From contig JACDQD010000107.1 of assembly GCA_019843655.1 (NCBI GenBank), positions 336,501-400,500 on the forward strand: DNA of 64,000 bases, in the 5' to 3' direction. This document shows positions 1 through 64,000 of this stretch, in pieces. Under the pieces are notes generated by a model. It was not told the origin of the DNA. It saw only the letters and a program-made list of their open reading frames with translations, and searched no databases. A program made the position numbers and the translations under genes. Every line of letters starts with the position of its first letter. Position 1 is the stretch's first letter. The DNA comes from Lethocerus indicus. Lineage: Eukaryota; Arthropoda; Insecta; Hemiptera; Belostomatidae.

Positions 1-186
1 CAAGATCTTTTTCCTAAAAGAGAGACGAACAAATTTGCTCCGACTATTGATAACTGCGTGCGGTATAACGCCGATTTATCGAAATGATAAATGTCACCGC
101 AACTGAAGACGGCCGAAAGACAAAACGGACGATTCTAGGCTCGGAACGAGAGCAGTGCACCCGACACAACAACAATTAAACAGTGT

Positions 187-560
187 TCAGTGGCAACGAA
201 CTTTTGGTTTGTTTTTAGTGCCCTTCGGCCTTCCCCTCCTGCTGACCGGTACGTACTCCTCGTCAATTGTCCAGTCGGCGTCGTCTTCCACCTTCTGCCG
301 TTTTCTGAACTTTTTCATACCCATAATTTCGACGTTGTTCGGTATGTTGCCGTCCCAGTATCCGGTAACGATTTCGTCCTCGAAATAGTATTCTGGAACG
401 GAGAACGAAAGTGTGTGGTCACAATACCGTTTGGGGGGGGGGAAGAAAAGGAGACAGAAACGCACAAAATCTGTGGTATTTCTGACTCAACATGCAATTA
501 TGGCTTATACCACACATAAAAGTCTGGTCATTAAAATTTTAAATAAGTAAAACTAACTCT

Positions 561-600
<40 letters not shown>

Positions 601-3600
601 ACACACATACATTCATTCAACTACTAATTATATAGTTTTATTATACTAAGCCATGCAGTAACATCCCCCGAATCACGATCTCATTATATCGGACTTGAAT
701 ATTCCGACATTACAGGCATTATTGTTATTTTTTTTTTTTCATTTATTGTACAATCTCAAGCTTTATTGTTATCAGTACAATTGCAAGATATCATTTTTTT
801 CGCTTGTTCGCTCTCGATAAAGAAGAAGATAAAAATATGTAGGAATTTGATTTTTAAACAAAAAAAAATACGTTCTGGGCCCAAAAATTTCCTACATGTT
901 TTGTTTGTCCGTATACCCGGTGGAGACATTAAAACGTAAAAGTAACAATTTAAGTTTTCAAGATTCGTCATATAATAATTTCCATCGGTTGTTAAGTTTT
1001 ATTAGTCCGTTTTCGAATTATCTGGTATATCTCAGTGAACGATTAATTGCACTAATCGAGGTATTACAATATAGCTATAATCTACAAAAAAAAATACTTC
1101 ATACAAAGTTCTTTTTGTTAGTAGAATAACTTATTCTATTTTTTAATACTAAATTAATATAATAAGGATATACTAATTTCAGAATGAAACATACTGTTAG
1201 AATTAATTGCTTCACCTTTGTCCATTAGACCCTCATCAAATATAACCTCATTTTTAAGATGAAACCTGTTATTGACAATATTGTTTACAACAGGCTCCTT
1301 CTTAACGTTGGAATTTCGCGGTACCGAAATTACGACGTCCTTTTTAACGACGTTCTCCTTCTTGTTGGCCGGCGTCGAAGTCGTACCGTTACCAGTCCTG
1401 TTTCTGTTCTCGAGCGTTTTTAACCTGCCGACCATGCACAGGGGACAGCACTCGCCGCTCGGATAACTGCGGCACTGGTTGTCTCTGGAAAAAAAAAAAA
1501 GAAATAAACGAACCAGTAATTAATAACAGCAATAATAATATGCAAGTTGGAATTGAGCATTGCCAGCGTCGGTTATACGTTTACAAGTTTACGATCGGTT
1601 CTATCGAAAACTTCTCCCATTGTCGTGTTGACTCGGAGTGATGGACGCGATTTGGTCACATTTCAGGTTTTAAATTCGGATTTATATCGCCCATTTTCCC
1701 CACGTCATAAACTGCCTGAGTGAGAATGGCTGAAGTGTTGAAAATCGGTACTACTTTGAGCGCACCGTTTTATTCGTAAAATAATAAATAAAATAAATGA
1801 GTCGTCGCGACCAGATAATTGAAAATTAACCAATCCGAAAAATTTACTATCGCGATTAAAAATTTATTGCATTGCGTCGGATTCCGTCCAAACTGAACTC
1901 TTTTGAAGTGATCCTGTGCACTCTTATGTTGAAATGAAAATTTTCGTACTACTTCCCCCCCCCGTTACTCGTCCGTTATTTTGCATTGCAATTGCATTTT
2001 ATTACGAATTTCAAGTGTGTTTCATGAATATTTTTCACTTTGAAAATTCATCGCAGCAATTCGTGTTGACAGTAACAATCCTCCAGAAACCGTTGGATGC
2101 ACAGAACATTGCTATTTCGTCTGGTTCGGTTGTATATAGGCTATTTTATTATAAACTATTATATTCTTTTATAAACACACACTAGACTAGGTACGCAGAA
2201 AGATCTGTAGCCAGAGGTTTGTGTGTTTCGTTCGTGAAAAAAAAAATTTAATTTAAATTTCAATTCGAAACTGTCCTCTTCGTTCAAGACGGGCGTTGAA
2301 AAGTTTGACAGAAATATGGACAGAGGTCATCAATAACGATGGTAACGAAGAAACGAAATTAAAGTTTTATTATTTTTAAATATAAAAAAAATACTTCTTT
2401 TACATAAAAAATGACATTACTTACGGGCACCATTAATATATATATATATATACTCTGAAAAAGAAAAAAATGTACTACTCTTTTTTCCCCCCATTTCACG
2501 AATTACATCCACGAATCCTACTTACTTTTCCTTTACACTATATACATTTTCTAGACATTTTTGTGCCTTGACAACTTTCATCATGAAATCGTAGCTGTTG
2601 TTTAGACAGGCCAGACACGATGTACAAATCTGTTTGGGCAGTTGATCCTTCATCGTGACCTGAAATGAAAATTTCGATATCGTTACTGACAGTTTATACT
2701 TTTATATATTTGTTAACTAACAAAATGTATCGGTATAACAGAACAAGTAACGATCTCAGATTCGCCTTATTTTCCGCGAAATTGTCAATGCTAGTGGTAT
2801 TCAATCGAACCGCTGACCTCCGGCTCCACGGGAGCGAAATCTCGGAATTCTTAAGATTGACGTTGGCACAAAAACGAACAAGACTTTAAGTCGAATGCTG
2901 TAATTGTATTGGATCTAAAGTTTCACCGTCTCCGAAATCTGTCATCGTAAGTAAAATTCCAAAATTTCGAATTAACTCCATTAATAATCGGAGTAGAGAC
3001 CGACAATTGTATTGTTCAACAATTCAATAAATAAACCGTGTCTGAAATCTGATGTTGGAACAAATTTTTTCAAAAGAAAGTTATAAATAACCTAATTAAA
3101 AACGTGTACGTCCACTGAACGGTCCTTCTGTACTATTATTTCGGTCAAAAATGCAATAAACGGAACATAAAACCAAATAAGGTTTCCCTCTTTTGATAAT
3201 TAGTGTTACAGTATTTATAGGTTACACTTATTTTGAAAGTGCAACGGATCACAAGACGGAGAGTTGGAAACTCGGAACGCTTATTGAAAACTTGCGTATT
3301 CACGACACGGTCTGTATTTAGTTTTATTTCGGCAAAAACTATAACAAAGAGAATATAAAAGCGGGACATATTTCATACAATCGCCTGGTTTTACATTATT
3401 TACTTATTTTGAAGGTCTTTAAAGAAAAACACCAGATTTCATCCATTAAATAAATCGAATCGATTATTGCACTCAGTAAAAGATTAATTCATGTATTAAA
3501 AACACATGTTCACAACACGGCCTTTTTGTACTATTACTTCAATTGAAAATGTAATAGACGGAATGTAAAAACCGGGACATGTTTATAGTCTATACTTATT

Positions 3601-4568
3601 TTGAAATTGAAGCATATCGGTTTCTTTTTAACTTTATTTATTGTACAATGAACTATATGCCAGTTATAGGTACAATTGCAGTTTGTTTGACTTGTTTTTC
3701 GCTCGATAAAGACGCCGTCCAGTGACGGTACTTTCGACCCGTATCCGGCCCTACAGAAAGTTTCTGGGCCGGTGGCGTTTAAGCCCGATAACGGATGGGT
3801 CTGAACACGAGTGGATTTGGACGTGGAGAGAGCCGGGAATGGAATTTAAGGACGCGTGATTTTGCGACTTCGTCCACTGTCGGTAGGTTGAGGTCATTAT
3901 GGATTGTTCGGTTAGAAACATACCCCAGGGGGAGCATTAAGGATGGTACTGGAAGGACTTTTGACCGAATGTTTGGATGCGAGCGACAGCATAGTTCTAT
4001 TCCGTTACGTCCGTGTCGGTTTTAGTACAGCTTTGTATATTGTCAGTCTGTTGACTATTGTCAGTTTTGATGTCCTTTTCAAAGAGGTCTCGACAGTCTT
4101 TTCGGTCGGGCAAAATAAACGTGACGAAAACTTACGTGTATCGGCAAAGAAGCGTTGACTTTTTCGACCAACGTTATTTCGTCGTTCCTCTGTTCGAACA
4201 GAAACTGAGGGTCGTGACTGATCGACTCACTGCACAGCCTGCAGAGTTTGGGCGTTTTAACGTCCTCTTCGGGTTCGGGCTATAAAAAAAAAAAAAAGAG
4301 AATCCGACAATGAACAAACACCGAGTCGACTGTCAAAACGGAGATTTGTATTTAGGGGCGTTATCGGACCTTTCTCCGTCTTCGGCGCAAAGTATTGCAT
4401 GACGTTGGTCGACATGTCGAACGGCTTGTCGTTCGACTTCAGCTGGCTCAGGTCGACCTGGACGCCGGCCAGCAGGAACAGCCTGTTGGACAGGTCCTGG
4501 AAAGTGTCCGACTGTTCGACATTGATCGTGATCGTTTCGCCGACGCCGACTCTCAGTTTCAGCTGCAT
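187..4568 (-). CDS. ZAD-domain gene with ubiquitin-like N-terminus and AT-hook (5 exons)
   Basis: Minus-strand exons read 4568-4320, 4279-4136, 2659-2546, 1484-1195 and 392-187. Phases agree at the first, second and fourth junctions; the exon 3/4 boundary is uncertain. Exon 1 (83 aa) starts MQLKLRV..GETITINVEQSD, close to the first two strands and helix start of ubiquitin. Exons 2 and 3 together make a ZAD: CRLCSES, then EITLVEKVNASLPI, then LPKQICTSCLACLNNSYDF, giving two CxxC pairs. Exon 4 has a Cys cluster (CRSYPSGECCPLC) and a basic, Asn-rich tail. Exon 5 is acidic and ends with an AT-hook (RRGRPKG) before a TGA at 187-189. ZAD proteins are normally nuclear, ZAD-dimerising C2H2 transcription factors; no C2H2 finger is visible here, so fingers may lie on an unseen exon left of the window or be absent. 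The first intron is only 40 bp. Confidence 0.75.
562..596. repeat. (TA)n microsatellite
   Basis: About 35 bp of pure TA; similar tracts occur at 7071-7110 and 9839-9870. Confidence 0.95.
731..870 (-). mobile_element. Non-LTR retrotransposon 3'-end-like fragment
   Basis: TTTATTGTACAATCTCAAGC and CTCGATAAAG match the 3' end at 3625-4020 in the same orientation. Confidence 0.5.
3100..3620. repeat. Three diverged tandem units in a ZAD-gene intron
   Basis: Units at about 3105, 3295 and 3507 share CACRRCACGG..TGTA, TTTCGGYAAAAA, AATATAAAA.CGGGACAT and TTATTTTGAA. They are strongly diverged. Confidence 0.6.
3625..4020 (-). mobile_element. Non-LTR retrotransposon 3' region
   Basis: The minus-strand end reads GTACCTATAACTGGCATATA then TTGTACAATAAATAAAG, a tail-like terminus. 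The body (TAGAAACATACCCC, AGGACTTTTGAC, GACGTGGAGAGAGCC) recurs at 41360-41830 and 59740-59985. It lies in a ZAD-gene intron. Confidence 0.65.
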
Positions 4569-6374
4569 CTCTCTATCTCTCTCTCTCTGCAGGCCGTTTT
4601 CAACTCGGCCGAAGATAAAAACCGCAAATCTGCAATCGGGCGAACAGAGAAATGTTCAGAATATCAACCAACGGCCGATGACACTTGGGCCCAATTCGAA
4701 AACTGGATACGCGGCGGCGGCGGCGGCGGCGGAGGAGGTTAGCCGAGTCATTTAAAAAGGGCTACAGTCGTGTTCGATACGGGGAACTGTTAAGGGCCGA
4801 CTAAATATTCGCAAATTGATCAATCGCGCTCCAGAATCCTCCGAGACGTTGGCAAAAAAAAAAAATAACGTTCGAATTGTAAACAACTCTGGGTGGCCCA
4901 ACTGACCGACCGCACGGTCAGAAACATGGCTGACAATACTAACAGCCAAGAATGCCAATATGAATATAAATTGGGCGGTCTGTGTCGCGTTTATAAATAG
5001 AGCCGGCGACAGAACGGTTCGGCTGCGGTAGCAATTGGCGAAAGATATTTCGCGAAATAATTTAATAGTAAAAACTATTTCCCCCCCCCCCCCCCCCCCC
5101 CGCCCCCATCAACAGGGGGGGATTATAGCCAGATATACAGACTGGGTGGCGGACACGAAAACGGACTCAGGGCCGACGGGTTACGGTCGGCCGGACGAAA
5201 ATGGCCGGTTGACGAAAATGTCGGGCCGAAATTTGTGACCGCCCTTGGGAAATTTCAAAGCGGAGAAACAAGGGAGCCTTACCCGTGAGAATCACCTGGT
5301 CGGCACAGCTCGGTTATTAAAAAGGGCCGATCAGCTGATCGGGGCCTTACGAGCGCTCGGCTCGTCGCCCGCCCAACTTCAACTTAACCTAAAACCTTCA
5401 ATTTTTTTTTTTCTCTTTCCGACCCAACAGCGACTCTCTTGACTACAATTAATAAAAGTATACTTACTGAATTGAACGGCCCAGTAAAATTCTAAAAGAA
5501 TCGTTACCCTTTCTACATTAAAATTCGGGTATAATTTTATTTTTTTTTTCAAATATACCCCCATCACCTTTTGAATTTTAATACTCTGGAGGTTTTGGTA
5601 AAAATCACAGTTTACCCTTTGTATTCCACCCACTTGTAATAAATAAGGGAATTAAAATTTATGAAAAATCTCCAATATTAGTTTTATATAACTCAACCAG
5701 GCCTAGGTGGCTCAAACCGGGGTCTTATGTGTTTTACATAAGACTGTTTTCTAAAAAAAATGTTTCAGTTCAAAATTTGTTTTTGTATCGATCCCACTTA
5801 CTCTTAACATCGCGAAAGCTTCGGACGGACGAAACAGAATAGGCCATTTAATTGTAAAAAAAAATGGGATTAATTAGCGGTACGAGACTATAGATATTGC
5901 TCATTTTAATTTTAGCGGTTAAAAAAAAAATTATTGTCACCGAATCATTAATCGAGTTGTTATAATTGATTTTAACAACCGGAAAAATAGTTATTTTTTC
6001 CCCCCGTTAATTAAAAAAAAAAATTGACAAAAAGTACTCGCATCCCTCGATACCGAAACTATGTCCTAGTAGACGCAAGATGAAACGTTACAGAATTATT
6101 TCGTACGAATGCACGACACAATAAACGGAAAGTGTGAATAGAAAGGAAACTGACACGAAAACGTTACAGAAAAAAAACTGTTTTATTTGAAAATAATTTC
6201 ACAATGACGACTCTGATAATGTGCACTGGTATTGAATTAAAGAGCGAGACATAAGAAATTGACCGTATCGTTTACATTTCGTACGGCTCTATACGTTATA
6301 ATATAAACTGTAAAAAGTGTCCGGCTGTTTAGCCGGTTTTTATTGAAAAATATATTTCGAAATATTCGCACCGT
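4569..6374. other. Intergenic, no gene seen
   Basis: Lies between the ZAD-gene start and the SWI5-like stop. Holds a (GGC)n run at 4711-4735 and a plus-strand TATAAATAG-like box near 4991. The poly-C tract is listed separately. No convincing exon on either strand. Confidence 0.6.
5080..5106. repeat. Poly-C tract
   Basis: More than 20 consecutive C interrupted by a single G near its end; likely length-unstable and hard to sequence. Confidence 0.95.
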
Positions 6375-7066
6375 TCACGAGTCCGATTCCAGATTGAAAT
6401 TCTTATGGAGTTGGGCGACTGTAACGCGCTGAAGGTTGGCCAACGAGCCGATAACAGACTGCGCCGAATCTTTCATCAGATTGTACCGATGCAGTTCGTT
6501 CAACAGAGATTCTTCGTCGACTCGCGTTCTAAGACTATCGATTTCGGCGTCGAGATCTCTTTCGAATTTTTTTAAAATACGCCATGCTTCGCAGCCGTCC
6601 TGTGGGAATACGGAACCATCGGTTGATGACTCGAAACAGTTTCAAATTTGTTTCGATGATCGAATTCGTCACCGAAGGGAGCTCTTGAACGGCGGATAGT
6701 TTCGATTGACCGGTTCGAATTGAAAAAAAACGGTTAAAATGGGAGAAAAGAAAGGGAAAATCGCCCGCGAAAACGAAACTGCTAGGTAGTGAAATTCAAT
6801 TCGAATAAATTTCAATAAATAAAAAAAATTTGATATACGCAAGAGGACGGTACCAATTGATACTGACAATGTTTAATGTTATTACTTGAAATCACAACTG
6901 ACTGAGCTTTTTTACAAACGGTCAAAATACAGGATTCGACTGTCTGTAACTGAAGTTATTTGGAAGGTTATTTCATAAGTGTTGGAATAGACTCGTTTAA
7001 TTACGTTTAATTTATATTCATTTCCGAATTGTATAACAAACGGGGGGGAACTTTACAAAGTTACAA

Positions 7067-7113
<47 letters not shown>

Positions 7114-7205
7114 ACTGGTTCGTTTGGACTCACCTTAGAATTGTTGAGGGAAGATTTTAATTCGTTATCATTCGTCTTCAATAACGATAAAATGGATTTG
7201 TCCAT
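6375..7205 (-). CDS. SWI5-like DNA recombination/repair protein (2 exons)
   Basis: Exon 1 is 7205-7134 (ATG at 7205-7203, 24 aa, donor AAG|GTGAGT). Exon 2 is 6599-6375 (acceptor CCCACAG, TGA stop); both junctions are phase 0, giving 98 aa. The central part is a charged helix (AWRILKKFERDLDAEIDSL), followed by ELHRYNLMKDSAQSVIGSLA and VTVAQLHKNFNL. This spacing matches the C-terminal Swi5 signature of the family (L-H-x-Y-N-x-x-K-D, then a G-x-L-A segment, then V-T-x-x-x-L). Swi5 pairs with Sfr1/MEI5 to stimulate RAD51/DMC1 filaments. The size suits the family, which is about 80-120 aa in many animals. The single intron carries a (TA)n tract. The assignment rests on motif memory only. Confidence 0.65.
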
Positions 7206-7644
7206 TACAAACGCATTGGGACGGACGCCGTCTTAACAATTAGTGGAAATTAGAACGTTTTTGGGAGGGGGATTTTTTTTTTTTTTTAAAGGGAGCGATC
7301 ACGTTGTCACCGACGAACGGTTAACGACATTCTCTACCGATCGCACACCGGCCAACCTAATCCGAGACAATCGTTTGTACGAAAAATACATTTAATATTC
7401 TGCTTCTGTATAGCATTATTATTTTTTTTTTTGTAAAAGTTACCCTCTAATCGTAATTTTAGATATTTTTTTTTTATTTTGTTGAGAATTTCCGAGTCCA
7501 ACTTTCCAATAGATCGCTCGCCGCTATCAAGCAGGCAGTGGACGCGCAGAGCGGACTACTGGGAAAAATCAAACTTGAATCCTTAATGCGTTTATATTAT
7601 AATGAAAAAAAAACCCCAGCGACAAAATTGCTATATAAAAACTA

Positions 7645-7870
7645 ACTTTCACGTCAAATTTCAATTTATCGAGATTTTACCAAATAATTATATCTTTTTT
7701 TTTTTAGCGTGATGGCGCATAAATCTTAATCCTACAATGTTGCGAAGACAGCCCAATATCAATATCAATTTTTTTTAATTTTCATTAGCATATACAAGTT
7801 TATAATTGCTGATTTTTCGTTACCCCAATTTTTTCGGATTTAAAATAAAAATTAGGCCCACAGAGGGTTG
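7645..7870 (-). mobile_element. P1 MITE (piggyBac-like ends)
   Basis: Reverse copy of a ~230-bp family whose other members start TTAACCCTCTAYGGGCC. TTAA followed by CCCT is the hallmark of piggyBac insertions. Shared interior: AATCAGCAATTATAAACCTA on the family plus strand. Confidence 0.7.
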
Positions 7871-7884
7871 AACTTATAAACTGA

Positions 7885-8575
7885 AAAACTTTTTTTGTAT
7901 AAATAAATTCCAGGGTATTTACAACAATCCTGGAGTAAATTGGGGAAATATTCTAAGATTGTTAATAACTCTTGATTATTTTTTCTTCTTGTTCATAATA
8001 AACCAAACACCTACCTGTTGTGTGAGAGTTAAGTCTAGGTATAATAGTGACTGATCGATTTTAAAAAATATATCTTTATTAGCTATCGTAAATGCGAATA
8101 AATAATTGTCCCTAGTTTGTACAATTTATTGAAGGTGAGGTAGCGTGCTAAAATAAAATTGTGTTTCGATCAACAGGTACTGGCCGCTATCTGCCTTCTC
8201 TGTAAACAGAACAAATATTTGCTGATTAATAACTGTTTTTTCAGTAATTAAGTTGCCAGCGATTCGCACAGTTATTCTACACGGATTTTGGTGGAGAAAA
8301 TTATGCCGTTTCGCTGCACGAAAAATGAAACTGTAATATTTCACAAAATTAGAACCTTCCTGTCCACTACCACTGTCTGGACTATATCTTTTTTTACTGA
8401 AAAATTTACAATTTCAAAAAAACGCACTGTCGAAAATATTTCACCAACTACATTCATTAACACAATTTATAAAACTTAAAGACTAAAAAAGGTTTTTTTG
8501 TATAAATAAATTTAGGAAATTTATTATTTAACAATCTTGGGAGAAATTGGGGAAATATTTAAGATTGTTAATAAT
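7885..8575. repeat. Direct repeat pair ~600 bp apart
   Basis: 7887-7975 and 8490-8575 share TTTTTTTGTATAAATAAATT, GGAGTAAATTGGGGAAATAT (8490 copy GGAGAAATTGGGGAAATAT) and AAGATTGTTAATAA. Confidence 0.75.
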
Positions 8576-8766
8576 TTAATTACATTATCAACAATTTATA
8601 AACAATAAATTAGGTTTATTTAGCCAAAACTAATATAAATATAAAATTATGAAATTCATTAGCTATGATGAATAGATATAAAAAATGGTTTTTATCAAAC
8701 AATGATTTAATATCATCATACTAAATGATATATTTTTTTCCAGTTTTTCCTTCTCCATACACTTAC

Positions 8767-9697
8767 CATGGCCGACGAGGTAACTTTCCGACACAGAGGA
8801 ACTTTCCGACCTTGTTCTTTTTTTTTGACGTCACAACTCACACAAAACCATGCATTTTCAGCCATATCAGCCTTCCGGATGCTTGATCTGAAATTAAAAT
8901 ACAATCGGAAAATCGCGAAATTATTCAGCAAATATAAACTGACAATTAAAAAAAAAAATTCATTCCATCTTTGGATTTATATACAAATTTCCCAATCGCA
9001 GATAATTATCACGGCACAAAATACAATACGAAAAATGTCCACCCAAATTATTGTTTAGAAATTGATTGTTGTGTTCATTATTATTGTACATTCATATATT
9101 ATATTTTAACCCATTAAGTACCGGGATCAGTTAATTTTTTCTGATATGACATATGCGTTTACAGGCAGTTTTTTTTTTATTGCTTTCAGTAATTTCACAT
9201 TATAAATACATAGTGTTAAAATACTCGTAATTATGATTATTATTCAAAATATAAGATGATCGGTCTCATGTGTCGGTTCAATTCTGTAGTGCCATAAACC
9301 ACAAATGGGACTCGATTTAAAAAACAAAATATTTGACAAACTGTTTTTAAAAACATATTCGGAGGTACGTATTTGATAATAATGCATCGTAATAAATAAA
9401 TTTTATGAAACATTTTCAGAAAAAAAAATTTGGTACTTACTATAATAATTAATTTCTATCGGAATAAAATCTTACCTTTTGATGATTCTCAGTCTTATAG
9501 TTTTTATTCTATTTTACTGCTATCTTGTTGTTGGCTGCCAAACCTCTACAACAGAGTGTAACAGACAACTGTCGCATTAGAAATTTTCAGATTGAACTCA
9601 TTCGGATTTGTGTAAAATAAAAAAAATATAAACGAGCGAAGATATAACGCACCTGCAAGAAAGCAGACTGCCTAGCTAGGCCCGAGAGATTTTCGAT
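8767..9697 (-). CDS. Candidate minus-strand exons of an unrecognised small gene
   Basis: Two exon-like pieces have strong splice signals on the minus strand. Piece 9697-9653 (acceptor TTATTTTCAG, donor CAG|GTGCGT) is open only in phase 0 and reads IENLSGLARQSAFLQ. Piece 8887-8767 (acceptor TTTAATTTCAG, donor ATG|GTAAGT) is open in one phase, including FCVSCDVKKKEQGRKV. Joined in phase 0 the frame stops after six codons, so either the second piece is mostly 3' UTR, an exon lies between, or one piece is not real. An ATG-led stretch at 9799-9748 could be the first exon but its phase does not fit. No family recognised. Confidence 0.3.
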
Positions 9698-9890
9698 CTG
9701 AAAATAACAGATATTGTTAACGAAATACGGAAAATTATATATGCTACGGTTCTCATGTCTTGGCTCGACTTGAGCTAGATCAGATTCGCCACTCGCCATA
9801 GTATAGTGGAGTAGGCTGTCGCTTAATTAATTTATTTTTATATATGTATATATATATATATATATAATATATATTTATAGATGCGTTTTA

Positions 9891-11765
9891 CTAAAGCATG
9901 ATGAGGTTTTGAAGCAGTCGCCAGGGCGATGATGTGCAGACGGCTTTCGTCCGAGGACAGGGATATCTGGCGAGGCATTCGGCCAAACGTCGGTCGCATT
10001 CGCACAACCTCTGACCGCAGGATGCGCCGACACCTGGCAAATTATGCGTCATAGACATTAATTTATATTTTATCGATCAAACAATAAAATACACAAATCA
10101 TGGCCCCATCTCTTACGGTCCTTCCGTATGAGAGAGCCTGCACCTGCTTGGATGCAAAAGTGAAAAAGGAACTATTACCTGAACTAATACTCATAAATCA
10201 TTGTATTCAAGGAGATGAAAGTTTTAACAACGCCATTCGAACCTTTCACCTTTCAGATAAATCGATTATCGGCCCATTCGAAACTTTGGCGCATTTCTAA
10301 TTCTAACAAACAGGACAATGGACTAATAACAGCGGAACCCGTTTCTACTAACTAAACGCAATATTATTCGAGTATGAAAACAGTTTGAAATTTCCTGATA
10401 ACAGTTCGAAGGTTATCGGGTGTAATCGATATATCGATCTAAACGGGTGAATCGATATATCGAATTCACGTCGCCGTACCCTTTTATTAATGGTAATTTC
10501 GACCATTCCCTTACTAATTAGGCGGGTTATTCTTCGTGTTAAATTTGTTATTTCTTCGCGTCGTTCAAAGCGTGAGAGACCGGAAAGTGTGATCGAGATA
10601 TGTACGGATCTGAATTCGGTATAAGGTCAGTTTTATTGTATTATTTTTTGTATATTTCTTTTGCGCTTCGTAATTACTCTCTTTCCCTTCACTTTGAAAA
10701 ATTAAACGGGGTTCTGAAATTCATTCCGCAACGGTATCGCGAAGTCACGCTGTGCTATCGATCTCTCGCTTACGATATATCGATATTACTTTAGCCCCTA
10801 TAGGGTAAAAATTTTAACCCTTTAGCAAATTCCAACAACGGGGAAATGGACTAATGACAGTGGAACCCGTTTCTACCGACTAGTCGCAATATTATTCGAG
10901 TATGAAAAAACGGTTTTTTTTTTGGACTTTTTTTCCAACTTACCGCAGAGCGGCCGGTGCCTGTAGCACGTCCAGACGTAGGGGACGAAGTACTCGAGGA
11001 ATAGGGGCAGTCGGCGGCGTTGTAGCACCAATCGTGCATTTTACAGCATCTGAGATTACACGGATTAAAAAAAATCGCTGAATAATACAAATAAAAAAGA
11101 GTTTGTACATTATAACGGCGCCACTACGGCCGGTAGTTTATAACAGGCGCTCAACCTGTTTACAACAAGTAAGAGATAAAATAAAGTTATTTTTATTAAA
11201 ATTAACGGCGAACTCAAATAAGTAAAATGTGTACACTTAGAATTCGGGAACTCTGACTTTGTGAAGTTGGAATTTTTACTATTCGAAGAGATATTAACAA
11301 GAGTTGGCACGCCTGTGAGTCCCGATCTCGAATTTCCCCCCAGCGTCTTAAAAACCGAAGTTACGACGTTCTACTTCTCATCGGTAAGAGATAAAATAAT
11401 GTTATTTTTATTAAAATTAACGGCGAACTCAAATAAGTAAAATGTGTACACTTAGAATTCGGGAACTCTGACTTTGTGAAATTGGAATTTTTACTATTCG
11501 AAGAGATATTAACAAGCGTTGGCACGCCTGTGAGTCCCGATCGCCAGCGTCTCGAAAAAAAACTACGCGTTGTGAAACTGCGCGTTTTCTTTTCTACTGT
11601 GCGATTTAAACGCGAGTCCGAAAACGTTCCAACCTGTCGATAGGATCCATTGGATAACCCGAACCGAGGAAACCGCAATAGCAGCCGTAACCTTTGTAGT
11701 CGAGCGGATTGCATCCGGTGGCGCACAATACCATATTGTACAGGTGGACGACGCTCCTCTTTCCC
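9891..11765 (-). CDS. Secreted phospholipase A2, three exons, one-base frame break in the middle exon
   Basis: Secreted calcium-dependent PLA2 hydrolyses the sn-2 ester of phospholipids. Exon 11765-11634 holds HLYNMVLCATGC and the calcium loop YGCYCGFLGSG. Exon 11049-10944 opens with the catalytic motif CCKMHDWCY (His and following Asp). Exon 10033-9891 holds CECDR, with the second catalytic Asp, then a Cys-rich tail ending WRLLQNLIML before TAG. Splice signals are good: acceptors CTTACAG, AATCTCAG and TTGCCAG; donors CAG|GTTGGA and GCG|GTAAGT. After DWCYNAADCP the middle exon leaves frame at a run of four G (plus strand, 11004-11007). Expected family residues continue in the next frame, and the downstream phase fits only if one base is missing. 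This is a sequencing/assembly homopolymer error or a recent null allele. The segment joining exons 2 and 3 is shorter than in typical insect homologues, so a small exon may be missing. Upstream exons and signal peptide were not identified. Confidence 0.85.
10310..10915. repeat. Direct repeats flanking a CGATA-rich segment
   Basis: 10316-10385 and 10842-10905 share AATGGACTAATRACAG, GGAACCCGTTTCTAC and CGCAATATTATTCGAGTATG. Between them lie two TATATCGAT clusters. The whole lies in the last PLA2 intron. Confidence 0.75.
10425..10790. promoter_or_regulatory. CGATA/TATCG clusters (insulator- or DRE-like)
   Basis: ATCGATATATCGAT (10429-10442), ATCGATATATCGAA (10451-10464) and CTATCGATCTC with GATATATCGATA (10756-10787). 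In Drosophila, CGATA clusters bind BEAF-32 and TATCGATA binds DREF; function here is inference only. Confidence 0.3.
11170..11560. repeat. Tandem duplication (~215-bp offset) inside a PLA2 intron
   Basis: The stretch from 11170 to about 11327 recurs almost unchanged from 11385 to about 11543. It includes the AATTCGGGAACTCTGACTTT and TTGGCACGCCTGTGAGTCCC segments. Only a few substitutions separate the copies, so the duplication is recent. It lies wholly within the intron between the calcium-loop exon and the catalytic-His exon and does not touch the splice sites. Confidence 0.9.
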
Positions 11766-12318
11766 CTGTAAGTACAATTAAATATTATTATTATTATATC
11801 GGACGATATATTTTTTATTATCCCACACTTAAAGAGACAAAAGGGGGGAAACGGATTGTGCAACGGGTAGGTTCTGTCATGGTTATAACAAACGGCTCTA
11901 ACAGTTAGGTTACAAACGGTTTGAAAACGCTAAATAAACCCAATAAACATATAAACGTCTGAAAGGACTCTTTGTTATGTGTTTTGGGACTGTTTTGAAA
12001 TGAATTATTTATATCGGGAAGCCGAAATTGACGATCGATTTTGTACGAGTTGGACGGTCCGGTGAAAACACCTAGTTCAATTCCTATCCGCCAGGTGAGG
12101 TTTTAAAATACGAATATAAATTAATAATTTGTTCGCTAGTATTTTAATATTCTAAGCGGTTATTTTTTCGAATGAAATAAACGTGGAACGCTTATGAAAA
12201 AAAATAATAAAATAAATAGAATTTTAATCCTCGTCCGTGTCGAAAGTAAAAGTAGACGCAAGCGGACGACAACTTTCCGCGATCCAAGAGGCCGTGAATC
12301 TAAAGTTGTAATTTTCAC

Positions 12319-12676
12319 TTGTAGAACTTCGCGCCGGACAAGAACAGGCTTTTCCCCTTTATGGAGGCCGGATCTCTTCATTTCTAATACCGGCGTTTTC
12401 TCCCAACGCCCTTTACAACATTTCAGACGACATTCTTCTGCGTCCCCGATCTTTTTATCCAATTCGGCTTCCTCCTCACACTGTCGGCAATTTCTTTGCC
12501 GGCCGGTTTTCGCCTATATTATATTAAATTGTAGCATTATTATTATTATTATTATTATTATTATACTGGCCTCGGCGGCTGGGACATCTCCGAGAGGCTG
12601 GTCGACGGTCCCCAGGGGTCGTTGCTCCGCCCTATGTAAAGCGGGAACGAGGAATTCCTCACCGGTTCAGCGCAGT
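12319..12676 (-). CDS. Two in-phase exons of an unrecognised Cys-containing protein, split by a 53-bp microsatellite intron
   Basis: Exon 12676-12567 (acceptor CTATTTCCAG) is open for 36 codons and contains SSFPLYIGRSNDPWGPSTS, a Pro/Ser-rich segment. Exon 12513 to about 12319 (acceptor ATATAATATAG) starts in the matching phase and contains NCRQCEEEAELDKK, ECRLKCCKGRWEK and a basic tail. The 53-bp intron (12566-12514) is largely (TAA)n. The 3' boundary is uncertain; a donor CAA|GTGAAA at 12318 is my best guess. These exons lie immediately upstream of the PLA2 exons on the same strand and could be its 5' part, but the only phase-compatible donor would make the second exon very short. No family recognised. 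Confidence 0.4.
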
Positions 12677-12754
12677 CTGGAAATAGATTTTCGAGAGATT
12701 AGAATAAATTACGGATTAGATAAATAGTCCATTTGCGCTCAGGAGCGGTCTCGC

Positions 12755-12919
12755 TAAGTAATCGACAATTTGATAAGACGTATTTCGGTCTTGAGGAGTT
12801 CCTCAAGAGAGAGGGGAATTGAAAATTTGTATCGGTGATAAAATCGATCGGAAAATAAAATGAATTCCGAAGTCAAAATTACTCTATAAAGTCGATTACT
12901 TTTGGAGTACCCCTAATAT
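12755..12919 (+). mobile_element. M1 MITE, degenerate copy
   Basis: AAGTAATCGACAATTTGATA.. to ..GTCGATTACTTTTGGAG, ending in CCCCTAATA; shorter than other M1 copies. Confidence 0.8.
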
Positions 12920-13327
12920 TTTAAGGTCTTCAGATGGCAAAGGATCGTAAACAGTTTAATAGTTTTATGACCCCTATTATATATATAAGTATAAGCCAAA
13001 GTGATATATAAAAGAGATATTTCAGGCCAGCGGAACCCTCTGTGTTGTTATTCAATATCAACATAATTTTATCCGTTTTATTTCCCCGTCAATTTCGTCT
13101 CAAGACAGGATTGTTTCAGCCACTTATGAATGAAGCATCCTGTGAGCACTGTCGCTCGACGCTGGAGATATATTTTTTCTTCTCCATTGGCTAGAAAGCG
13201 TATATAATAGGAACGCGGATATGGATTCTTAATTTAAATTGGTACAAAAAAAAAATATTTTTTTTTACAAACAGAAAAAAAAAATACAAAAAACATAATT
13301 TTGGCGAAATTACTGTACGTTATAAGG

Positions 13328-13582
13328 TTTAACGTACCTGTTCTGTGCTCTGCGAGGGGTTGGAATACCGTAGGTTAGTTCTTTTAGGTTTCGGCCGCTC
13401 GCCATCTTCAGTAGCGCTGCGTTAGCGCACTGTCGGCACTTTTGGACGTTTTTTCCTGGGGGCATCCTCTCACTGCCCGCTGTGTCACTTGTACAGTGTT
13501 AAAGCCGTCCAGTGCCAACACAGCGCTACTGAAGATGGCGAGCGGCCGAAACCGGAGGAGACAGAAACACGACAAACCTAAG
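13328..13582. mobile_element. HP foldback element, copy 1
   Basis: Two inverted arms meet near a GTCACTTGTACAGTG centre. The flanking 9-bp repeat GTTATAAGG (13319-13327 and 13583-13591) is a plausible target-site duplication. The right arm lost the ribozyme 3' side: GAAACCGG runs straight into AGGAG. Confidence 0.85.
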
Positions 13583-14134
13583 GTTATAAGGCTTGGAGAT
13601 TGATACAATAAATGGGCAAATGGGCCTTTCTTTCGCTGGTTAGTGCTCAGCGCCGTGCTCAGTAGCCGTTGGTGGCCGAAATTTTCGAACTCATTGAAAC
13701 CTTATTTAAATAACAACGAAAGACGATTAAACTAACCGTATCGTTTTAATTCTATCCGGTAATAATTTATGTTCTCATAATTTAACATAAATAAAGAAAC
13801 AGTTATTCAGTAGTGATATTAACTGCCGCCAATTAACTCCAGTGTAACGGTAGAGTTCACGCAGAGGCCCCAATAACCCGGTTAGTGCAATTGGGCCAAT
13901 TGCAGATTAAATAAAGAGTCGTAAAAAAACAATTAACCGGCATTAAATAATAACGGATAAATTCAGTCGGAACGTTCTCCGAGTTATTATTCTGTTCCGT
14001 AGAGATAATGGGGTGAACGAAATTGCTACTGAAGACGTTACTCCTCACGGTGAAAAGTCGACTGAATTGAGTCGGGAAAATTAATTTTCACGCCCTTTTG
14101 TCTCCGTCTCCGGCCGGACTGTTCGCCCTTGGAA

Positions 14135-14199
14135 AAACCCCAAGCCCCAAGCCCCAAGCCCCAAGCCCCAAGCCCCGAGCCCCAAGCCCCAAGCCCCAA
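14135..14199. repeat. (CCCCAAG)n heptamer tandem, about 9 units
   Basis: Near-perfect CCCCAAG units with one CCCCGAG. The minus strand is (CTTGGGG)n, with regularly spaced G4 runs able to form a G-quadruplex. Confidence 0.95.
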
Positions 14200-14703
14200 T
14201 GAGGTCAGGATGGACACGACAATGGCCACGGGTCGCTGTGGTGCAACCCTAAATCCCCGGGTATTGTAGAAGTTGCGACATTCGATTATGCACGATTATG
14301 CAGCCGAGAAACATTGGACGGTAACAAAAACGGACACCATTTTTTGTCACGAGAACGTCTAAAGAGCTGTTACGGCCGTCAAAAGAGCTATACGTCAATC
14401 TTCAGTCGTACGATCTGCCGGAGAAAGACAGTTTTTGTAGGGTCAATTGTTCCCTTTGCAGGTGTTAAAAGTTCACCACTTTATAAGCTCCCAGGGCTGG
14501 TTATCCCTTAGGTCAGATTGTACAAAAATATAACTAATATTTCTGCGGGTTTTCGCCCTTTCCTTCAGCAAACGGTAGATGCAAAGATGGCGTAACCCCA
14601 TCCAATGATCCCCACAATTGTTCTGGGATTCTTCTCGGGCATTCAGTACAGACAATACACAGATAATACACTGATATAATAGTGTCTGTGATATGGAAAA
14701 TTA

Positions 14704-15300
14704 TTGGGTTGACAACTGAGTAATTGGGGAATTCACCGCACGACAAGTGGCGTTGTTTGTACGTATCTTTAGTTGAATGGTAGTTGTAGGTTGACGTGAA
14801 ATTTCTTCAGTAGCGGTGTGTGTCAGTCACTGTTAACACTTTTTGGATGTTTGGATGTACTGTCAGTGACATGTGAAATAGTGACAGTGGGCAGTGAGAA
14901 TGCCCCCCAAAAAAAACATCCAAAGTGCTAACGGTGACAGTGACACAGCGCTACTGAAGATGGCGAGCGGCCGACAAACCGGTCTAGCAAAAGACCAAAC
15001 AGCAGCAAGAGAGGAGACAGAAACATTCCAACCCCTCGCAGACCACAAAACAGGTATATCAAATTAGAATGGTAGACGGTTTCGAATGCAAGTATAAGAT
15101 ATATTCGGCTTCTCTGCAATGTCCCTTCGATAATGGCCTTTATTCGGTCATCATCGACCTCCACAGGGGACGCTCTCCTCATCTTTTAATGAAAAATCCC
15201 CCAATCGGAATCAAAGAATCTTATCGAAGTACTTAAAAATATGTACAACGCCACTTGTCGGTGAATTACGCAATTACTTAGTTGTCATACTTTCATCGCT
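14704..15300 (-). mobile_element. Mariner-like remnant with transposase fragment, broken by an HP element
   Basis: Inverted termini GACAACTGAGTAATTGGGG (left) and the complement GACAACTAAGTAATTGCG (right, 15279-15296). Just inside the right end, 15182-15060 reads on the minus strand RRASPVEVDDDRIKAIIEG, which matches the N-terminal helix-turn-helix part of irritans-type mariner transposases. Most of the gene is missing, and HP copy 2 sits in the middle. Confidence 0.75.
14805..15057. mobile_element. HP foldback element, copy 2, nested in a mariner remnant
   Basis: The left arm is truncated; the right arm ends in the family terminus ACCACAAAACAGGTAT. The ribozyme core carries an insertion (GACAAA for GAAA). 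The element interrupts the mariner-like remnant 14704-15300. Confidence 0.85.
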
Positions 15301-15371
15301 ATTACAGGGGTTCCAGGGGGTCATTCAAAGTTGATGAATTTATAAAATTCTATATTTTCATTCCCTTCTAT

Positions 15372-15520
15372 AGGGTGTCCCCAAAATTAACGCAAACTTT
15401 CATTATTTTTGAAATATTGTTCAAGAACGAAAACACGTTGTTCTATCCATTTCTACTTACCTAAACTATCAGCTGTAAAATGGTTTTTTTTTAAACAGGG
15501 TTGCCAACTCTACTGCAAGA
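15372..15520 (+). mobile_element. Solo Tc1/mariner-like element piece
   Basis: Starts TAGGGTGTCCCCAAAATTAA, a typical terminus, and ends with the AAACTATCAGCTGTAAAATG / TTGCCAACTCTACTGC block. Confidence 0.6.
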
Positions 15521-16087
15521 ATTCAGAAACAAATTCAAATCTCGCGTCAATTTTGTGACACCCCTATATAAAGTTGGATTGAATACGAATTCCGTCCGTT
15601 CTTATTATCCGCTTTTCTGGACACAGAGACACTTGATTTCAACCGCAGTTTCGAGGTTTACGAAATCGTTTGAAACCTCCCCGAGTGTTATAGGCCGAAA
15701 TTTGCCGACCGGTAAAACGTTCTATCGGAGCTGGTTACTAATTGCGTTGGGATTATACAATGAATATTTTCCTGCCGCCGGCAATTAGGCCGGTTAACCA
15801 ACCGAAGGCGGCCGGTTGAATTCTTTTTGAGACTAAATGAGGCCGGTAACGTCGGTGCCGTTTCGTTCCGCCACTGCCAACTGAATCCGGACGGCGGCGT
15901 TGATTATCTCCGGCTGTCGTTAGTTACGCGATGACGGTTTTTTCCTTTTTATAATTCCCCCCACCCGTTACTTTTATTTTCTAATAATCTCCCTCGGCAG
16001 CAAGCGGTTTCTTACCGCTCTGTCGAAAACACGGATCGCCACGAACGGAAACTATTAATTTACAACATTGCAAACAGCCAACAGGCG

Positions 16088-16285
16088 TACGAGGTCTGTT
16101 CAAAAAGTATAGCGAATTTTGGGTTTTTTTCAAAAACTATTTCACTTCAAAGTGATCCCCTTACCGGATATTATACACTTGTGCCACAACGTTTTTTCCA
16201 ATCCTCGAAACACTTCGAAAATTCGTGCTCCTTTTCAGTTTTGGGAACAAGAAAAAGTCACGGGGGCAAAATTGTCGACATAAGT

Positions 16286-16323
<38 letters not shown>

Positions 16324-16400
16324 AAAACAAAAACCGTAGATTGACTATACTTATTTCGCGGAAATCTAAAATTCGCGATACTTTTTGAACGGACTTCGTA
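16088..16400 (-). mobile_element. Mariner-like deletion derivative with transposase 3' end
   Basis: TA-flanked inverted termini CGAGGTCTGTTCAAAAAGTA and, at the right, the complement CGAAGTCCGTTCAAAAAGTA. The minus strand at about 16250-16150 resembles the mariner transposase C-terminus (FEDWKK-like) in broken frames. A (TA)n tract lies inside. Confidence 0.8.
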
Positions 16401-16570
16401 CACGGCCCGGCATTAGATCTTGTTATTGTCCGAGACAAAATTCGTATACAAGAACTGATTGTTTAATAACGAAAGACAATTACAGACAATTTTTGTCTTT
16501 TACCGAAAACAGTGTACAATTTAAATACCAAAACGGATTGGTCGTTTCATAAATTCGGATCTACATACTT

Positions 16571-16795
16571 TAATGGGCCGAATTTTTATTTTAAATACAA
16601 AAAAAATTGAAGAAAAATCAGCAATTATAAACCTATATATGCGAATGAAAAAAAATTCATATCGATATTGGTCGTCTTGACAACATTATAGGATTAAGAT
16701 TTATTACCCCTTTTCTCACGAAAAAATGCTGTAATTATTTGGTAAAATTTGGAGAAATTGAATTGTGACCTGAAAGTTACACGGGCCCGTAGATT
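16571..16795 (+). mobile_element. P1 MITE
   Basis: Begins TAATGGGCCGAATTTTTATT and ends ACACGGGCCCGTAGATTG, an inverted match. Confidence 0.72.
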
Positions 16796-16910
16796 GTTGA
16801 AATTAAAATTGAAAATGTTGACAAATTAAAATACGGCCTATTAAACAATGCCTCTTCTGGAAGAAACCCATATTGTTTTTGACACGATTTTTCTGATTTT
16901 CTTCTCGCCC

Positions 16911-16950
16911 CAGACCGGTTTCGGCCTCTCGCCATATTCAGTAGTCCGGC
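16911..16950 (-). mobile_element. HP arm fragment
   Basis: A solitary piece carries the reverse complement of the ribozyme core (AGACCGGTTTCGGCC followed by TCGCCATATTCAGTAG). Confidence 0.7.
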
Positions 16951-17350
16951 GAGTCGCGGTTTGACTCAGCTGGTGACCTGTTATTTTAAAGTTCGGTTAA
17001 GGGGCAGTTCGTTAGATTGAAACCGATCGAAACCGAATTACAAAAAGCGGACAGTGACAGACGCACGTGGGAGAGAAGACCCCCCCCCGGAAATAAAGCT
17101 TTTAATGGGTCTCTGAAATGCGGGTAAAAATTCAATGGGTCGTTGTGCAACGTGCCATTTCCGTTACGCCGCACTTGGCTCCGTGCACCGTTAAGTGTGA
17201 CAGAAAAACGGTCGTTATATAAAAGCCGACTTTTCGCTAATTAATATCGGCCAGTACAAAACGTTATTGCGGTTAATAACTTTGTGTATGAAACGAAAAC
17301 CGGCTGGCTATGAAAAATAGAATAGGCAAGAAACAGGCAGGTAATATTTT

Positions 17351-17564
17351 GGGGTACCCGAAAGTAATCGACAATTTGATAAGATGTATTTTGGTCTTGA
17401 GGAGTTCCTCAAGAGGGGAATCGAAAATTTGCCGGAAAAGTGGCCGGAGAGTTGTCGATAATATCGGTGAATATATATAGTAGATTAATAATTAAAGTTT
17501 CTTTTTTAGCAAAATAAAATGAATTCCAAAGTCAAAATGTCGACTACTTTTGGGTGCCCCTAAT
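17351..17564 (+). mobile_element. M1 MITE (Tc1/mariner-like)
   Basis: TIR GGGGTACCCGAAAGTAATCG at the left and GACTACTTTTGGGTGCCCCT at the right; it contains the internal palindrome CTTGAGGAGTTCCTCAAG. The family has TIRs of about 26 bp, TA flanks and no coding capacity. Confidence 0.88.
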
Positions 17565-18126
17565 ACTTGGATCCACTACCAAACCCCTTATAGAATTTTT
17601 TTTTTTTTTTATATAAAATTTCAACAATAGGCACAACATTATTAAAAATACCATGATTCTTGTTACACGAGGAGACAGACGAACGCGATATCTACCGAAA
17701 ATAGTTCTGTCAAATAGTTATTTTCGAACAATCTTCAATCTCCATGACTGATCCAGAAAATCCTGAACTATAAAAAAAAAAAAAAAATCAGTCCCAATAG
17801 AAAGTTATAAATACAAGTTCAGCTTTTGAAATAGCGTGCAGTAAAAGGAAAACAGTTGATGACTATGGGGTAACGTGAAAGAATTTGAGAAATCCAACAC
17901 CCCCCTCCCCGCCCAGCGTTGAGGTAATTTAACCGAGATTATAATCTAGTGTCGCCGTTATGGTCTATAATATAATAATGGCGGCCGGAAGAACACCGGA
18001 GGGCCGAGCCGGAGTGAAAAAGAACAGTTTCGTTAAGAAAAAAGAAAAACTGTTGCCGGTGAACGTGACCGAGAATAAAGGGATATCTCGGTGTCGGTCG
18101 CCGCCGGATTATGACCGGGATTGTAA

Positions 18127-18245
18127 AGGGCGTCCCAAAAAATCGAGGCAAGATTTGAATTGTGCCACAATTCTGGCCGTAAAGTCGGGCTACCCTAGTA
18201 AAAAAAACCATTTGACAGCCGATAGTTTAGGGTTCAGTACAACAC
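18127..18245. mobile_element. Degenerate piece of the same transposon
   Basis: AGGGCGTCCCAAAAAATCGAG at the left and AACCATTTGACAGCCGATAG at the right resemble the termini at 15372 and 63400. Confidence 0.5.
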
Positions 18246-19391
18246 CTTCGAGTTTCATCGATTGAAGGGAATAAGTCCTTATTGTATATACCTGGTTTCT
18301 TATCACTTGATAAGAGAGTTTCTTATCATTTCCTCTCAATACTGCGAACGTCAACTCTCAAATGATCGCCCCCGCCCCCCCCCCTCATCCACCCGGGAGG
18401 CGTTACGCTCCGTCCACCCCCGAAGACCCGGAGAAACCTCGCGGAAAAAAATAAGACAACGTCTAATTCAATCGGCCGGAGACAGAATTGAGGATGGCGA
18501 AAATGAAACCGTCTGTCGGGTATTTCGGGGTGGGGGGGGGGGGGCAACCCCGAAAAAAAAAAGAAAAAAAAATCGGTCTCGTTCAAAAACCGCATCAGAC
18601 TTTCCCGGCTTGATATTCTCACTTTCGTAGACGGTCATCTCTCTCTCCACTTTCAATCGAGACCTCTTCGACTGTCTTTCGAGACGATTAAACGAACCGG
18701 AAGCGGGAAACGATTTTTTCCCCCCAAACGGTGGAAAAACGTTTTACCCAAGACGATTCTATTATTTGCCCATTTAATATATTGTTCTTGAAAAAGTCCC
18801 CCCCCCCTCAATTGTTCCAGCGATCTCCAGACAAAATAGTGAATATTGGAGAATCGTGAAAGTGTAACGACGGCCCACAATGGGATTGTGCCCGTGGGCT
18901 CTCTATTAAAAGGTCTCTTAATTGGGCCGTTTATCGGGACGCGACAACAATGGCGTGGAGACGGATCTCGAAGACGATATCTTTCTTACCTGTACGAGGA
19001 AAACTTTCGCGAAAACCGTTTCCCGACTCGTCGTGTCTCCGAACGTTGAACGGAAAAAGTTAACCTGTAGAAGTACACTACGTGGGGAAAAAAGGGATTA
19101 AAAAAATGCCTCCATTCTGTTAAATTCGAAACGAACTCTCTTTTATCCACTCTTTTTTATACAATTGTTGTTAGTACAAAGTTCATTTCTGACTTTGATG
19201 GTCCCGATATAAAGAAAACTGATTTCAAATATGGCGCCAATTTTTTTGTCCATTTCCATGACAAACATTCGATTATTAATTGCAAATACTCAAAATATTT
19301 TCACCTTCTCCTTTATTCTTACGAATTTCATGAAATATTATCGAATGCAATGAAATATTGAATATCTTACGCCTCTTAATATTAAATATTT

Positions 19392-19725
19392 GTTACCGGG
19401 CGTCTCTAGTGGATCGACTTTTAGACACCAATAAACAACAGCCTTCTTGATCGGACCGTTTCGTCCATTGGACAAAATTTCGCCCGGAAGTTTCGGAAAA
19501 AACTAATTAATTTGTCTCCGTCGCCCGAGAAAAATTCAAATTGTCTTCAATCTGTCGTATTTTCCCGATTAAAATTATAGACAGTAGACCCACGGGGACC
19601 GAAGTGATTGACGGAAATGCGTCTCTCTAGTTGATCGAACTAGCGGCAACAATATGCAACGGCCTTCTTGATCCGCTCGCTACTTCGTCGACTGGAGGTA
19701 GGAGAAAATTACGCCCGTCGAAAAG
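19392..19725. repeat. Diverged direct repeat pair
   Basis: 19399-19490 and 19620-19712 share GCGTCTCTAGTGGATCGAC-like starts, CAACRGCCTTCTTGATC and AAATTTCGCCCG-like ends. Confidence 0.6.
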
Positions 19726-20157
19726 ACATTTCCGGCGTGAACAAGAAAGAAAGAAAGAAAGTCCTTCATGTTATATCCTCCGACGAACAGGAGAGAACGA
19801 TCACTGCGCGATCAGTGAAAGTGATAGTGAATCGACGACAGTGAGATTCACGGCCAAACGCACACACACACACACACACATACATGCGCTGTCCCGTAAA
19901 TGGCGCTGACACACGTTGTGAAATAAGTGCACGCCTTTCGAGTGGAGCGTGAAAGTTCTTCTCTCGTCGGGAGCGATGATAAAGGGAAGATTTCTAGAAG
20001 GGGAGTGGGGAATATTTTCCCCTGCGTTGTGGCCACACTGGGAATCGGACACGCGTTTTCTTTCCTTTATATTACGCACTCCACTCACTTTTAATTTACG
20101 ATATCGTAAATCGTAGGATTTTTTGTCCTATTCGCTTGGCAACTAAACAATTGGGAT

Positions 20158-20517
20158 ACCGTAGATTTCGTATATTTCTGTTTCCTCTCGCCGGTTCGGT
20201 CTTCTTTACGGCCGCTCGCCATCTTCAGTAGCGGTGTTAGTCACTTTCGGCAGTTAGGATTTTTTTTTTTTTTTTTTGCATCTTCACACTGCACTGTCAC
20301 CGCCACTTGTACAGTGTAATAAACCCCTCGCAGACCACAAGTGGCAGAGACGGTGCAGTGTGAGGATGCACCAAAAAAAAATCCGAACTGCCAAAGTGAC
20401 TCTATCACCACTACTGAAGATGGCGAGAGTCCGAAACCAAACCGGCGGGAGGAGACAGAAACACGCGAAATCTACGTTGTTCCAACCCCTGGCAGACCAC
20501 AAAACAGGTATTCTAAG
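20158..20517. mobile_element. HP foldback element, copy 3, with 15-bp TSD
   Basis: Both arms are present and the right end is the AAAACAGGTAT terminus. The exact 15-bp repeat CTAAACAATTGGGAT flanks it (20143-20157 and 20518-20532). The right-arm ribozyme is decayed. Confidence 0.9.
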
Positions 20518-20658
20518 CTAAACAATTGGGATTCTTCCCATCCGGAATTCTGAAAAATAGAATAAAATTATTACAGAAAATTCGGCGTTATTTTTACACT
20601 AACCTCCTTATAGCCTAAACTAGACCGGGGTGCATAAACTACAGCTTTACCTATATTT

Positions 20659-20886
20659 AACATACCTCTTTTGTGGTCTGCCAGGGGTTGGAATACCGTA
20701 GGTTTCTGCTGTCTCCTCTCGCCGGTTTGGTCTTTCGTTAGACCGGTTTCGGCCGCTCGCCATCTTCAGTAGCGCTGTGTTAGTCACTGTCGGCACTTTG
20801 GATGTTTTTCACGGGGGTACCCTAGAAACCGGTTTAGCTAAAGACCAAACCGGCGAGAGGAGACAGAAAGACCGCAAATCTACGGT
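20659..20886. mobile_element. HP foldback element, copy 4
   Basis: Starts AACATACCTCTTTTGTGG and ends AAATCTACGGT. The flanks TTTACCTATATTT and TTTACCCATATTT (12 of 13 match) are a likely TSD. The left arm holds a nearly intact minus-strand ribozyme motif (about 20737-20773, one stem I mismatch). Confidence 0.88.
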
Positions 20887-21355
20887 TTTACCCATATTTG
20901 TTTTTCTTCGTTTAAAAAGTTACAATTAACGACTGCTGAGTCGTCAATAGAAGAAGTGACTGGTCACAGTTGCAGGTACCTCATCCATAACTTATCGACG
21001 ACTACGGGGAGGAACTAACAGCGTTTATTGACCTGTCTCACCTGTCGACCGTGAAATTGCTCCTGTACGGATTCACAGCCGGCGTTGTGAGTTCAAAACT
21101 TTCAAATTCACGGGGCCGTGTCAAAAAAGCCGCTACCGGGCCGGGCCGTCTCCGGCTGTGGAAAACGTGAACGTAAAATTCTGGGAGATCAGGGGATAAT
21201 ACCGTCATTTTCAAGGGAAGACGAACCGAAAGTCCGATGACGTTTTCCGCATTGTCAATTCCTGCCAAGAAAGAAAAACGTAAACGAATTGCCAAAACTG
21301 ATAGATACACGCGGGCAGGAAAGGCAATGGGGTGGGCACAAGGAGAATGAACATA

Positions 21356-21561
21356 TTAGGTGTACCCAAAAGTAACAATTTGATAAGATATATTTTGGTC
21401 TTCAGGAGTGTTCTTCAAGAGGGGAATCGAAAATATGCCGGAAAAGCGGCCGGAGAGTTGTCGATAATATCGGTGAATATATAGTAGATTAAAGTTTCTT
21501 TTTTAGCGAAATAAAATGAATTCCAAAGTCGAAATGTCGATTACTTTTGGCTACCCCCAAT
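21356..21561 (+). mobile_element. M1 MITE
   Basis: TTAGGTGTACCCAAAAGTAA to TTACTTTTGGCTACCCCCAA. Confidence 0.9.
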
Positions 21562-21683
21562 AATAATGAACGAGAAAGTAATTATTCCGGCTGAGCGATG
21601 ATATTACGTAGAATCTATCCCGATCAAAAACAAAAAAAATATGACATTCACGAAACACCAAAACAAGGTACATGTGCCGTACA

Positions 21684-21866
21684 CTTTGTCCGGTTCGGTC
21701 TTTTGTGCTAGACCGGTTTCAGCCGCTCGCCATCTTCAGTAGCAATGTCATCAGTCACTCTGTATGCTTGTTTCATCCCGTTTGAACTGTGTCACTTATT
21801 GTTTCACTTTCAACAAAACCAAACCGACGAGAGGAGACAGAAAAAGGGCACGAAATCTACGGTAGA
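21684..21866. mobile_element. HP foldback element, copy 5 (degenerate)
   Basis: Shortened arms; the ribozyme core on the minus strand is recognisable at about 21709-21745, and the right arm ends CGAAATCTACGGT. Confidence 0.8.
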
Positions 21867-21939
21867 TTTATATAATTTCAAACTAGATGTAAATCTTATA
21901 TTACATACATTCATTAATATATTAATATAAATATTAATA

Positions 21940-22292
21940 GTTTAACATACCTGTTTTGTGGTCCGCGAGGGGTTGGAATACTATAGATTTGTCGCGTTTC
22001 TCTCTCTTCTCGCCGGTTTGGTCTCTTTTGATAGACCGGTTTCGGCCGCTCGCCATCTTCAGTAGCGCTGTGTTAGTAGTCACTTTCGGCAGTTTGGATG
22101 TTTTTCGTGGGCATCCTCAGTGCACTGCACTGTCACCGCCACTTGTACAGTGTAATAAACCCCGCGCAGTCCACAAGTGACAGTGACAGTGCAGTGACTA
22201 ACACAGCGCTACTGAAGATGGCGAGCGGCCGAAATCGGTCTAGCAGAAAAGACCAAACCAGCGAGAGGAGACAGAAACACAACAAATCTACG
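21940..22292. mobile_element. HP foldback element, copy 6, with exact 13-bp TSD
   Basis: The element runs from GTTTAACATACCTG to CAAATCTACG. The exact 13-bp repeat ATAAATATTAATA flanks it (21927-21939 and 22293-22305), fixing both ends. A (TA)n tract has grown at the right target site. Confidence 0.93.
22208..22244 (+). ncRNA. Hammerhead ribozyme motif
   Basis: As at 28318. Stem III is ATC/GGT, which keeps pairing through a U-G wobble; stem I GCTA/TAGC is intact. Confidence 0.55.
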
Positions 22293-22297
22293 ATAAA

Positions 22298-22301
<4 letters not shown>

Positions 22302-22350
<49 letters not shown>
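22302..22350. repeat. (TA)n microsatellite at an HP target site
   Basis: Begins inside the right TSD of HP copy 6, followed by a short (CT)n at 22379-22401. Confidence 0.95.
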
Positions 22351-22354
<4 letters not shown>

Positions 22355-23118
22355 TAGAAGAATTTATAATGGACCAGTCTCTCTCTCTCTCTTTCTCTCT
22401 CCTGATAAAATTATTAACTATTAACAAATAACTGGAAACAATTAAGTATATTGTAAATGAAAGGCCATTTTTGGCGTGCAGTTTGAGTTGTGCTGGCCCT
22501 GGGATTAACCCTACAGCTAGTTGTGCAACTATTGCGCCATGTCCGTTCCACGTCGTCCTATTTTTTAAGCTTTCAAGTTTTTTCCGCTGCAAATGTCGAA
22601 AGCGAGAAGCGCGAATCTGCGCGAACACCTTGAACCCTTATGAGATGAACTCGCCTTTCCCCCGGCGATAAATTGGTGAATCATATAGCCTATTGAGCAA
22701 TCCGATCGAGCGGAGATAGAAACGCGATGTTCAGTGAATGTTTCGCGCATTCACCGGAGAACGTTGATATTTACCGTTGATAGTTACCAAAAACGTTTTT
22801 TTACCCCGAATAATCGAGTCCAATGAAGGGGTTTTTTTCTACAGTTTTTTTCCACCCTCCTCCGAAGATACGAAGCTTTGGGGAGTTCATCTGCCAGTGT
22901 TGATTTGCCGCAATCGCCTGCAAGAACTATAAAATCCTATTCCTCAAATCTAAGAATTGTCACTTCGTAAGTCCTGCAAAGTTCGGTTCAAAGATTTGAG
23001 CTGAAGAAGAAAGTTCCTGGAGGTTCCATGACGGGCTGAACTGCATTCGTCCCCTAACGATAACGACAACAGTTTAACTTTGTTCGAACCTTTATTGTAA
23101 ATATATATATATATATAT

Positions 23119-23372
23119 CGTAGATTTGTTGTGTTTCTGTCCCATCTCTCGCCGGTTTGGTCTTTTGCTGGATCGGTTTCGGCCGCTCGCCATCTTCAGT
23201 AGCGCTGTGTTAGTCAGTGTTGGCACTTTGGATGTTTTTTTTGGCTGTGACAGTGCAAGTGTCGGAAAAACGTCCAAAGTGCCAATAGTGACTGAAACCG
23301 GTAGTGAAGACGGCGAGCGGCCGAAACCGGTCTGGCTAAAGGCGAAACCGGCGAGAGGAGGCGAAAGAACGA
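23119..23372. mobile_element. HP foldback element, copy 7
   Basis: The left arm abuts a (TA)n tract; the right arm has a ribozyme-like core with GTGAAGACGGC (core C changed to G). The right flank is part of an inverted duplication with 27.9-28.2 kb. Confidence 0.83.
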
Positions 23373-23535
23373 TAAGACCAGAATAATGAACTGAAGAAAA
23401 TATCTATCACTAATAATAAATCGGGTGCAGGCGTTTGAAATTATACCTTATGCCCGAGAACGTTCAACAGCCGAATGTTTGTATGGGGCGCGAAAAAATG
23501 CGCAAAAAAAAAATGAAAAACAGAATGAAAAACGA
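23371..23535 (+). repeat. Inverted duplication, left copy
   Basis: About 160 bp, including GTGCAGGCGTTTGAAATTAT and CGAGAACGTTCAACAGCCGA; it reappears reverse-complemented at 27915-28074 with few mismatches. Confidence 0.92.
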
Positions 23536-24032
23536 AGTGAATTGCTCCATCCAACGCCGCTTTCCGCCGTCAGTTTTCCCCGAAGTTAATTTCCCCTCCG
23601 TCTCCGTGACGTTCATTCGGCGGAATTGTGACAGAAAACCTCCCATCTACATTTGTCCCTCGCGAAATTTATGGTTCAATTCCGGGCCGCCCTCGCCTAA
23701 TTGGCGAAACGGGACGATATTTCGCCGGCTGTAACCGCCCTGTTCGACTATTCCATTAAACGGATACAGACGACGGCTGTCGCGTGTGTTTCGCGCCTAC
23801 GAACGGCTACGAATAAGTACATGGACATTTTTTACGAAAATGTCGACGTTTTTCTTGAAAATAATTGCGAAATTGTGCCCACAACGCCTGAATAGGGCGG
23901 TTGGCACTAAGTGCGTAAGATTCTTATATATTTTAAATTCACCAATTAAAATAGTCATTAATTATTATAACCGTTGAAAATATCTACAATATTTTGGTAG
24001 CTACGACTGCCAATTCAATCAATTGTTATATA

Positions 24033-24237
24033 TTAGGTGTACACGAAAGTAATCAACAGTTTGATAAGACGTATTCTGGTCTTGAGGAGTTCCTCAAGAG
24101 GGGAATAGAAAATTTGTCGGAAAATTGGCAGAGAGTTGTTGCCAATATATAGTGGATTAATAATAAATGTTTCTTTTTTAGCAAAATAAAATGAATTCCA
24201 AAGTCAAAATGTCGATTACTTTTGGTTACCCCCAATA
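24033..24237 (+). mobile_element. M1 MITE
   Basis: TTAGGTGTACACGAAAGTAA to ATTACTTTTGGTTACCCCCA; the internal palindrome is intact. Confidence 0.9.
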
Positions 24238-24548
24238 CTTCCGTAGTATGTGAACTGAAGAGGGGGGGGGAGAAAAATTTAATTGCGCAATAATGATAGC
24301 CGCTTATCTTCAATTTTCATGACTGTCAATAATATTTGAAATATTTTTATTGATACGACCATCACTTTAATCAATTGCCACTCATCTGCCACTCTAGTAT
24401 ATGAATAGGAACTGAACTCTTATTAGCTTTAATTTTCATAAGTGCGTTGAAAATTATTGCAATATTTTTTGATCGATATGAATAAGAACTACGTAGGTTA
24501 TTTATGGATCCTGGAGTAAATTGCGCAATATAATTTATCCCTACTTCT

Positions 24549-24742
24549 ATTAGGGGTGCCCAAAAGTAATCGACATTTTGATTTCGGAATTCATTTTATT
24601 TTGCTAAAAAAGAAACTTTAATTATTAATCTACTATATATTCACCGATATTATCGGCAACTCTGTGCCACTTTTCCGGCAAATTTTCGATTCACCTCTTG
24701 AAGAACTCTTGAAGAACCAATTACTTTTGGGTACACCTAATA
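24549..24742 (-). mobile_element. M1 MITE, reverse orientation
   Basis: TATTAGGGGTGCCCAAAAGT to TTACTTTTGGGTACACCTAA; it lies about 310 bp from the copy at 24033 in the opposite orientation. Confidence 0.9.
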
Positions 24743-24907
24743 TAAGATAGATTTTCAAGAATTTGATTGTATTCATTGTTACATGGAAACGAAACAATGA
24801 AGAGGATTTTTCGTCTAATGAAACTAAAGTCAGTGTTTCTTTTAACTTATAGTTAATTGACTGTTCTGGCCCATTATAAACTCATCTGACCCCACTTTCG
24901 GTTGACT

Positions 24908-25084
24908 TTATTTGACTTTTATCTTGATTCTCCATTCTGGTCGGCATTTGCGAGATTTGTGCTCTGGTACTCCTAGAGGCGGAGGGCCGTCCTCCTCGTC
25001 GCTGGCAAGAAAACCCTTCACGCAAATAATCAACCCGGCTTTCAACTTGATCTTGGAGAGCCAAGTTTCTCCTCCCACTCCACA
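24908..25084 (-). CDS. Candidate terminal exon, unknown protein
   Basis: On the minus strand, an acceptor CATTATAG at 25085-25092 is followed by 58 open codons and a TAA. Residues include WLSKIKLKAGLIICVKGFLA, then SDEEDGPPPLGVPEHKSRK and a basic end. Codon third positions look relaxed, as in coding DNA. No family recognised and no partner exon was found, so this may be chance. Confidence 0.2.
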   Translation of the reverse strand, partial: CGVGGETWLSKIKLKAGLIICVKGFLASDEEDGPPPLGVPEHKSRKCRPEWRIKIKVK

Positions 25085-25089
25085 CTATA

Positions 25090-25260
25090 ATGGCTCTGTT
25101 CGGGAGAGTTCGGAACACTGGAGCGGCTACTAACGACCGGTTTGCGCAATCCTCGACCTTTTCACAACGCGCGTACAAAACGACGAGCACTTTCGGGCCT
25201 GTGGTACCGCAACTACCTCTGGGAAATGTCCTCGATGCCGGTTGGCAAACAGAAAAATAG
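25090..25260 (+). CDS. Small intact ORF, 56 aa, unknown
   Basis: An ATG-to-TAG frame of 56 codons begins MALFGRVRNTGAATNDRF and ends LDAGWQTEK. The N-terminus is Arg/Ser/Thr-rich without acidic residues except one Asp, as in a mitochondrial targeting peptide. It abuts a minus-strand exon candidate; both cannot easily be real. A tRNA-like 3' half follows about 80 bp downstream on the other strand. No homologue recognised. Confidence 0.22.
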   Translation: MALFGRVRNTGAATNDRFAQSSTFSQRAYKTTSTFGPVVPQLPLGNVLDAGWQTEK

Positions 25261-25336
25261 CTTTCGAAAAGTAATTACCGCTTACTTCGATAATACCGGT
25301 AGTCAGTCGTGTGCCAAAGGGCTCGTTGAAATTTTA

Positions 25337-25390
25337 TAGTCCGACACCGGGATTCGAACCCAAGGGGCTCACTCTTAAGCCAGTGCAATG
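25337..25390 (-). ncRNA. tRNA-like 3' half (probable tRNA-derived SINE or pseudo-tRNA)
   Basis: On the minus strand the sequence has a T-arm with loop TTCGAAT in GGGTTCGAATCCC, which is a pol III B box, followed by an acceptor-like strand. A short stem CACT/AGTG lies upstream. No matching 5' acceptor strand, D-arm or A box is visible, so it is truncated and not a functional tRNA. Confidence 0.55.
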
Positions 25391-25613
25391 TTTCAGGTAT
25401 GGAAAATTTTTCGGACTTATTTCAGTATCGAATCGATTCTGTTTTGAACTCCTGTCTTTTCAACTAGACCGGTTTCTTTCCATCCCGTTTGTCTTTCGGT
25501 GATCAAAACGCGTCTCCGCAGTGTGCGGAGAGGATGGATGATGACCTACTGTAGGTGATCATCTCGGTAATAATGTCCGAGATTATTGACGACGCACCAC
25601 GTTCAGGTATATA

Positions 25614-25827
25614 TTAGGTGTACCCAAAAGTAATCGACAATTTGATAAGACGTATTTTGGTCTTGAGGAGTTCCTCAAGAGAGTGGAATCGAAAATTTGT
25701 CGGAAAAGTGGCACAGAGTTGTCGATAATATCGGTGATTGTAGTAGATTATTAATTAAAATTTCTTTTTTAGCAAAATAAAATGAATTCCAAAGTCAAAA
25801 TGTTGATTACTTTTGGGTACCCCTAAT
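25614..25827 (+). mobile_element. M1 MITE
   Basis: Full length, from TTAGGTGTACCCAAAAGTAA to GATTACTTTTGGGTACCCCT, with TATA-rich flanks on both sides. Confidence 0.92.
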
Positions 25828-26519
25828 ATATATGCTTCCACTTTTCCAAGATGTTTTCATTTAATCTCTTCGCGGGCAAACTGTTTCACTTTTTTTGCAA
25901 CTTCACAACTGTACTCAATAACTGTCCAACGGACTTATGCTACAAAATGAATAGAGTATTTATAAATGTATTTCTGTGCGTCCAAATGTAATATTGAGAA
26001 CGACTTCGATTGAGGCCGCCGGAGACAGCATTGACCTTAAGGCCGGGTACGAGGCGTTAATTTTATTCAGTTCCATTCCAGAACAGCCGAACAACATTGC
26101 CAATGGATGAGAAATTTGCGAGAATATTACCCGAATAAGCAGACTATTGCCGCTATTACCTGGTTCCGGTATTTCATTTATCCCCAAATTATGGAAGGAA
26201 TTAGTCGACGGATGATTAGGCCGAAAATGGCGGATAGATTTTTATTTATAACGTTTGTGTGGACGCGCAAATATACAGGTCTATTGTGACAGTAAAATTT
26301 TTTATAGGATTAATACTTCATATCGGAATAGGCGCGAGTATTCCTTGAATTGAATTGTCGCAGCCCGAACTTAAAGGGGCAAAATTTACAAAATAAATTT
26401 GAATAGAAACCATTTTTCATTCCACTAAACAATGATAAATGTCAATTTTCCGGGAATTATTTTGTGGCTACTCTGGCACAATTACGGGGCGGGTAATGTA
26501 TTCTAAAAAAAAAGAAAAC

Positions 26520-27170
26520 AAAACTGATTTTATCCTTCAACAACAACCCCAAAGTGGAGTCAATTCACCAGTGAATTACATTGTCAATTCTGACGTACGT
26601 AGAGAGAGGGTAGTTTCCAGGTGTTGTGGGCTATTTACTGTAGAATGTATTCCGTAGAAATTGATTCTAAAAAAGAAAACTGATTCTATCCTTCAACACA
26701 ACTCTAAAGTGGAGTCAATTCATCGGTCCCGCTTACAGCGGGGGTAGTAGGTGAATTAAATTGTCAATTCTGACGTACGCTATTAATTCTAGAATGTATT
26801 CCGTAAAAACTGATTCTATCCTTCAACACAATCCTAAAGAACAGTTTTCTGCCCCCGCGTACGGCGGTAGTATTCCGGTAATTAAATTGTCAATTCTGAC
26901 GTGCGTAGAGAGATGGTAGTAATCTGGGTGTTGTACTGTATGTACTATGGAATGTATTATAGAAAAAACAAAACAGATTTTATCCTTCAACACAACCCTA
27001 AAGGATCCGGCCTCAGCAGGGTTAGTCCGGGAATTAAATTGTCAATTGTGAAAAAAAAATAGATTCTATCCAATCAACCCAACCCTAAAGAGGGTTACAC
27101 TTTTCTGTCCCCGCGTAAGGCGGTAGTATTCCAGGAATTAAATTGTCAATTCTGACGGTAGTAATCTGGG
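26520..27170. repeat. Five diverged tandem units (90-163 bp)
   Basis: Units starting near 26527, 26681, 26807, 26970 and 27060 share GATTYTATCCTTCAACACAA, CCTAAAG and AATTAAATTGTCAATTCTGA. Some carry CCCGCGTACGGCGGTAGTAT. No coding potential seen. Confidence 0.88.
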
Positions 27171-27292
27171 TTTTGTACGCTTAAAAATGTCTTTTTTTGT
27201 CCACTTTTTCGGGGATTAACAGAAATTTTTATTGTTCGTCACAACGTAAAGAAGTCGCACTTGGTAAGCTGATGGACTGGCTTAAGACTTAC

Positions 27293-27667
27293 GGGCCGTC
27301 GGGGCGAATAGGGCCGACAGCGGGAGTATGACGAAGATCGGCGCGAAGATCATGACGGCCAAGGGCGGTAGTGTCGTAGGGTTGTGTTGTAGGGTGATGA
27401 TGGTCACTCGGACGAGATGGTAACTTTCACTGACCGCCGTCGGTCCTCCACCCGGCCATATGAGCCGGTCCCACCACCACCACCGGAATTACCACTACCA
27501 CCACTACCACCGCTACCACTACCACTGCCATCATCCACCACCACCGCCGCCGCCGCCGCCGACGACGACGGTGGTACCTTCACTTTCGTTACCGTCGGAC
27601 CCGGCGGTATACGCCGCTGTCGTACCCTAATTTCAGCCCTAGTCTCCTCAGGAAACAATCCGGCCAA
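27293..27667 (-). CDS. Candidate exon: Gly/Ser-rich linker plus hydrophobic helix, with a frame conflict
   Basis: The minus strand is open from 27667 to 27404 and encodes a basic stretch, an Ala/Ser run and a Gly/Ser-rich linker made of GGT/AGT codons. In the overlapping frame a hydrophobic segment (LAVMIFAPIFVILPLSALF) runs up to a strong donor CCC|GTAAGT at 27292. The two halves would form one exon only with a one-base shift between about 27400 and 27480. It may be a real exon with a homopolymer error, or low-complexity DNA that happens to be open. Confidence 0.25.
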
Positions 27668-27728
27668 AACATGAAAAAGAATTTTTCATCGGCACATTTC
27701 TGTTCTAGACATTGAATAATATTATTAG

Positions 27729-27850
27729 TTTAGAATACCTTGTCTTGCGGTCTTCGAGGGGTTGGAATAGCGTAGATTCCCGTCCGTTTCTGTCTCTTCT
27801 CGCCGGTTTGGTCTTTAGTAGCGGTCACTTTCCGACCACCAATCCGACAA
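27729..27850 (+). mobile_element. HP left-arm fragment
   Basis: The terminal half-arm (AGGGGTTGGAATAGCGTAG to CGCCGGTTTGGTCTTTAG) is cut off before the ribozyme. Confidence 0.75.
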
Positions 27851-27914
27851 ATACTTAAGCCGGTTAACACAAACCAACATCCCCCCAAAACTGTTGACAG
27901 TACAAGTGACAGTT

Positions 27915-28074
27915 TCATTTTGTTTTTCATTTTTTTTTTTGGCATTTTTTTGCGGCCGGTCGGCCCCATACAAACATTCGGCTGTTGAACGTTCTCGGGC
28001 ATAAGGTATAATTTCAAACGCCTGCACCCGGTTTATTATTAGTAATAGATATTTTCTTCAGTTCATTATTCTGG
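27915..28074 (-). repeat. Inverted duplication, right copy
   Basis: Reverse complement of 23371-23535. HP-related DNA adjoins both copies, consistent with joint duplication. Confidence 0.92.
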
Positions 28075-28105
28075 TTGTAACTTGGACTAGAAAACAAGGA
28101 TATAT

Positions 28106-28400
28106 ATCTTAGGTTTCACGTTCTTTCGCCTCCTCTCGCCGGTTTCGCCTTTAGCTAGACCGGTTTCGGCCGCTCGCCGTCTTCACTACCGGTTTCAGTC
28201 ACTATTGGCACTTTGGACGTTTTTCGGGCATCCTCAGTGCACTTGCACTGTCACTAGTACAGTGCAGTGGGGATACCCCCAAAAAACATCCAAAGTGCCA
28301 AAAGTAACTAACACAGCGCTACTGAAGATGGCGAGCGGCCGAAACCGGTCTAGCAAAAGACCAAACCGGCGAGAGGAGACGGAATCACAAGAAAACTACA
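28106..28400. mobile_element. HP foldback element, copy 8
   Basis: Both arms are present with a short centre (CACTAGTACAGTG). The right arm carries a consensus-like hammerhead motif (28318-28354); the left-arm core has C-to-G and is probably dead. Confidence 0.9.
28318..28354 (+). ncRNA. Hammerhead ribozyme motif (HP copy 8, right arm)
   Basis: Stem I GCTA/TAGC (28318-28321, 28351-28354); core CTGAAGA (28322-28328), which fits CUGANGA; one extra T; stem II GGC/GCC with loop GAGCG; GAA (28341-28343); stem III ACC/GGT with no loop; cleavage predicted after C28350 (GTC). Because stem III has no loop, activity would need a dimer, as described for other minimal hammerheads. The extra base next to stem II is non-canonical. 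Confidence 0.6.
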
Positions 28401-29910
28401 ATAATATTGCAATATGCCAACTGAATAGCAGGTTTTATGTCGGTTTATCCCGAAACAGATTGGATTCTCCGGATTGCCCGGTTTCTTCAATAGAGGGTCG
28501 TTAACGCGTTCGGATAGTGATAGAGATAATAGTCAGGTCGCGGAAGTCGGAGTCGGTGGTCCGACAAATGGGTGTTCGGAAGGTCGGCCGTTTTACGGGA
28601 GTACAGCTAATTAACGTCTAACATCTTGGGCAAATATACGACAGACGGCAAAGCTTCATCAAGGACTGAAAAGCAAGCAAAAAGGAAAGCAAACAAAAAA
28701 CGGCTCTCACGGTTATAATATGTCAATACTGTGAACGGACGCAGGAGTTGATGACAGCCGATTACGCTTTTTAAACACTGAAATATTAAGCAATACTTAC
28801 AATTATTCCAAAGATTTCCAAACGTTGGATAATTTTAAAAGATGGCCTTCGCAGCACGTAGCACGTCCCTCGCAGACCGGCACTTCCTCCCGAGATAACA
28901 GTGTTGGTTTTTACGATTACCAAACTTAATTATGGCTCTTGCGTCTCGATTTGGTCTTTCACCAGACAGATTTCCGCCCTCCGTTGTGGGCGCTCGTGGG
29001 TGTAGACTGTAGACGGGTTTTGCTTTTAAACCGGTCTGTCAATTCAGCTTTTTGCTCCCCCTCCCCCCAAACTGCCCAACTGATTGTGTCTAAAATTAAG
29101 CTCCGAACATATCGGCAAAAACGGGTTAAAAAGTGCTTTTTCAGCGCTTAATATATTAACTGATTAATGTATTGGTGGTAATGATTACTTCGATGGGTAT
29201 TTCCATCACAGAATTGTTACTGATTAGGATATTTAATGTCGACAGAGCCCGAAGAGAAACCTAGATATTTCGACAGCGAGGCAGAATAAAATAATTTCAT
29301 TAGGGTTATACAGGCAGTCTATACACAGTTTCTAGTCCTATACAACAGTGTTTAACACTATTTTCTCCTGTTTTCCAGTTGTATATCTCAACACGGAGAT
29401 GTACGACCGGCGCCGTGATAGGTTTCAAGATCTTACTACCGAACGGTCTTTGAAGGTCTTTTTTTCCATTTAACACGAATCCGTCGTTAACCCCGAGGTG
29501 GACACTGAGAAGTCCGTTTCCGACAGTCGGAAGGAAGTACCATACACGGTATGGGGATGACCTCGGGGACTCTCTCACTCTTTCTCACGTCTTCGACATT
29601 GGTGACCAGAAGGTTGCCGGCCTATTTAGTATTTGGAACGCAAATGGGAGATACGCCCGAGGGTCGGACTGGGCCCCGGGGTAAGTAATTAAAAATTATA
29701 CCGAAATCCGCTACCAAGGTTATACCATTATAACAGGCGGTCAATCGAAGAAAACAAACAGCGCCGCATGAATACGCGCTGTGAATTCATCATTTAACGT
29801 CCCATTGTTAAACGGTGCTTATTTTAAGTCGGCGATACAATTTTTTTTAGAAATTAATACTCTAAATAGTTGAATACGAACCGGTTAACGCTCAATCATC
29901 AAAACGTCTA
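28401..29910. other. Gene-free stretch
   Basis: Contains a 90-codon minus-strand open frame (29578-29306) with no recognisable family or splice context. No repeats matched elsewhere. Confidence 0.45.
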
Positions 29911-30322
29911 GTTTAACATACCTATTTTGTGGTCTCCGAGGGGATGGAATACCGTAGTTTTCGTGTTTCTGTCTTACTTCGCTGGTTCTGTTCTTTTTCT
30001 AGACCGGTTTCGGCCGCTCGCCATCTTCAGTAGCGGTTTCCGGGCATCCCCACTGCACTGTCGCTGTCACCTGTACTGTGGCGGTTGTCTGTCGTATATT
30101 TATATGTATCTTTTTATTGTGTTTTTGGGGGATCTGTTTGTCTTATTCGAGTTATACGTAGTGACAACCACCACAGTACAAGTGACAGTGACAGTGCCTG
30201 AAAAATATCCAAAGTGCCGACAGTGACATTAACACCGCTACTGAAGATGGCGAGCCGCCGAAACCGGTCTAGCAAAAGAACAGAACCAGCGAAGAAAGAC
30301 AGAAACACAACAAATCTACGGT
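29911..30322. mobile_element. HP foldback element, copy 9, long loop
   Basis: Starts GTTTAACATACCTATTTTGTGG and ends AAATCTACGGT. The loop (about 30077-30175) carries a GTGGCGGTTGTCTG / CAACCACCACAG inverted pair also seen in the copies at 32.5, 36.2 and 36.9 kb. Ribozyme motifs are present in both arms. Confidence 0.9.
30237..30273 (+). ncRNA. Hammerhead ribozyme motif
   Basis: As at 28318. The stem II loop is changed (GAGCC) while GGC/GCC pairing is retained. Confidence 0.55.
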
Positions 30323-30650
30323 GATAAAAACACCGTAGGCTTTTTCCTCTCAGTTCCTCTCAAGACTAAAACTAACGACTCTTATTCCGAATTTCCGAAT
30401 CGAGTCCGTGAAGATTATTTCGAAAAACGGCAAGCGTCTGCGGGTGAACATTTTTTCATTTCCGTCGCCTAATAAATATTTCGAAAATTAAGTACGACCG
30501 GATTACAGGAAAGGTTCTTAAGTAGGAAGTGGGGCCTTCCACTGGAAGAGTTATATAGCATTTTCAAGATGGTTTGATTTTATTGGCTGAGTTTATCTGG
30601 GCTTTTCATATAAAACCTAATTTAGGAAGTTAGTGTTAGCATTCTCTCTT

Positions 30651-30950
30651 AGTCCAAAGTGCCGACAGTGACTAACACAGCGCTACTGAAGATGGCGAGC
30701 GGCCGAAACCGGTCTGGCAAAGACCAAACCGGCGAGAGAGGAGACGGAAACACCACAAACCTACAGTTCAGTGAGCTAGACCATTTTTTGTGGTCTGCGA
30801 GGGGTCTACACTGTATTATAAGTGACAGTGACAGTGCAGTGAGGGTGACCAGAAAACGGCCAAAAGTGCCAAAATGACTGAAGATGGCAACTGACCGGTC
30901 TAGCGAAAGATCAGACCGACGAGACAGAAACACACGAAATCTACGGTATT
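30651..30950. mobile_element. HP right arm plus a second degenerate HP copy
   Basis: 30651-30768 is a right arm with an intact ribozyme motif. 30786-30950 is a separate decayed copy starting TTTTGTGGTCTGCGAGGGG and ending CGAAATCTACGG. Confidence 0.82.
30682..30718 (+). ncRNA. Hammerhead ribozyme motif
   Basis: As at 28318. The stem I 3' strand is TGGC, which still pairs with GCTA through a G-U wobble. Confidence 0.55.
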
Positions 30951-31690
30951 GTTGAAACAAGCGTTTTATTAGTTTGTACATACGAAACTCGATAAACCGA
31001 CACGCACTTTGTATAAAATCTGCATAAACAGGGACGTGTATTAAAGTTTATGTAGTCAAATAGGAAATATTAAAGTAATTGATTAAAAAAAAAATAACTC
31101 TTCAACGGGGCGTCGTAGCGTTCTGTCGACATTATATCGTATTATGGGGGTCGGTTGGAAAGTGAAAAACGGCGCTCGAAAGTGGGCGCCTTGAATGAAA
31201 ACTGCGGGCATTATCTTGTCCGTCCACAGGACGAAATTAGTCCGGGTGTCGCACGTGGCGGATGACCAATCGGTGGCGGACGGTCATTCCGCCCCCCTCC
31301 CCTCTGATCTGAAGCCTCTACCAAGTACTAAGGAGTAGAAATACAAATAACTTTATTTTTCTATGACTACAAACAGGACGTCGAAGTGTAATAGTGACGG
31401 CGCAAAGAGGAAGGCCCAGAAAGCTTCCAAAGTGACTAACACACTGCTACTGACGGTGGCGAGCGTCCGATTCTGTGCGTTCTCGGCGCTTGAAAATGAT
31501 TTCCGTACCCAACGTTCCTCCGCGTTGCGAACGTAACGGGCGGACATAATTGCTGTCTATCTATTCCGAGTATCCTGTTCCTGTACACAGCTGGAAGAAC
31601 AAACGCCCCCGCCCCCACCCCCAGGGTGACCCAGTTTTAACGCGAATCGAACTATCATTCGCCCCATTGTTTTCAACTTTTCATTTTCAG

Positions 31691-31793
31691 ATTCCCACAA
31701 CTCTTCGGCGTTTCGCAACCGGCGCACAACCAGTCCCCGGGGGGTTATCCTCCCCAGGACAGTTCGATATTTTCCTTCCGCCAAGTTATATAA
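31691..31793 (+). CDS. Candidate terminal exon, Pro/Gln/Ser-rich
   Basis: A good polypyrimidine tract and acceptor (CTTTTCATTTTCAG) at 31677-31690 is followed by an open phase reading FPQLFGVSQPAHNQ, SPGGYPPQDSSIF, and a TAA at 31791-31793. A second phase is also open for about 59 codons, which weakens the call. No partner exon or family recognised. Confidence 0.2.
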
Positions 31794-31901
31794 TAACGAA
31801 TAGACGAACGTTTCCACCTGCCCACTCCCGGCTATTGTCTGTTCTGAGTTTTCGGCCTGCGAGTCATTAGGGGGAAGTTTTAAAATCCTGGCTTAGAATA
31901 T

Positions 31902-32090
31902 AACTGTTTTGTTGTCTGCGAGGGGTTGGAATAATACCGTGGATTTCGTGCATCTTCTCTGTCCCTATCGCCTGGTTTGGTCTTTTGCTGGACCGGCACG
32001 TTGGATACTCGCACTGTCACTGTCACTTGTACACACTGTGTAAGTGACAAAGTGACTACTGAAGATGGGGCCGAAACCGGTCTGGCGATT
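31902..32090. mobile_element. HP foldback element, internally deleted
   Basis: Terminus TGCGAGGGGTTGGAATA, shortened arms and a CACTTGTACACACTGTG centre. The ribozyme is deleted on the left and partial on the right. Confidence 0.78.
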
Positions 32091-32331
32091 TCTTGTGTTT
32101 CTCAGACCGTACTTTAGTACACGGACAATTAATACGCGAATTTTTATGAATCCGTGGGGGAGAATCAGTGCGGGAATATTAGTGTCGTTGCACTATTAAC
32201 CAGTTCCACACGTTTGGCATTTCGACCGTGACTGCACGCCAACAGGAAATTAGTGCGACCTCTCTTCAAAAACAGTGAGCTGGTGTTTTTTGAAGAGCGG
32301 AATCAAGTTCAAAAAAGTTCAGGTTAAAATT

Positions 32332-32510
32332 GATACCGTAGATTTCGTGTGTTTGCTTCCTCCTCTCGCTGGTTTCGGCCGCTCGCCATCTTCAGTAGCG
32401 GTGTTAGTCACTTTTGGCACTTTGGATGTTATACTGGTCATCCTCACTAGCACTGTCACTGTCATTGTCATTTGTAGTATGAAGACAAACAACATTCCCA
32501 AAGACACAAG

Positions 32511-32576
<66 letters not shown>

Positions 32577-32672
32577 GACAAACAGACAACCACCACAGTA
32601 CAGAGGAGACAGAAACACACGAAATCCAACCCCTACGGTATTCCAACCCCTCGCAGACCACATTAATTAAAA
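32332..32672. mobile_element. HP foldback element with (TA)n loop
   Basis: The left arm with ribozyme core runs from CCGTAGATTTCGTG. The loop holds a (TA)n tract of about 58 bp (32516-32573). The right end is TCGCAGACCACATT. GTTAAAATT repeats flank it (32323-32331, 32676-32684), possibly the TSD. Confidence 0.87.
32516..32573. repeat. (TA)n microsatellite in an HP loop
   Basis: About 58 bp, flanked by the conserved loop sequences AAGAACAA and TTCGACAAACAGAC. Confidence 0.97.
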
Positions 32673-32689
32673 TTAGTTAAAATTAGACT

Positions 32690-33560
32690 AACATTAATTA
32701 AAATTGAAAATCGAAGCTCTTAAAAGCCGCTCTTAAGATCAAAGATCACATTGACATCAAACATAAGATTGAAGTCGTGCTTGAGAAGTGAAGTCGGCAG
32801 TTGAGATCGGACTTAGGGAGTGTTCAATATGAACTTCTGTACGAAAATAGCTGCAAAAAATACTTGCAGTTTGATTTGTTTGAAGTTTTAATTTTATTAA
32901 CGTCTCATATTCAACGTTTCGTTAACTTTCACACATTGATAATCAGTAAAGGTATTGCTAAATGCAGTAGCAAAATTTTTGCAGTGCGGTGTTACTGTTG
33001 TCATATCGCATTCCCCCCTCCCCGGACGAATGTTACTGCCGCTGTTACTTACACATTTCCCGCGACAATTCCTCTATAATCTCCGCCTCTGGAAGGACGA
33101 AGGAGAGGAATAATATAACGGGGCCAATTGTGGAACGCCGCACGACAGGGGCCAAGGTCGGACGGAAGAGGCGTCGTCCTCTGGGGCGTAGTTTATCATT
33201 CAGTACGGTCGGTTACGAATGAAATGCCCTAGGGGTATTTTGGGTGGGGGGGCGTATTATTTTCAGTAAAAAGTCCCGCAAGTCATGAGCCGAGCAAATT
33301 ATAATTTCGTTCGAATAGGCGAAGAGACGAGTCCAAAAAAAAAATAATCCTATATTGTCGTTGGCACATGAAGCGTGGATGACATCCCTGAAAGTGGTAC
33401 TGAAGACATGGCGCCACGCCACGGAACGTGTTGTATATTTTAATTTTTACAAATGTTTCAAATATCGTATTAACTGTTTAATTCTGTAGACTTCGCTGTT
33501 CATCGTACGATTGTCTCGATCGCCCGAGTTTGTTCCCGAATCGCTTTTACAAATAAAAAA
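32690..33560. other. Gene-free stretch
   Basis: AT-rich left part with AAGATCAAAGATCACATTG-type imperfect repeats; GC-rich right part (33000-33220) with no credible exon. Confidence 0.45.
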
Positions 33561-33562
33561 TT

Positions 33563-33856
33563 GTTAAAATGCAGAATAGGCCCCCCCCCTCCCCCACTGA
33601 TAACCTAATAGGCGAGATTATATATCGATAAATGTTACATTCGATATCGTGACGTATCTATTTCAAAATATTCTTTCCGCATTCCATGATTCGTACATAT
33701 CTCAATCTCGTCCCTCAAACTCGTGAAAAAATACAGATTCAACCTTTCCACAAAAGACGTCATACTTGTATATGTAAAATAATAATAATAATAAAAGAAA
33801 CAGTCGCCAAATATTGATTTATACATGCATTCCGGCCAACGGGCCTTGCTGCATTT
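33563..33856. repeat. Dispersed repeat R3
   Basis: GTTAAAATGCAGAATAGG with a C-run, then TTCGATATCGTGACGTA and, inverted, GAGATATGTACGAATC. The left end recurs at 40312 and, inverted, at 41196-41224; the right end (GCATTCCGGCCAACGGG) recurs at about 42950. Confidence 0.7.
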
Positions 33857-33857
33857 T

Positions 33858-34078
33858 TTACCGTACATTTCGTGTTCTTCTGTCTCCTCTCGCTCGTCTG
33901 GTCTTTTGCGGTTTCAGCCGCTCGCCGTCTTCAGTAGCGGCGTGAGTCGCATAAATAATTTCGATAGGGTAGATTTCGCGTCCTCCATCATTCGTTCCTC
34001 TCGCCGGTTCGGCCTTCTGCCGGACGGTCGGTTTCGGCCGTTCGCCATCCTCTTCGGTAGCGGTGTTCCGAGTCACAC
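33858..34078 (+). mobile_element. Two tandem degenerate HP left arms
   Basis: Two left arms in the same orientation (33858-33950 and 33970-34078), both with ribozyme-like cores, separated by ATAAATAATTTCGATAGGG. Confidence 0.7.
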
Positions 34079-34136
34079 GAGGAATTTACGTTGGGCCGAA
34101 ACCAACTGATATGAAGGAGGTGATACGATATCTGAT

Positions 34137-34703
34137 ATGTTGTCGCGTGAAAGGCTATTCGACGGCCTAGACCCACAATGGGCGTTCTCGAGGGCCGACA
34201 GAATTGACCGAATTCCGATCGAGACTTTGAAATCTTTTGAAACATTACAAGTAGGGTTTTTCCTAGTGAAACTCAATTTTCATAAACAAAGAAAAGGGTT
34301 TTCTGCATATACGGTCACCGATTAATAAGAGGTAATTAAAAAGCCGTTCTGTAACTCAGATGAAAATGCGACCTGATAAATGGCTGTAAATAAATAAATA
34401 GGGCGTGACCGTAGCGATAAATAAATAATGTCATTATCTATTACGACTCCCCCAGCGAAGCGATCTGGAAAACAGGCTGGTCTAGACCGAATTGACGGCG
34501 GTCTATTTCATTTTTCCTCGGGCTTTTTTCGCCGCCCGAAACTGTCAGTTTTATATTTGCAGAATATGAAAAAAACGATGTATAATGAATTGTTCATTGG
34601 ACGTTGTCGAGACCGATATTGTCCCGAATTCGAAACAAACGAGCAAAACTCGATTACCCGTCCGACAACCGGTTTCGGATCCCATTTGCCTGCCGGGCTC
34701 TAA
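34137..34703 (+). CDS. Candidate two-exon gene, about 85 aa, unknown
   Basis: Exon 1 (34137-34250) starts with ATG and reads MLSRERLFDGLDPQWAFSR, then IDRIPIETLKSFETLQ, ending at donor CAA|GTAGGG in phase 0. Exon 2 (34563-34703) follows acceptor TTATATTTGCAG and is open in phase 0: MYNELFIGRCRDRYCPEFE to a TAA. Start, phases and stop all agree, and no transposable-element motif is seen inside. No family recognised. Confidence 0.35.
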
Positions 34704-34794
34704 TGGTATCGAATTTTCGAGCGGGACACGTAGGTCGGTATTTATTTTATTATATATATATTTTTTTTGTTTAAATACAAGCTAGCCGTGTGTA

Positions 34795-35013
34795 TTAGGT
34801 GTAGCCAAAAGTAATCGACAATTTGATCAAATGTATTTTGGACTCTTGAGGAGTTCCTCAAGAGAGGGAATCGAAAATTTGCCGGAAAAATGGCCGGAGA
34901 GTTGTCGACAATATCGGTGAATATATAGTAGATTAATAATTGATATTTCTTTTTTAGCAAAATAAAATGAATTCCAAAGTCAAAATGTTGATTACTTTTG
35001 GGTACCCCTAATA
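34795..35013 (+). mobile_element. M1 MITE, left part of a segmental duplication
   Basis: Full length. The 210 bp after it are duplicated together with a second M1 copy at 48914. Confidence 0.92.
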
Positions 35014-35225
35014 ATTAAATTCAATTCAGGTTTCGGGGTGATATTTATTATTTCCTTCGAAACTGCCGGCGGAGCGAATAGAAGAGCGAAAAACCGCTAG
35101 AAAACAGTTATTGGATGGAAAAACAAAATCTGGCGTAACTTCAACAATGAACCGGAAGTTTGTGAACGCACAGTTTCGTCTTTTTTCGTGCTACGATTTT
35201 TGAACGACTCAGCGGCAGTTTCACT
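34795..35225. repeat. Segmental duplication, copy A (M1 plus 210 bp)
   Basis: Matches 48914-49343 throughout, including CCTTCGAAACTGCCGGCGGA and GAACGACTCAGCGGCAGTTT. Confidence 0.92.
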
Positions 35226-35403
35226 AATTTGTTTTTTCGTATCCACTCTAAATTCTGTCTCCAATTCCGTGTCCAATTAAAGATAAATAAAATACTATCC
35301 CATTTTTCTGGTTTCCCAATACAATAGAAATACCGGAATAGCAGAGTCTTACGCGAACCTACCGGAAGTTAGTGCTCGGAATTTATTTCACTATTATTAA
35401 ATA

Positions 35404-35648
35404 CCGTAGATTTGTTGTATTTCTGTCTCCTCTCTCGACGGTTCGGTCTTTTGCTAAAACCGGTTTCGGCCGCTCGCCCCATCTTCAGTAGCGGTGTTAG
35501 TCACTAGTTTGGATGTACACACCGCTACTGATGATGGCGAGCGGCCGAAACCGGTCTAGCAAAAGACCAAACCGGCGAGAGAGGAGAAAGAAACACAACA
35601 AATCTACGGTATTCCAACCCCTCGCAGACCACAAAACAAGTATGTTAA
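35404..35648. mobile_element. HP foldback element with exact 14-bp TSD
   Basis: Starts CCGTAGATTTGTTG and ends ACAAGTATGTTAA. The exact 14-bp repeat ACTATTATTAAATA flanks it (35390-35403, 35649-35662). The right arm carries the best hammerhead core in the window (CTGATGA). Confidence 0.95.
35524..35560 (+). ncRNA. Hammerhead ribozyme motif with consensus CUGAUGA core
   Basis: Same fold as at 28318, but the core is the canonical CTGATGA (35528-35534). Stem I GCTA/TAGC, stem II GGC/GCC, GAA, stem III ACC/GGT, predicted cleavage after C35556. Confidence 0.65.
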
Positions 35649-35739
35649 ACTATTATTAAATAAGACAACAGGAATAAATAAGAATTTGATTTATTATTTT
35701 CAGACCATTTTTGTCCTACTTCAATTTTAGCTCAATAAA

Positions 35740-35742
<3 letters not shown>

Positions 35743-35793
<51 letters not shown>
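35743..35793. repeat. (TA)n microsatellite
   Basis: About 50 bp, 80 bp beyond an HP copy. Confidence 0.95.
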
Positions 35794-35797
<4 letters not shown>

Positions 35798-35932
35798 GAA
35801 AAAACTGAAGTGTAGTAACATTTTGGCGGAAATAGAATATAAATAGATTAATAAAAAAATATACACCTTCGTTAGCCGTTCAACTCCCGCTGACCGAGGT
35901 CCATCCCACAATCTTTAAGCGATCCATTAGAT

Positions 35933-36240
35933 TAATATACCTGTTTTGTGGTCTCCGAGGGGTTGGAATATACCGTAGGTTCGTGATGTTTCTGTCCTCC
36001 TCTCGCCGGTTTGGTCTTTTGCTAGACCGGTTTGTCGGCCGCTCGCCATCTTCAGTAGCGCTGTGTGTCAGTCACTGTTAAGCACTTTGGATGTTCTCTT
36101 GGGCATCCTCACTGCTGCACTGTCACTTTCACATGTACTGTAGTGTTTGTCAGTATGTCAGTCGTTTATATATATTATATGTGTTCTGTTATTGTTATTG
36201 GGGGTTGTGTTTGTCTTCGGATTTTGTGGTGGTTGGGCCG
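35933..36240 (+). mobile_element. HP left arm plus loop (right arm missing)
   Basis: Runs from AATATACCTGTTTTGTGG through the ribozyme core (GT inserted before CGGCC) into a loop with TATATATATTATATG and GGGGGTTGTGTTTGTCTTC. Confidence 0.82.
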
Positions 36241-36354
36241 GTGTGATCCTTTAATAGGATTATATCAATTAGAGTTGAAAGGGTCGGTGAAATTTCACTT
36301 TATTGTTTACAAGATTGGTGACGGGTGACACTCCGCTTCTCGGTCTTTCTCCAG

Positions 36355-36539
36355 GCCGTCATTAAATGTCACCGGTCACACCGGAACATTCCCGGTTCGG
36401 CTTCGGCTGATCTCTTCCCGATTTCCAAGAGCGAGAGGGCCAAAAAAAATCGTCTCAAGAAAGTTCAAAGGCAGACATTATTGTCGAGCGTTGTAAATTG
36501 TGTCAACACCCCGCCGAATGAATCGATTCACAGCGGTCT
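36355..36539 (+). CDS. Candidate internal exon with strong splice sites
   Basis: Acceptor GGTCTTTCTCCAG (36342-36354) and donor CT|GTAAGT (36540) bracket 185 bp. One phase is fully open: it contains SADLFPISKSERAKKNRLKK, a basic helix-like stretch, then VQRQTLLSSVVNCVNTPPNE. It sits between two HP foldback elements. No partner exons were identified, so it could be a fossil exon. Confidence 0.33.
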
Positions 36540-36881
36540 GTAAGTTTTCTCGTCTCTCAGTCGCGGCATTTCCCTTTTCCACTTTTCCCCCCTTCACAAC
36601 TCCCTCAACTCCCGTTTCGCACGAGCTTTTCAAAACAGAATAAGGGCCCAAAGTAATTGCGGATTTGACCGACAGTATTTGTAGACCTGTTATTATACCG
36701 CAGATTTCGTGTGTTTCTGTCTCCTCTCGCCGGTTTGGTCTCATCTTTTGCTAGACCTGTTTCGGCCGCTCGCCGTCTTCAGTAGCGCTGTGTTAGTAAT
36801 GTCTTTTGACACTTTGGATGTTTTCTGGGCATCCTCACTGCACTGTCACTGTCACTTGTACTGCGTACTTGTCAGTTTGTC

Positions 36882-36883
<2 letters not shown>

Positions 36884-36942
<59 letters not shown>
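36884..36942. repeat. (TA)n microsatellite in an HP loop
   Basis: About 59 bp between the loop motif CAGTTTGTCGTG and the LTR-like insertion. Confidence 0.97.
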
Positions 36943-36944
<2 letters not shown>

Positions 36945-36945
36945 T

Positions 36946-37228
36946 TAAGAGAGGGCTAGCAGCCCAAAAGGTATTAGAAAGATAAACATAAACAGTAAGA
37001 GAAGGCTAGGAGCCCAAAAGGAATTGGAAAGATAAACATAAACAACTATAGATTTGGCAAAGCCCTTTGTCAGAACAACCTTTATATATGAGGAGCCGGG
37101 CAGAGCCCGGCAGTCGAGTCTTGTCTTTGATTGAGTGCGTGTGCTTGTAGCTATTATTTTTCTGTGCAATAAAATTTATCATTTTTTAAAAACTCTCTTT
37201 TCGACCGGGATAGTCTAACTTATATATA
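36946..37228 (+). mobile_element. Probable solo LTR
   Basis: The sequence has the order of an LTR: a TATA-like TTTATATATGAGGAG, a start-region hairpin (GCCGGGCAGAGCCCGGC), then about 80 bp later GCAATAAAATTTATC, a polyadenylation signal. A 45-bp direct repeat (GGCTAGCAGCCCAAAAGG and GGCTAGGAGCCCAAAAGG) lies at its start. The ends form a short inverted pair (AAGTTA../..TAACTT) within TATATA flanks. No internal coding region is adjacent, so it is solo. Confidence 0.55.
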
Positions 37229-37339
37229 CTGAGTATCTTGTTATTGTGTTATTGACAAACACCACAGTACAATTGATAGTGACAGTGCAGTGAGGATGAC
37301 CTGTAAGACATCCAAAGTGCCAACAGTGACTGAAACAGC

Positions 37340-37376
37340 GCTACTGAAGATGGCGAGCGGCCGAAACCGGTCTGGC
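37340..37376 (+). ncRNA. Hammerhead ribozyme motif
   Basis: As at 30682, with the TGGC stem I variant and an intact core. Confidence 0.55.
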
Positions 37377-37419
37377 AAAAGACCAAACCAGCGAGAGGAG
37401 ACTAAAACACCACAATCCT

Positions 37420-37422
<3 letters not shown>

Positions 37423-37468
<46 letters not shown>
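37423..37468. repeat. (TA)n microsatellite at an HP end
   Basis: Starts immediately after the right HP terminus CCTAAGG. Other (TA)n tracts: 16289-16318, 23100-23120, 45820-45852, 49342-49372, 58347-58391, 58676-58710. Confidence 0.97.
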
Positions 37469-37469
<1 letters not shown>

Positions 37470-37471
<2 letters not shown>

Positions 37472-38199
37472 GTGGCTCAGGTAAAGTACATGATATCACC
37501 TCCTCTGAGGTAAGATGGTATTACATAGACCCACGAATCACCCGAGTTTAGTGATTTCTCTCTCTCTCTCTCTCTCCCTCACTTTGTCTGTCGTTCTCTA
37601 TTGTATTATATAATTTTAAAGGCTCAATTTACGAGAAAGCCTGTGAAGGAGAGCAGTAGTAACAGAGGCAATATTGTGTGCCAATAGGAGGATACGTTTT
37701 AGTAACAATTTTCAAGCGAAGGAAAATCGGTAAAAATTTCGTTTTTTTCCTCAATGAGAGATATTTTTTTTCATATCGGACACGAGTCGCTGCCCTCCGT
37801 TGGGGGCGACCTCAGGATGTACGTGTCATCAGTAGCGGTAACGAGAATGGGCTACGGGCCCATGAACCTTGACATTGCCCATGAGGCAATGGGCCCCCCT
37901 CATCCCCATTGCTCATGACCCCATTAGCGGTGCAATTCCGGCCTCGACAGTCACTTGCAATTCATAATTAATAGTCGTCGATCGTCCCGCCAAAGGCCGC
38001 GAAACGCCTGCCACGTGATTCATCGCAGTCCCATTCAGACGTAGCGTCCAAGGAGTACGATACGGTGACGAAGTTTATTTGTCGGAAAATCGGAAAGTGA
38101 AACAGCTTAAAGGGGAATAAATTTTTTCAAAATTACACAAAACACTATATTTTTCAACGACCTTGACGCGCCAAGACCTTGAATTTCGGCTTAGGCCAA
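37470..38199. other. Gene-free stretch
   Basis: Contains a short inverted pair around 37870-37915 (CATTGCCCATGAGGCAATG). No gene seen. Confidence 0.45.
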
Positions 38200-38430
38200 C
38201 GGCAGGATCGGTCACTCAACACGAAAACTGGGCTGAAAAATACCGAATAACTGGCTTTTCATCGCCAGTTTCGGGGCTGAAAAGCGGGTTCAAAAAGATT
38301 TTCAAGGCTGAAACGAAGTTTCAACAGGTTTTTTCCGACTCATAAAATGGTTTTTCGACGCCTATACTGTCGGTCCGGAAACCGGGTTTTTTCAACGCGA
38401 AATGCGGTTTGAAAAGTTGTTTTTGAACGC
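38200..38430. repeat. Degenerate short-period array (GGTTTTTCRACGC..AAA)
   Basis: Imprecise 35-45 bp units such as GTTTTTGAACGC, CGGGTTCAAAAAG and GTTTCAACAGG. Related patches occur at 38815-38915, 43170-43195 and 47220-47425. Confidence 0.6.
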
Positions 38431-38917
38431 ATAAAACTGAACGAATATAATCTGAGAATTGAAAATAACAATGCGAAAGCTAAGAAAAAAAAATCGTTTT
38501 ATCGATATTTATCATTTACGCAGGATTGTAAGCTACAACACTTATTTATTCGAGAATAAAATATAGCCTTTTTCCGTGGAACGAAAGCGCGGTATATCAA
38601 AATTGTCCACCGAAATATAAGTTGATCCAGGAGCGGCAATAAAATTCTTCTGAACCGCTTTCCGAAAATCAAAATCCAAAATTAAAATAAATATTTGGAT
38701 TAATTTTGTATTTTTTTTGCCAAGACAATGTTCTAAAGTGTATTTTTTTTTAATTTTTTTTTTTTTGGCCGGTTTTTTCAAAAAATTTTCGCGTTAAGTG
38801 GTTAAATGTTGCTGTTCAAGGTAAAAACCGGGGTGAAAAGTAGTTTTTCAATTCAGGAAACGGGTTCAAAACTAGTTTTTCAACGCAGAAATAGGTCGAG
38901 AAGTTAAGTGTTATTGT

Positions 38918-39253
38918 AGGCCGGGTTCCAACGCCCCAAGCGGTGCGATTTGGAACCACCGGTGGGTCTGGATCGAATAAACGGGCTGTCTATTTTGTTT
39001 TTACCATTTTCGCTTTAATTAACAGAATTTTAATTGCAGTTTTAATATAATGCAGATAGAATTGAGAAACTGGGCGATATGTTGTTGCGTTGTTGGAAAT
39101 ATAATGTTATTATAGGCCGGTCTCCTCCAGCGCCCCCAGCGGTGTAATTTGGAACCACCGGCGGATCTAGATCAAATAAACGAGCTGTCTATTTTGTTTT
39201 TACCATTTTCGCTTTAATTAACAGAGCTTTAATTGCGGTTTTAATATAATGTA
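38918..39253. repeat. Tandem duplication of a ~195-bp unit
   Basis: 38921-39113 and 39114-39253 share TTTGGAACCACCGG, CTGTCTATTTTGTTTTTACC and CGCTTTAATTAACAGA. Moderate divergence. Confidence 0.88.
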
Positions 39254-39370
39254 GGTGGAATTGGGCGATATGTTTGTTGTTGAAAAAATAACGATTGATT
39301 TGTCCGGAGGTTTGGATCGACTGAAAAGTTTAATTCCACTTGGAAAGGAAATTGTGCCCGTTTTCACTCG
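39238..39370. repeat. Repeat shared with 43195-43320
   Basis: AATAACGATTGATTTGTCC, GGTTTGGATCGACTGAAAAG and TTAATTCCACTTGGAAAGG recur at 43195-43320. Confidence 0.85.
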
Positions 39371-39727
39371 AGCCGGGGGGTCGGGAAAATGTTTTCCTTT
39401 TTCTTCCGATTTTTCCGCTACCCCTCGCCCAACCCCACGCCGCAACTCCAATCAGGAAGCGGACTTCTTTTCTGGTAAATAACAGAAAGGCCGTCGCCGA
39501 TAGGCCCAATTTATCCAGGTTTTCTCCCTAATTTTTAACATCTCTCCCCCATCCGTTTAGATTTCTTTGTCCCGCTCTTCCAAATTTTTTTCCAGTCCCG
39601 CGGAAGATTCGCCCAAGTGAAATTCGGTTAAGCGACCGTTTACGATAAATATTCCCAAAAAAGAAAATTCCGCCATGTTTAAAAACATTTTTTACAAGTT
39701 TGTAATACCCGTTTTGCAGTTTTACCA

Positions 39728-39886
39728 GACAATTTGATAAGATGTATTTTTGTCTTGAGGAGTTCTTCAAGAGGGGGGGAATCGAAAATTTGCCGGAAAA
39801 TTGGCCGGAAAAGTGGTGGTTTTTTTAGCAAAATAAAATTAATTTCAAAGTCAAAATGTTGCGATTACTTTTGGGTACCCCAAATA
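39728..39886 (+). mobile_element. M1 MITE, internally deleted
   Basis: Lacks the left terminus and the ATATAGTAGATTAATAATT interior; ends GCGATTACTTTTGGGTACCC. Confidence 0.8.
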
Positions 39887-40311
39887 GTAGTAAGTGAAGT
39901 AAACGCGGAATCAAAGTCCGACTGTTAAAATTGTTAAAATTTTAAACTGAGTGAGCTATCGCTGTTTCATTAGCATATTCTTTTCTTTTTTTTTTGTTAA
40001 TTTGAGTTTAAATTATGCCCCCTTTCGAGTTTATCTATTATTAAACGATGAGTTATTTCCAATTACATTTTAACCGTTTCATATTACATAGAAATATGAG
40101 ACACTGGTTTTTTTTTTTTTAAAATCGGTTCCGCTCCGTAAAAATTGGGGAGCGGAGCTAATTGAGAATCGTGTTATGCAACAGAAACAACCTTTGGTTT
40201 GATCGTAAATCAAACCGAATACCGAATTAATAATTCATTGGGGGTTTCACCTCTTCCCCCGTTTTTCAACAATATACCGGCGAGTATAGATATTATATAC
40301 TTAAATTTCCG

Positions 40312-40530
40312 GTTAAAATGCGGAATAGGGGGCCACTGATAAACTGATAATCTGTTCCATTCGATATCGTGACGTACGCTGTATTATTATTATTATTATT
40401 TTACTTATAGAAGCATGACATCTTTTGTGGGGCTATGGAAAGGTCGAGTATGTATTTTTTCACAGTTTTTTCAGAGTTTGAGGCACGAGAAGTGCGGAAA
40501 GAGTGATTGAGATATGTACGAATCTTGGAT
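40312..40530. repeat. Dispersed repeat R3, second copy
   Basis: Shares both end motifs with 33563-33856, but the inner block (GCATGACATCTTTTGTGG, GAGATATGTACGAATC) is inverted relative to that copy. Confidence 0.7.
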
Positions 40531-40698
40531 CGGTCACGAGATAGTTATGTGTGCGTCCTGAATGCGGAAAGAATACGTCTCTCGGACCGGATAATTTATT
40601 GCCGGTCGATATTAGTTGTATTACAAAATTGAACCTTTTGTACAATTGATAGTTTCCGGGGCGAAGGTCACAACAACGGTAGAAATAGATATCGATAT

Positions 40699-40872
40699 AT
40701 TAGGGGTACCCAAGAGTAATCACAACATTTTGACTTTGGAATTCATTTTATTTTGCTAAAAAAGAAACTTTTCCACTTTTCCGTCAAATGTTCGATTCCC
40801 CTCTCTTGAAGAACTCCTCAAGACCGAAATACATCTTATCAAATTGTCGATTACTTTTGGGTACACCTAATA
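40699..40872 (-). mobile_element. M1 MITE, reverse, internally deleted
   Basis: TTAGGGGTACCCAAGAGTAA to TTTTGGGTACACCTAATA; about 40 bp of the interior are missing. Confidence 0.88.
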
Positions 40873-41359
40873 GAATGAATGTACCGACAATCGGGTACAA
40901 AAAGGTGGTTGACTTAGTAAGAATAATGGCAATATGTACGTTACTTATATATAGTAATTAGTACGCAGGGTATTACTAATCTTCGCTGCTATTTCAATGA
41001 TAAAATATATTTTTTTTCTATGAATTATACATAGTACAAATTTTCTATTCATACATGAATCCCGGACACTTATGTACACGAGTATTAGTGCTAGGAGTAT
41101 TTGAATTTTGTAAAGTTTTAATACGGTAATCGTGAAAAGTCCCGGAACTCGAGCTAAAATCATTCAGACACTTTGAAAATTCTGAAAATGTTATCAGTGC
41201 CCCCCCCCTATTCTGCATTTTAACCAAATTTCCTTTAGGTTTCGTCAACTAATCGACTTCTGTATGTTTTTCTCTTTTGTGTGATTTGCCCGGTAAAAGA
41301 AACCGCTGCAACTTTTTGACACGAATATGCCAGTTTCACCAACAGTTTTAAAGGAAGAT

Positions 41360-41830
41360 CACCGCACTGGCGGTTTTTAAGCCGTCCTGGAAGCGGGATA
41401 ACTTAAGAGGAACTTAACTGGTCGACCCTTGGGTGTGTTCAGGTCATGATGAATTTATACCATCCCCCCGGGTATGTTTCTAACCGAACAATCCATAAAT
41501 CCGACATCGCTCGCATCCAACAAACATTCCAGTCAAAAGTCCTTCCTACAATCCTTAATGCTCACCCCGGGATATGTTTCTAGCCGAACAATCCATAATG
41601 ACCTCTCAACATACCCCGACAGTGGACGAAGTCGCAAAATCCCGCTTCCTTAAATTCCATTCCAGCCTCTCTCCACATCCAAATCCACTCCCTTCAGTCC
41701 CTTTCCTCTTCTACCCACCCGTCATCCCCTTAAACGCCACCGGCCCAGAGACTTTCTGTAGGCCGGATACAGGTCGAAAGTACCATCACTGGACGGCGCC
41801 ATTGTACCTATAACTAGTTACAATAAAAAA
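41360..41830 (+). mobile_element. Non-LTR retrotransposon 3' region, opposite orientation
   Basis: Ends ATTGTACCTATAACTAGTTA then CAATAAAAAAATGA. The segment GTATGTTTCTAACCGAACAA is duplicated internally (41472 and 41574). Confidence 0.65.
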
Positions 41831-42050
41831 ATGATGAATTATGCGATCGGAAACATACCCCGTGGGGAACATTGAGGACGGTTGGGAAAGACTTTCGACA
41901 GGAATATCCGGACATATAAGACTGAATTTTCAGTTTAAAATTACGTACGTCACCCGCTGAAATCCACTTTGAAACTGCTGCAAGTATATACTGCTTTTCT
42001 TCTCGAGTATGTCATAAAGCCCGGAGAAATTCAAAGAGTTGAATCGAAAG

Positions 42051-42051
<1 letters not shown>

Positions 42052-42121
<70 letters not shown>
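42052..42121. repeat. (CT)n microsatellite, ~70 bp
   Basis: Pure CT. Shorter (CT)n occurs at 37558-37578, 43041-43060 and 43333-43355. Confidence 0.97.
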
Positions 42122-42123
<2 letters not shown>

Positions 42124-42336
42124 CTCGCTAGAAAGTGGTCACTGCTCCGAGTATTCATCGGAGATCCGAATGCTTTCTTCGCGAGGCGCATTTCGTTTCA
42201 GATCGAAAAGCGACGTTAAACTCGTACCAAGAGAAAGGACCAATTCGAATTCGGGGCCTCTTGTTGTACTGCAGTGATTCAAACTTGATTTTTCCCGGCT
42301 CATATACCCGTTTTAACTTGTCCACTGTCTTATTTA

Positions 42337-42630
42337 ATATACCTGTTTTTAATGGTCTGCTGTTTCTGTCTCCTCTCTCACTGGTTTGGTCTTTTGCCAG
42401 ACCGGTTTCGGCCGCCGCTCGCCATCTTCAGTAGCGCTGTGTCAGTCACTGTCGGCACTTACAGGATGTTCGGCTGTACTGTCAGTGACATGTGAAAAAG
42501 TGACAGTGCGCCCAAAAAACGTCCAAAGTGCTAACACAGCGCTACTGAAGATGGCGAGCAGCCGAAACCGGTCTGGCAAAAGACCAAACCAGTGAGAGAG
42601 GAGACAGAAACATCACGAACCTACAATATC
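42337..42630. mobile_element. HP foldback element
   Basis: Starts AATATACCTGTTTTTAATGG. The left-arm ribozyme has a 3-bp insertion (GCCGCCGCTC); the right-arm motif at 42541-42577 is intact except for one loop change. Confidence 0.87.
42541..42577 (+). ncRNA. Hammerhead ribozyme motif
   Basis: As at 28318 with loop GAGCA and stem I variant TGGC; all paired positions are kept. Confidence 0.55.
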
Positions 42631-43194
42631 CATTGAAATCAAGGGGGTGTTGTCCGCTTGCCAACGTTTCGGAACTCTCATACAGCGGCCGCATCATCTG
42701 TCTAACTAATAATTTACCGGTAAATAACAATTTACCCAATCGTAGAATAGCTTATTTGACAAATAAAAAAATGGTATACCTAAGGGTAGTTTTTACTACC
42801 GTATATTCTGGTTGGCACGTGGCCTCGAGACCCTGATGTTTGGAACCGGTATCGGAGTTCCGAAACGTCGGTAGAGAGATGGGGCCCACTTTTTGTTATA
42901 CAAATAACTTTATTTTTCAATAAATGTACGTAGATATTGATTTAGACGTGCATTCCGGCCGACGGACCTTGCTACATTTATTTGCTTAATTATCAATACT
43001 AAAACTACACGAATTTATTCAATTTTTTGTAATATCTAGCCTCTCTCTCTCTCTCTCTACCATCTCAGTATTGTTCAAACGAAAGGTAAATGTGCAATTA
43101 GCGTTGATCGAAATAATTTTCACGGAAATTTCCCTCGATTAAATTCGCAAATTGGTATTGCTAGTGCTAGAAAAAACTAGTTTTTCGACGAAAA

Positions 43195-43320
43195 AATAGT
43201 TTTAATAGAATGTAGATAAAATTGAGATACGTTTGTTGGAAAAATAACGATCGATTTGTCCTGAGGTTTGGATCGATGGAAAAGCTTAATTCCACTTGGA
43301 AGGAAATTTTTCCCTTTTAA
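43195..43320. repeat. Repeat shared with 39238-39370
   Basis: Second copy (AATAACGATCGATTTGTCC, TTAATTCCACTTGGAAGG). Confidence 0.85.
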
Positions 43321-43702
43321 GCCGTCACGAGATACCTCTCTCTCTCTCTCTCTCTGACTATGCAATTCGCATTAATCGAAATAATTTTCACAGAAATTTC
43401 CCCCGATTAAATTCGTCCCGCTGGCGCAATACGACGGCTGTTATATTATTGTTGCGTTAAAATATTTTCCCTTTTCCGCGTACCGTCGTCGCTGGATTTC
43501 CGTGTAATTTTATATTACGCTTATTATTATTATGATTGCGCAATAGGTCGCGACGAATTCATGGACTGTTCCATTACTTATATTTCGGCAGTTTTTCGCC
43601 TATTTATTGCGCCAGGAAAGTCTACAGTCGGAATATGCTGAAAGTTTTCCCGAAACATATGCGGAGGTTCTTCCTGGGGTTATTGCGCAATCCAACCCCA
43701 AT

Positions 43703-43790
43703 TTAACCCTCTATGGGCCGAATTTTTATTTTAAATCCAAAAAAATTTTGGAAATCAGCAATTATATACCCATATAAACCTATATATATA
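43703..43790 (+). mobile_element. P1 MITE, 5' fragment
   Basis: TTAACCCTCTATGGGCCGAA to ATACCCATATAAACCTATA, then truncated. Confidence 0.72.
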
Positions 43791-44679
43791 AGTGATTTTG
43801 TAAGTTAGTTGTAAATTCCGTTTTTAGGTCAGTTTATATAAGTTAGTTTGTGTTTTTCAAGTAGTTTTTCTTAAACGCATACTGCACTGGCCGACGTCTT
43901 CTGAAGATTGAGGAGAAACAGTTCAAAACTAATTTTATCCTTAATTATCGACGATTACACTCATGTTTCGAGATGAAAACCAAATTGATTTTGCCGATTT
44001 TTATGCAATACCTCAACGTGCAATGCCGGTTTTTACTGCGTGCAACGGAGGACACGACACAACGCACGAAAGTCACGATTCGTTAATTCGATCGAAACTT
44101 TCCGCACGCTTTTATTCGTCCGCAAATGAATTTCATTCGTGAAAAGAATTCGTGCACGCGATTGGTAAACATCATCGGTACGGAACGGTTCGCACACAAT
44201 TCGGATATATAAATAAATCCATACCGATTTTCAGCTAATAGCCAGCTTCCAGTATCAATTGGTAATTTACCAGTTTTTTTTTTTTTACCACCATTAATAT
44301 ACCGTTTAGTGGGCGCAACAACCCGAATAAGTCAACATCATCCGGGTATAATTCGTCGTTACCGAAACAATTTCGGCCGCTTATATAATTCCTATCCTCA
44401 CCGTTTATTATACCCGGTCCTTCTACCGAATATTTTCCCCGATCGAGGACATAATAAGGACCCGGGCATATCTCCGGACATAATAAGTAACACTATCAGC
44501 AATAAGTATACCTAGTTGTATTCATTTCAAGTTACGGACACTTATACAATTTGTTTTTCTTAGAATAAATCTAAAAATAAATTGAATAAAATATTGAAAA
44601 ATTGGAGTACCAGCTGTGGCACTTTAAAATACATGTCACCATGTTGGATTATACTCTATAAATTTCAAATTTTTGGCTC
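43791..44679. other. Gene-free stretch
   Basis: Single-copy-looking AT-rich DNA. GACATAATAAG occurs twice near 44447-44485. No exon supported. Confidence 0.45.
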
Positions 44680-45340
44680 TTCGTTCGTTCGTTCGTTCGT
44701 TCCTTAGTTCGTTCCTTAGTGCGTTCCTTCGTTCGTTCGTTCCTTCGTTCGTTCCTTCGTTCGTTCGTTCGTTCGTTCCTTCGTTCGTTCGTTCCTTCGT
44801 TCGTTCGTTCCTTCGTTCGTTCCTTCGTTCGTTCGTTCGTTCGTTCCTTCGTTCGTTCCTTCGTTCGTTCCTTCGTTCGTTCCTTCGTTCGTTCCTTCGT
44901 TCGTTCCTTCGTTCCTTTGCGCGTTCCTTCGTTCGTTCGTTCGTTCGTTCCTTAGTTCGTTCCTTCGTTCGTTCCTTCGTTCCTTCGTTCGTTCCTTCGT
45001 TCCTTCCTTCGTTCGTTCGTTCCTTCGTTCCTTAGTTCGTTCCTTCGTTCGTTCGTTCCTTCGTTCGTTCGTTCGTTCTTCGTTCGTTCCTTCGTTCGTT
45101 CCTTCGTTCGTTCGTTCCTTCGTTCGTTCCTTCGTTCCTTCGTTCCTTCGTTCGTTCGTTCCTTCGTTCGTTCCTTCGTTCCTTCGTTCGTTCCTTCGTT
45201 CGTTCGTTCCTTCGTTCGTTCCTTCGTTCCTTAGTTCGTTCCTTCGTTCATTTCTCCGTTTCTGCGTTCGTTCCTTCGTTCCTTCGATCGTTCCTTAGTT
45301 CGTTCCTTCGTTCCTTCGTTCTTTCATTCGTTCGTTCCTT
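44680..45340. repeat. (TTCG/TTCC)n tetranucleotide array, ~660 bp
   Basis: Continuous GTTC/CTTC units. It creates a spurious plus-strand frame of repeated Arg-Ser-Phe; not a gene. Confidence 0.97.
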
Positions 45341-45877
45341 CGTGAGAGAGTGAGGAGGGGGATGAGGAAGAAGAGAGAGAAAAAACGAAATTCGGCCTCC
45401 CTTGACATATTTGCCGTGCGCCATTGTCCCGCTACTTCCTCACCGAATTTGCATCACAATGGGGGCCGGTCGCGTTTTTTCAACAACAACAAAAAAAAAA
45501 ACGGGGAAATTTTAATAACTTCATTTTATAGACTGTCAACACGGGGGTGGGGGTGGGGGTGGGGGGCGGTTGGCCCATTATTGTAATGGGCACCGTGCAA
45601 ATTCACGCACCCCGTGTTCCGCTCGTACGTATTTTCGTTCAGCGTTCACCGTCAGATTATTCAATTTTCACTTTTCTCCAGCCAAAAGGGGAATAAACAG
45701 TAGTGTGTGACAATCAACAGTCAACAATCAATCTTGTATGTAATAGGCGCAACGGATTAATTTATCCCAGGACGATAAAAAACTGTTTAATGTATACTGA
45801 GAGTTAAAACTTAATACTATATATATACTATTATAGTATATATATATATAGTTGTCTGCTGAAATTCACTTTGAAAA

Positions 45878-46180
45878 TTACTGTATATAATGGGGTCGGA
45901 CTGAAACGTTCAAATTAACTTTCTCAGAAGTACTCAGGACTTGTTCTGTGCAATTAGGGCAGCGACAACAACGCGGTCGGATCATTTGAATAAAATCCTT
46001 GTCCGGACAATAAATCTCCCGTATCCCGAAAGTTTTCACCGGTTTCTCTCCGTCTCCCTCGGGAACGATCCTGAAACATTGGCCGTCGATAAAGTCCTGC
46101 CATCGTTTCCAATTATCCCGATTAGTCGGTCGGTGTCCAACTCTAAAACTGAAAACGTAGTTCTGATTAACTGGCGCCAT
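45878..46180 (-). CDS. Hypothetical 100-aa Cys-containing protein
   Basis: A complete ATG-to-TAA frame, MAPVNQNYVFSFRVGHRPTN.., has a Trp/Asp-rich middle (NWKRWQDFIDGQCFRIVPEG) and a CCRCPNC cluster near the end. G at +4 suits initiation. Composition is balanced and free of low complexity, unlike most frames nearby. Upstream (46271-46502) is a short TIR element. Not recognised; it may be a single-exon gene, an exon, or an old transposon-encoded remnant. Confidence 0.38.
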   Translation of the reverse strand: MAPVNQNYVFSFRVGHRPTNRDNWKRWQDFIDGQCFRIVPEGDGEKPVKTFGIREIYCPDKDFIQMIRPRCCRCPNCTEQVLSTSEKVNLNVSVRPHYIQ

Positions 46181-46270
46181 CGAAATATTGTAAAAATCGA
46201 GCAGTTTAAATTAATATAAAAACACAGAGACTAAATGCTTCGACCAAATATTAGTTTGTGGGGAAAAATC

Positions 46271-46502
46271 AATTCGTTATTTGCCCGCTAGATGGCATCT
46301 ACTGTCGATACATCTTGTTTTTTTTGTATTTGTCCTTTATCGGGACAAATTTATACTCGCTGAACGGAGTGGAAATTTTCCCCTTCATCTCGGCCACAGG
46401 AACTGAACATCGATCGCAAAAACAGTTTTTAAATTATAAAGTAATTCAATCGCCGAAGTGAACCATCGCCAGCGGTACCATCTAGCGGCCAAATAATGAA
46501 TT
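46271..46502. mobile_element. 232-bp MITE with 25-bp TIRs
   Basis: Left TIR 46271-46295 (AATTCGTTATTTGCCCGCTA..) and right TIR 46478-46502 are reverse complements with two or three mismatches. The interior can be read on the minus strand as MKGKISTPFSEYKFVPIKD before a stop, with a CFCDRC stretch upstream, possibly captured or fossil coding. Confidence 0.65.
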
Positions 46503-47158
46503 GCCCAACCCCCTCGTCGTAATCGTGAAAGTGAATATTTGCACAACAGTTGTGTGTACGTATTCTGAAAGTTTCTTTGTTGTGAGCTACAGTTTAGAAA
46601 TAGAAAATAGACACGTTTGATTGCGTAAATTTTTATTCGGCTAATGACTCTCAGAATAAATCTCTATAATAAAGTTTCAAACCCAACCTAACCGGTCGGA
46701 TTCGATAGTCGGTATATCGAAAACTTATACAGTGCGTATATATATTTTATGTCGTATGTTTTATTTAGCAGGCCGACATTATCCTTGATGTGTGGTCGTG
46801 GATCGGGTTTTATCCTCCGGTAGATCAATTCAAATAGGGCCCCCTCCCCGCCCTTGAATGATACCTGTTTTATACGAAAATCAAAATCGTCTTACGCCTC
46901 CGAATAAGGGATTGGGGGGGACGCCGGCTGGAATTACCCGGTAAACGGAATAGGGGGGGGGGTCGGTTTTACCCCCGTGAAATGAAAAAAAAAAAAAGGG
47001 GAAGAGAGAGAATGTTAAATCAATAAAGGGACAGTGATTAATTCAACACGGGACTACGACGTTGCCCCCTATAATGTGTTAACAAAATTTACTGCACCAA
47101 TAATGGACGAAACACGACAGAAAAATGTCCACTCAAGTACTCAAGTATAAAACTTATA
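46503..47158. other. Gene-free stretch
   Basis: Holds several G- and A-homopolymers (46912-47000); nothing else seen. Confidence 0.45.
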
Positions 47159-47200
47159 GTTTAACATACCTGTTTTGTGGCCTCCGAGGGGTTGGAATAA
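47159..47200 (+). mobile_element. HP terminal fragment
   Basis: Only the asymmetric end remains (GTTTAACATACCTGTTTTG to GGGGTTGGAATA). Confidence 0.8.
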
Positions 47201-47219
47201 GGGGTATAAAACTTATACT

Positions 47220-47425
47220 GGATCTTTTCTGTTTTGCGAATTTGCTTTAAAAGTCGTTTTTTGAACGCGAAAGCGTGGTTCAAAAGTTGTATTTCGACGC
47301 TGAAGATCGGTTTTGAAACTGTTTGTGGCCGTGATAATAGCGGTTTCTCGATGCAAAAACAGTTTTAAAAAATGTTTTCCCGGCGCGAAAATAACGTTAA
47401 AAAGTGGTTTAAAACGTAGATTTTT
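47220..47425. repeat. Degenerate short-period array, related to 38200-38430
   Basis: Units such as GTTTTTTGAACGCGAAA, GTATTTCGACGCTGAA and CGGTTTCTCGATGC. Confidence 0.6.
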
Positions 47426-47480
47426 TCGGTTTCTTGGACCAAAATAAAAATTACAGTAGCGAACCTAGAAACCGGTAATA

Positions 47481-47691
47481 TTAGGTGTACCCAAAAGTAA
47501 TTGACAATTTGATAAGATGTATTCTGGTATTGAGGAGTTCCTCAAGAGGGGAATCGAAAATTTGCCGGAAAAGTGGCGGCGGAGATTTGTCGATAATATC
47601 GGTGAATATATATAGTAGATTAATAAATAAAATTAGTAGAATAAAATTAATTCAAAAGTCAAAATGTCGATTACTTTTGGGTACCCCTAAT
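47481..47691 (+). mobile_element. M1 MITE
   Basis: Full-length termini; the AAAGAAAC/TTTCTTTTTTAGC segment is partly deleted. Confidence 0.9.
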
Positions 47692-48349
47692 ACTAATCAA
47701 AACTTGGGGTATCCTCAGGAGTCCCTCTTGATGAGGGGCTCCTGACACCACATTACAAAATGGAGTGTAATAAAAAATAGAAAATAGAAATTGAATCGTT
47801 AAAAAGTGAATAAAAACGCTCGAATTAGACGATTAAGAAGTGGCTGAAGAAGTAAGTCGTGGGGCTGATTCTCAGGGCTTATCACTCAGTTCGAACAAAC
47901 CCTTTGGAAATTTTTAACGGCCGACGTTGTTGTGTGATTCTGGACGAAAATTGAGTCGGGATAAGATAATTTACTCCTCCAATAATGATAATAACTTTAT
48001 TCTAGAAAATCGTTCCTCGGCCGGATGATTATCCGGTTGACGCATAACTCAGTCGCGTGGCGCAACACCCATTCGGGGTGGGGTTGGCCTCTATTATTAC
48101 TATTACTAGTACGGCGGCAGTTAGCACTAGCACTATAATTACGGGGAACTCCAAACACACACACACACACACACACATAGCCCCGGGGGGTAATTACAAT
48201 CTGACTTTCTTCTAGTTCAAGGCCCCTTCCCCACCTCTCAACCCCCGATATCAGACTACAGTTTACAGCTCGTGTAAGACGTACAAACCTCTGTTGTACA
48301 AATTTGTTTGTAACTCGAGGACCCGTATTGAGCTAGCAGCGTTCGCGCG

Positions 48350-48405
48350 CCGGTCACGACACCCGCCTACTGAAGACGGCGAGCTGCCGAAACCGGTCCA
48401 GTTGG
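48350..48405 (+). mobile_element. HP right-arm ribozyme fragment
   Basis: CTACTGAAGACGGCGAGC then TGCCGAAACCGGTCC; the stem II change keeps GGC/GCC pairing. Confidence 0.7.
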
Positions 48406-48775
48406 TTGTCGTAGGAATATACTGTTTGTTTTTTTCGGTCGATCCGGTGAAATTGAAGCTGTTTCAGAGAAAAGGAAAACGACAGAGGGTAAATCCAAAA
48501 TGGGCCGGAGAGCATCCTCCAATAGTCACGCCGTACAACTTTCGTTTTCCCACTTCGATATCGAACCCCGGTGGGAGAGATCGCACCCGGTTTTACGCCG
48601 ATTCACGGAGCATCCTCCGTGTCTGTAACGCATTACACAGTTTCTGTAATAGATACGGAATTTTTAACAATTACAATCCCCACGAAACCCGTGAACACTT
48701 TCGCAGACCGTCACAATAAGCGGTAACTTTCGGTTCAATTTACCTGTCCAATTTTTAAATAGGCGATTGTAACAG

Positions 48776-48900
48776 TCGGTCTCTTGCTAGACGGGCGGTT
48801 TCGGCCGCCCGCCACAGTCTTCAGTAGCAGTGCAAGTCACTTTGTGGGGGCGGCATCGTGTCTGCACTTCACTGCTGTACTGCAGGTTGTCCGGATTGTC
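48776..48900 (+). mobile_element. HP left-arm fragment
   Basis: GTCTCTTGCTAGACGGGCGG then TTTCGGCCGCC and CAGTCTTCAGTAGC; it is cut by the M1 MITE that begins at 48914. Confidence 0.7.
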
Positions 48901-48913
48901 GCCAATATATATA

Positions 48914-49138
48914 TTAGGTGTACACAAAAGTAATCGACAATTCGATAAGATCTATTTTGGTCTTGAGGAGTTCCTCAAGAGAGAGGGGGGAATCGAAAAT
49001 TTGCCGGAAAAGTGGCCGGAGAGTTGTTGATAGATAATATCGGTGAATATACAGTAGATTAATAATTGAAATTTCTTTTTTAGCAAAATAAAATGAATTC
49101 CAAAGTCAAAATGTCGATCACTTTTGGGCAGCCCTAAT
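48914..49138 (+). mobile_element. M1 MITE, partner of the segmental duplication
   Basis: Full length with a GAGAGAGGGGGG expansion; the following 200 bp match 35014-35225. Confidence 0.92.
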
Positions 49139-49338
49139 AATTAAATTCGAATTCAGGTTTCGGGGTGATATATTTCCTTCGAAACTGCCGGCGGAGCGAA
49201 AAAAAGCGGAAAAACCGCTAGAAAACGGTTATTCGAAGGAAAAACAAAATTTGGCTTAACTTCGGCAATGAACCGGACGTTTGTGAAAGCACAGTTTCGT
49301 CGTTTGTCGTGCTGCGATTTTTGAACGACTCAGCGGCA

Positions 49339-49343
<5 letters not shown>
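48914..49343. repeat. Segmental duplication, copy B
   Basis: Partner of 34795-35225. Left flanks differ exactly at the MITE edge; the right flank here turns into (TA)n. Confidence 0.92.
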
Positions 49344-49374
<31 letters not shown>

Positions 49375-50230
49375 GCATAAGGGACCCCCGCTACTGAAGA
49401 CGTAGAATTTTGTCTAATAAATAATTTCAGTTCAAAAAGCACCGCCGGAATTGTAGAGCGTATTTTACACTCGACTGCTCGGCGAGGTTCGATTTGCGCG
49501 ATATCATTCGGGCAATTTTACAAAAGTCCCGACGAGATATCGAATTCGAGTCTACCAACGCGGTCTTGTAAGATTCCCGCGGTATAATTGCTGTCCGTTC
49601 CCGCTATTGGAAGGGGATCGGTATTTTATGACCCGGGGAAGAGGAAACGGTGCCGATACCGTGCGGTACAATCGTGGTCTCCGGGCGGAAAGACGATGCC
49701 ACGTCCAATTAATTGTACAACTGGCACAATTTACGTTTGTATCCGCCTACGAATGGAACGGCCTTTTTTCGTGTATTAACAAACAGTGGGGCAATTTCAG
49801 AGGAGGAAGGAAGAGTTCTCACGAGGCCGACGCCATCACCGTCATCATTAGCGGCTTCACTTTCTGTACGAATAACACTTTCTCTGAAATACCTATTTCT
49901 CTATTTGAATCGGTTCTTTTTTTTTTTTTTAAATTATATTTATTCCCACTGAAATTTCGACAACGCCAATGTACTTGTCGGCACAAAATGACTGAGTGAG
50001 TAAGCGCCGTGTTCACAACACAATCTACAAATAATACTCTATTTTGAGTCAAAACTATAATTTTTTTTTTTAATTAATCAAAAAGTAACACATCATCGGC
50101 TGGATTGTTTTACCGAGTGAACCGAACAAAATTAAAAAAAAATTTGTTCAGGTATTGCAAATTAATGGTATATTTACAAGGTATCTCTACAATTGTAAAT
50201 CAGTTTGTACATTATTTTGTACATTAGTTT

Positions 50231-50462
50231 TTAACCCTCTACGGGCCTAATTTTTATTTCAAATCCAAAAAATTGGCGGAACGAAAAATCAGCAATTATA
50301 AACCTATATATGGGAATGAAAAAAAAATTAATATTGATATTGGTCGTCTTGAGGTCTTAAGGTTTATGCGCCGTCTCAAGAAAAAAGCCAAATTACTTTG
50401 GTACCAAAAATTATTTGGTAAAATATCGATAAATTGAAATGTGACCTGAAAGTCCCACTTTT
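50231..50462 (+). mobile_element. P1 MITE abutting the satellite block
   Basis: TTAACCCTCTACGGGCCTAA at the left; at its right end the sequence passes from GACCTGAAAGTCCCAC directly into satellite-like TTTTGGGCCGAATTTGCG. Confidence 0.72.
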
Positions 50463-50610
50463 GGGCCGAATTTGCGACTAAAAACCCCATTTATGGGCCA
50501 ATTTTGCGCCTAAAAACCGTATTTTAGAGTCGATTTGGCGCATAGAAACTGCATTTTCGGGGCCGATGGTGTGCCTAAAAACAGCATTTTTAGGCCGACT
50601 TACGCCCATG
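50463..50610 (-). repeat. Satellite SatA, short stretch in 'minus' polarity
   Basis: Units read as GGGCCAATTTTGCGCCTAAA and GCATTTTCGGGGCCGA, the same polarity as the array at 56240-57615. It is followed by a fragment of the 103-bp satellite (TGGAATATGGGATCGATTC, 50615-50633). Confidence 0.85.
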
Positions 50611-50634
50611 TGTGGAATATGGGATCGATTCAAG

Positions 50635-51430
50635 CGCAAAATCAGGCGCTAAAAATGGGGTTTTTAGTCCTAAAATTTGGGGTTTCCGGCGCAAAATCGG
50701 CCCAAAAATGCGGTTTTTAGGCGCAAAATCGGCCCAAAAATTCTGTTTTTAGACGCAAAATCGGCCAAGAAATGGGGTTTTTAGTTCTAAAATTTGTGGT
50801 TTTAGGTAAAATCGGCTGAAAAACGGGGTTTTTAGGTGCAAAATCAGTCCAAAATAGCGGTTTTTAGGCGCAAAGTCCGCTCAAAAATGCCGTTTTTATG
50901 TACAAATTCAGCTCAGGATTTCGAGCGCAAAATTGACCAAAAAATAGGGTTTTTAGGCGCAATATTGGTCCGAAAATGCGGTTTTAGGTGCAAAAGCAGC
51001 TCAAAAATGGGGTTTTTAGGCTCAAAATCGGCCCAAGAATTCCGTTTCTAGGTACAAAATTCGGCTCTAAAATTCGATTTATAGGCCGAAAAATGGGCGA
51101 TTTTGGCGCAAAATCGACACAACAATAAGCTCTTTAGGCGCAAAATTGGTCCAAAACTGCGGCTTTTAGGTGTGAAATCAGTTAAAAATGGGGTTTTTAT
51201 GCAAATCGAGACAAAAATTCCGTTTTTAGGTGCAAATAGGACCTAAAATGCGGTTTTTTGGCCCACAAATGGGGTTTTGATGGATAAAATCGGCCCAAAA
51301 ATTGGGTTTTTAGGCGCAAAATCGGGTCAAATATGCCGGTTTTAGGTACAAAATCGGCCCAAAAATAGGGTTATATGCGCCAAATCGACTCTAAAATACG
51401 GTTTTTAGGTGCAAAATCACCTAAAAAATG
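50635..51430 (+). repeat. SatA, old degenerate ~32-bp-period array
   Basis: Units such as GGCGCAAAATCGGCCCAAAA followed by ATGCGGTTTTTA, about 32 bp, with many substitutions and length changes. Confidence 0.88.
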
Positions 51431-54400
51431 GGATTTTTAGACGCAAAATTGGCCCAAAATGCGGTTTTAGGCTAAAATATGGCAAAATTTTTAGACGCAA
51501 AATTGGCCCAAAATGCGGTTTTAGGCTAAAATATGGCATTTTAGACGCAAAATTAGCCCAAAATGCGGTTTTAGGCTAAAATATGGCATTTTAGACGCAA
51601 AATTGGCCCAAAATTTTTAGGCCCAAAATATGGCATTTTAGACGCAAAATTGGCCCAAATATGTTTTTAGGCCCAAAAATGGCATTTTTAGACGCAAAAT
51701 TGGCCCAAAATGCGGTTTTTAGGCCAAAAAATGGCATTTTTAGACGCAAAATTGGCCCAAAAATGCGGTTTTTAGGCTAAAATATGGCATTTTTAGACGC
51801 AAAATTGGCCCAAAATGCGGTTTTTAGGCTAAAATATGGCATTTTTAGACGCAAAATTGGCCCAAAATGCGGTTTTTAGGCCAAAAAATGGCATTTTTAG
51901 ACGCAAAATTGGCCCAAAAATGCGGTTTTTAGGCTAAAATATGGCATTTTTAGACGCAAAATTGGCCCAAAATGAGGTTTTTAGGCCCAAAAATGGCATT
52001 TTTAGACGCAAAATTGGCCCGAAAATGCGGTTTTTAGGCCAAAAATGGCATTTTTAGACGCAAAATTGGCCCAAAATGCGGTTTTTAGGCCAAAAAATGG
52101 CATTTTAGACGCAAAATTGGCCCAAAATGCGGTTTTAGGCCAAAATATGGCATTTTAGACGCAAAATTGGCCAAAATGAAAATGCGGTTTAGGCTAAAAA
52201 TGGCATTTTAGACGCAAAATTGGCCTTAAATGCGGTTTTAGGCCAAAAATGGCATTTTAGACGCAAAATTGGCCTGAAAATGCGGTTTTAGGCTAGGCAT
52301 TTTTAGACGCAAAATTGGCCCTAAAATGCGGTTTTATACTAAAATATGGCATTTTAGACGCAAAATTGGCCCAAAATGCGGTTTTAGGCCAAAAATGGCA
52401 TTTTAGACGCAAAATTGGCCCTAAAATGCGGTTTTAGGCTAAAATATGGCATTTTAGACGCAAAATTGGCCTAAAATGAGGTTTTAGGCCCAAAATGGCA
52501 TTTTAGACGCAAAATTGGCCCTAAAATGCGGTTTTTAGGCCAAAAATGGCATTTTAGACGCAAAATTGGCCCTAAAATGCGGTTTTAGGCCCAAAATATG
52601 GCATTTTAGACGCAAAATTGGCCAAAATGCGGTTTTTAGGCTAAAATGGCATTTTAGACGCAAAATTGCCTAAAATGCGGTTTTAGGCCAAAAATGGCAT
52701 TTTAGACGCAAAATTGGCCCAAAATGCGGTTTTAGGCCAAAAATGGCATTTTAGACGCAAAATTAGCCCAAAATGCGGTTTTAGGCCAACGCAAAATATG
52801 GCATTTTTAGACGCAAAATTAGGCTGAAAATGCAGTTTTATAAAATAATGGCATTTTTAGACGCAAAATTGCCCAAAATGCGGTTTTAGGCTAAAATATG
52901 GCAAAATTTTTAGACGCAAAATTTAAAATGAGTTTTAGGCCAAAAATGGCATTTTTAAAATGACGCAAAATGCCCAAAATGGCATTTTTTAGCGGTTTTT
53001 TTACCAAAAATGGCATTTTTAGACGCAAAATTGGCCAAAATTACTGCATTAAATGCGGTTTTAAATGGCTAAAAATGGCATTTTTAAAATGACGCAAAAT
53101 TAAAATGCCTAAAAAATGCGTCTAAAATGTTTTAAAAAAAATGGCATTTTTAGACGCAAAATTTTTAGGCCTAAAATTTTGCGGTTTTAGGCCAAAAATG
53201 GCATTTTTAGACGCAAAATTGGCCAAAATGCGGTTTTAAATGGCCCAAAAATGGCAATTTTTAGGCACGCAAAATTGGCCTAAAATGCGGTTTTTTTAGG
53301 CCAAAAAATGGCATTTTAGACGCAAAATTGGCCCAAAAATTTTTAGACGCCAAAATAAAATTTTTAGGCCCAAAATGCGGTTTTTAGGCCCAAAAATATG
53401 GCATTTTAGACGCAAAATTGGCCCAAAAATGCGGTTTTATAGGCAAAATTTTTAGACAAAATTGGAAAATGCGGTTTTAAAAATGGCATTTTAGACGCAA
53501 AATTGGCCCAAAATATTTTAGGCTAAAATGGCATTTTTAGACGCAAAATTAAAATAAAATGCGCATTTTAGGCCAAAAAAATGGCATTTTTAGATTTTAG
53601 ACGCAAAATTGGCCCAAAAATGCGGTTTTAGGCTAAAATATGGCATTTTAGACGCAAAATTGGCGGTAAAATTTTAGGCCCAAAAATGGCATTTTTAGAC
53701 GCAAAATTGGCCCAAAATGCGGTTTTAGGCCAAAAATGGCATTTTAGACGCAAAATTGGCCCAAAATGCGGTTTTAGGCCCAAAAAATGGCATTTTTAGA
53801 CGCAAAATTGGCCCGAAAATGCGGTTTTTAGGCCCAAAAATGGCATTTTTAGACGCAAAATTGGCCCAAAAATGCGGTTTTTAGGCCAAAATATGGCATT
53901 TTTAGACGCAAAATTGGCCCGAAAATGCGGTTTTTAGGCCAAAAATGGCATTTTTAGACGCAAAATTGGCCCAAAATGCGGTTTTTATACCAAAAATGGC
54001 ATTTTTAGACGCAAAATTGGCCCAAAATGCGGTTTTTAGGCCAAAAAATGGCATTTTTAGACGCAAAATTGGCCCAAAAATGCGGTTTTTAGGCCAAAAA
54101 TGGCATTTTTAGACGCAAAATTGGCCCTAAAATGCGGTTTTTAGGCCCAAAAATGGCATTTTTAGACGCAAAATTGGCCCAAAAATGCGGTTTTTAGGCC
54201 AAAATATGGCATTTTTAGACGCAAAATTGGCCCAAAATGCGGTTTTTAGGCTAAAAATGGCATTTTTAGACGCAAAATTGGCCCGAAAATGCGGTTTTTA
54301 GGCTAAAATATGGCATTTTTAGACGCAAAATTGGCCCGAAAATGCGGTTTTTATGCTAAAATATGGCATTTTTAGACGCAAAATTAGCCCTAAAATGCGG

Positions 54401-54590
54401 TTTTTAGGCCAAAAAATGGCATTTTTAGACGCAAAATTGGCCCCAAAATGCGGTTTTTAGGCCCAAAAATGGCATTTTTAGACGCAAAATTGAAAATTTT
54501 TAAAAAATGGCATTTTAGACGCACCCTAAAATGCCGTTTTAGGCCAAAATCGCAAAATTAAAATGCAAAATATTTATTTTAGGGCAAAAT
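51430..54590 (+). repeat. SatA, homogenised ~48-53-bp array (about 60 units)
   Basis: The unit is the 32-mer (GACGCAAAATTGGCCCAAAA..) plus about 20 bp (GGCCAAAAAATGGCATTTTTA), measured as 52-53 bp between units at 51741, 51794, 51846 and 51898. The part around 52.9-53.6 kb is scrambled. Confidence 0.95.
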
Positions 54591-54599
54591 TGGCTCAAA

Positions 54600-56235
54600 A
54601 ATGGGGGCAATATGGGATCGATCTGCGAAAATGAAAATAAATTTTCGATTTTCAACCCGCCGTTTTCAGGGGCAAAACTCACTTTGGGACACTTGTGGGT
54701 GGAATATGGGATCGATCTGCGAAAATTTTCGAAAACCTAAATTTTCGATTTTCAACCCGCCGTTTCAGGGGCAAGTGTAACTCACTTTGGGACACTTGTG
54801 GGTGGAATATGGGATCGATCTGGAAAATTTTCGAAAACCTAAATTTTCGATTTTCAACCCGCCGTTTCAGGGGCAAGTGTAACTCACTTTGGGACACTTG
54901 TGGGTGGAATATGGGATCGATCTGCGAAAATTTTCGAAAACCTAAATTTTCGATTTTCAACCCGCCGTTTCAGGGGCAAGTGTAACTCACTTTGGGACAC
55001 TTGTGGGTGGAATATGGGATCGATCTGGGAAAATTTTCGAAAAACCTAAATTTTCGATTTTCAACCCGCCGTTTCAGGGGCAAGTGTAACTCACTTTGGG
55101 ACACTTGTGGGTGGAATATGGGATCGATCTGGGAAAATTTTCGAAAAACCTAAATTTTCGATTTTCAACCCGCCGTTTCAGGGGCAAGTGTAACTCACTT
55201 TGGGACACTTGTGGGTGGAATATGGGATCGATCTGGGAAAATTTTCGAAAATCTAAATTTTCGATTTTCAACCCGCCGTTTCAGGGGCAAGTGTAACTCA
55301 CTTTGGGACACTTGTGGGTGGAATATGGGATCGATCTGGGAAAATTTTCGAAAAACCTAAATTTTCGATTTTCAACCCGCCGTTTCAGGGGCAAGTGTAA
55401 CTCACTTTGGGACACTTGTGGGTGGAATATGGGATCGATCTGAGAAAATTTTCGAAAAACCTAAATTTTCGATTTTCAACCCGTCGTTTCAGGGGCAAGT
55501 GTAACTCACTTTGGGACACTTGTGGGTGGAATATGGGATCGATCTGGGAAAATTTTCGAAAAACCTAAATTTTCGATTTTCAACCCGTCGTTTCAGGGGC
55601 AAGTGTAACTCACTTTGGGACACTTGTGGGTGGAATATGGGATCGATCTGGGAAAATTTTCGAAAAACCTAAATTTTCGATTTTCAACCCGTCGTTTCAG
55701 GGGCAAGTGTAACTCACTTTGGGACACTTGTGGGTGGAATATGGGATCGATCTGGGAAAATTTTCGAAAAACCTAAATTTTCGATTTTCAACCCGTCGTT
55801 TCAGGGGCAAGTGTAACTCACTTTGGGACACTTGTGGGTGGAATATGGGATCGATCTGGGAAAATTTTCGAAAAACCTAAATTTTCGATTTTCAACCCGT
55901 CGTTTCAGGGGCAAGTGTAACTCACTTTGGGACACTTGTGGGTGGAATATGGGATCGATCTGGGAAAATTTTCGAAAAACCTAAATTTTCGATTTTCAAC
56001 CCGTCGTTTCAGGGGCAAGTGTAACTCACTTTGGGACACTTGTGGGTGGAATATGGGATCGATCTGGGAAAATTTTCGAAAAACCTAAATTTTCGATTTT
56101 CATTTCAGGGGCAAGTGTAACTCACTTTGGGACACTTTGCGATCTGGGAAAATTTTCGAAAACCTAAATTTTCGATTTTCAAAAAAACTTTTGGGACACT
56201 TGCGATCTGGGAAAATTTTCGAAAAACCTAAATTT
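54600..56235 (+). repeat. SatB, 103-104-bp tandem array (~14 full and 2-3 deleted units)
   Basis: TGGAATATGGGATCGATC recurs with starts near 54701, 54804, 54906, 55009, 55113, 55217 and 55320. Each unit includes AACTCACTTTGGGACACTTG and TTTTCGATTTTCAACCCG. Early units read CCGCCG, later ones CCGTCG. The last units, after 56100, are deleted. Confidence 0.97.
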
Positions 56236-56239
56236 TTTT

Positions 56240-57615
56240 TTTCGCCTAAAACGGCATTTTAATTTTGCCACTAAAATCATTTTTAGCTGATTTTGCTCCT
56301 AAAACCGCATTTTTAAGCTGGCCACTTTTCCGTGTAAAAACCGCATTTGGGCCGATTTTGCGCCTAAGAACCGAATTTTTGGGGCAATTTGGCACCTAAA
56401 AACCCCATTTTTGGCCAAAAAACAGCATTTTAGAGCCGATTATGTGCCCAAAAAGACAATTTCGGGCCCATTTTGCGCCTAAGAAACATATTTTTTAGCC
56501 GATTTCGCGCCTAAAAACAGCCTTTTGAAGTCCATTTTGCGCCTAAAAACCGCATTTTTGTGCCGAGTTTGCGCTTAAAAACCACCTTTTTGGGCCAAGA
56601 AACCAAATTTCAGAGCCGTCTTTGTACCATAAACGGTATTTCTGAGCCAATTTTGCACCTATGTCCGCACCTTGGTCCTAAAAACATTGTTTTAGAGCAA
56701 ATTTTACTGCATTTTTGGTCCGATTTTGCGTCTAAAAATGCCAATTTCTCGCCTAAAAACCCCATTTTTGAGCGTAAAAACCCCATTTTTTGGCCGATTT
56801 TGTGCCTAAATACCTCATTTTTGACCCGATGTTTCATTTTGCGTCTAAAAATGTCGTTTTTGGGCCTAAAAACCGCATTTTGGACCAATTTTGCGTCTAA
56901 AAATGCCATTTTTGGGCCTAAAAACCTCATTTTAGGGCCAATTTTGCGTCTAAAAATGCTATTTTTTGGCCTAAAAACCGCATTTTCGGGCCAATTTTGC
57001 GTCTAAAAATGCCATTTTTGGGCCTAAAAACCGCATTTTCGGGCCAATTTTGCGTCTAAAAATGCCATATTTTGGCCTAAAAACCGCATTTTAGGGCCAA
57101 TTTTGCGTCTAAAAATGCCATTTTTGGGCCTAAAAACCTCATTTTAGGGCCAATTTTGCGTCTAAAAATGCCATTTTTGGGCCTAAAAACCGCATTTTCG
57201 GGCCAATTTTGCGTCTAAAAATGCCATATTTTAGCCTAAAATCCGCATTTTGGGCCAATTTTGCGTCTAAAAATGCCATATTTTAGCCTAAAAACCGCAT
57301 TTTGGGCCAATTTTGCGTCTAAAAATGCCATTTTTGGGCCTGAAAACCGCTTTTTAGAGCTAATTTTGCGCTTAAAAATGGCATTTTCGGGCCGATTTTG
57401 TGCCTTAAAATTGCTTTTTTGGGTCGATATTGTGCCTAAAAACCACATTTTTGGGCCAAAAAACCGAATTTAGAGCCGATTTCGTGACTAAACGGCTTTT
57501 TTTGGCCGATTTTGTGCCTGAAAACCCCGTTTTTGAGCCGATTTTTCACCTAAATCCGCATTTTTGGGCCCAAAAACAGCGTTTTGGAGCCAATTTTGCG
57601 CCCAAAAACGGTATC
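56240..57615 (-). repeat. SatA in inverted polarity
   Basis: Units are the reverse complement of the left array (TTTTGCGTCTAAAAATGCC, CCTAAAAACCGCATTTT). The core, about 56860-57340, is homogeneous; the edges are degenerate. Confidence 0.95.
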
Positions 57616-57623
57616 TTTAGACA

Positions 57624-57650
57624 ACAGATCACAAAACAGGTGTGTTAATC
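57624..57650 (-). mobile_element. HP-like terminus at the right edge of the satellite block
   Basis: GATCACAAAACAGGTGTGTTAATC closely resembles the family end ACCACAAAACAGGTATGTTAA. Confidence 0.5.
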
Positions 57651-58195
57651 AAATATTATTATACTTTCGCTTTTTTCTTTTTTATCATCACAACACTCCC
57701 GTGTCAGTACGCCGACCACGTTGATGATATACGGAGATCGGCCGTAAACCGGACGAGAGTATGTCAGTGTTGCCCCCTCCGGGGGGCAGTTAACACCTTG
57801 CAAAAACGGATCTCTCGGGTGCTCTGTTTGTCGGGAATTGGAATTCTATGGGGTGGGGGGGGGACCGATAATGGGGTCGTCGGACGAGTGGGCCACAATG
57901 GGGAGCCTGTTCCAACCGACTATATAACCCAACTTGGGGGTGACACGTTTTGAACGGATCACCGAGAGTGTTTCGGGGGTGGTGGTGGGGGCGGGGGGAG
58001 AGACCGTTGGTCCGTTCATATCTCTTAATGACATTAGCCGAACCCCCACAAACAAACAGACAAACAAACAAACAGACAGTTTGTCCGTACCGGTCGCGTG
58101 AGCGGTTTACAGAGCTATTTAAACCTCTTTGAATATTTATTTTTTAAATACTTTACCAAATATAAGAGGAATTTGCGGTCTGATGATTTAGAATA
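57651..58195. other. Gene-free stretch beyond the satellite
   Basis: G-runs at 57850-57863 and 57968-57997 and an (ACAA)n-like patch at 58047-58075. A CCCCCTCCGGGGGG palindrome lies at 57773-57786. Confidence 0.5.
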
Positions 58196-58330
58196 CAGCA
58201 GATTTCGCCGGGACGGTTTCGGCCACTCGCCATCTTCAGTAGCGGTGTGGGTTAATTCGGCACTTGGGATTTTGGAGGGGGGGGTGGATCCCAAAAGGCT
58301 TATTGTAATATAAGTGATACACACAATGAA
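58196..58330 (+). mobile_element. HP left-arm fragment beside (TA)n
   Basis: CAGCAGATTTCGCCGG, then the ribozyme complement (GGTTTCGGCCACTCGCC), then a decayed loop leading into a (TA)n tract. Confidence 0.75.
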
Positions 58331-58346
58331 GATGTGCCACTAAGGT

Positions 58347-58396
<50 letters not shown>

Positions 58397-58492
58397 GAAA
58401 ATCATCATGTCCATTATTATTACAACAAATTTAAAAGAATAAAGAATCTTAAGTCCATGTTTGTATTTACCTAATATTCGCTGTTTCGGTAT

Positions 58493-58672
58493 ATTAGGGT
58501 ACCCAAAAATTTTTGTAGTGGATCCAAGTATTAGGGCACCCAAAAGTAGTCAACATTTTGACTTTGGAATTCATTTTATTTTGCTAAAAAAGAAACTTTA
58601 ATTATTAATCTACTATATATCCATCAATATTATCTTTTTAGTCGCTCCTCAAGACCAGAATACATGTTATTT
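58493..58672 (-). mobile_element. M1 MITE, truncated, with a duplicated terminus
   Basis: The terminus appears twice (ATTAGGGTACCCAAAAA at 58493 and ATTAGGGCACCCAAAAGTAG at 58530); the distal end is lost into (TA)n DNA. Confidence 0.82.
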
Positions 58673-58673
58673 C

Positions 58674-58712
<39 letters not shown>

Positions 58713-59343
58713 TGACAGCATCAGGGTAACGACAGTTTTTAATGTTTTATTGTCACAAATGTAAAATAAAATTAGCGCCAGTCGCACTATTAACCAGGTC
58801 TTATTTTTTAGTCGCCGCAGATTAGGCGGGGGGGGTAGTTTTGTTGATCACGAGGTCTGCACTGTATACACTTTTTCACTTTATGCAGCAAGCGGGGAAA
58901 AAAACCTCCCGTCGTAAGGACCGAACTCAAGGAAAAAACAATACTACTGAAGACCGGACGCGAAAGGAGATTCAGCGAAACAAAAAAAGTTTCCAACGCC
59001 TTTCGCGAATCTTTCCGATCGAAAATCGTTGTGCAACATCCGTGACACAATTCCACCGTAATTACAGCCACTCTTCAAGACAAATACACGGCCGGCAGTC
59101 CTTCGGACGATGATGGAATCACCGACTGTGGTAAAGGACCGTGACACGAGAAGATTAAAGGACACACAGAGAGATGGCCGAACCAAGATATGACCAATAA
59201 TGAAACCCTCCGCCGTGTTTACCGAAACTGTTTTTTTTTTAATTTCGCAACCGATCGTGAAGATTTTCAGCCACTACAAACGACAAACATTAGGTTGGGC
59301 AACAGTTTTGAAATTAGGAAGGTAATTGGGCAGAAAAAATTTT

Positions 59344-59735
59344 TTCGGCCTGCGAGGGGTTGGAATGAGTGTTTCTGACTCCTCTCGCTGGTTTCGGCCG
59401 CTCGCCATCTTCAGTAGCGGTGTCGGTCACTTCGGCACTGAACAGTACAGGTGACTGCGACAGTGCAGTGAGTATGCCCCCAAAAAAATATCCGAAGTTA
59501 CTGACGCCGCTACAGTGAAGATGGCGAGCGGCCGAAACCCGTCTGTCTTCTCTCGCCAGTTTGGTCTTTGCCCGGTTTCGGCCGCTCGCCATCAGTTGTC
59601 GGTCACTTCGGCACTTGCTGTGACAGTGCAGTGAGGATGCCCTAAAAAAGACATCCGAAGTTACTGTACAGTGAAGATGGCGAGCGAGAGTTTGGTCTTT
59701 TGCTAGACCGGTTTCGGCTGCTCGCCATCTTCAGA
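59344..59735. mobile_element. Two adjoining HP foldback elements
   Basis: 59344-59555 has the terminus CTGCGAGGGGTTGGAATG and two arms. 59556-59735 has a further left arm, right arm and left arm. Ribozyme cores recur four or five times; the last one (about 59699-59735) is nearly complete on the minus strand. Confidence 0.82.
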
Positions 59736-59739
59736 AGAG

Positions 59740-59985
59740 TATCTCTAGGTCCAGCGGCGTTTGCCGACGCGGGAGGGGAGGGATAATGGAGGCGTAAAAG
59801 AGGAAAGGGACTTAACGAGTGGGTTAGGATGAAGAGTAAGGCGGGAGTGGAACTTCAGGAACCGGGATTTAGCGACTTCGTCGACTATTGATATGTTGAG
59901 GTGGATTGTGTGGTTAGAAACATACCCGTGGGGGGGGGGACATTAAGGATGGAGTATGAAGGACTTTTGACTGAAATCTCCGGAT
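59740..59985 (-). mobile_element. Non-LTR retrotransposon 3' region, truncated
   Basis: Matches 3780-3990 (ACTTCGTCGACTATTGATAT, TTAGAAACATACCCG, GAAGGACTTTTGACTG) but lacks the tail. Confidence 0.6.
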
Positions 59986-60867
59986 GCGGGCTCAGCCAAC
60001 AAACTCATTAAATATTCAAACTGTAGACATCGATTCCGATAGAAAGCCCTTCGAACAGCCCTTAATGCTGCCCGGATATGTTTTTTTCCTCAAAAATAGG
60101 ACGAAGGATTCAATCCGGGACGAAAGGTCGACGAACCCTGTCATCAGGGGGCGGCTATCGGTGCTGAACTCTCGGGCGAATGCCGACCGAATAATAAATA
60201 TATATTCTGACGACTCCTTGGAAATTCGACCCGGAGGTGAACAAAAAACAAACAGACAACAATACGGTCTCTAGTTATGACAAAATTGGCGGTGTTTGTT
60301 TTCCGAGGCGGTAGTTCTGTGGGAACGCCGGGTATGCGCGAGTGGAATTGTCTCGTATTTTTCCGCCCGACAGATATTCTACGGACAAATAGTGGTCCAA
60401 TTCATATTGTTTAAAGTTTTCCCAGCTGTTTCCCCGCCCCTACCCCCAACCCGCGCATTTCCACGCACGTCCCAGTTTCTAAACTTTCTTGTGTGGGAAA
60501 CTCACCGAGTCGGTAATCTCACCTGAGCGGGCGTAGACCTTTTGAAGACGAGCCGGATTTTTTTAAACGGAAAGTTTACAATATATATTCATTTCTCTAT
60601 TTGAAAACGTAGAATAAAGTTGTGACTACACTATACAGGAATTTTCCTGATATTTCCCAATCGATTAAACGAGTACAACTCGTAGAACTCCAGACGACCA
60701 CGGGATACTGTTTAGTTTTCAATTGGGTATTTTATTCACTAATAATCGACAAATTCCGTAGATTTTTTTGTGTTTCTGTACAAGTGACAGTGACAGTGCA
60801 GTGAGGATGCCCGAAAAACATCCAAACCGCCAACACTGGTGACTGTAAACGATATGTTTGGACATTT

Positions 60868-60904
60868 GCTAGACCGGTTTCGGCCGCTCGCCGTCTTCAG
60901 TAGC
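60868..60904 (-). ncRNA. Hammerhead ribozyme motif, minus strand
   Basis: On the minus strand: GCTA, CTGAAGA, C in place of the extra T, GGC-GAGCG-GCC, GAA, ACCGGT, C, TAGC. All pairings are intact, and it faces the plus-strand motif at 60998. Confidence 0.55.
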
Positions 60905-60997
60905 GGTGTGTCAGTCACCTTGGATGTTTTTTTGGCATCCTCCTTTTTGGCCTGTACAGTTGTACAAGTGACCCAAAAAAACGTCCAAAGTGACTGC

Positions 60998-61034
60998 GCT
61001 ACTGAAGATGGCGAGCGGCCGAAACCGGTCTAGC
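60998..61034 (+). ncRNA. Hammerhead ribozyme motif
   Basis: Identical in layout to 28318. The same element carries the opposite-strand copy at 60868, so transcripts of either strand would contain one ribozyme and one antisense copy. Confidence 0.58.
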
Positions 61035-61122
61035 GAAAGAACTGAAACTCAACAAATCTACGGTATTCCATCCAACCCTCGCAGACCACAAAACAGGCAT
61101 GTTAAACTATCAACAAATTCCG

Positions 61123-62687
61123 TTCTTGCTACTTGTGCAGATGAGTGTAAATTTTTGGCCACAAGCCGTAATTGAAAGAATATTCATTATAACTGATAAA
61201 TAGGAGGTCATAAATTTAAGATTTTAGGTCGGAAATTCGTTCAAAACGCTAGTGTACTCTTGTGGAGGGCAGGAATTGATAATGAAAGGGGAAAGGGGGC
61301 AGAACGGTTACTCGAGTCGAAGGAGAATCGGGAAGAGGGAAAGTAATCGGAAATCGGGAAAGAGGAAGCGGCGTGTCTAATAGGCGATTACTTTCGCGGT
61401 AATCGTTTTCGTTTCGCCACAGGGTCCTCTCAAACGACGATTACTATAGGTGAGCCGCCCCCACCTAGTGACAGTAACTCATCTCTGAATCTTTGTTCGG
61501 CCGGAACCCCTCAGAAAGTCTTGTGGAAATGCCGCTACCGGCGGTGGCGAGGAGCCGAAACCGAACTATTATGATTGAATCGCGCGGCGAAACGCCAACT
61601 ATAGGAAAGGAACGAAAATAGACCGCGATTAATTCGATTCTCTGTACGTCCTGTCGCCCGGAGGAATTGAGGAAGCGTTTGCGAAAACACGGCCGTATTT
61701 ATTTATCGTAGAGACTTCGTAGAAGCCGTCTACAAACGTCTCTCGCTCTACATCGTATGAATAATTGAACGTTTGGGGAAATTTGCATTCTGTAGCCGTT
61801 TTCGCCCCCACCCCACCCCCAAAAGTATCAATTAACCGGGGACGGAGGGATTGGGAGAATTTCGAGAGAAAACATGAACATATTTAAAAAAAAAAAATTC
61901 CAATAATTTATAAGTCGGCGGTCGTTTTCCATTTCGAAAAACATTTTGCGTTTCGGCACCCCACCCCAAAATTGACCAATAGATGTTTTATGACTAACTT
62001 GAAGACTAGTGAAACGTATAAATAAATTCGATATTAATATCTGCACTTTGGATAGTCAATCTGATATTAACAGTTCAGAAATAATTTCTGTGGGGGGCGG
62101 CCATTTGGAAATTTCGGAAACGTTTCGGTCGATAACACAGACAATTCGTTCGCAAAAGAACATTTGCAGTCTCGCGATTTACGAAATGAGGACGTATTCT
62201 ATTTAAATTTTTGCTTACTTACACTTTGACTTACATTTTAATTTGACGCCGGTCTAAAAATACGACGAATAAGGAGCATTAATTTTTTTGTTTCCCCCCG
62301 ACCTAATTGAAACATCTACTCGACAACGAGTAGACTTAGAGCGGTCTTTTCACAAAGGTCGGCGGCGGTGCCGACAATACAGAGTTTCTCGAAACAAGGA
62401 GGACAATAAGAAAAATTAAAAGGGCGATGAAAGCACTCGAAGCGCTTTAAATATAGAATTGTCTCCGTCTTATCGAGGTCACGATGTCGTTTCACGTGGG
62501 CGTATCGATTGTCGAGGGAAGTTTAACGAATTTAACAGTCTTGGAGTAGGGTGCGGAGAACTGAAACTGAATTAAATACAGAAAGTTTCACTTATAAAGC
62601 AATTGCCGTCAGGGAGACAGATTAGGCCTGCACACACAGGTTACCGGCTTGGGAGTACAGTTTGTAGGCCGATTGTTAAAAAATAAT
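61123..62687. other. Gene-free stretch
   Basis: A minus-strand 60-codon frame at 61811-61629 looks protein-like but has no splice or homology support. A degraded ribozyme-like core (GGTGGCGAGGAGCCGAAACCG) lies near 61543. Confidence 0.45.
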
Positions 62688-62832
62688 AAGTGCGGCCGAG
62701 TTTCGGCCGCTCGCCGTCTTCAGTAGCGTCACCCTCGGCACATCGGACGCTTTGGCGGCATCCCGTCATGTTTGATTTGGCCCCCCCAAAAGAATCCAAA
62801 GCACCAAAGTGACTGAAACCGCTACTGAAAAA
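62688..62832. mobile_element. HP foldback element, short
   Basis: The left arm has GTTTCGGCCGCTCGCCGTC; the centre CGGCATCCCGTCATG..; the right arm AATCCAAAGCACCAAAGTG is truncated after ACCGCTACTGAA. Confidence 0.8.
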
Positions 62833-62852
62833 AAACACTGTTTTTTTTTTCT

Positions 62853-63077
62853 TTAAATTGTTATTTTTTTATTGAATGTATGCAATTTGTCATCGGGCAA
62901 ATGGCATCCACGGCTTTGCCGGCACATAGGCACAATTTTGTCGAAATTTTCCACGACCATTTTGTATAAATGTGGCCGAATTTCGTTGATGCAGCGTTGG
63001 ATTTCCTCCTTCAATCGCTCGATGGCGTAGACCTTTGACTTCGAAGAACCCCGTAAAAAGAAATCCGATGGTGTCAA
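62853..63077 (-). pseudogene. Tc1/mariner-superfamily transposase C-terminal fragment
   Basis: The minus strand reads RRSCDLTPSDFFLRGSSKSK, then KEEIQRCINEIRPHLYK and CRQSRGCHLPDDKLHTF. The family pattern is RSxDLTPxDFFLWGxxKxxVY with the third catalytic acidic residue, followed by RSRGGHLxDxxFHT. The conserved Trp of FFLWG is Arg, and only about 75 codons remain, so it is a dead fragment. Confidence 0.75.
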
Positions 63078-63399
63078 ATCGCACGATCTGCGGGGGAGGG
63101 AGAGAGTGCACGGCCAGGAAATGGCTAAAACTGTAATTGAATTGTTTCACGGGCTGTACGGGGCACGTGGCACGTGTCATCCGCATCGATATCATCCAGT
63201 TTAGGCGGAAAGAAAATTCACCGCTTGACCGGTTTCATTTTCGAAAAAGTACGGTCCAAAATGATGCCTCCGGCCGAACAAAGACGCGTTGAGGATGCAT
63301 TTTTTGCATTGTCTTTAATCACGTGTCGGCTCTCTCTGAACCCCAAACGCGGCAATTTTGACGATTAACAAAGCCACTATTCCGACCATATTTTAACGC

Positions 63400-63500
63400 C
63401 CCCCCATTCGTAAACTATCGGCTGTCAAACGGTTTTTTTTAATACGGTTGCCGACTCTACTGCAAGAACGGTGGCATACGTTTCGTAGCCAGGTGCGCGG
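63400..63500 (+). mobile_element. Transposon end shared with 15.4 and 18.2 kb
   Basis: CGTAAACTATCGGCTGTCAA.., then GGTTGCCGACTCTACTGCAAG, also present at 15462-15520 and, inverted and partial, at 18196-18232. It is probably the outer end of the element whose transposase fragment is at 62853-63077. Confidence 0.6.
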
Positions 63501-64000
63501 GTGAAGTTTCAAATATTTCGTTTCAATTTTAATGATTCCTCCGATAAATAAGACGGCTTTGGGAGAGATTAGGGGGGAAATCTCGTTTGGACACATTAAC
63601 AGGACCGTAGAATGAATTCCCTGCCCCGTCCTCCTCACTCAACCTCCGGGCCGCTGATTGTCCTCCCCGTGGAACTTTTATGGAGAGGCCCCCCCGCCGT
63701 CGGGAACAAATTGGAAGGAGGTGGCCCCAGGACGGCGACAACAGGAAGATTGGATAGAAAGAACCAATCTGCAGTCGGGCAGATATCAAAGCTTCTTTGT
63801 TCAATTAACGGTCGGGAACAATTATTCCTCTTTTATCTTCGCCAATCGCGAGTAGCAAGGAAAAAAAAAAGTGGGGGGTGGGGGGGGGGGGGGAGAAAAG
63901 AAAAGAAAAAGGAGAAACCTCCATTTCAATAATACTTACCTCCCTCATAACAAGAGGATACTATTCTGGAGCGAAGAGTCGGCCGTAAAAAGGGATATGT
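63501..64000. other. Window end, no gene seen
   Basis: Purine runs (AAAAAAAAAA, G-run and GAAAAG units, 63858-63915); no exon supported. Confidence 0.45.

Follow-up and report, generated by a model that had tools for sequence, protein, structure and literature searches.

A predicted minimal hammerhead motif in probable Penelope-like pseudo-LTRs of Lethocerus indicus

Introduction

Penelope-like retroelements (PLEs) and Terminons reportedly carry minimal type I hammerheads without helix III, which are said to be dispersed in animal genomes and to lie in pseudo-LTRs (pLTRs).

Among described elements, PAc of Anolis carolinensis is a Penelope/Poseidon-type PLE. According to the available part of PMC11167929, its hammerhead cuts in vitro with protein help, 26 nt after the AUG. 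For the PAc protein, the template must contain the 172 nt with which the ORF begins. RT initiates in a stem loop located 111-118 nt into the ORF, and the tail of 30-40 bp spans the interval from one RT start site to the other. Insertion works with templates 5'-truncated to +20, and HHR mutants insert normally in vitro, the ribozyme being dispensable there (same part of PMC11167929). For Adineta vaga, the sections of PMC3846280 at hand describe Penelope families whose pLTRs are inverted and head to head, one of them bearing a 31-bp tail, and whose target duplications (TSDs) measure 8-10 bp; the main text of that paper has no mention of hammerheads. According to PMC7761336, dimeric constructs are required by amphibian type I hammerheads that lack a clear helix III; PLE hammerheads may cleave as dimers, and their in vivo activity and role are a mystery.

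Here we analyse 64,000 nucleotides of Lethocerus indicus (contig JACDQD010000107.1, positions 336,501 to 400,500, hereafter the window), in which a sequence-only reading had noticed hammerhead motifs in both arms of an abundant foldback element. The arms are very probably the pLTRs of a Penelope-like retroelement, with a motif laid out as a PLE-type minimal hammerhead, whose cutting would probably be occasional and dispensable for insertion.

Results

Arms, tails and target duplications

Iterative nhmmer yielded 47 arm matches, some partial, spanning 9742 to 62728 of the window; the sequence-only reading had given about 40 arm copies. The repeats are short and mostly 5'-truncated, and many consist of two inverted head-to-head pLTRs; such inverted pairs are frequent among copies in the stretches seen. 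Complete arms contain a PLE 3' UTR, then CTGAAG-ATG, then a stretch readable from the ATG. Their outward end comes about 77 nt (tailless) or about 114 nt (tailed) from the A of this ATG, with the tail, of about 37 nt, on one arm at most. Tail scores were bimodal (36-70 in the 14 tailed matches of 34, 8-16 in the other 20), and no two-armed window element paired in this analysis had a tail on both arms. Where an element has two arms, the motif points outward from the centre, the left arm being on the minus strand and the right arm on the plus strand. The features are, in window coordinates:

13328..13582, minus: E13, inverted pLTR pair, tail left, both arms without GTC site
13319-13327 and 13583-13591: TSD of E13, CCTTATAAC
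14804..15065, plus: E15, PLE copy, tailed arm and 5'-truncated inverted arm, insertion AC in GAA as in E36
20158..20517, plus: E20a, inverted pLTR pair, tail on right arm only, both arms without cleavage site
20143-20157 and 20518-20532: TSD of E20a, CTAAACAATTGGGAT, perfect, 15 bp
20659..20886, minus: E20b, inverted pair, TSD AAATAT[A/G]GGTAAA with one mismatch at 20646-20658 and 20887-20899
21940..22292, minus: E22, inverted pair, TSD TATTAATATTTAT at 21927-21939 and 22293-22305
23113..23378, no strand assigned: E23, inverted pair, no tail found, core change C3G in right arm
28104..28402, no strand assigned: E28, inverted pair, no tail found, left arm C3G, right arm intact
28318..28354, plus: consensus motif copy, the example singled out earlier, core intact, ATG at 28328-28330, predicted cut after C28350
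29912..30326, minus: E30, inverted pair, tail left, both motifs intact, no clear TSD
32331..32665, plus: E32, inverted pair, tail on right arm, left arm without GTC site
35404..35648, plus: E35, inverted pair, tail right, TSD ACTATTATTAAATA at 35390-35403 and 35649-35662
35524..35560, plus: motif copy in E35 (tailed arm) with the canonical CTGATGA
35932..36227, minus: E36, single-arm PLE copy with 3' UTR, pLTR with motif (core insertion AC) and tail
36195-36224, minus: last codons of the PLE ORF in E36, KSEDKHNPQ stop, read by hand
36695..37426, no strand assigned: E36b, long inverted pair, about 545 bp between arms, tailless
42359..42629, minus: E42, inverted pair, degraded tail left (by eye), TSD not found
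59336..59546, minus: E59, inverted pair, tail left, tailed arm without GTC site
60759..61108, plus: E60, inverted pair, tail right, both cores intact
60745-60758 and 61109-61122: TSD of E60, ATC[A/G]ACAAATTCCG, one mismatch

TSDs of 9-15 bp were present in 6 of the 8 elements tested and not found in the other 2; that of E22 is weaker evidence because it adjoins an AT repeat. Their AT fraction, 0.57-1.0, exceeds the window's 0.594 in 5 of the 6. Arms of a pair are 82-94% identical (11 pairs compared). The partner arm was the reciprocal best match in 1 pair of 11 only, so the data show no more than a trend (permutation p 0.0005) towards inversion by snap-back.

Link to a probable Penelope-like reverse transcriptase

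With a probe which we take to be PLE, 58 RT-like places were located in the genome, and sequence was examined at 2 of them, L441 and L442. Both link an arm to a PLE reverse-transcriptase ORF. The L441 ORF matches RVT_1 at 40.8 bits (cut-off 29.6) and continues in frame into arm end and tail (3.6e-12). The RT ORF of L442 reaches 20 bits with RVT_1, below the cut-off, and after the end of this interrupted ORF comes an arm of the same orientation (90 bits, 2.6e-28). Positions 35967-36227 of the window, in E36, align with L442:1635-1876 at 88.9% identity over 261 columns, from the ORF end into the pLTR. One frame of L442 reads, by eye, GIYKITC..VYIGQTGR; Pfam made no GIY-YIG call there, and PF01541 (GIY-YIG) had 0 matches in the genome. 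Judged from this probe and the anatomy, the RT of the arm-linked ORFs is probably that of a PLE. By analogy, the AUG of the motif would be the PLE ORF start. The frame from this ATG meets a stop in L442, is placed behind the RT in L441 and is variously frameshifted in window copies; no copy in L441, L442 or the window was seen in which it runs on into the RT domain.

Occurrence and integrity of the motif

The proposed match to a type I hammerhead is partly borne out: the layout (CUGANG-AUG, stem II, GAA, loopless palindromic stem III, GUC) is that of the PLE hammerhead in print, and no covariation of the pairing was found. The consensus has all of the hammerhead core, C3 U4 G5 A6 N7 G8 A9, G12 A13 A14, A15.1-U16.1 and H17. 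Stem II has 3 bp and stands one base off A9, stem I has 4 bp, and stem III is the loopless palindrome ACCGGU. That one base, the main objection raised by the sequence-only reading, is the U of the AUG whose A is A9; the objection is largely removed because Anolis PAc has the same arrangement. Viral contigs hold 47 distinct three-stem hammerhead look-alikes with this extra U, and in an alignment of 37 of them the stems covary.

In the window, CTGANGANGGC has 47 copies with at most one mismatch, versus 5.5 expected, and only one of these pattern matches (35528-35538) has CTGATGA, as had been noticed before. A whole-motif pattern, drawn up post hoc, gave 13 window matches versus 0 in 60 Markov-1 simulations, each of 64 kb on one strand. 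Exact core-pattern matches numbered 5559 + 5650 = 11,209 genome-wide, and the reversed control had 0. Of the 47 arms, 21 retain every one of the 12 core positions and have no core insertion, and 18 of 47 combine an intact core with at least 3 bp in stem I and 3 bp in stem II. The GTC site is absent from several arms, including 13419-, 13521+, 20406+, 32403- and 59422-; the gap in 20406+, 32403- and 59422- is consistent with deletion between two AAACC repeats. A core-disrupting insertion AC is common to 14946+ and 36063-, which belong to two elements at different sites.

The predicted cut lies 23 nt from the A of the ATG. Separately, we observed that an internal gap in arm 59594- begins at this position, and that two matches in L437 (random sample), which look like a single duplicated arm, stop one column further on.

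Rfam hammerhead models, proposed earlier as a check, found nothing in the window at the gathering threshold or at E up to 10, and nothing in 56-nt slices. This test has little power because the viral look-alikes are missed too: the models left 16 viral loci without a hammerhead call, a three-stem look-alike being present in 15 of these, and called none at E up to 10 in a slice of L004. Rfam silence is weak evidence against hammerheads having an extra U beside stem II. A self-built model, R1, scored up to 27 bits in the window, which adds nothing, as letter matches that arise by chance in bacterial contigs reach 11-30 bits.

Conservation and pairing

Core substitutions were about 5 fold fewer than flank substitutions in 29 of the 47 window arms (9/323 versus 198/1416), a core changing as often as its flank having been named beforehand as evidence against a hammerhead. 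Compared with the near flank, the window core had about 3 fold fewer substitutions (about 2.8% versus 8.0%), and 19 random 10-kb stretches gave 6/269 in the core versus 59/509 in the near flank (23 of 39 matches used). The U of the AUG, which sits between conserved core bases, is variable (T 24, C 12 in 36 sampled arms), 12 of the 36 thus having ACG for AUG.

Pairing was analysed in the 27 of 47 arms with a nearly whole motif, 24 of them distinct. None of the pairs carried changes in both partners, and 88.8% of cells were paired, no more than in column shuffles (mean 89.3%), which does not bear out the impression that variants tend to keep pairing. Stem II was almost invariant, with one G-U; pairing held in 80.7% of the stem I cells and in 87.5% of those of stem III.

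Protein signal or catalysis

That these elements make self-cleaving RNA, as the sequence-only reading had it, was not supported. In all 5 whole elements folded the motif was buried in the arm-arm duplex. Because the arms of a pair are inverted, a single transcript carries the motif in sense only once, and the same-strand neighbour arms (33859-34065, minus, and 30678-30949, plus) have one or both motifs damaged in each case.

Lower substitution in the core might stem from a signal in the RNA that serves the PLE protein, and not from catalysis. A conserved binding or priming signal of that protein (or a DNA signal) merely resembling a hammerhead is a serious contender, though we would not favour it. 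It fits the 172 nt of ORF needed by the PAc protein (PMC11167929, available part), the lack of covariation, the persistence of copies without GTC or with an inserted core, and the hiding of the motif in the folded inverted-repeat RNAs. CTGAAG, however, is conserved here, and this segment upstream of the ATG is not needed for PAc insertion, since templates truncated to +20 inserted; the U of the AUG drifts between conserved core bases; and the matching PAc motif cuts in vitro with protein (for PAc, the same part of PMC11167929).

An active dimeric ribozyme, in which two RNAs pair through ACCGGU and cut each other into 5'-OH RNAs, perhaps circles as for retrozymes, seems rather unlikely. The palindromic stem III recalls ACGU of PAc, the core and stems I and II are present in 18 of 47 arms, and dimers are needed by amphibian hammerheads lacking a clear helix III and may be used by those of PLEs (PMC7761336, in part). 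However, the unconstrained co-fold (-26.6 kcal/mol) is more stable than the dimer as drawn (-20.3), and the minimum of the monomer (-9.3) more stable than the monomer form (-5.2); the arms within an element are inverted; and the window alignment has no arm with a start or an end at the predicted cut, between columns 37 and 38.

A novel DNA foldback transposon or MITE whose terminal inverted repeats look like a hammerhead by chance is hardly credible, for all its many copies and inverted, 82-94% similar arms, being contradicted by the link to an RT ORF, the asymmetric ends with a tail on one arm at most and TSDs that vary from 9 to 15 bp.

Discussion

Judged by its layout, the motif is real but of a known kind, the PLE-type minimal hammerhead. 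It looks dispensable for jumping, because PAc HHR mutants insert normally (PMC11167929, available part) and because 14946+ and 36063- share a core insertion; one core-disrupted lineage appears to have moved. By analogy with Anolis and Adineta, the PLE protein would bind RNA near the ORF start and nick AT-rich DNA, reverse transcription would begin at either of two internal sites, and the inverted second pLTR may arise by self-priming. The ACCGGU palindrome would be fully closed only between two RNA copies, and the putative cut, 23 nt into the presumed ORF, would split the start codon from the message. Cutting would probably be occasional, protein-assisted and unnecessary for insertion.

A bolder scenario, which we consider improbable, is that a PLE pLTR gave rise to a swarm of short copies in which the core is under RNA selection while the start codon drifts, the hammerhead being a protein-triggered, AUG-severing switch from mRNA to template and the miniatures keeping the fold needed by the PLE protein. 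The contrast between conserved core and drifting AUG is testable from sequence alone. What appeared to be the ribozyme of a DNA foldback element becomes a clear case of the PLE signature, and a genome with 11,209 exact core-pattern matches bears on what conserved PLE hammerheads do.

Unlike what is said of the minimal hammerheads of PLEs and Terminons, the two-armed copies here are inverted, not tandem.

The arms share with metazoan non-LTR retrozymes, as far as covered in the part of PMC7229834 available, a small size, non-autonomy, a type I hammerhead and TSDs above 4 bp. Those elements, however, form tandem repeats of 150-450 bp and have canonical helices as well as loop-loop contacts. A metazoan retrozyme was rejected, as paired arms are inverted and helix III has no loop.

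With Adineta vaga Penelope (PMC3846280, in the sections at hand) the copies share inverted head-to-head pLTRs, an optional tail at one pLTR, short TSDs and the mobilisation in trans of sequences between pLTRs, although the copies described there mostly have an ORF and most window copies are short.

Similarity to PAc in the motif region is modest by score (30 of 3000 shuffles were as good). Compared with PAc as presented in the available part of PMC11167929, stem II has 3 bp and a 5-nt loop here and the PAc stem-loop is longer, the cut, counted from the A of the AUG, falls at nt 23 instead of 29, stem III is ACCGGU instead of ACGU, and pLTRs often form inverted pairs where PAc has tandem full elements. 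The PAc motif, CUGAGG-AUG..GGGC-GAAACGUC, has the layout of the Lethocerus arms: in both, the pLTR/ORF junction (presumed for Lethocerus) holds the hammerhead, C3 and G8 precede the AUG, its U stands beside stem II, and a loopless palindromic stem III and GUC are present, together with two internal RT start sites (likewise presumed for Lethocerus), a 30-40 bp tail and AT-rich targets.

Occurrence of the motif in the window and in the genome

The hammerhead-like motif of the repeat arms, CTGANGANGGC with at most one mismatch, matched the window 47 times versus 5.5 expected, and iterative nhmmer with a single arm as seed gave 47 arm matches, including partial arms that end short of the motif. 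The sequence-only reading had claimed about 40 arm copies of the motif, a count borne out by the 47 matches, the full core being present in 21 of the 47 arms (12 of 12 core positions intact and no core insertion, pairwise census). Eighteen of these 21 combine a 3-bp stem II with a stem I of at least 3 bp. Where an element has two arms, the motif reads away from the centre on either side. A motif-shaped pattern, derived from the earlier reading's own finding, had 13 window matches and none in any of 60 simulated 64-kb sequences (Markov-1). Genome-wide (426.8 Mb), the core pattern had 11,209 matches and the reversed pattern none.

In the arms at 23300-23336 (plus) and 28154-28190 (minus), GGTAGTG replaces GCTACTG (core C3G); the two are tied by a long inverted duplication, 23111-23530 / 27913-28407 (498 columns, 79%), which takes in two pairs of the element and a common outer flank. 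Near-tandem arms sit on the minus strand at 33859-34065 and on the plus strand at 30678-30949; in each of these pairs one motif or both are damaged. One random 10-kb genome stretch, L437, held 20 arm matches. Those at 4319-5104 include inverted pairs packed close together, and a duplicated arm lies at 9421-9676.

Other features of the window

The window has 121 ORFs of at least 85 aa; the 20 of them scanned with Pfam gave only two matches above cut-off:

11609-11929, minus strand, phospholipase A2 exon-like match (36 bits)
6378-6641, minus strand, Swi5 exon-like match (40.1 bits)

On the minus strand at 62856-63234 are reading frames that we take to resemble the terminal part of a mariner-type transposase; for 62856-63146 no Pfam family reached its cut-off. 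Another dispersed repeat, about 225 bp long and with copies about 79-91% alike, is found at 17341-17568, 21353-21562, 24030-24237, 25608-25828, 34793-35016, 47478-47692 and 48911-49142. A tandem array lies at 44628-45350, several of its frames being open (SFVRSF repeats, for example), and 49900-57600 is dense in self-similar repeats, accounting for 130 of the 255 self-BLAST rows of at least 150 nt.

The arms as pseudo-LTRs of a Penelope-like element

Past CTACGGTAT, at most one arm of a two-armed element extends some 37 nt further, ending in GTATGTTAAA. This tail is present in 14 of the 34 matches reaching that point (scores 36-70) and absent in 20 (scores 8-16); for stretches drawn at random from the window, the 99% point is 25. 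Matching flanks were found in 6 of the 8 elements tested, each at p ≤0.007 against random window pairs, and not in the other two (E30, 29912..30326, and E42, 42359..42629). In 5 of the 6 the flank matches are no more than 3 nt away from the ends of the element; for E22 (21940..22292) the automatic match fell a few bases off, inside an AT repeat, and a flush 13-mer was placed afterwards. The target site duplications (TSDs) measure 9-15 bp, two of them with one mismatch, and that of E20a (20158..20517) is a perfect 15-mer.

A genome search with a Penelope-like element (PLE) reverse transcriptase (RT) probe, cut at E ≤0.01, gave 58 RT-like places, the best at 1.2e-17. Some of these recur with identical scores on three pairs of contigs (C8/C123, C4/C144 and C9/C100), as if the paired contigs were alternative haplotypes in the assembly. 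Linkage of arm and RT was examined at 2 of the 58 loci. At the first, L441, an ORF with RVT_1 above cut-off continues in frame into the arm end and the tail. At the second, L442, the RT ORF (RVT_1 below cut-off) is followed in order by a GIYKITC..VYIGQTGR stretch, a stop, the remainder of that frame up to where the ORF ends, a 3′ UTR and, on the same strand as the ORF, an arm (2.6e-28) with its motif intact. The GIYKITC..VYIGQTGR stretch was recognised by eye and has no Pfam GIY-YIG match; PF01541 had no match in the genome, and a GIY-YIG endonuclease of the element is an unproven candidate. Window positions 35967-36227 match L442 at 88.9% over 261 columns, from the ORF end into the arm, and 36195-36224 retain nine codons and the stop of an L442-type ORF end (codons read by hand). 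Given the RT linkage at L441 and L442 and the window match across the ORF end, the arms are PLE pseudo-LTRs (pLTRs).

The sequence-only reading had called the repeat a foldback element, as its inverted arms would suggest. Variable TSD length and a one-sided tail are retroelement traits, and with the link to RT ORFs they rule out a DNA foldback element; the repeat is a PLE derivative. In naming Penelope-like retroelements among the carriers of such hammerheads, the same reading had picked up a true signature and pointed to the right relatives.

None of the copies examined has a frame from the ATG of the motif running on into RT: in L442 this frame hits a stop, and the window copies are variously frameshifted. 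By analogy with the Anolis carolinensis PLE, hereafter PAc, we infer that this ATG would be the ORF start codon. Because that step is inferential, the best explanation as a whole, in which the arms are PLE pLTRs and the motif is a minimal hammerhead of PLE type, is held to be highly probable and not certain.

Arms of the same element are more alike than random left-right pairings (permutation p 0.0005), the partner arm being the mutual best match in 1 of 11 pairs and the best match for one arm in two more. A self-priming origin of the inverted arms, as proposed by the authors of the Adineta study (PMC3846280), partly fits these data.

Constraint on the core

Substitutions in the window were counted in the 29 of 47 arms that span at least 60 columns. 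Core cells were off-consensus in 9 of 323 cases, versus 198 of 1416 in the flank; with CpG sites excluded the difference gave p = 0.0007 (Mann-Whitney), and p = 0.009 against the near flank alone (mean 8.0%), on copies that share ancestry, so that their substitutions are not independent events. Nineteen random 10-kb genome stretches yielded 39 arm matches, and the 23 long arms among them gave 6/269 for the core, 59/509 for the near flank, 119/563 for the far flank and 42/294 for the tail. The core is thus less substituted than the flank in both samples, in line with the earlier reading.

Among 36 arms from the random stretches, 12 have C in place of the U of AUG; 4 of 27 window arms also depart from U there, and third codon positions show no excess of changes (25/423 vs 34/425 and 29/424, window). 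A conserved core, a drifting U of AUG and no third-position excess suggest that the constraint is not on an encoded peptide. The variants had also been said to preserve pairing for the most part. We could not uphold this: among the 27 of 47 arms used, no compensatory change was seen in any stem, which counts against a ribozyme.

The extra base beside stem II and the silence of Rfam

Viroids reportedly offer a precedent for an additional core nucleotide in hammerheads. In viral contigs, 117 loci together hold 121 matches to CTGANGATGGC..GCCGAAAC; 58 of these matches (47 distinct) are full three-stem hammerhead look-alikes, versus 1 of 121 when stem I was displaced. An example among viral loci L002-L116 is:

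L004:2904-2954, minus strand, three-stem look-alike in which an extra U separates A9 from stem II

When the extra T was replaced by A, C or G, 4 of 36 viral matches were three-stem (displaced, 0); with no insert, the figure was 109 of 133 among the viral matches listed (displaced, 5). In an alignment of 37 of the 47 look-alikes, stems I and III covary strongly, with 159 cells changed on both sides and 99.8% paired; the rows were picked for pairing, which inflates this percentage and not the variety of pairs.

The sequence-only reading had proposed a search with Rfam hammerhead models. Run on the whole window and on 56-nt slices, it found no hammerhead at gathering threshold or at E up to 10. 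This is weak evidence, because Rfam also misses the viral look-alikes: at the gathering threshold, none was called in any of 16 viral loci, although a three-stem look-alike is present in 15, and one viral slice (L004) gave none at E up to 10. A covariance model built from the 37 aligned viral look-alikes, a set gathered using letters of the window motif, had 28 window matches with E ≤10, the best at 2e-06. These matches were rejected as hammerhead evidence; in a bacterial control, chance letter matches in 100 of 119 loci scored ≤30 bits and the single three-stem case 56.9, which traces the score to the letters used in collecting the set.

One extra base beside stem II had been raised as an objection to a hammerhead. 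Judged by layout, this base is the U of AUG, as in the PAc hammerhead, which is known to cut (PMC11167929), and the objection largely loses its force.

Folding, cleavage and mobility

The five whole-element RNAs that were folded had predicted energies of -130 to -235 kcal/mol, and the motif was buried in the duplex that the two arms form. In the models the drawn hammerhead was less stable than the best fold, both as monomer (-5.2 vs -9.3) and as dimer (-20.3 vs -26.6). No arm in the window alignment starts or ends at the predicted cut. An internal gap of arm 59594- begins there, and two L437 matches, apparently one duplicated arm, end one column beyond it.

A two-nt insertion (AC) in GAA is common to arms 14946+ and 36063-, which lie at different sites; in this one case an element seems to have transposed despite a disrupted core. 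E20a, with GTC missing in both arms, was set aside as proof of GTC-free mobility: its deletions differ by arm and may postdate insertion. Self-cleavage of the window motif is possible and is probably not required by the element.

Comparison with published elements

In PMC full text, to which our literature search was confined, no paper mentioned hammerheads, foldback elements and inverted repeats together; no title or abstract start among the matches listed concerned miniature inverted pairs of this kind, and a search by sequence fragments gave no ribozyme title among the papers listed.

Adineta PLEs have inverted head-to-head pLTRs, one of which may carry a 31-bp tail, and duplications of 8-10 bp (PMC3846280). 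For PAc, the source (PMC11167929) reports cleavage only with protein present, no RNA-seq ends found at the cut, and normal insertion of C3 or G8 mutants. The start of reverse transcription falls within a stem loop, rich in AC, that lies 111-118 nt into the ORF; a tail of 30-40 bp is the stretch separating two observed RT start sites. The ORF starts at stem II of the hammerhead, with C3 and G8 upstream of the start codon and the cut 26 nt after it (PMC11167929). Counted from the A of ATG, our elements have the predicted cut at 23 nt, the tailless end at 77 nt and the tail end at 114 nt.

By alignment score the likeness of the window motif to that of PAc is modest (30 of 3000 shuffles were equally good). 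In the printed template RNA the PAc motif is CUGAGG-AUG-CC..GGGC-GAAACGUC (PMC11167929), which we read with A9 as the A of AUG, the U as the extra base beside stem II, and stem III as the loopless palindrome ACGU; the window motif, CUGAAG-AUG-GC..GCC-GAAACCGGUC, has the same layout.
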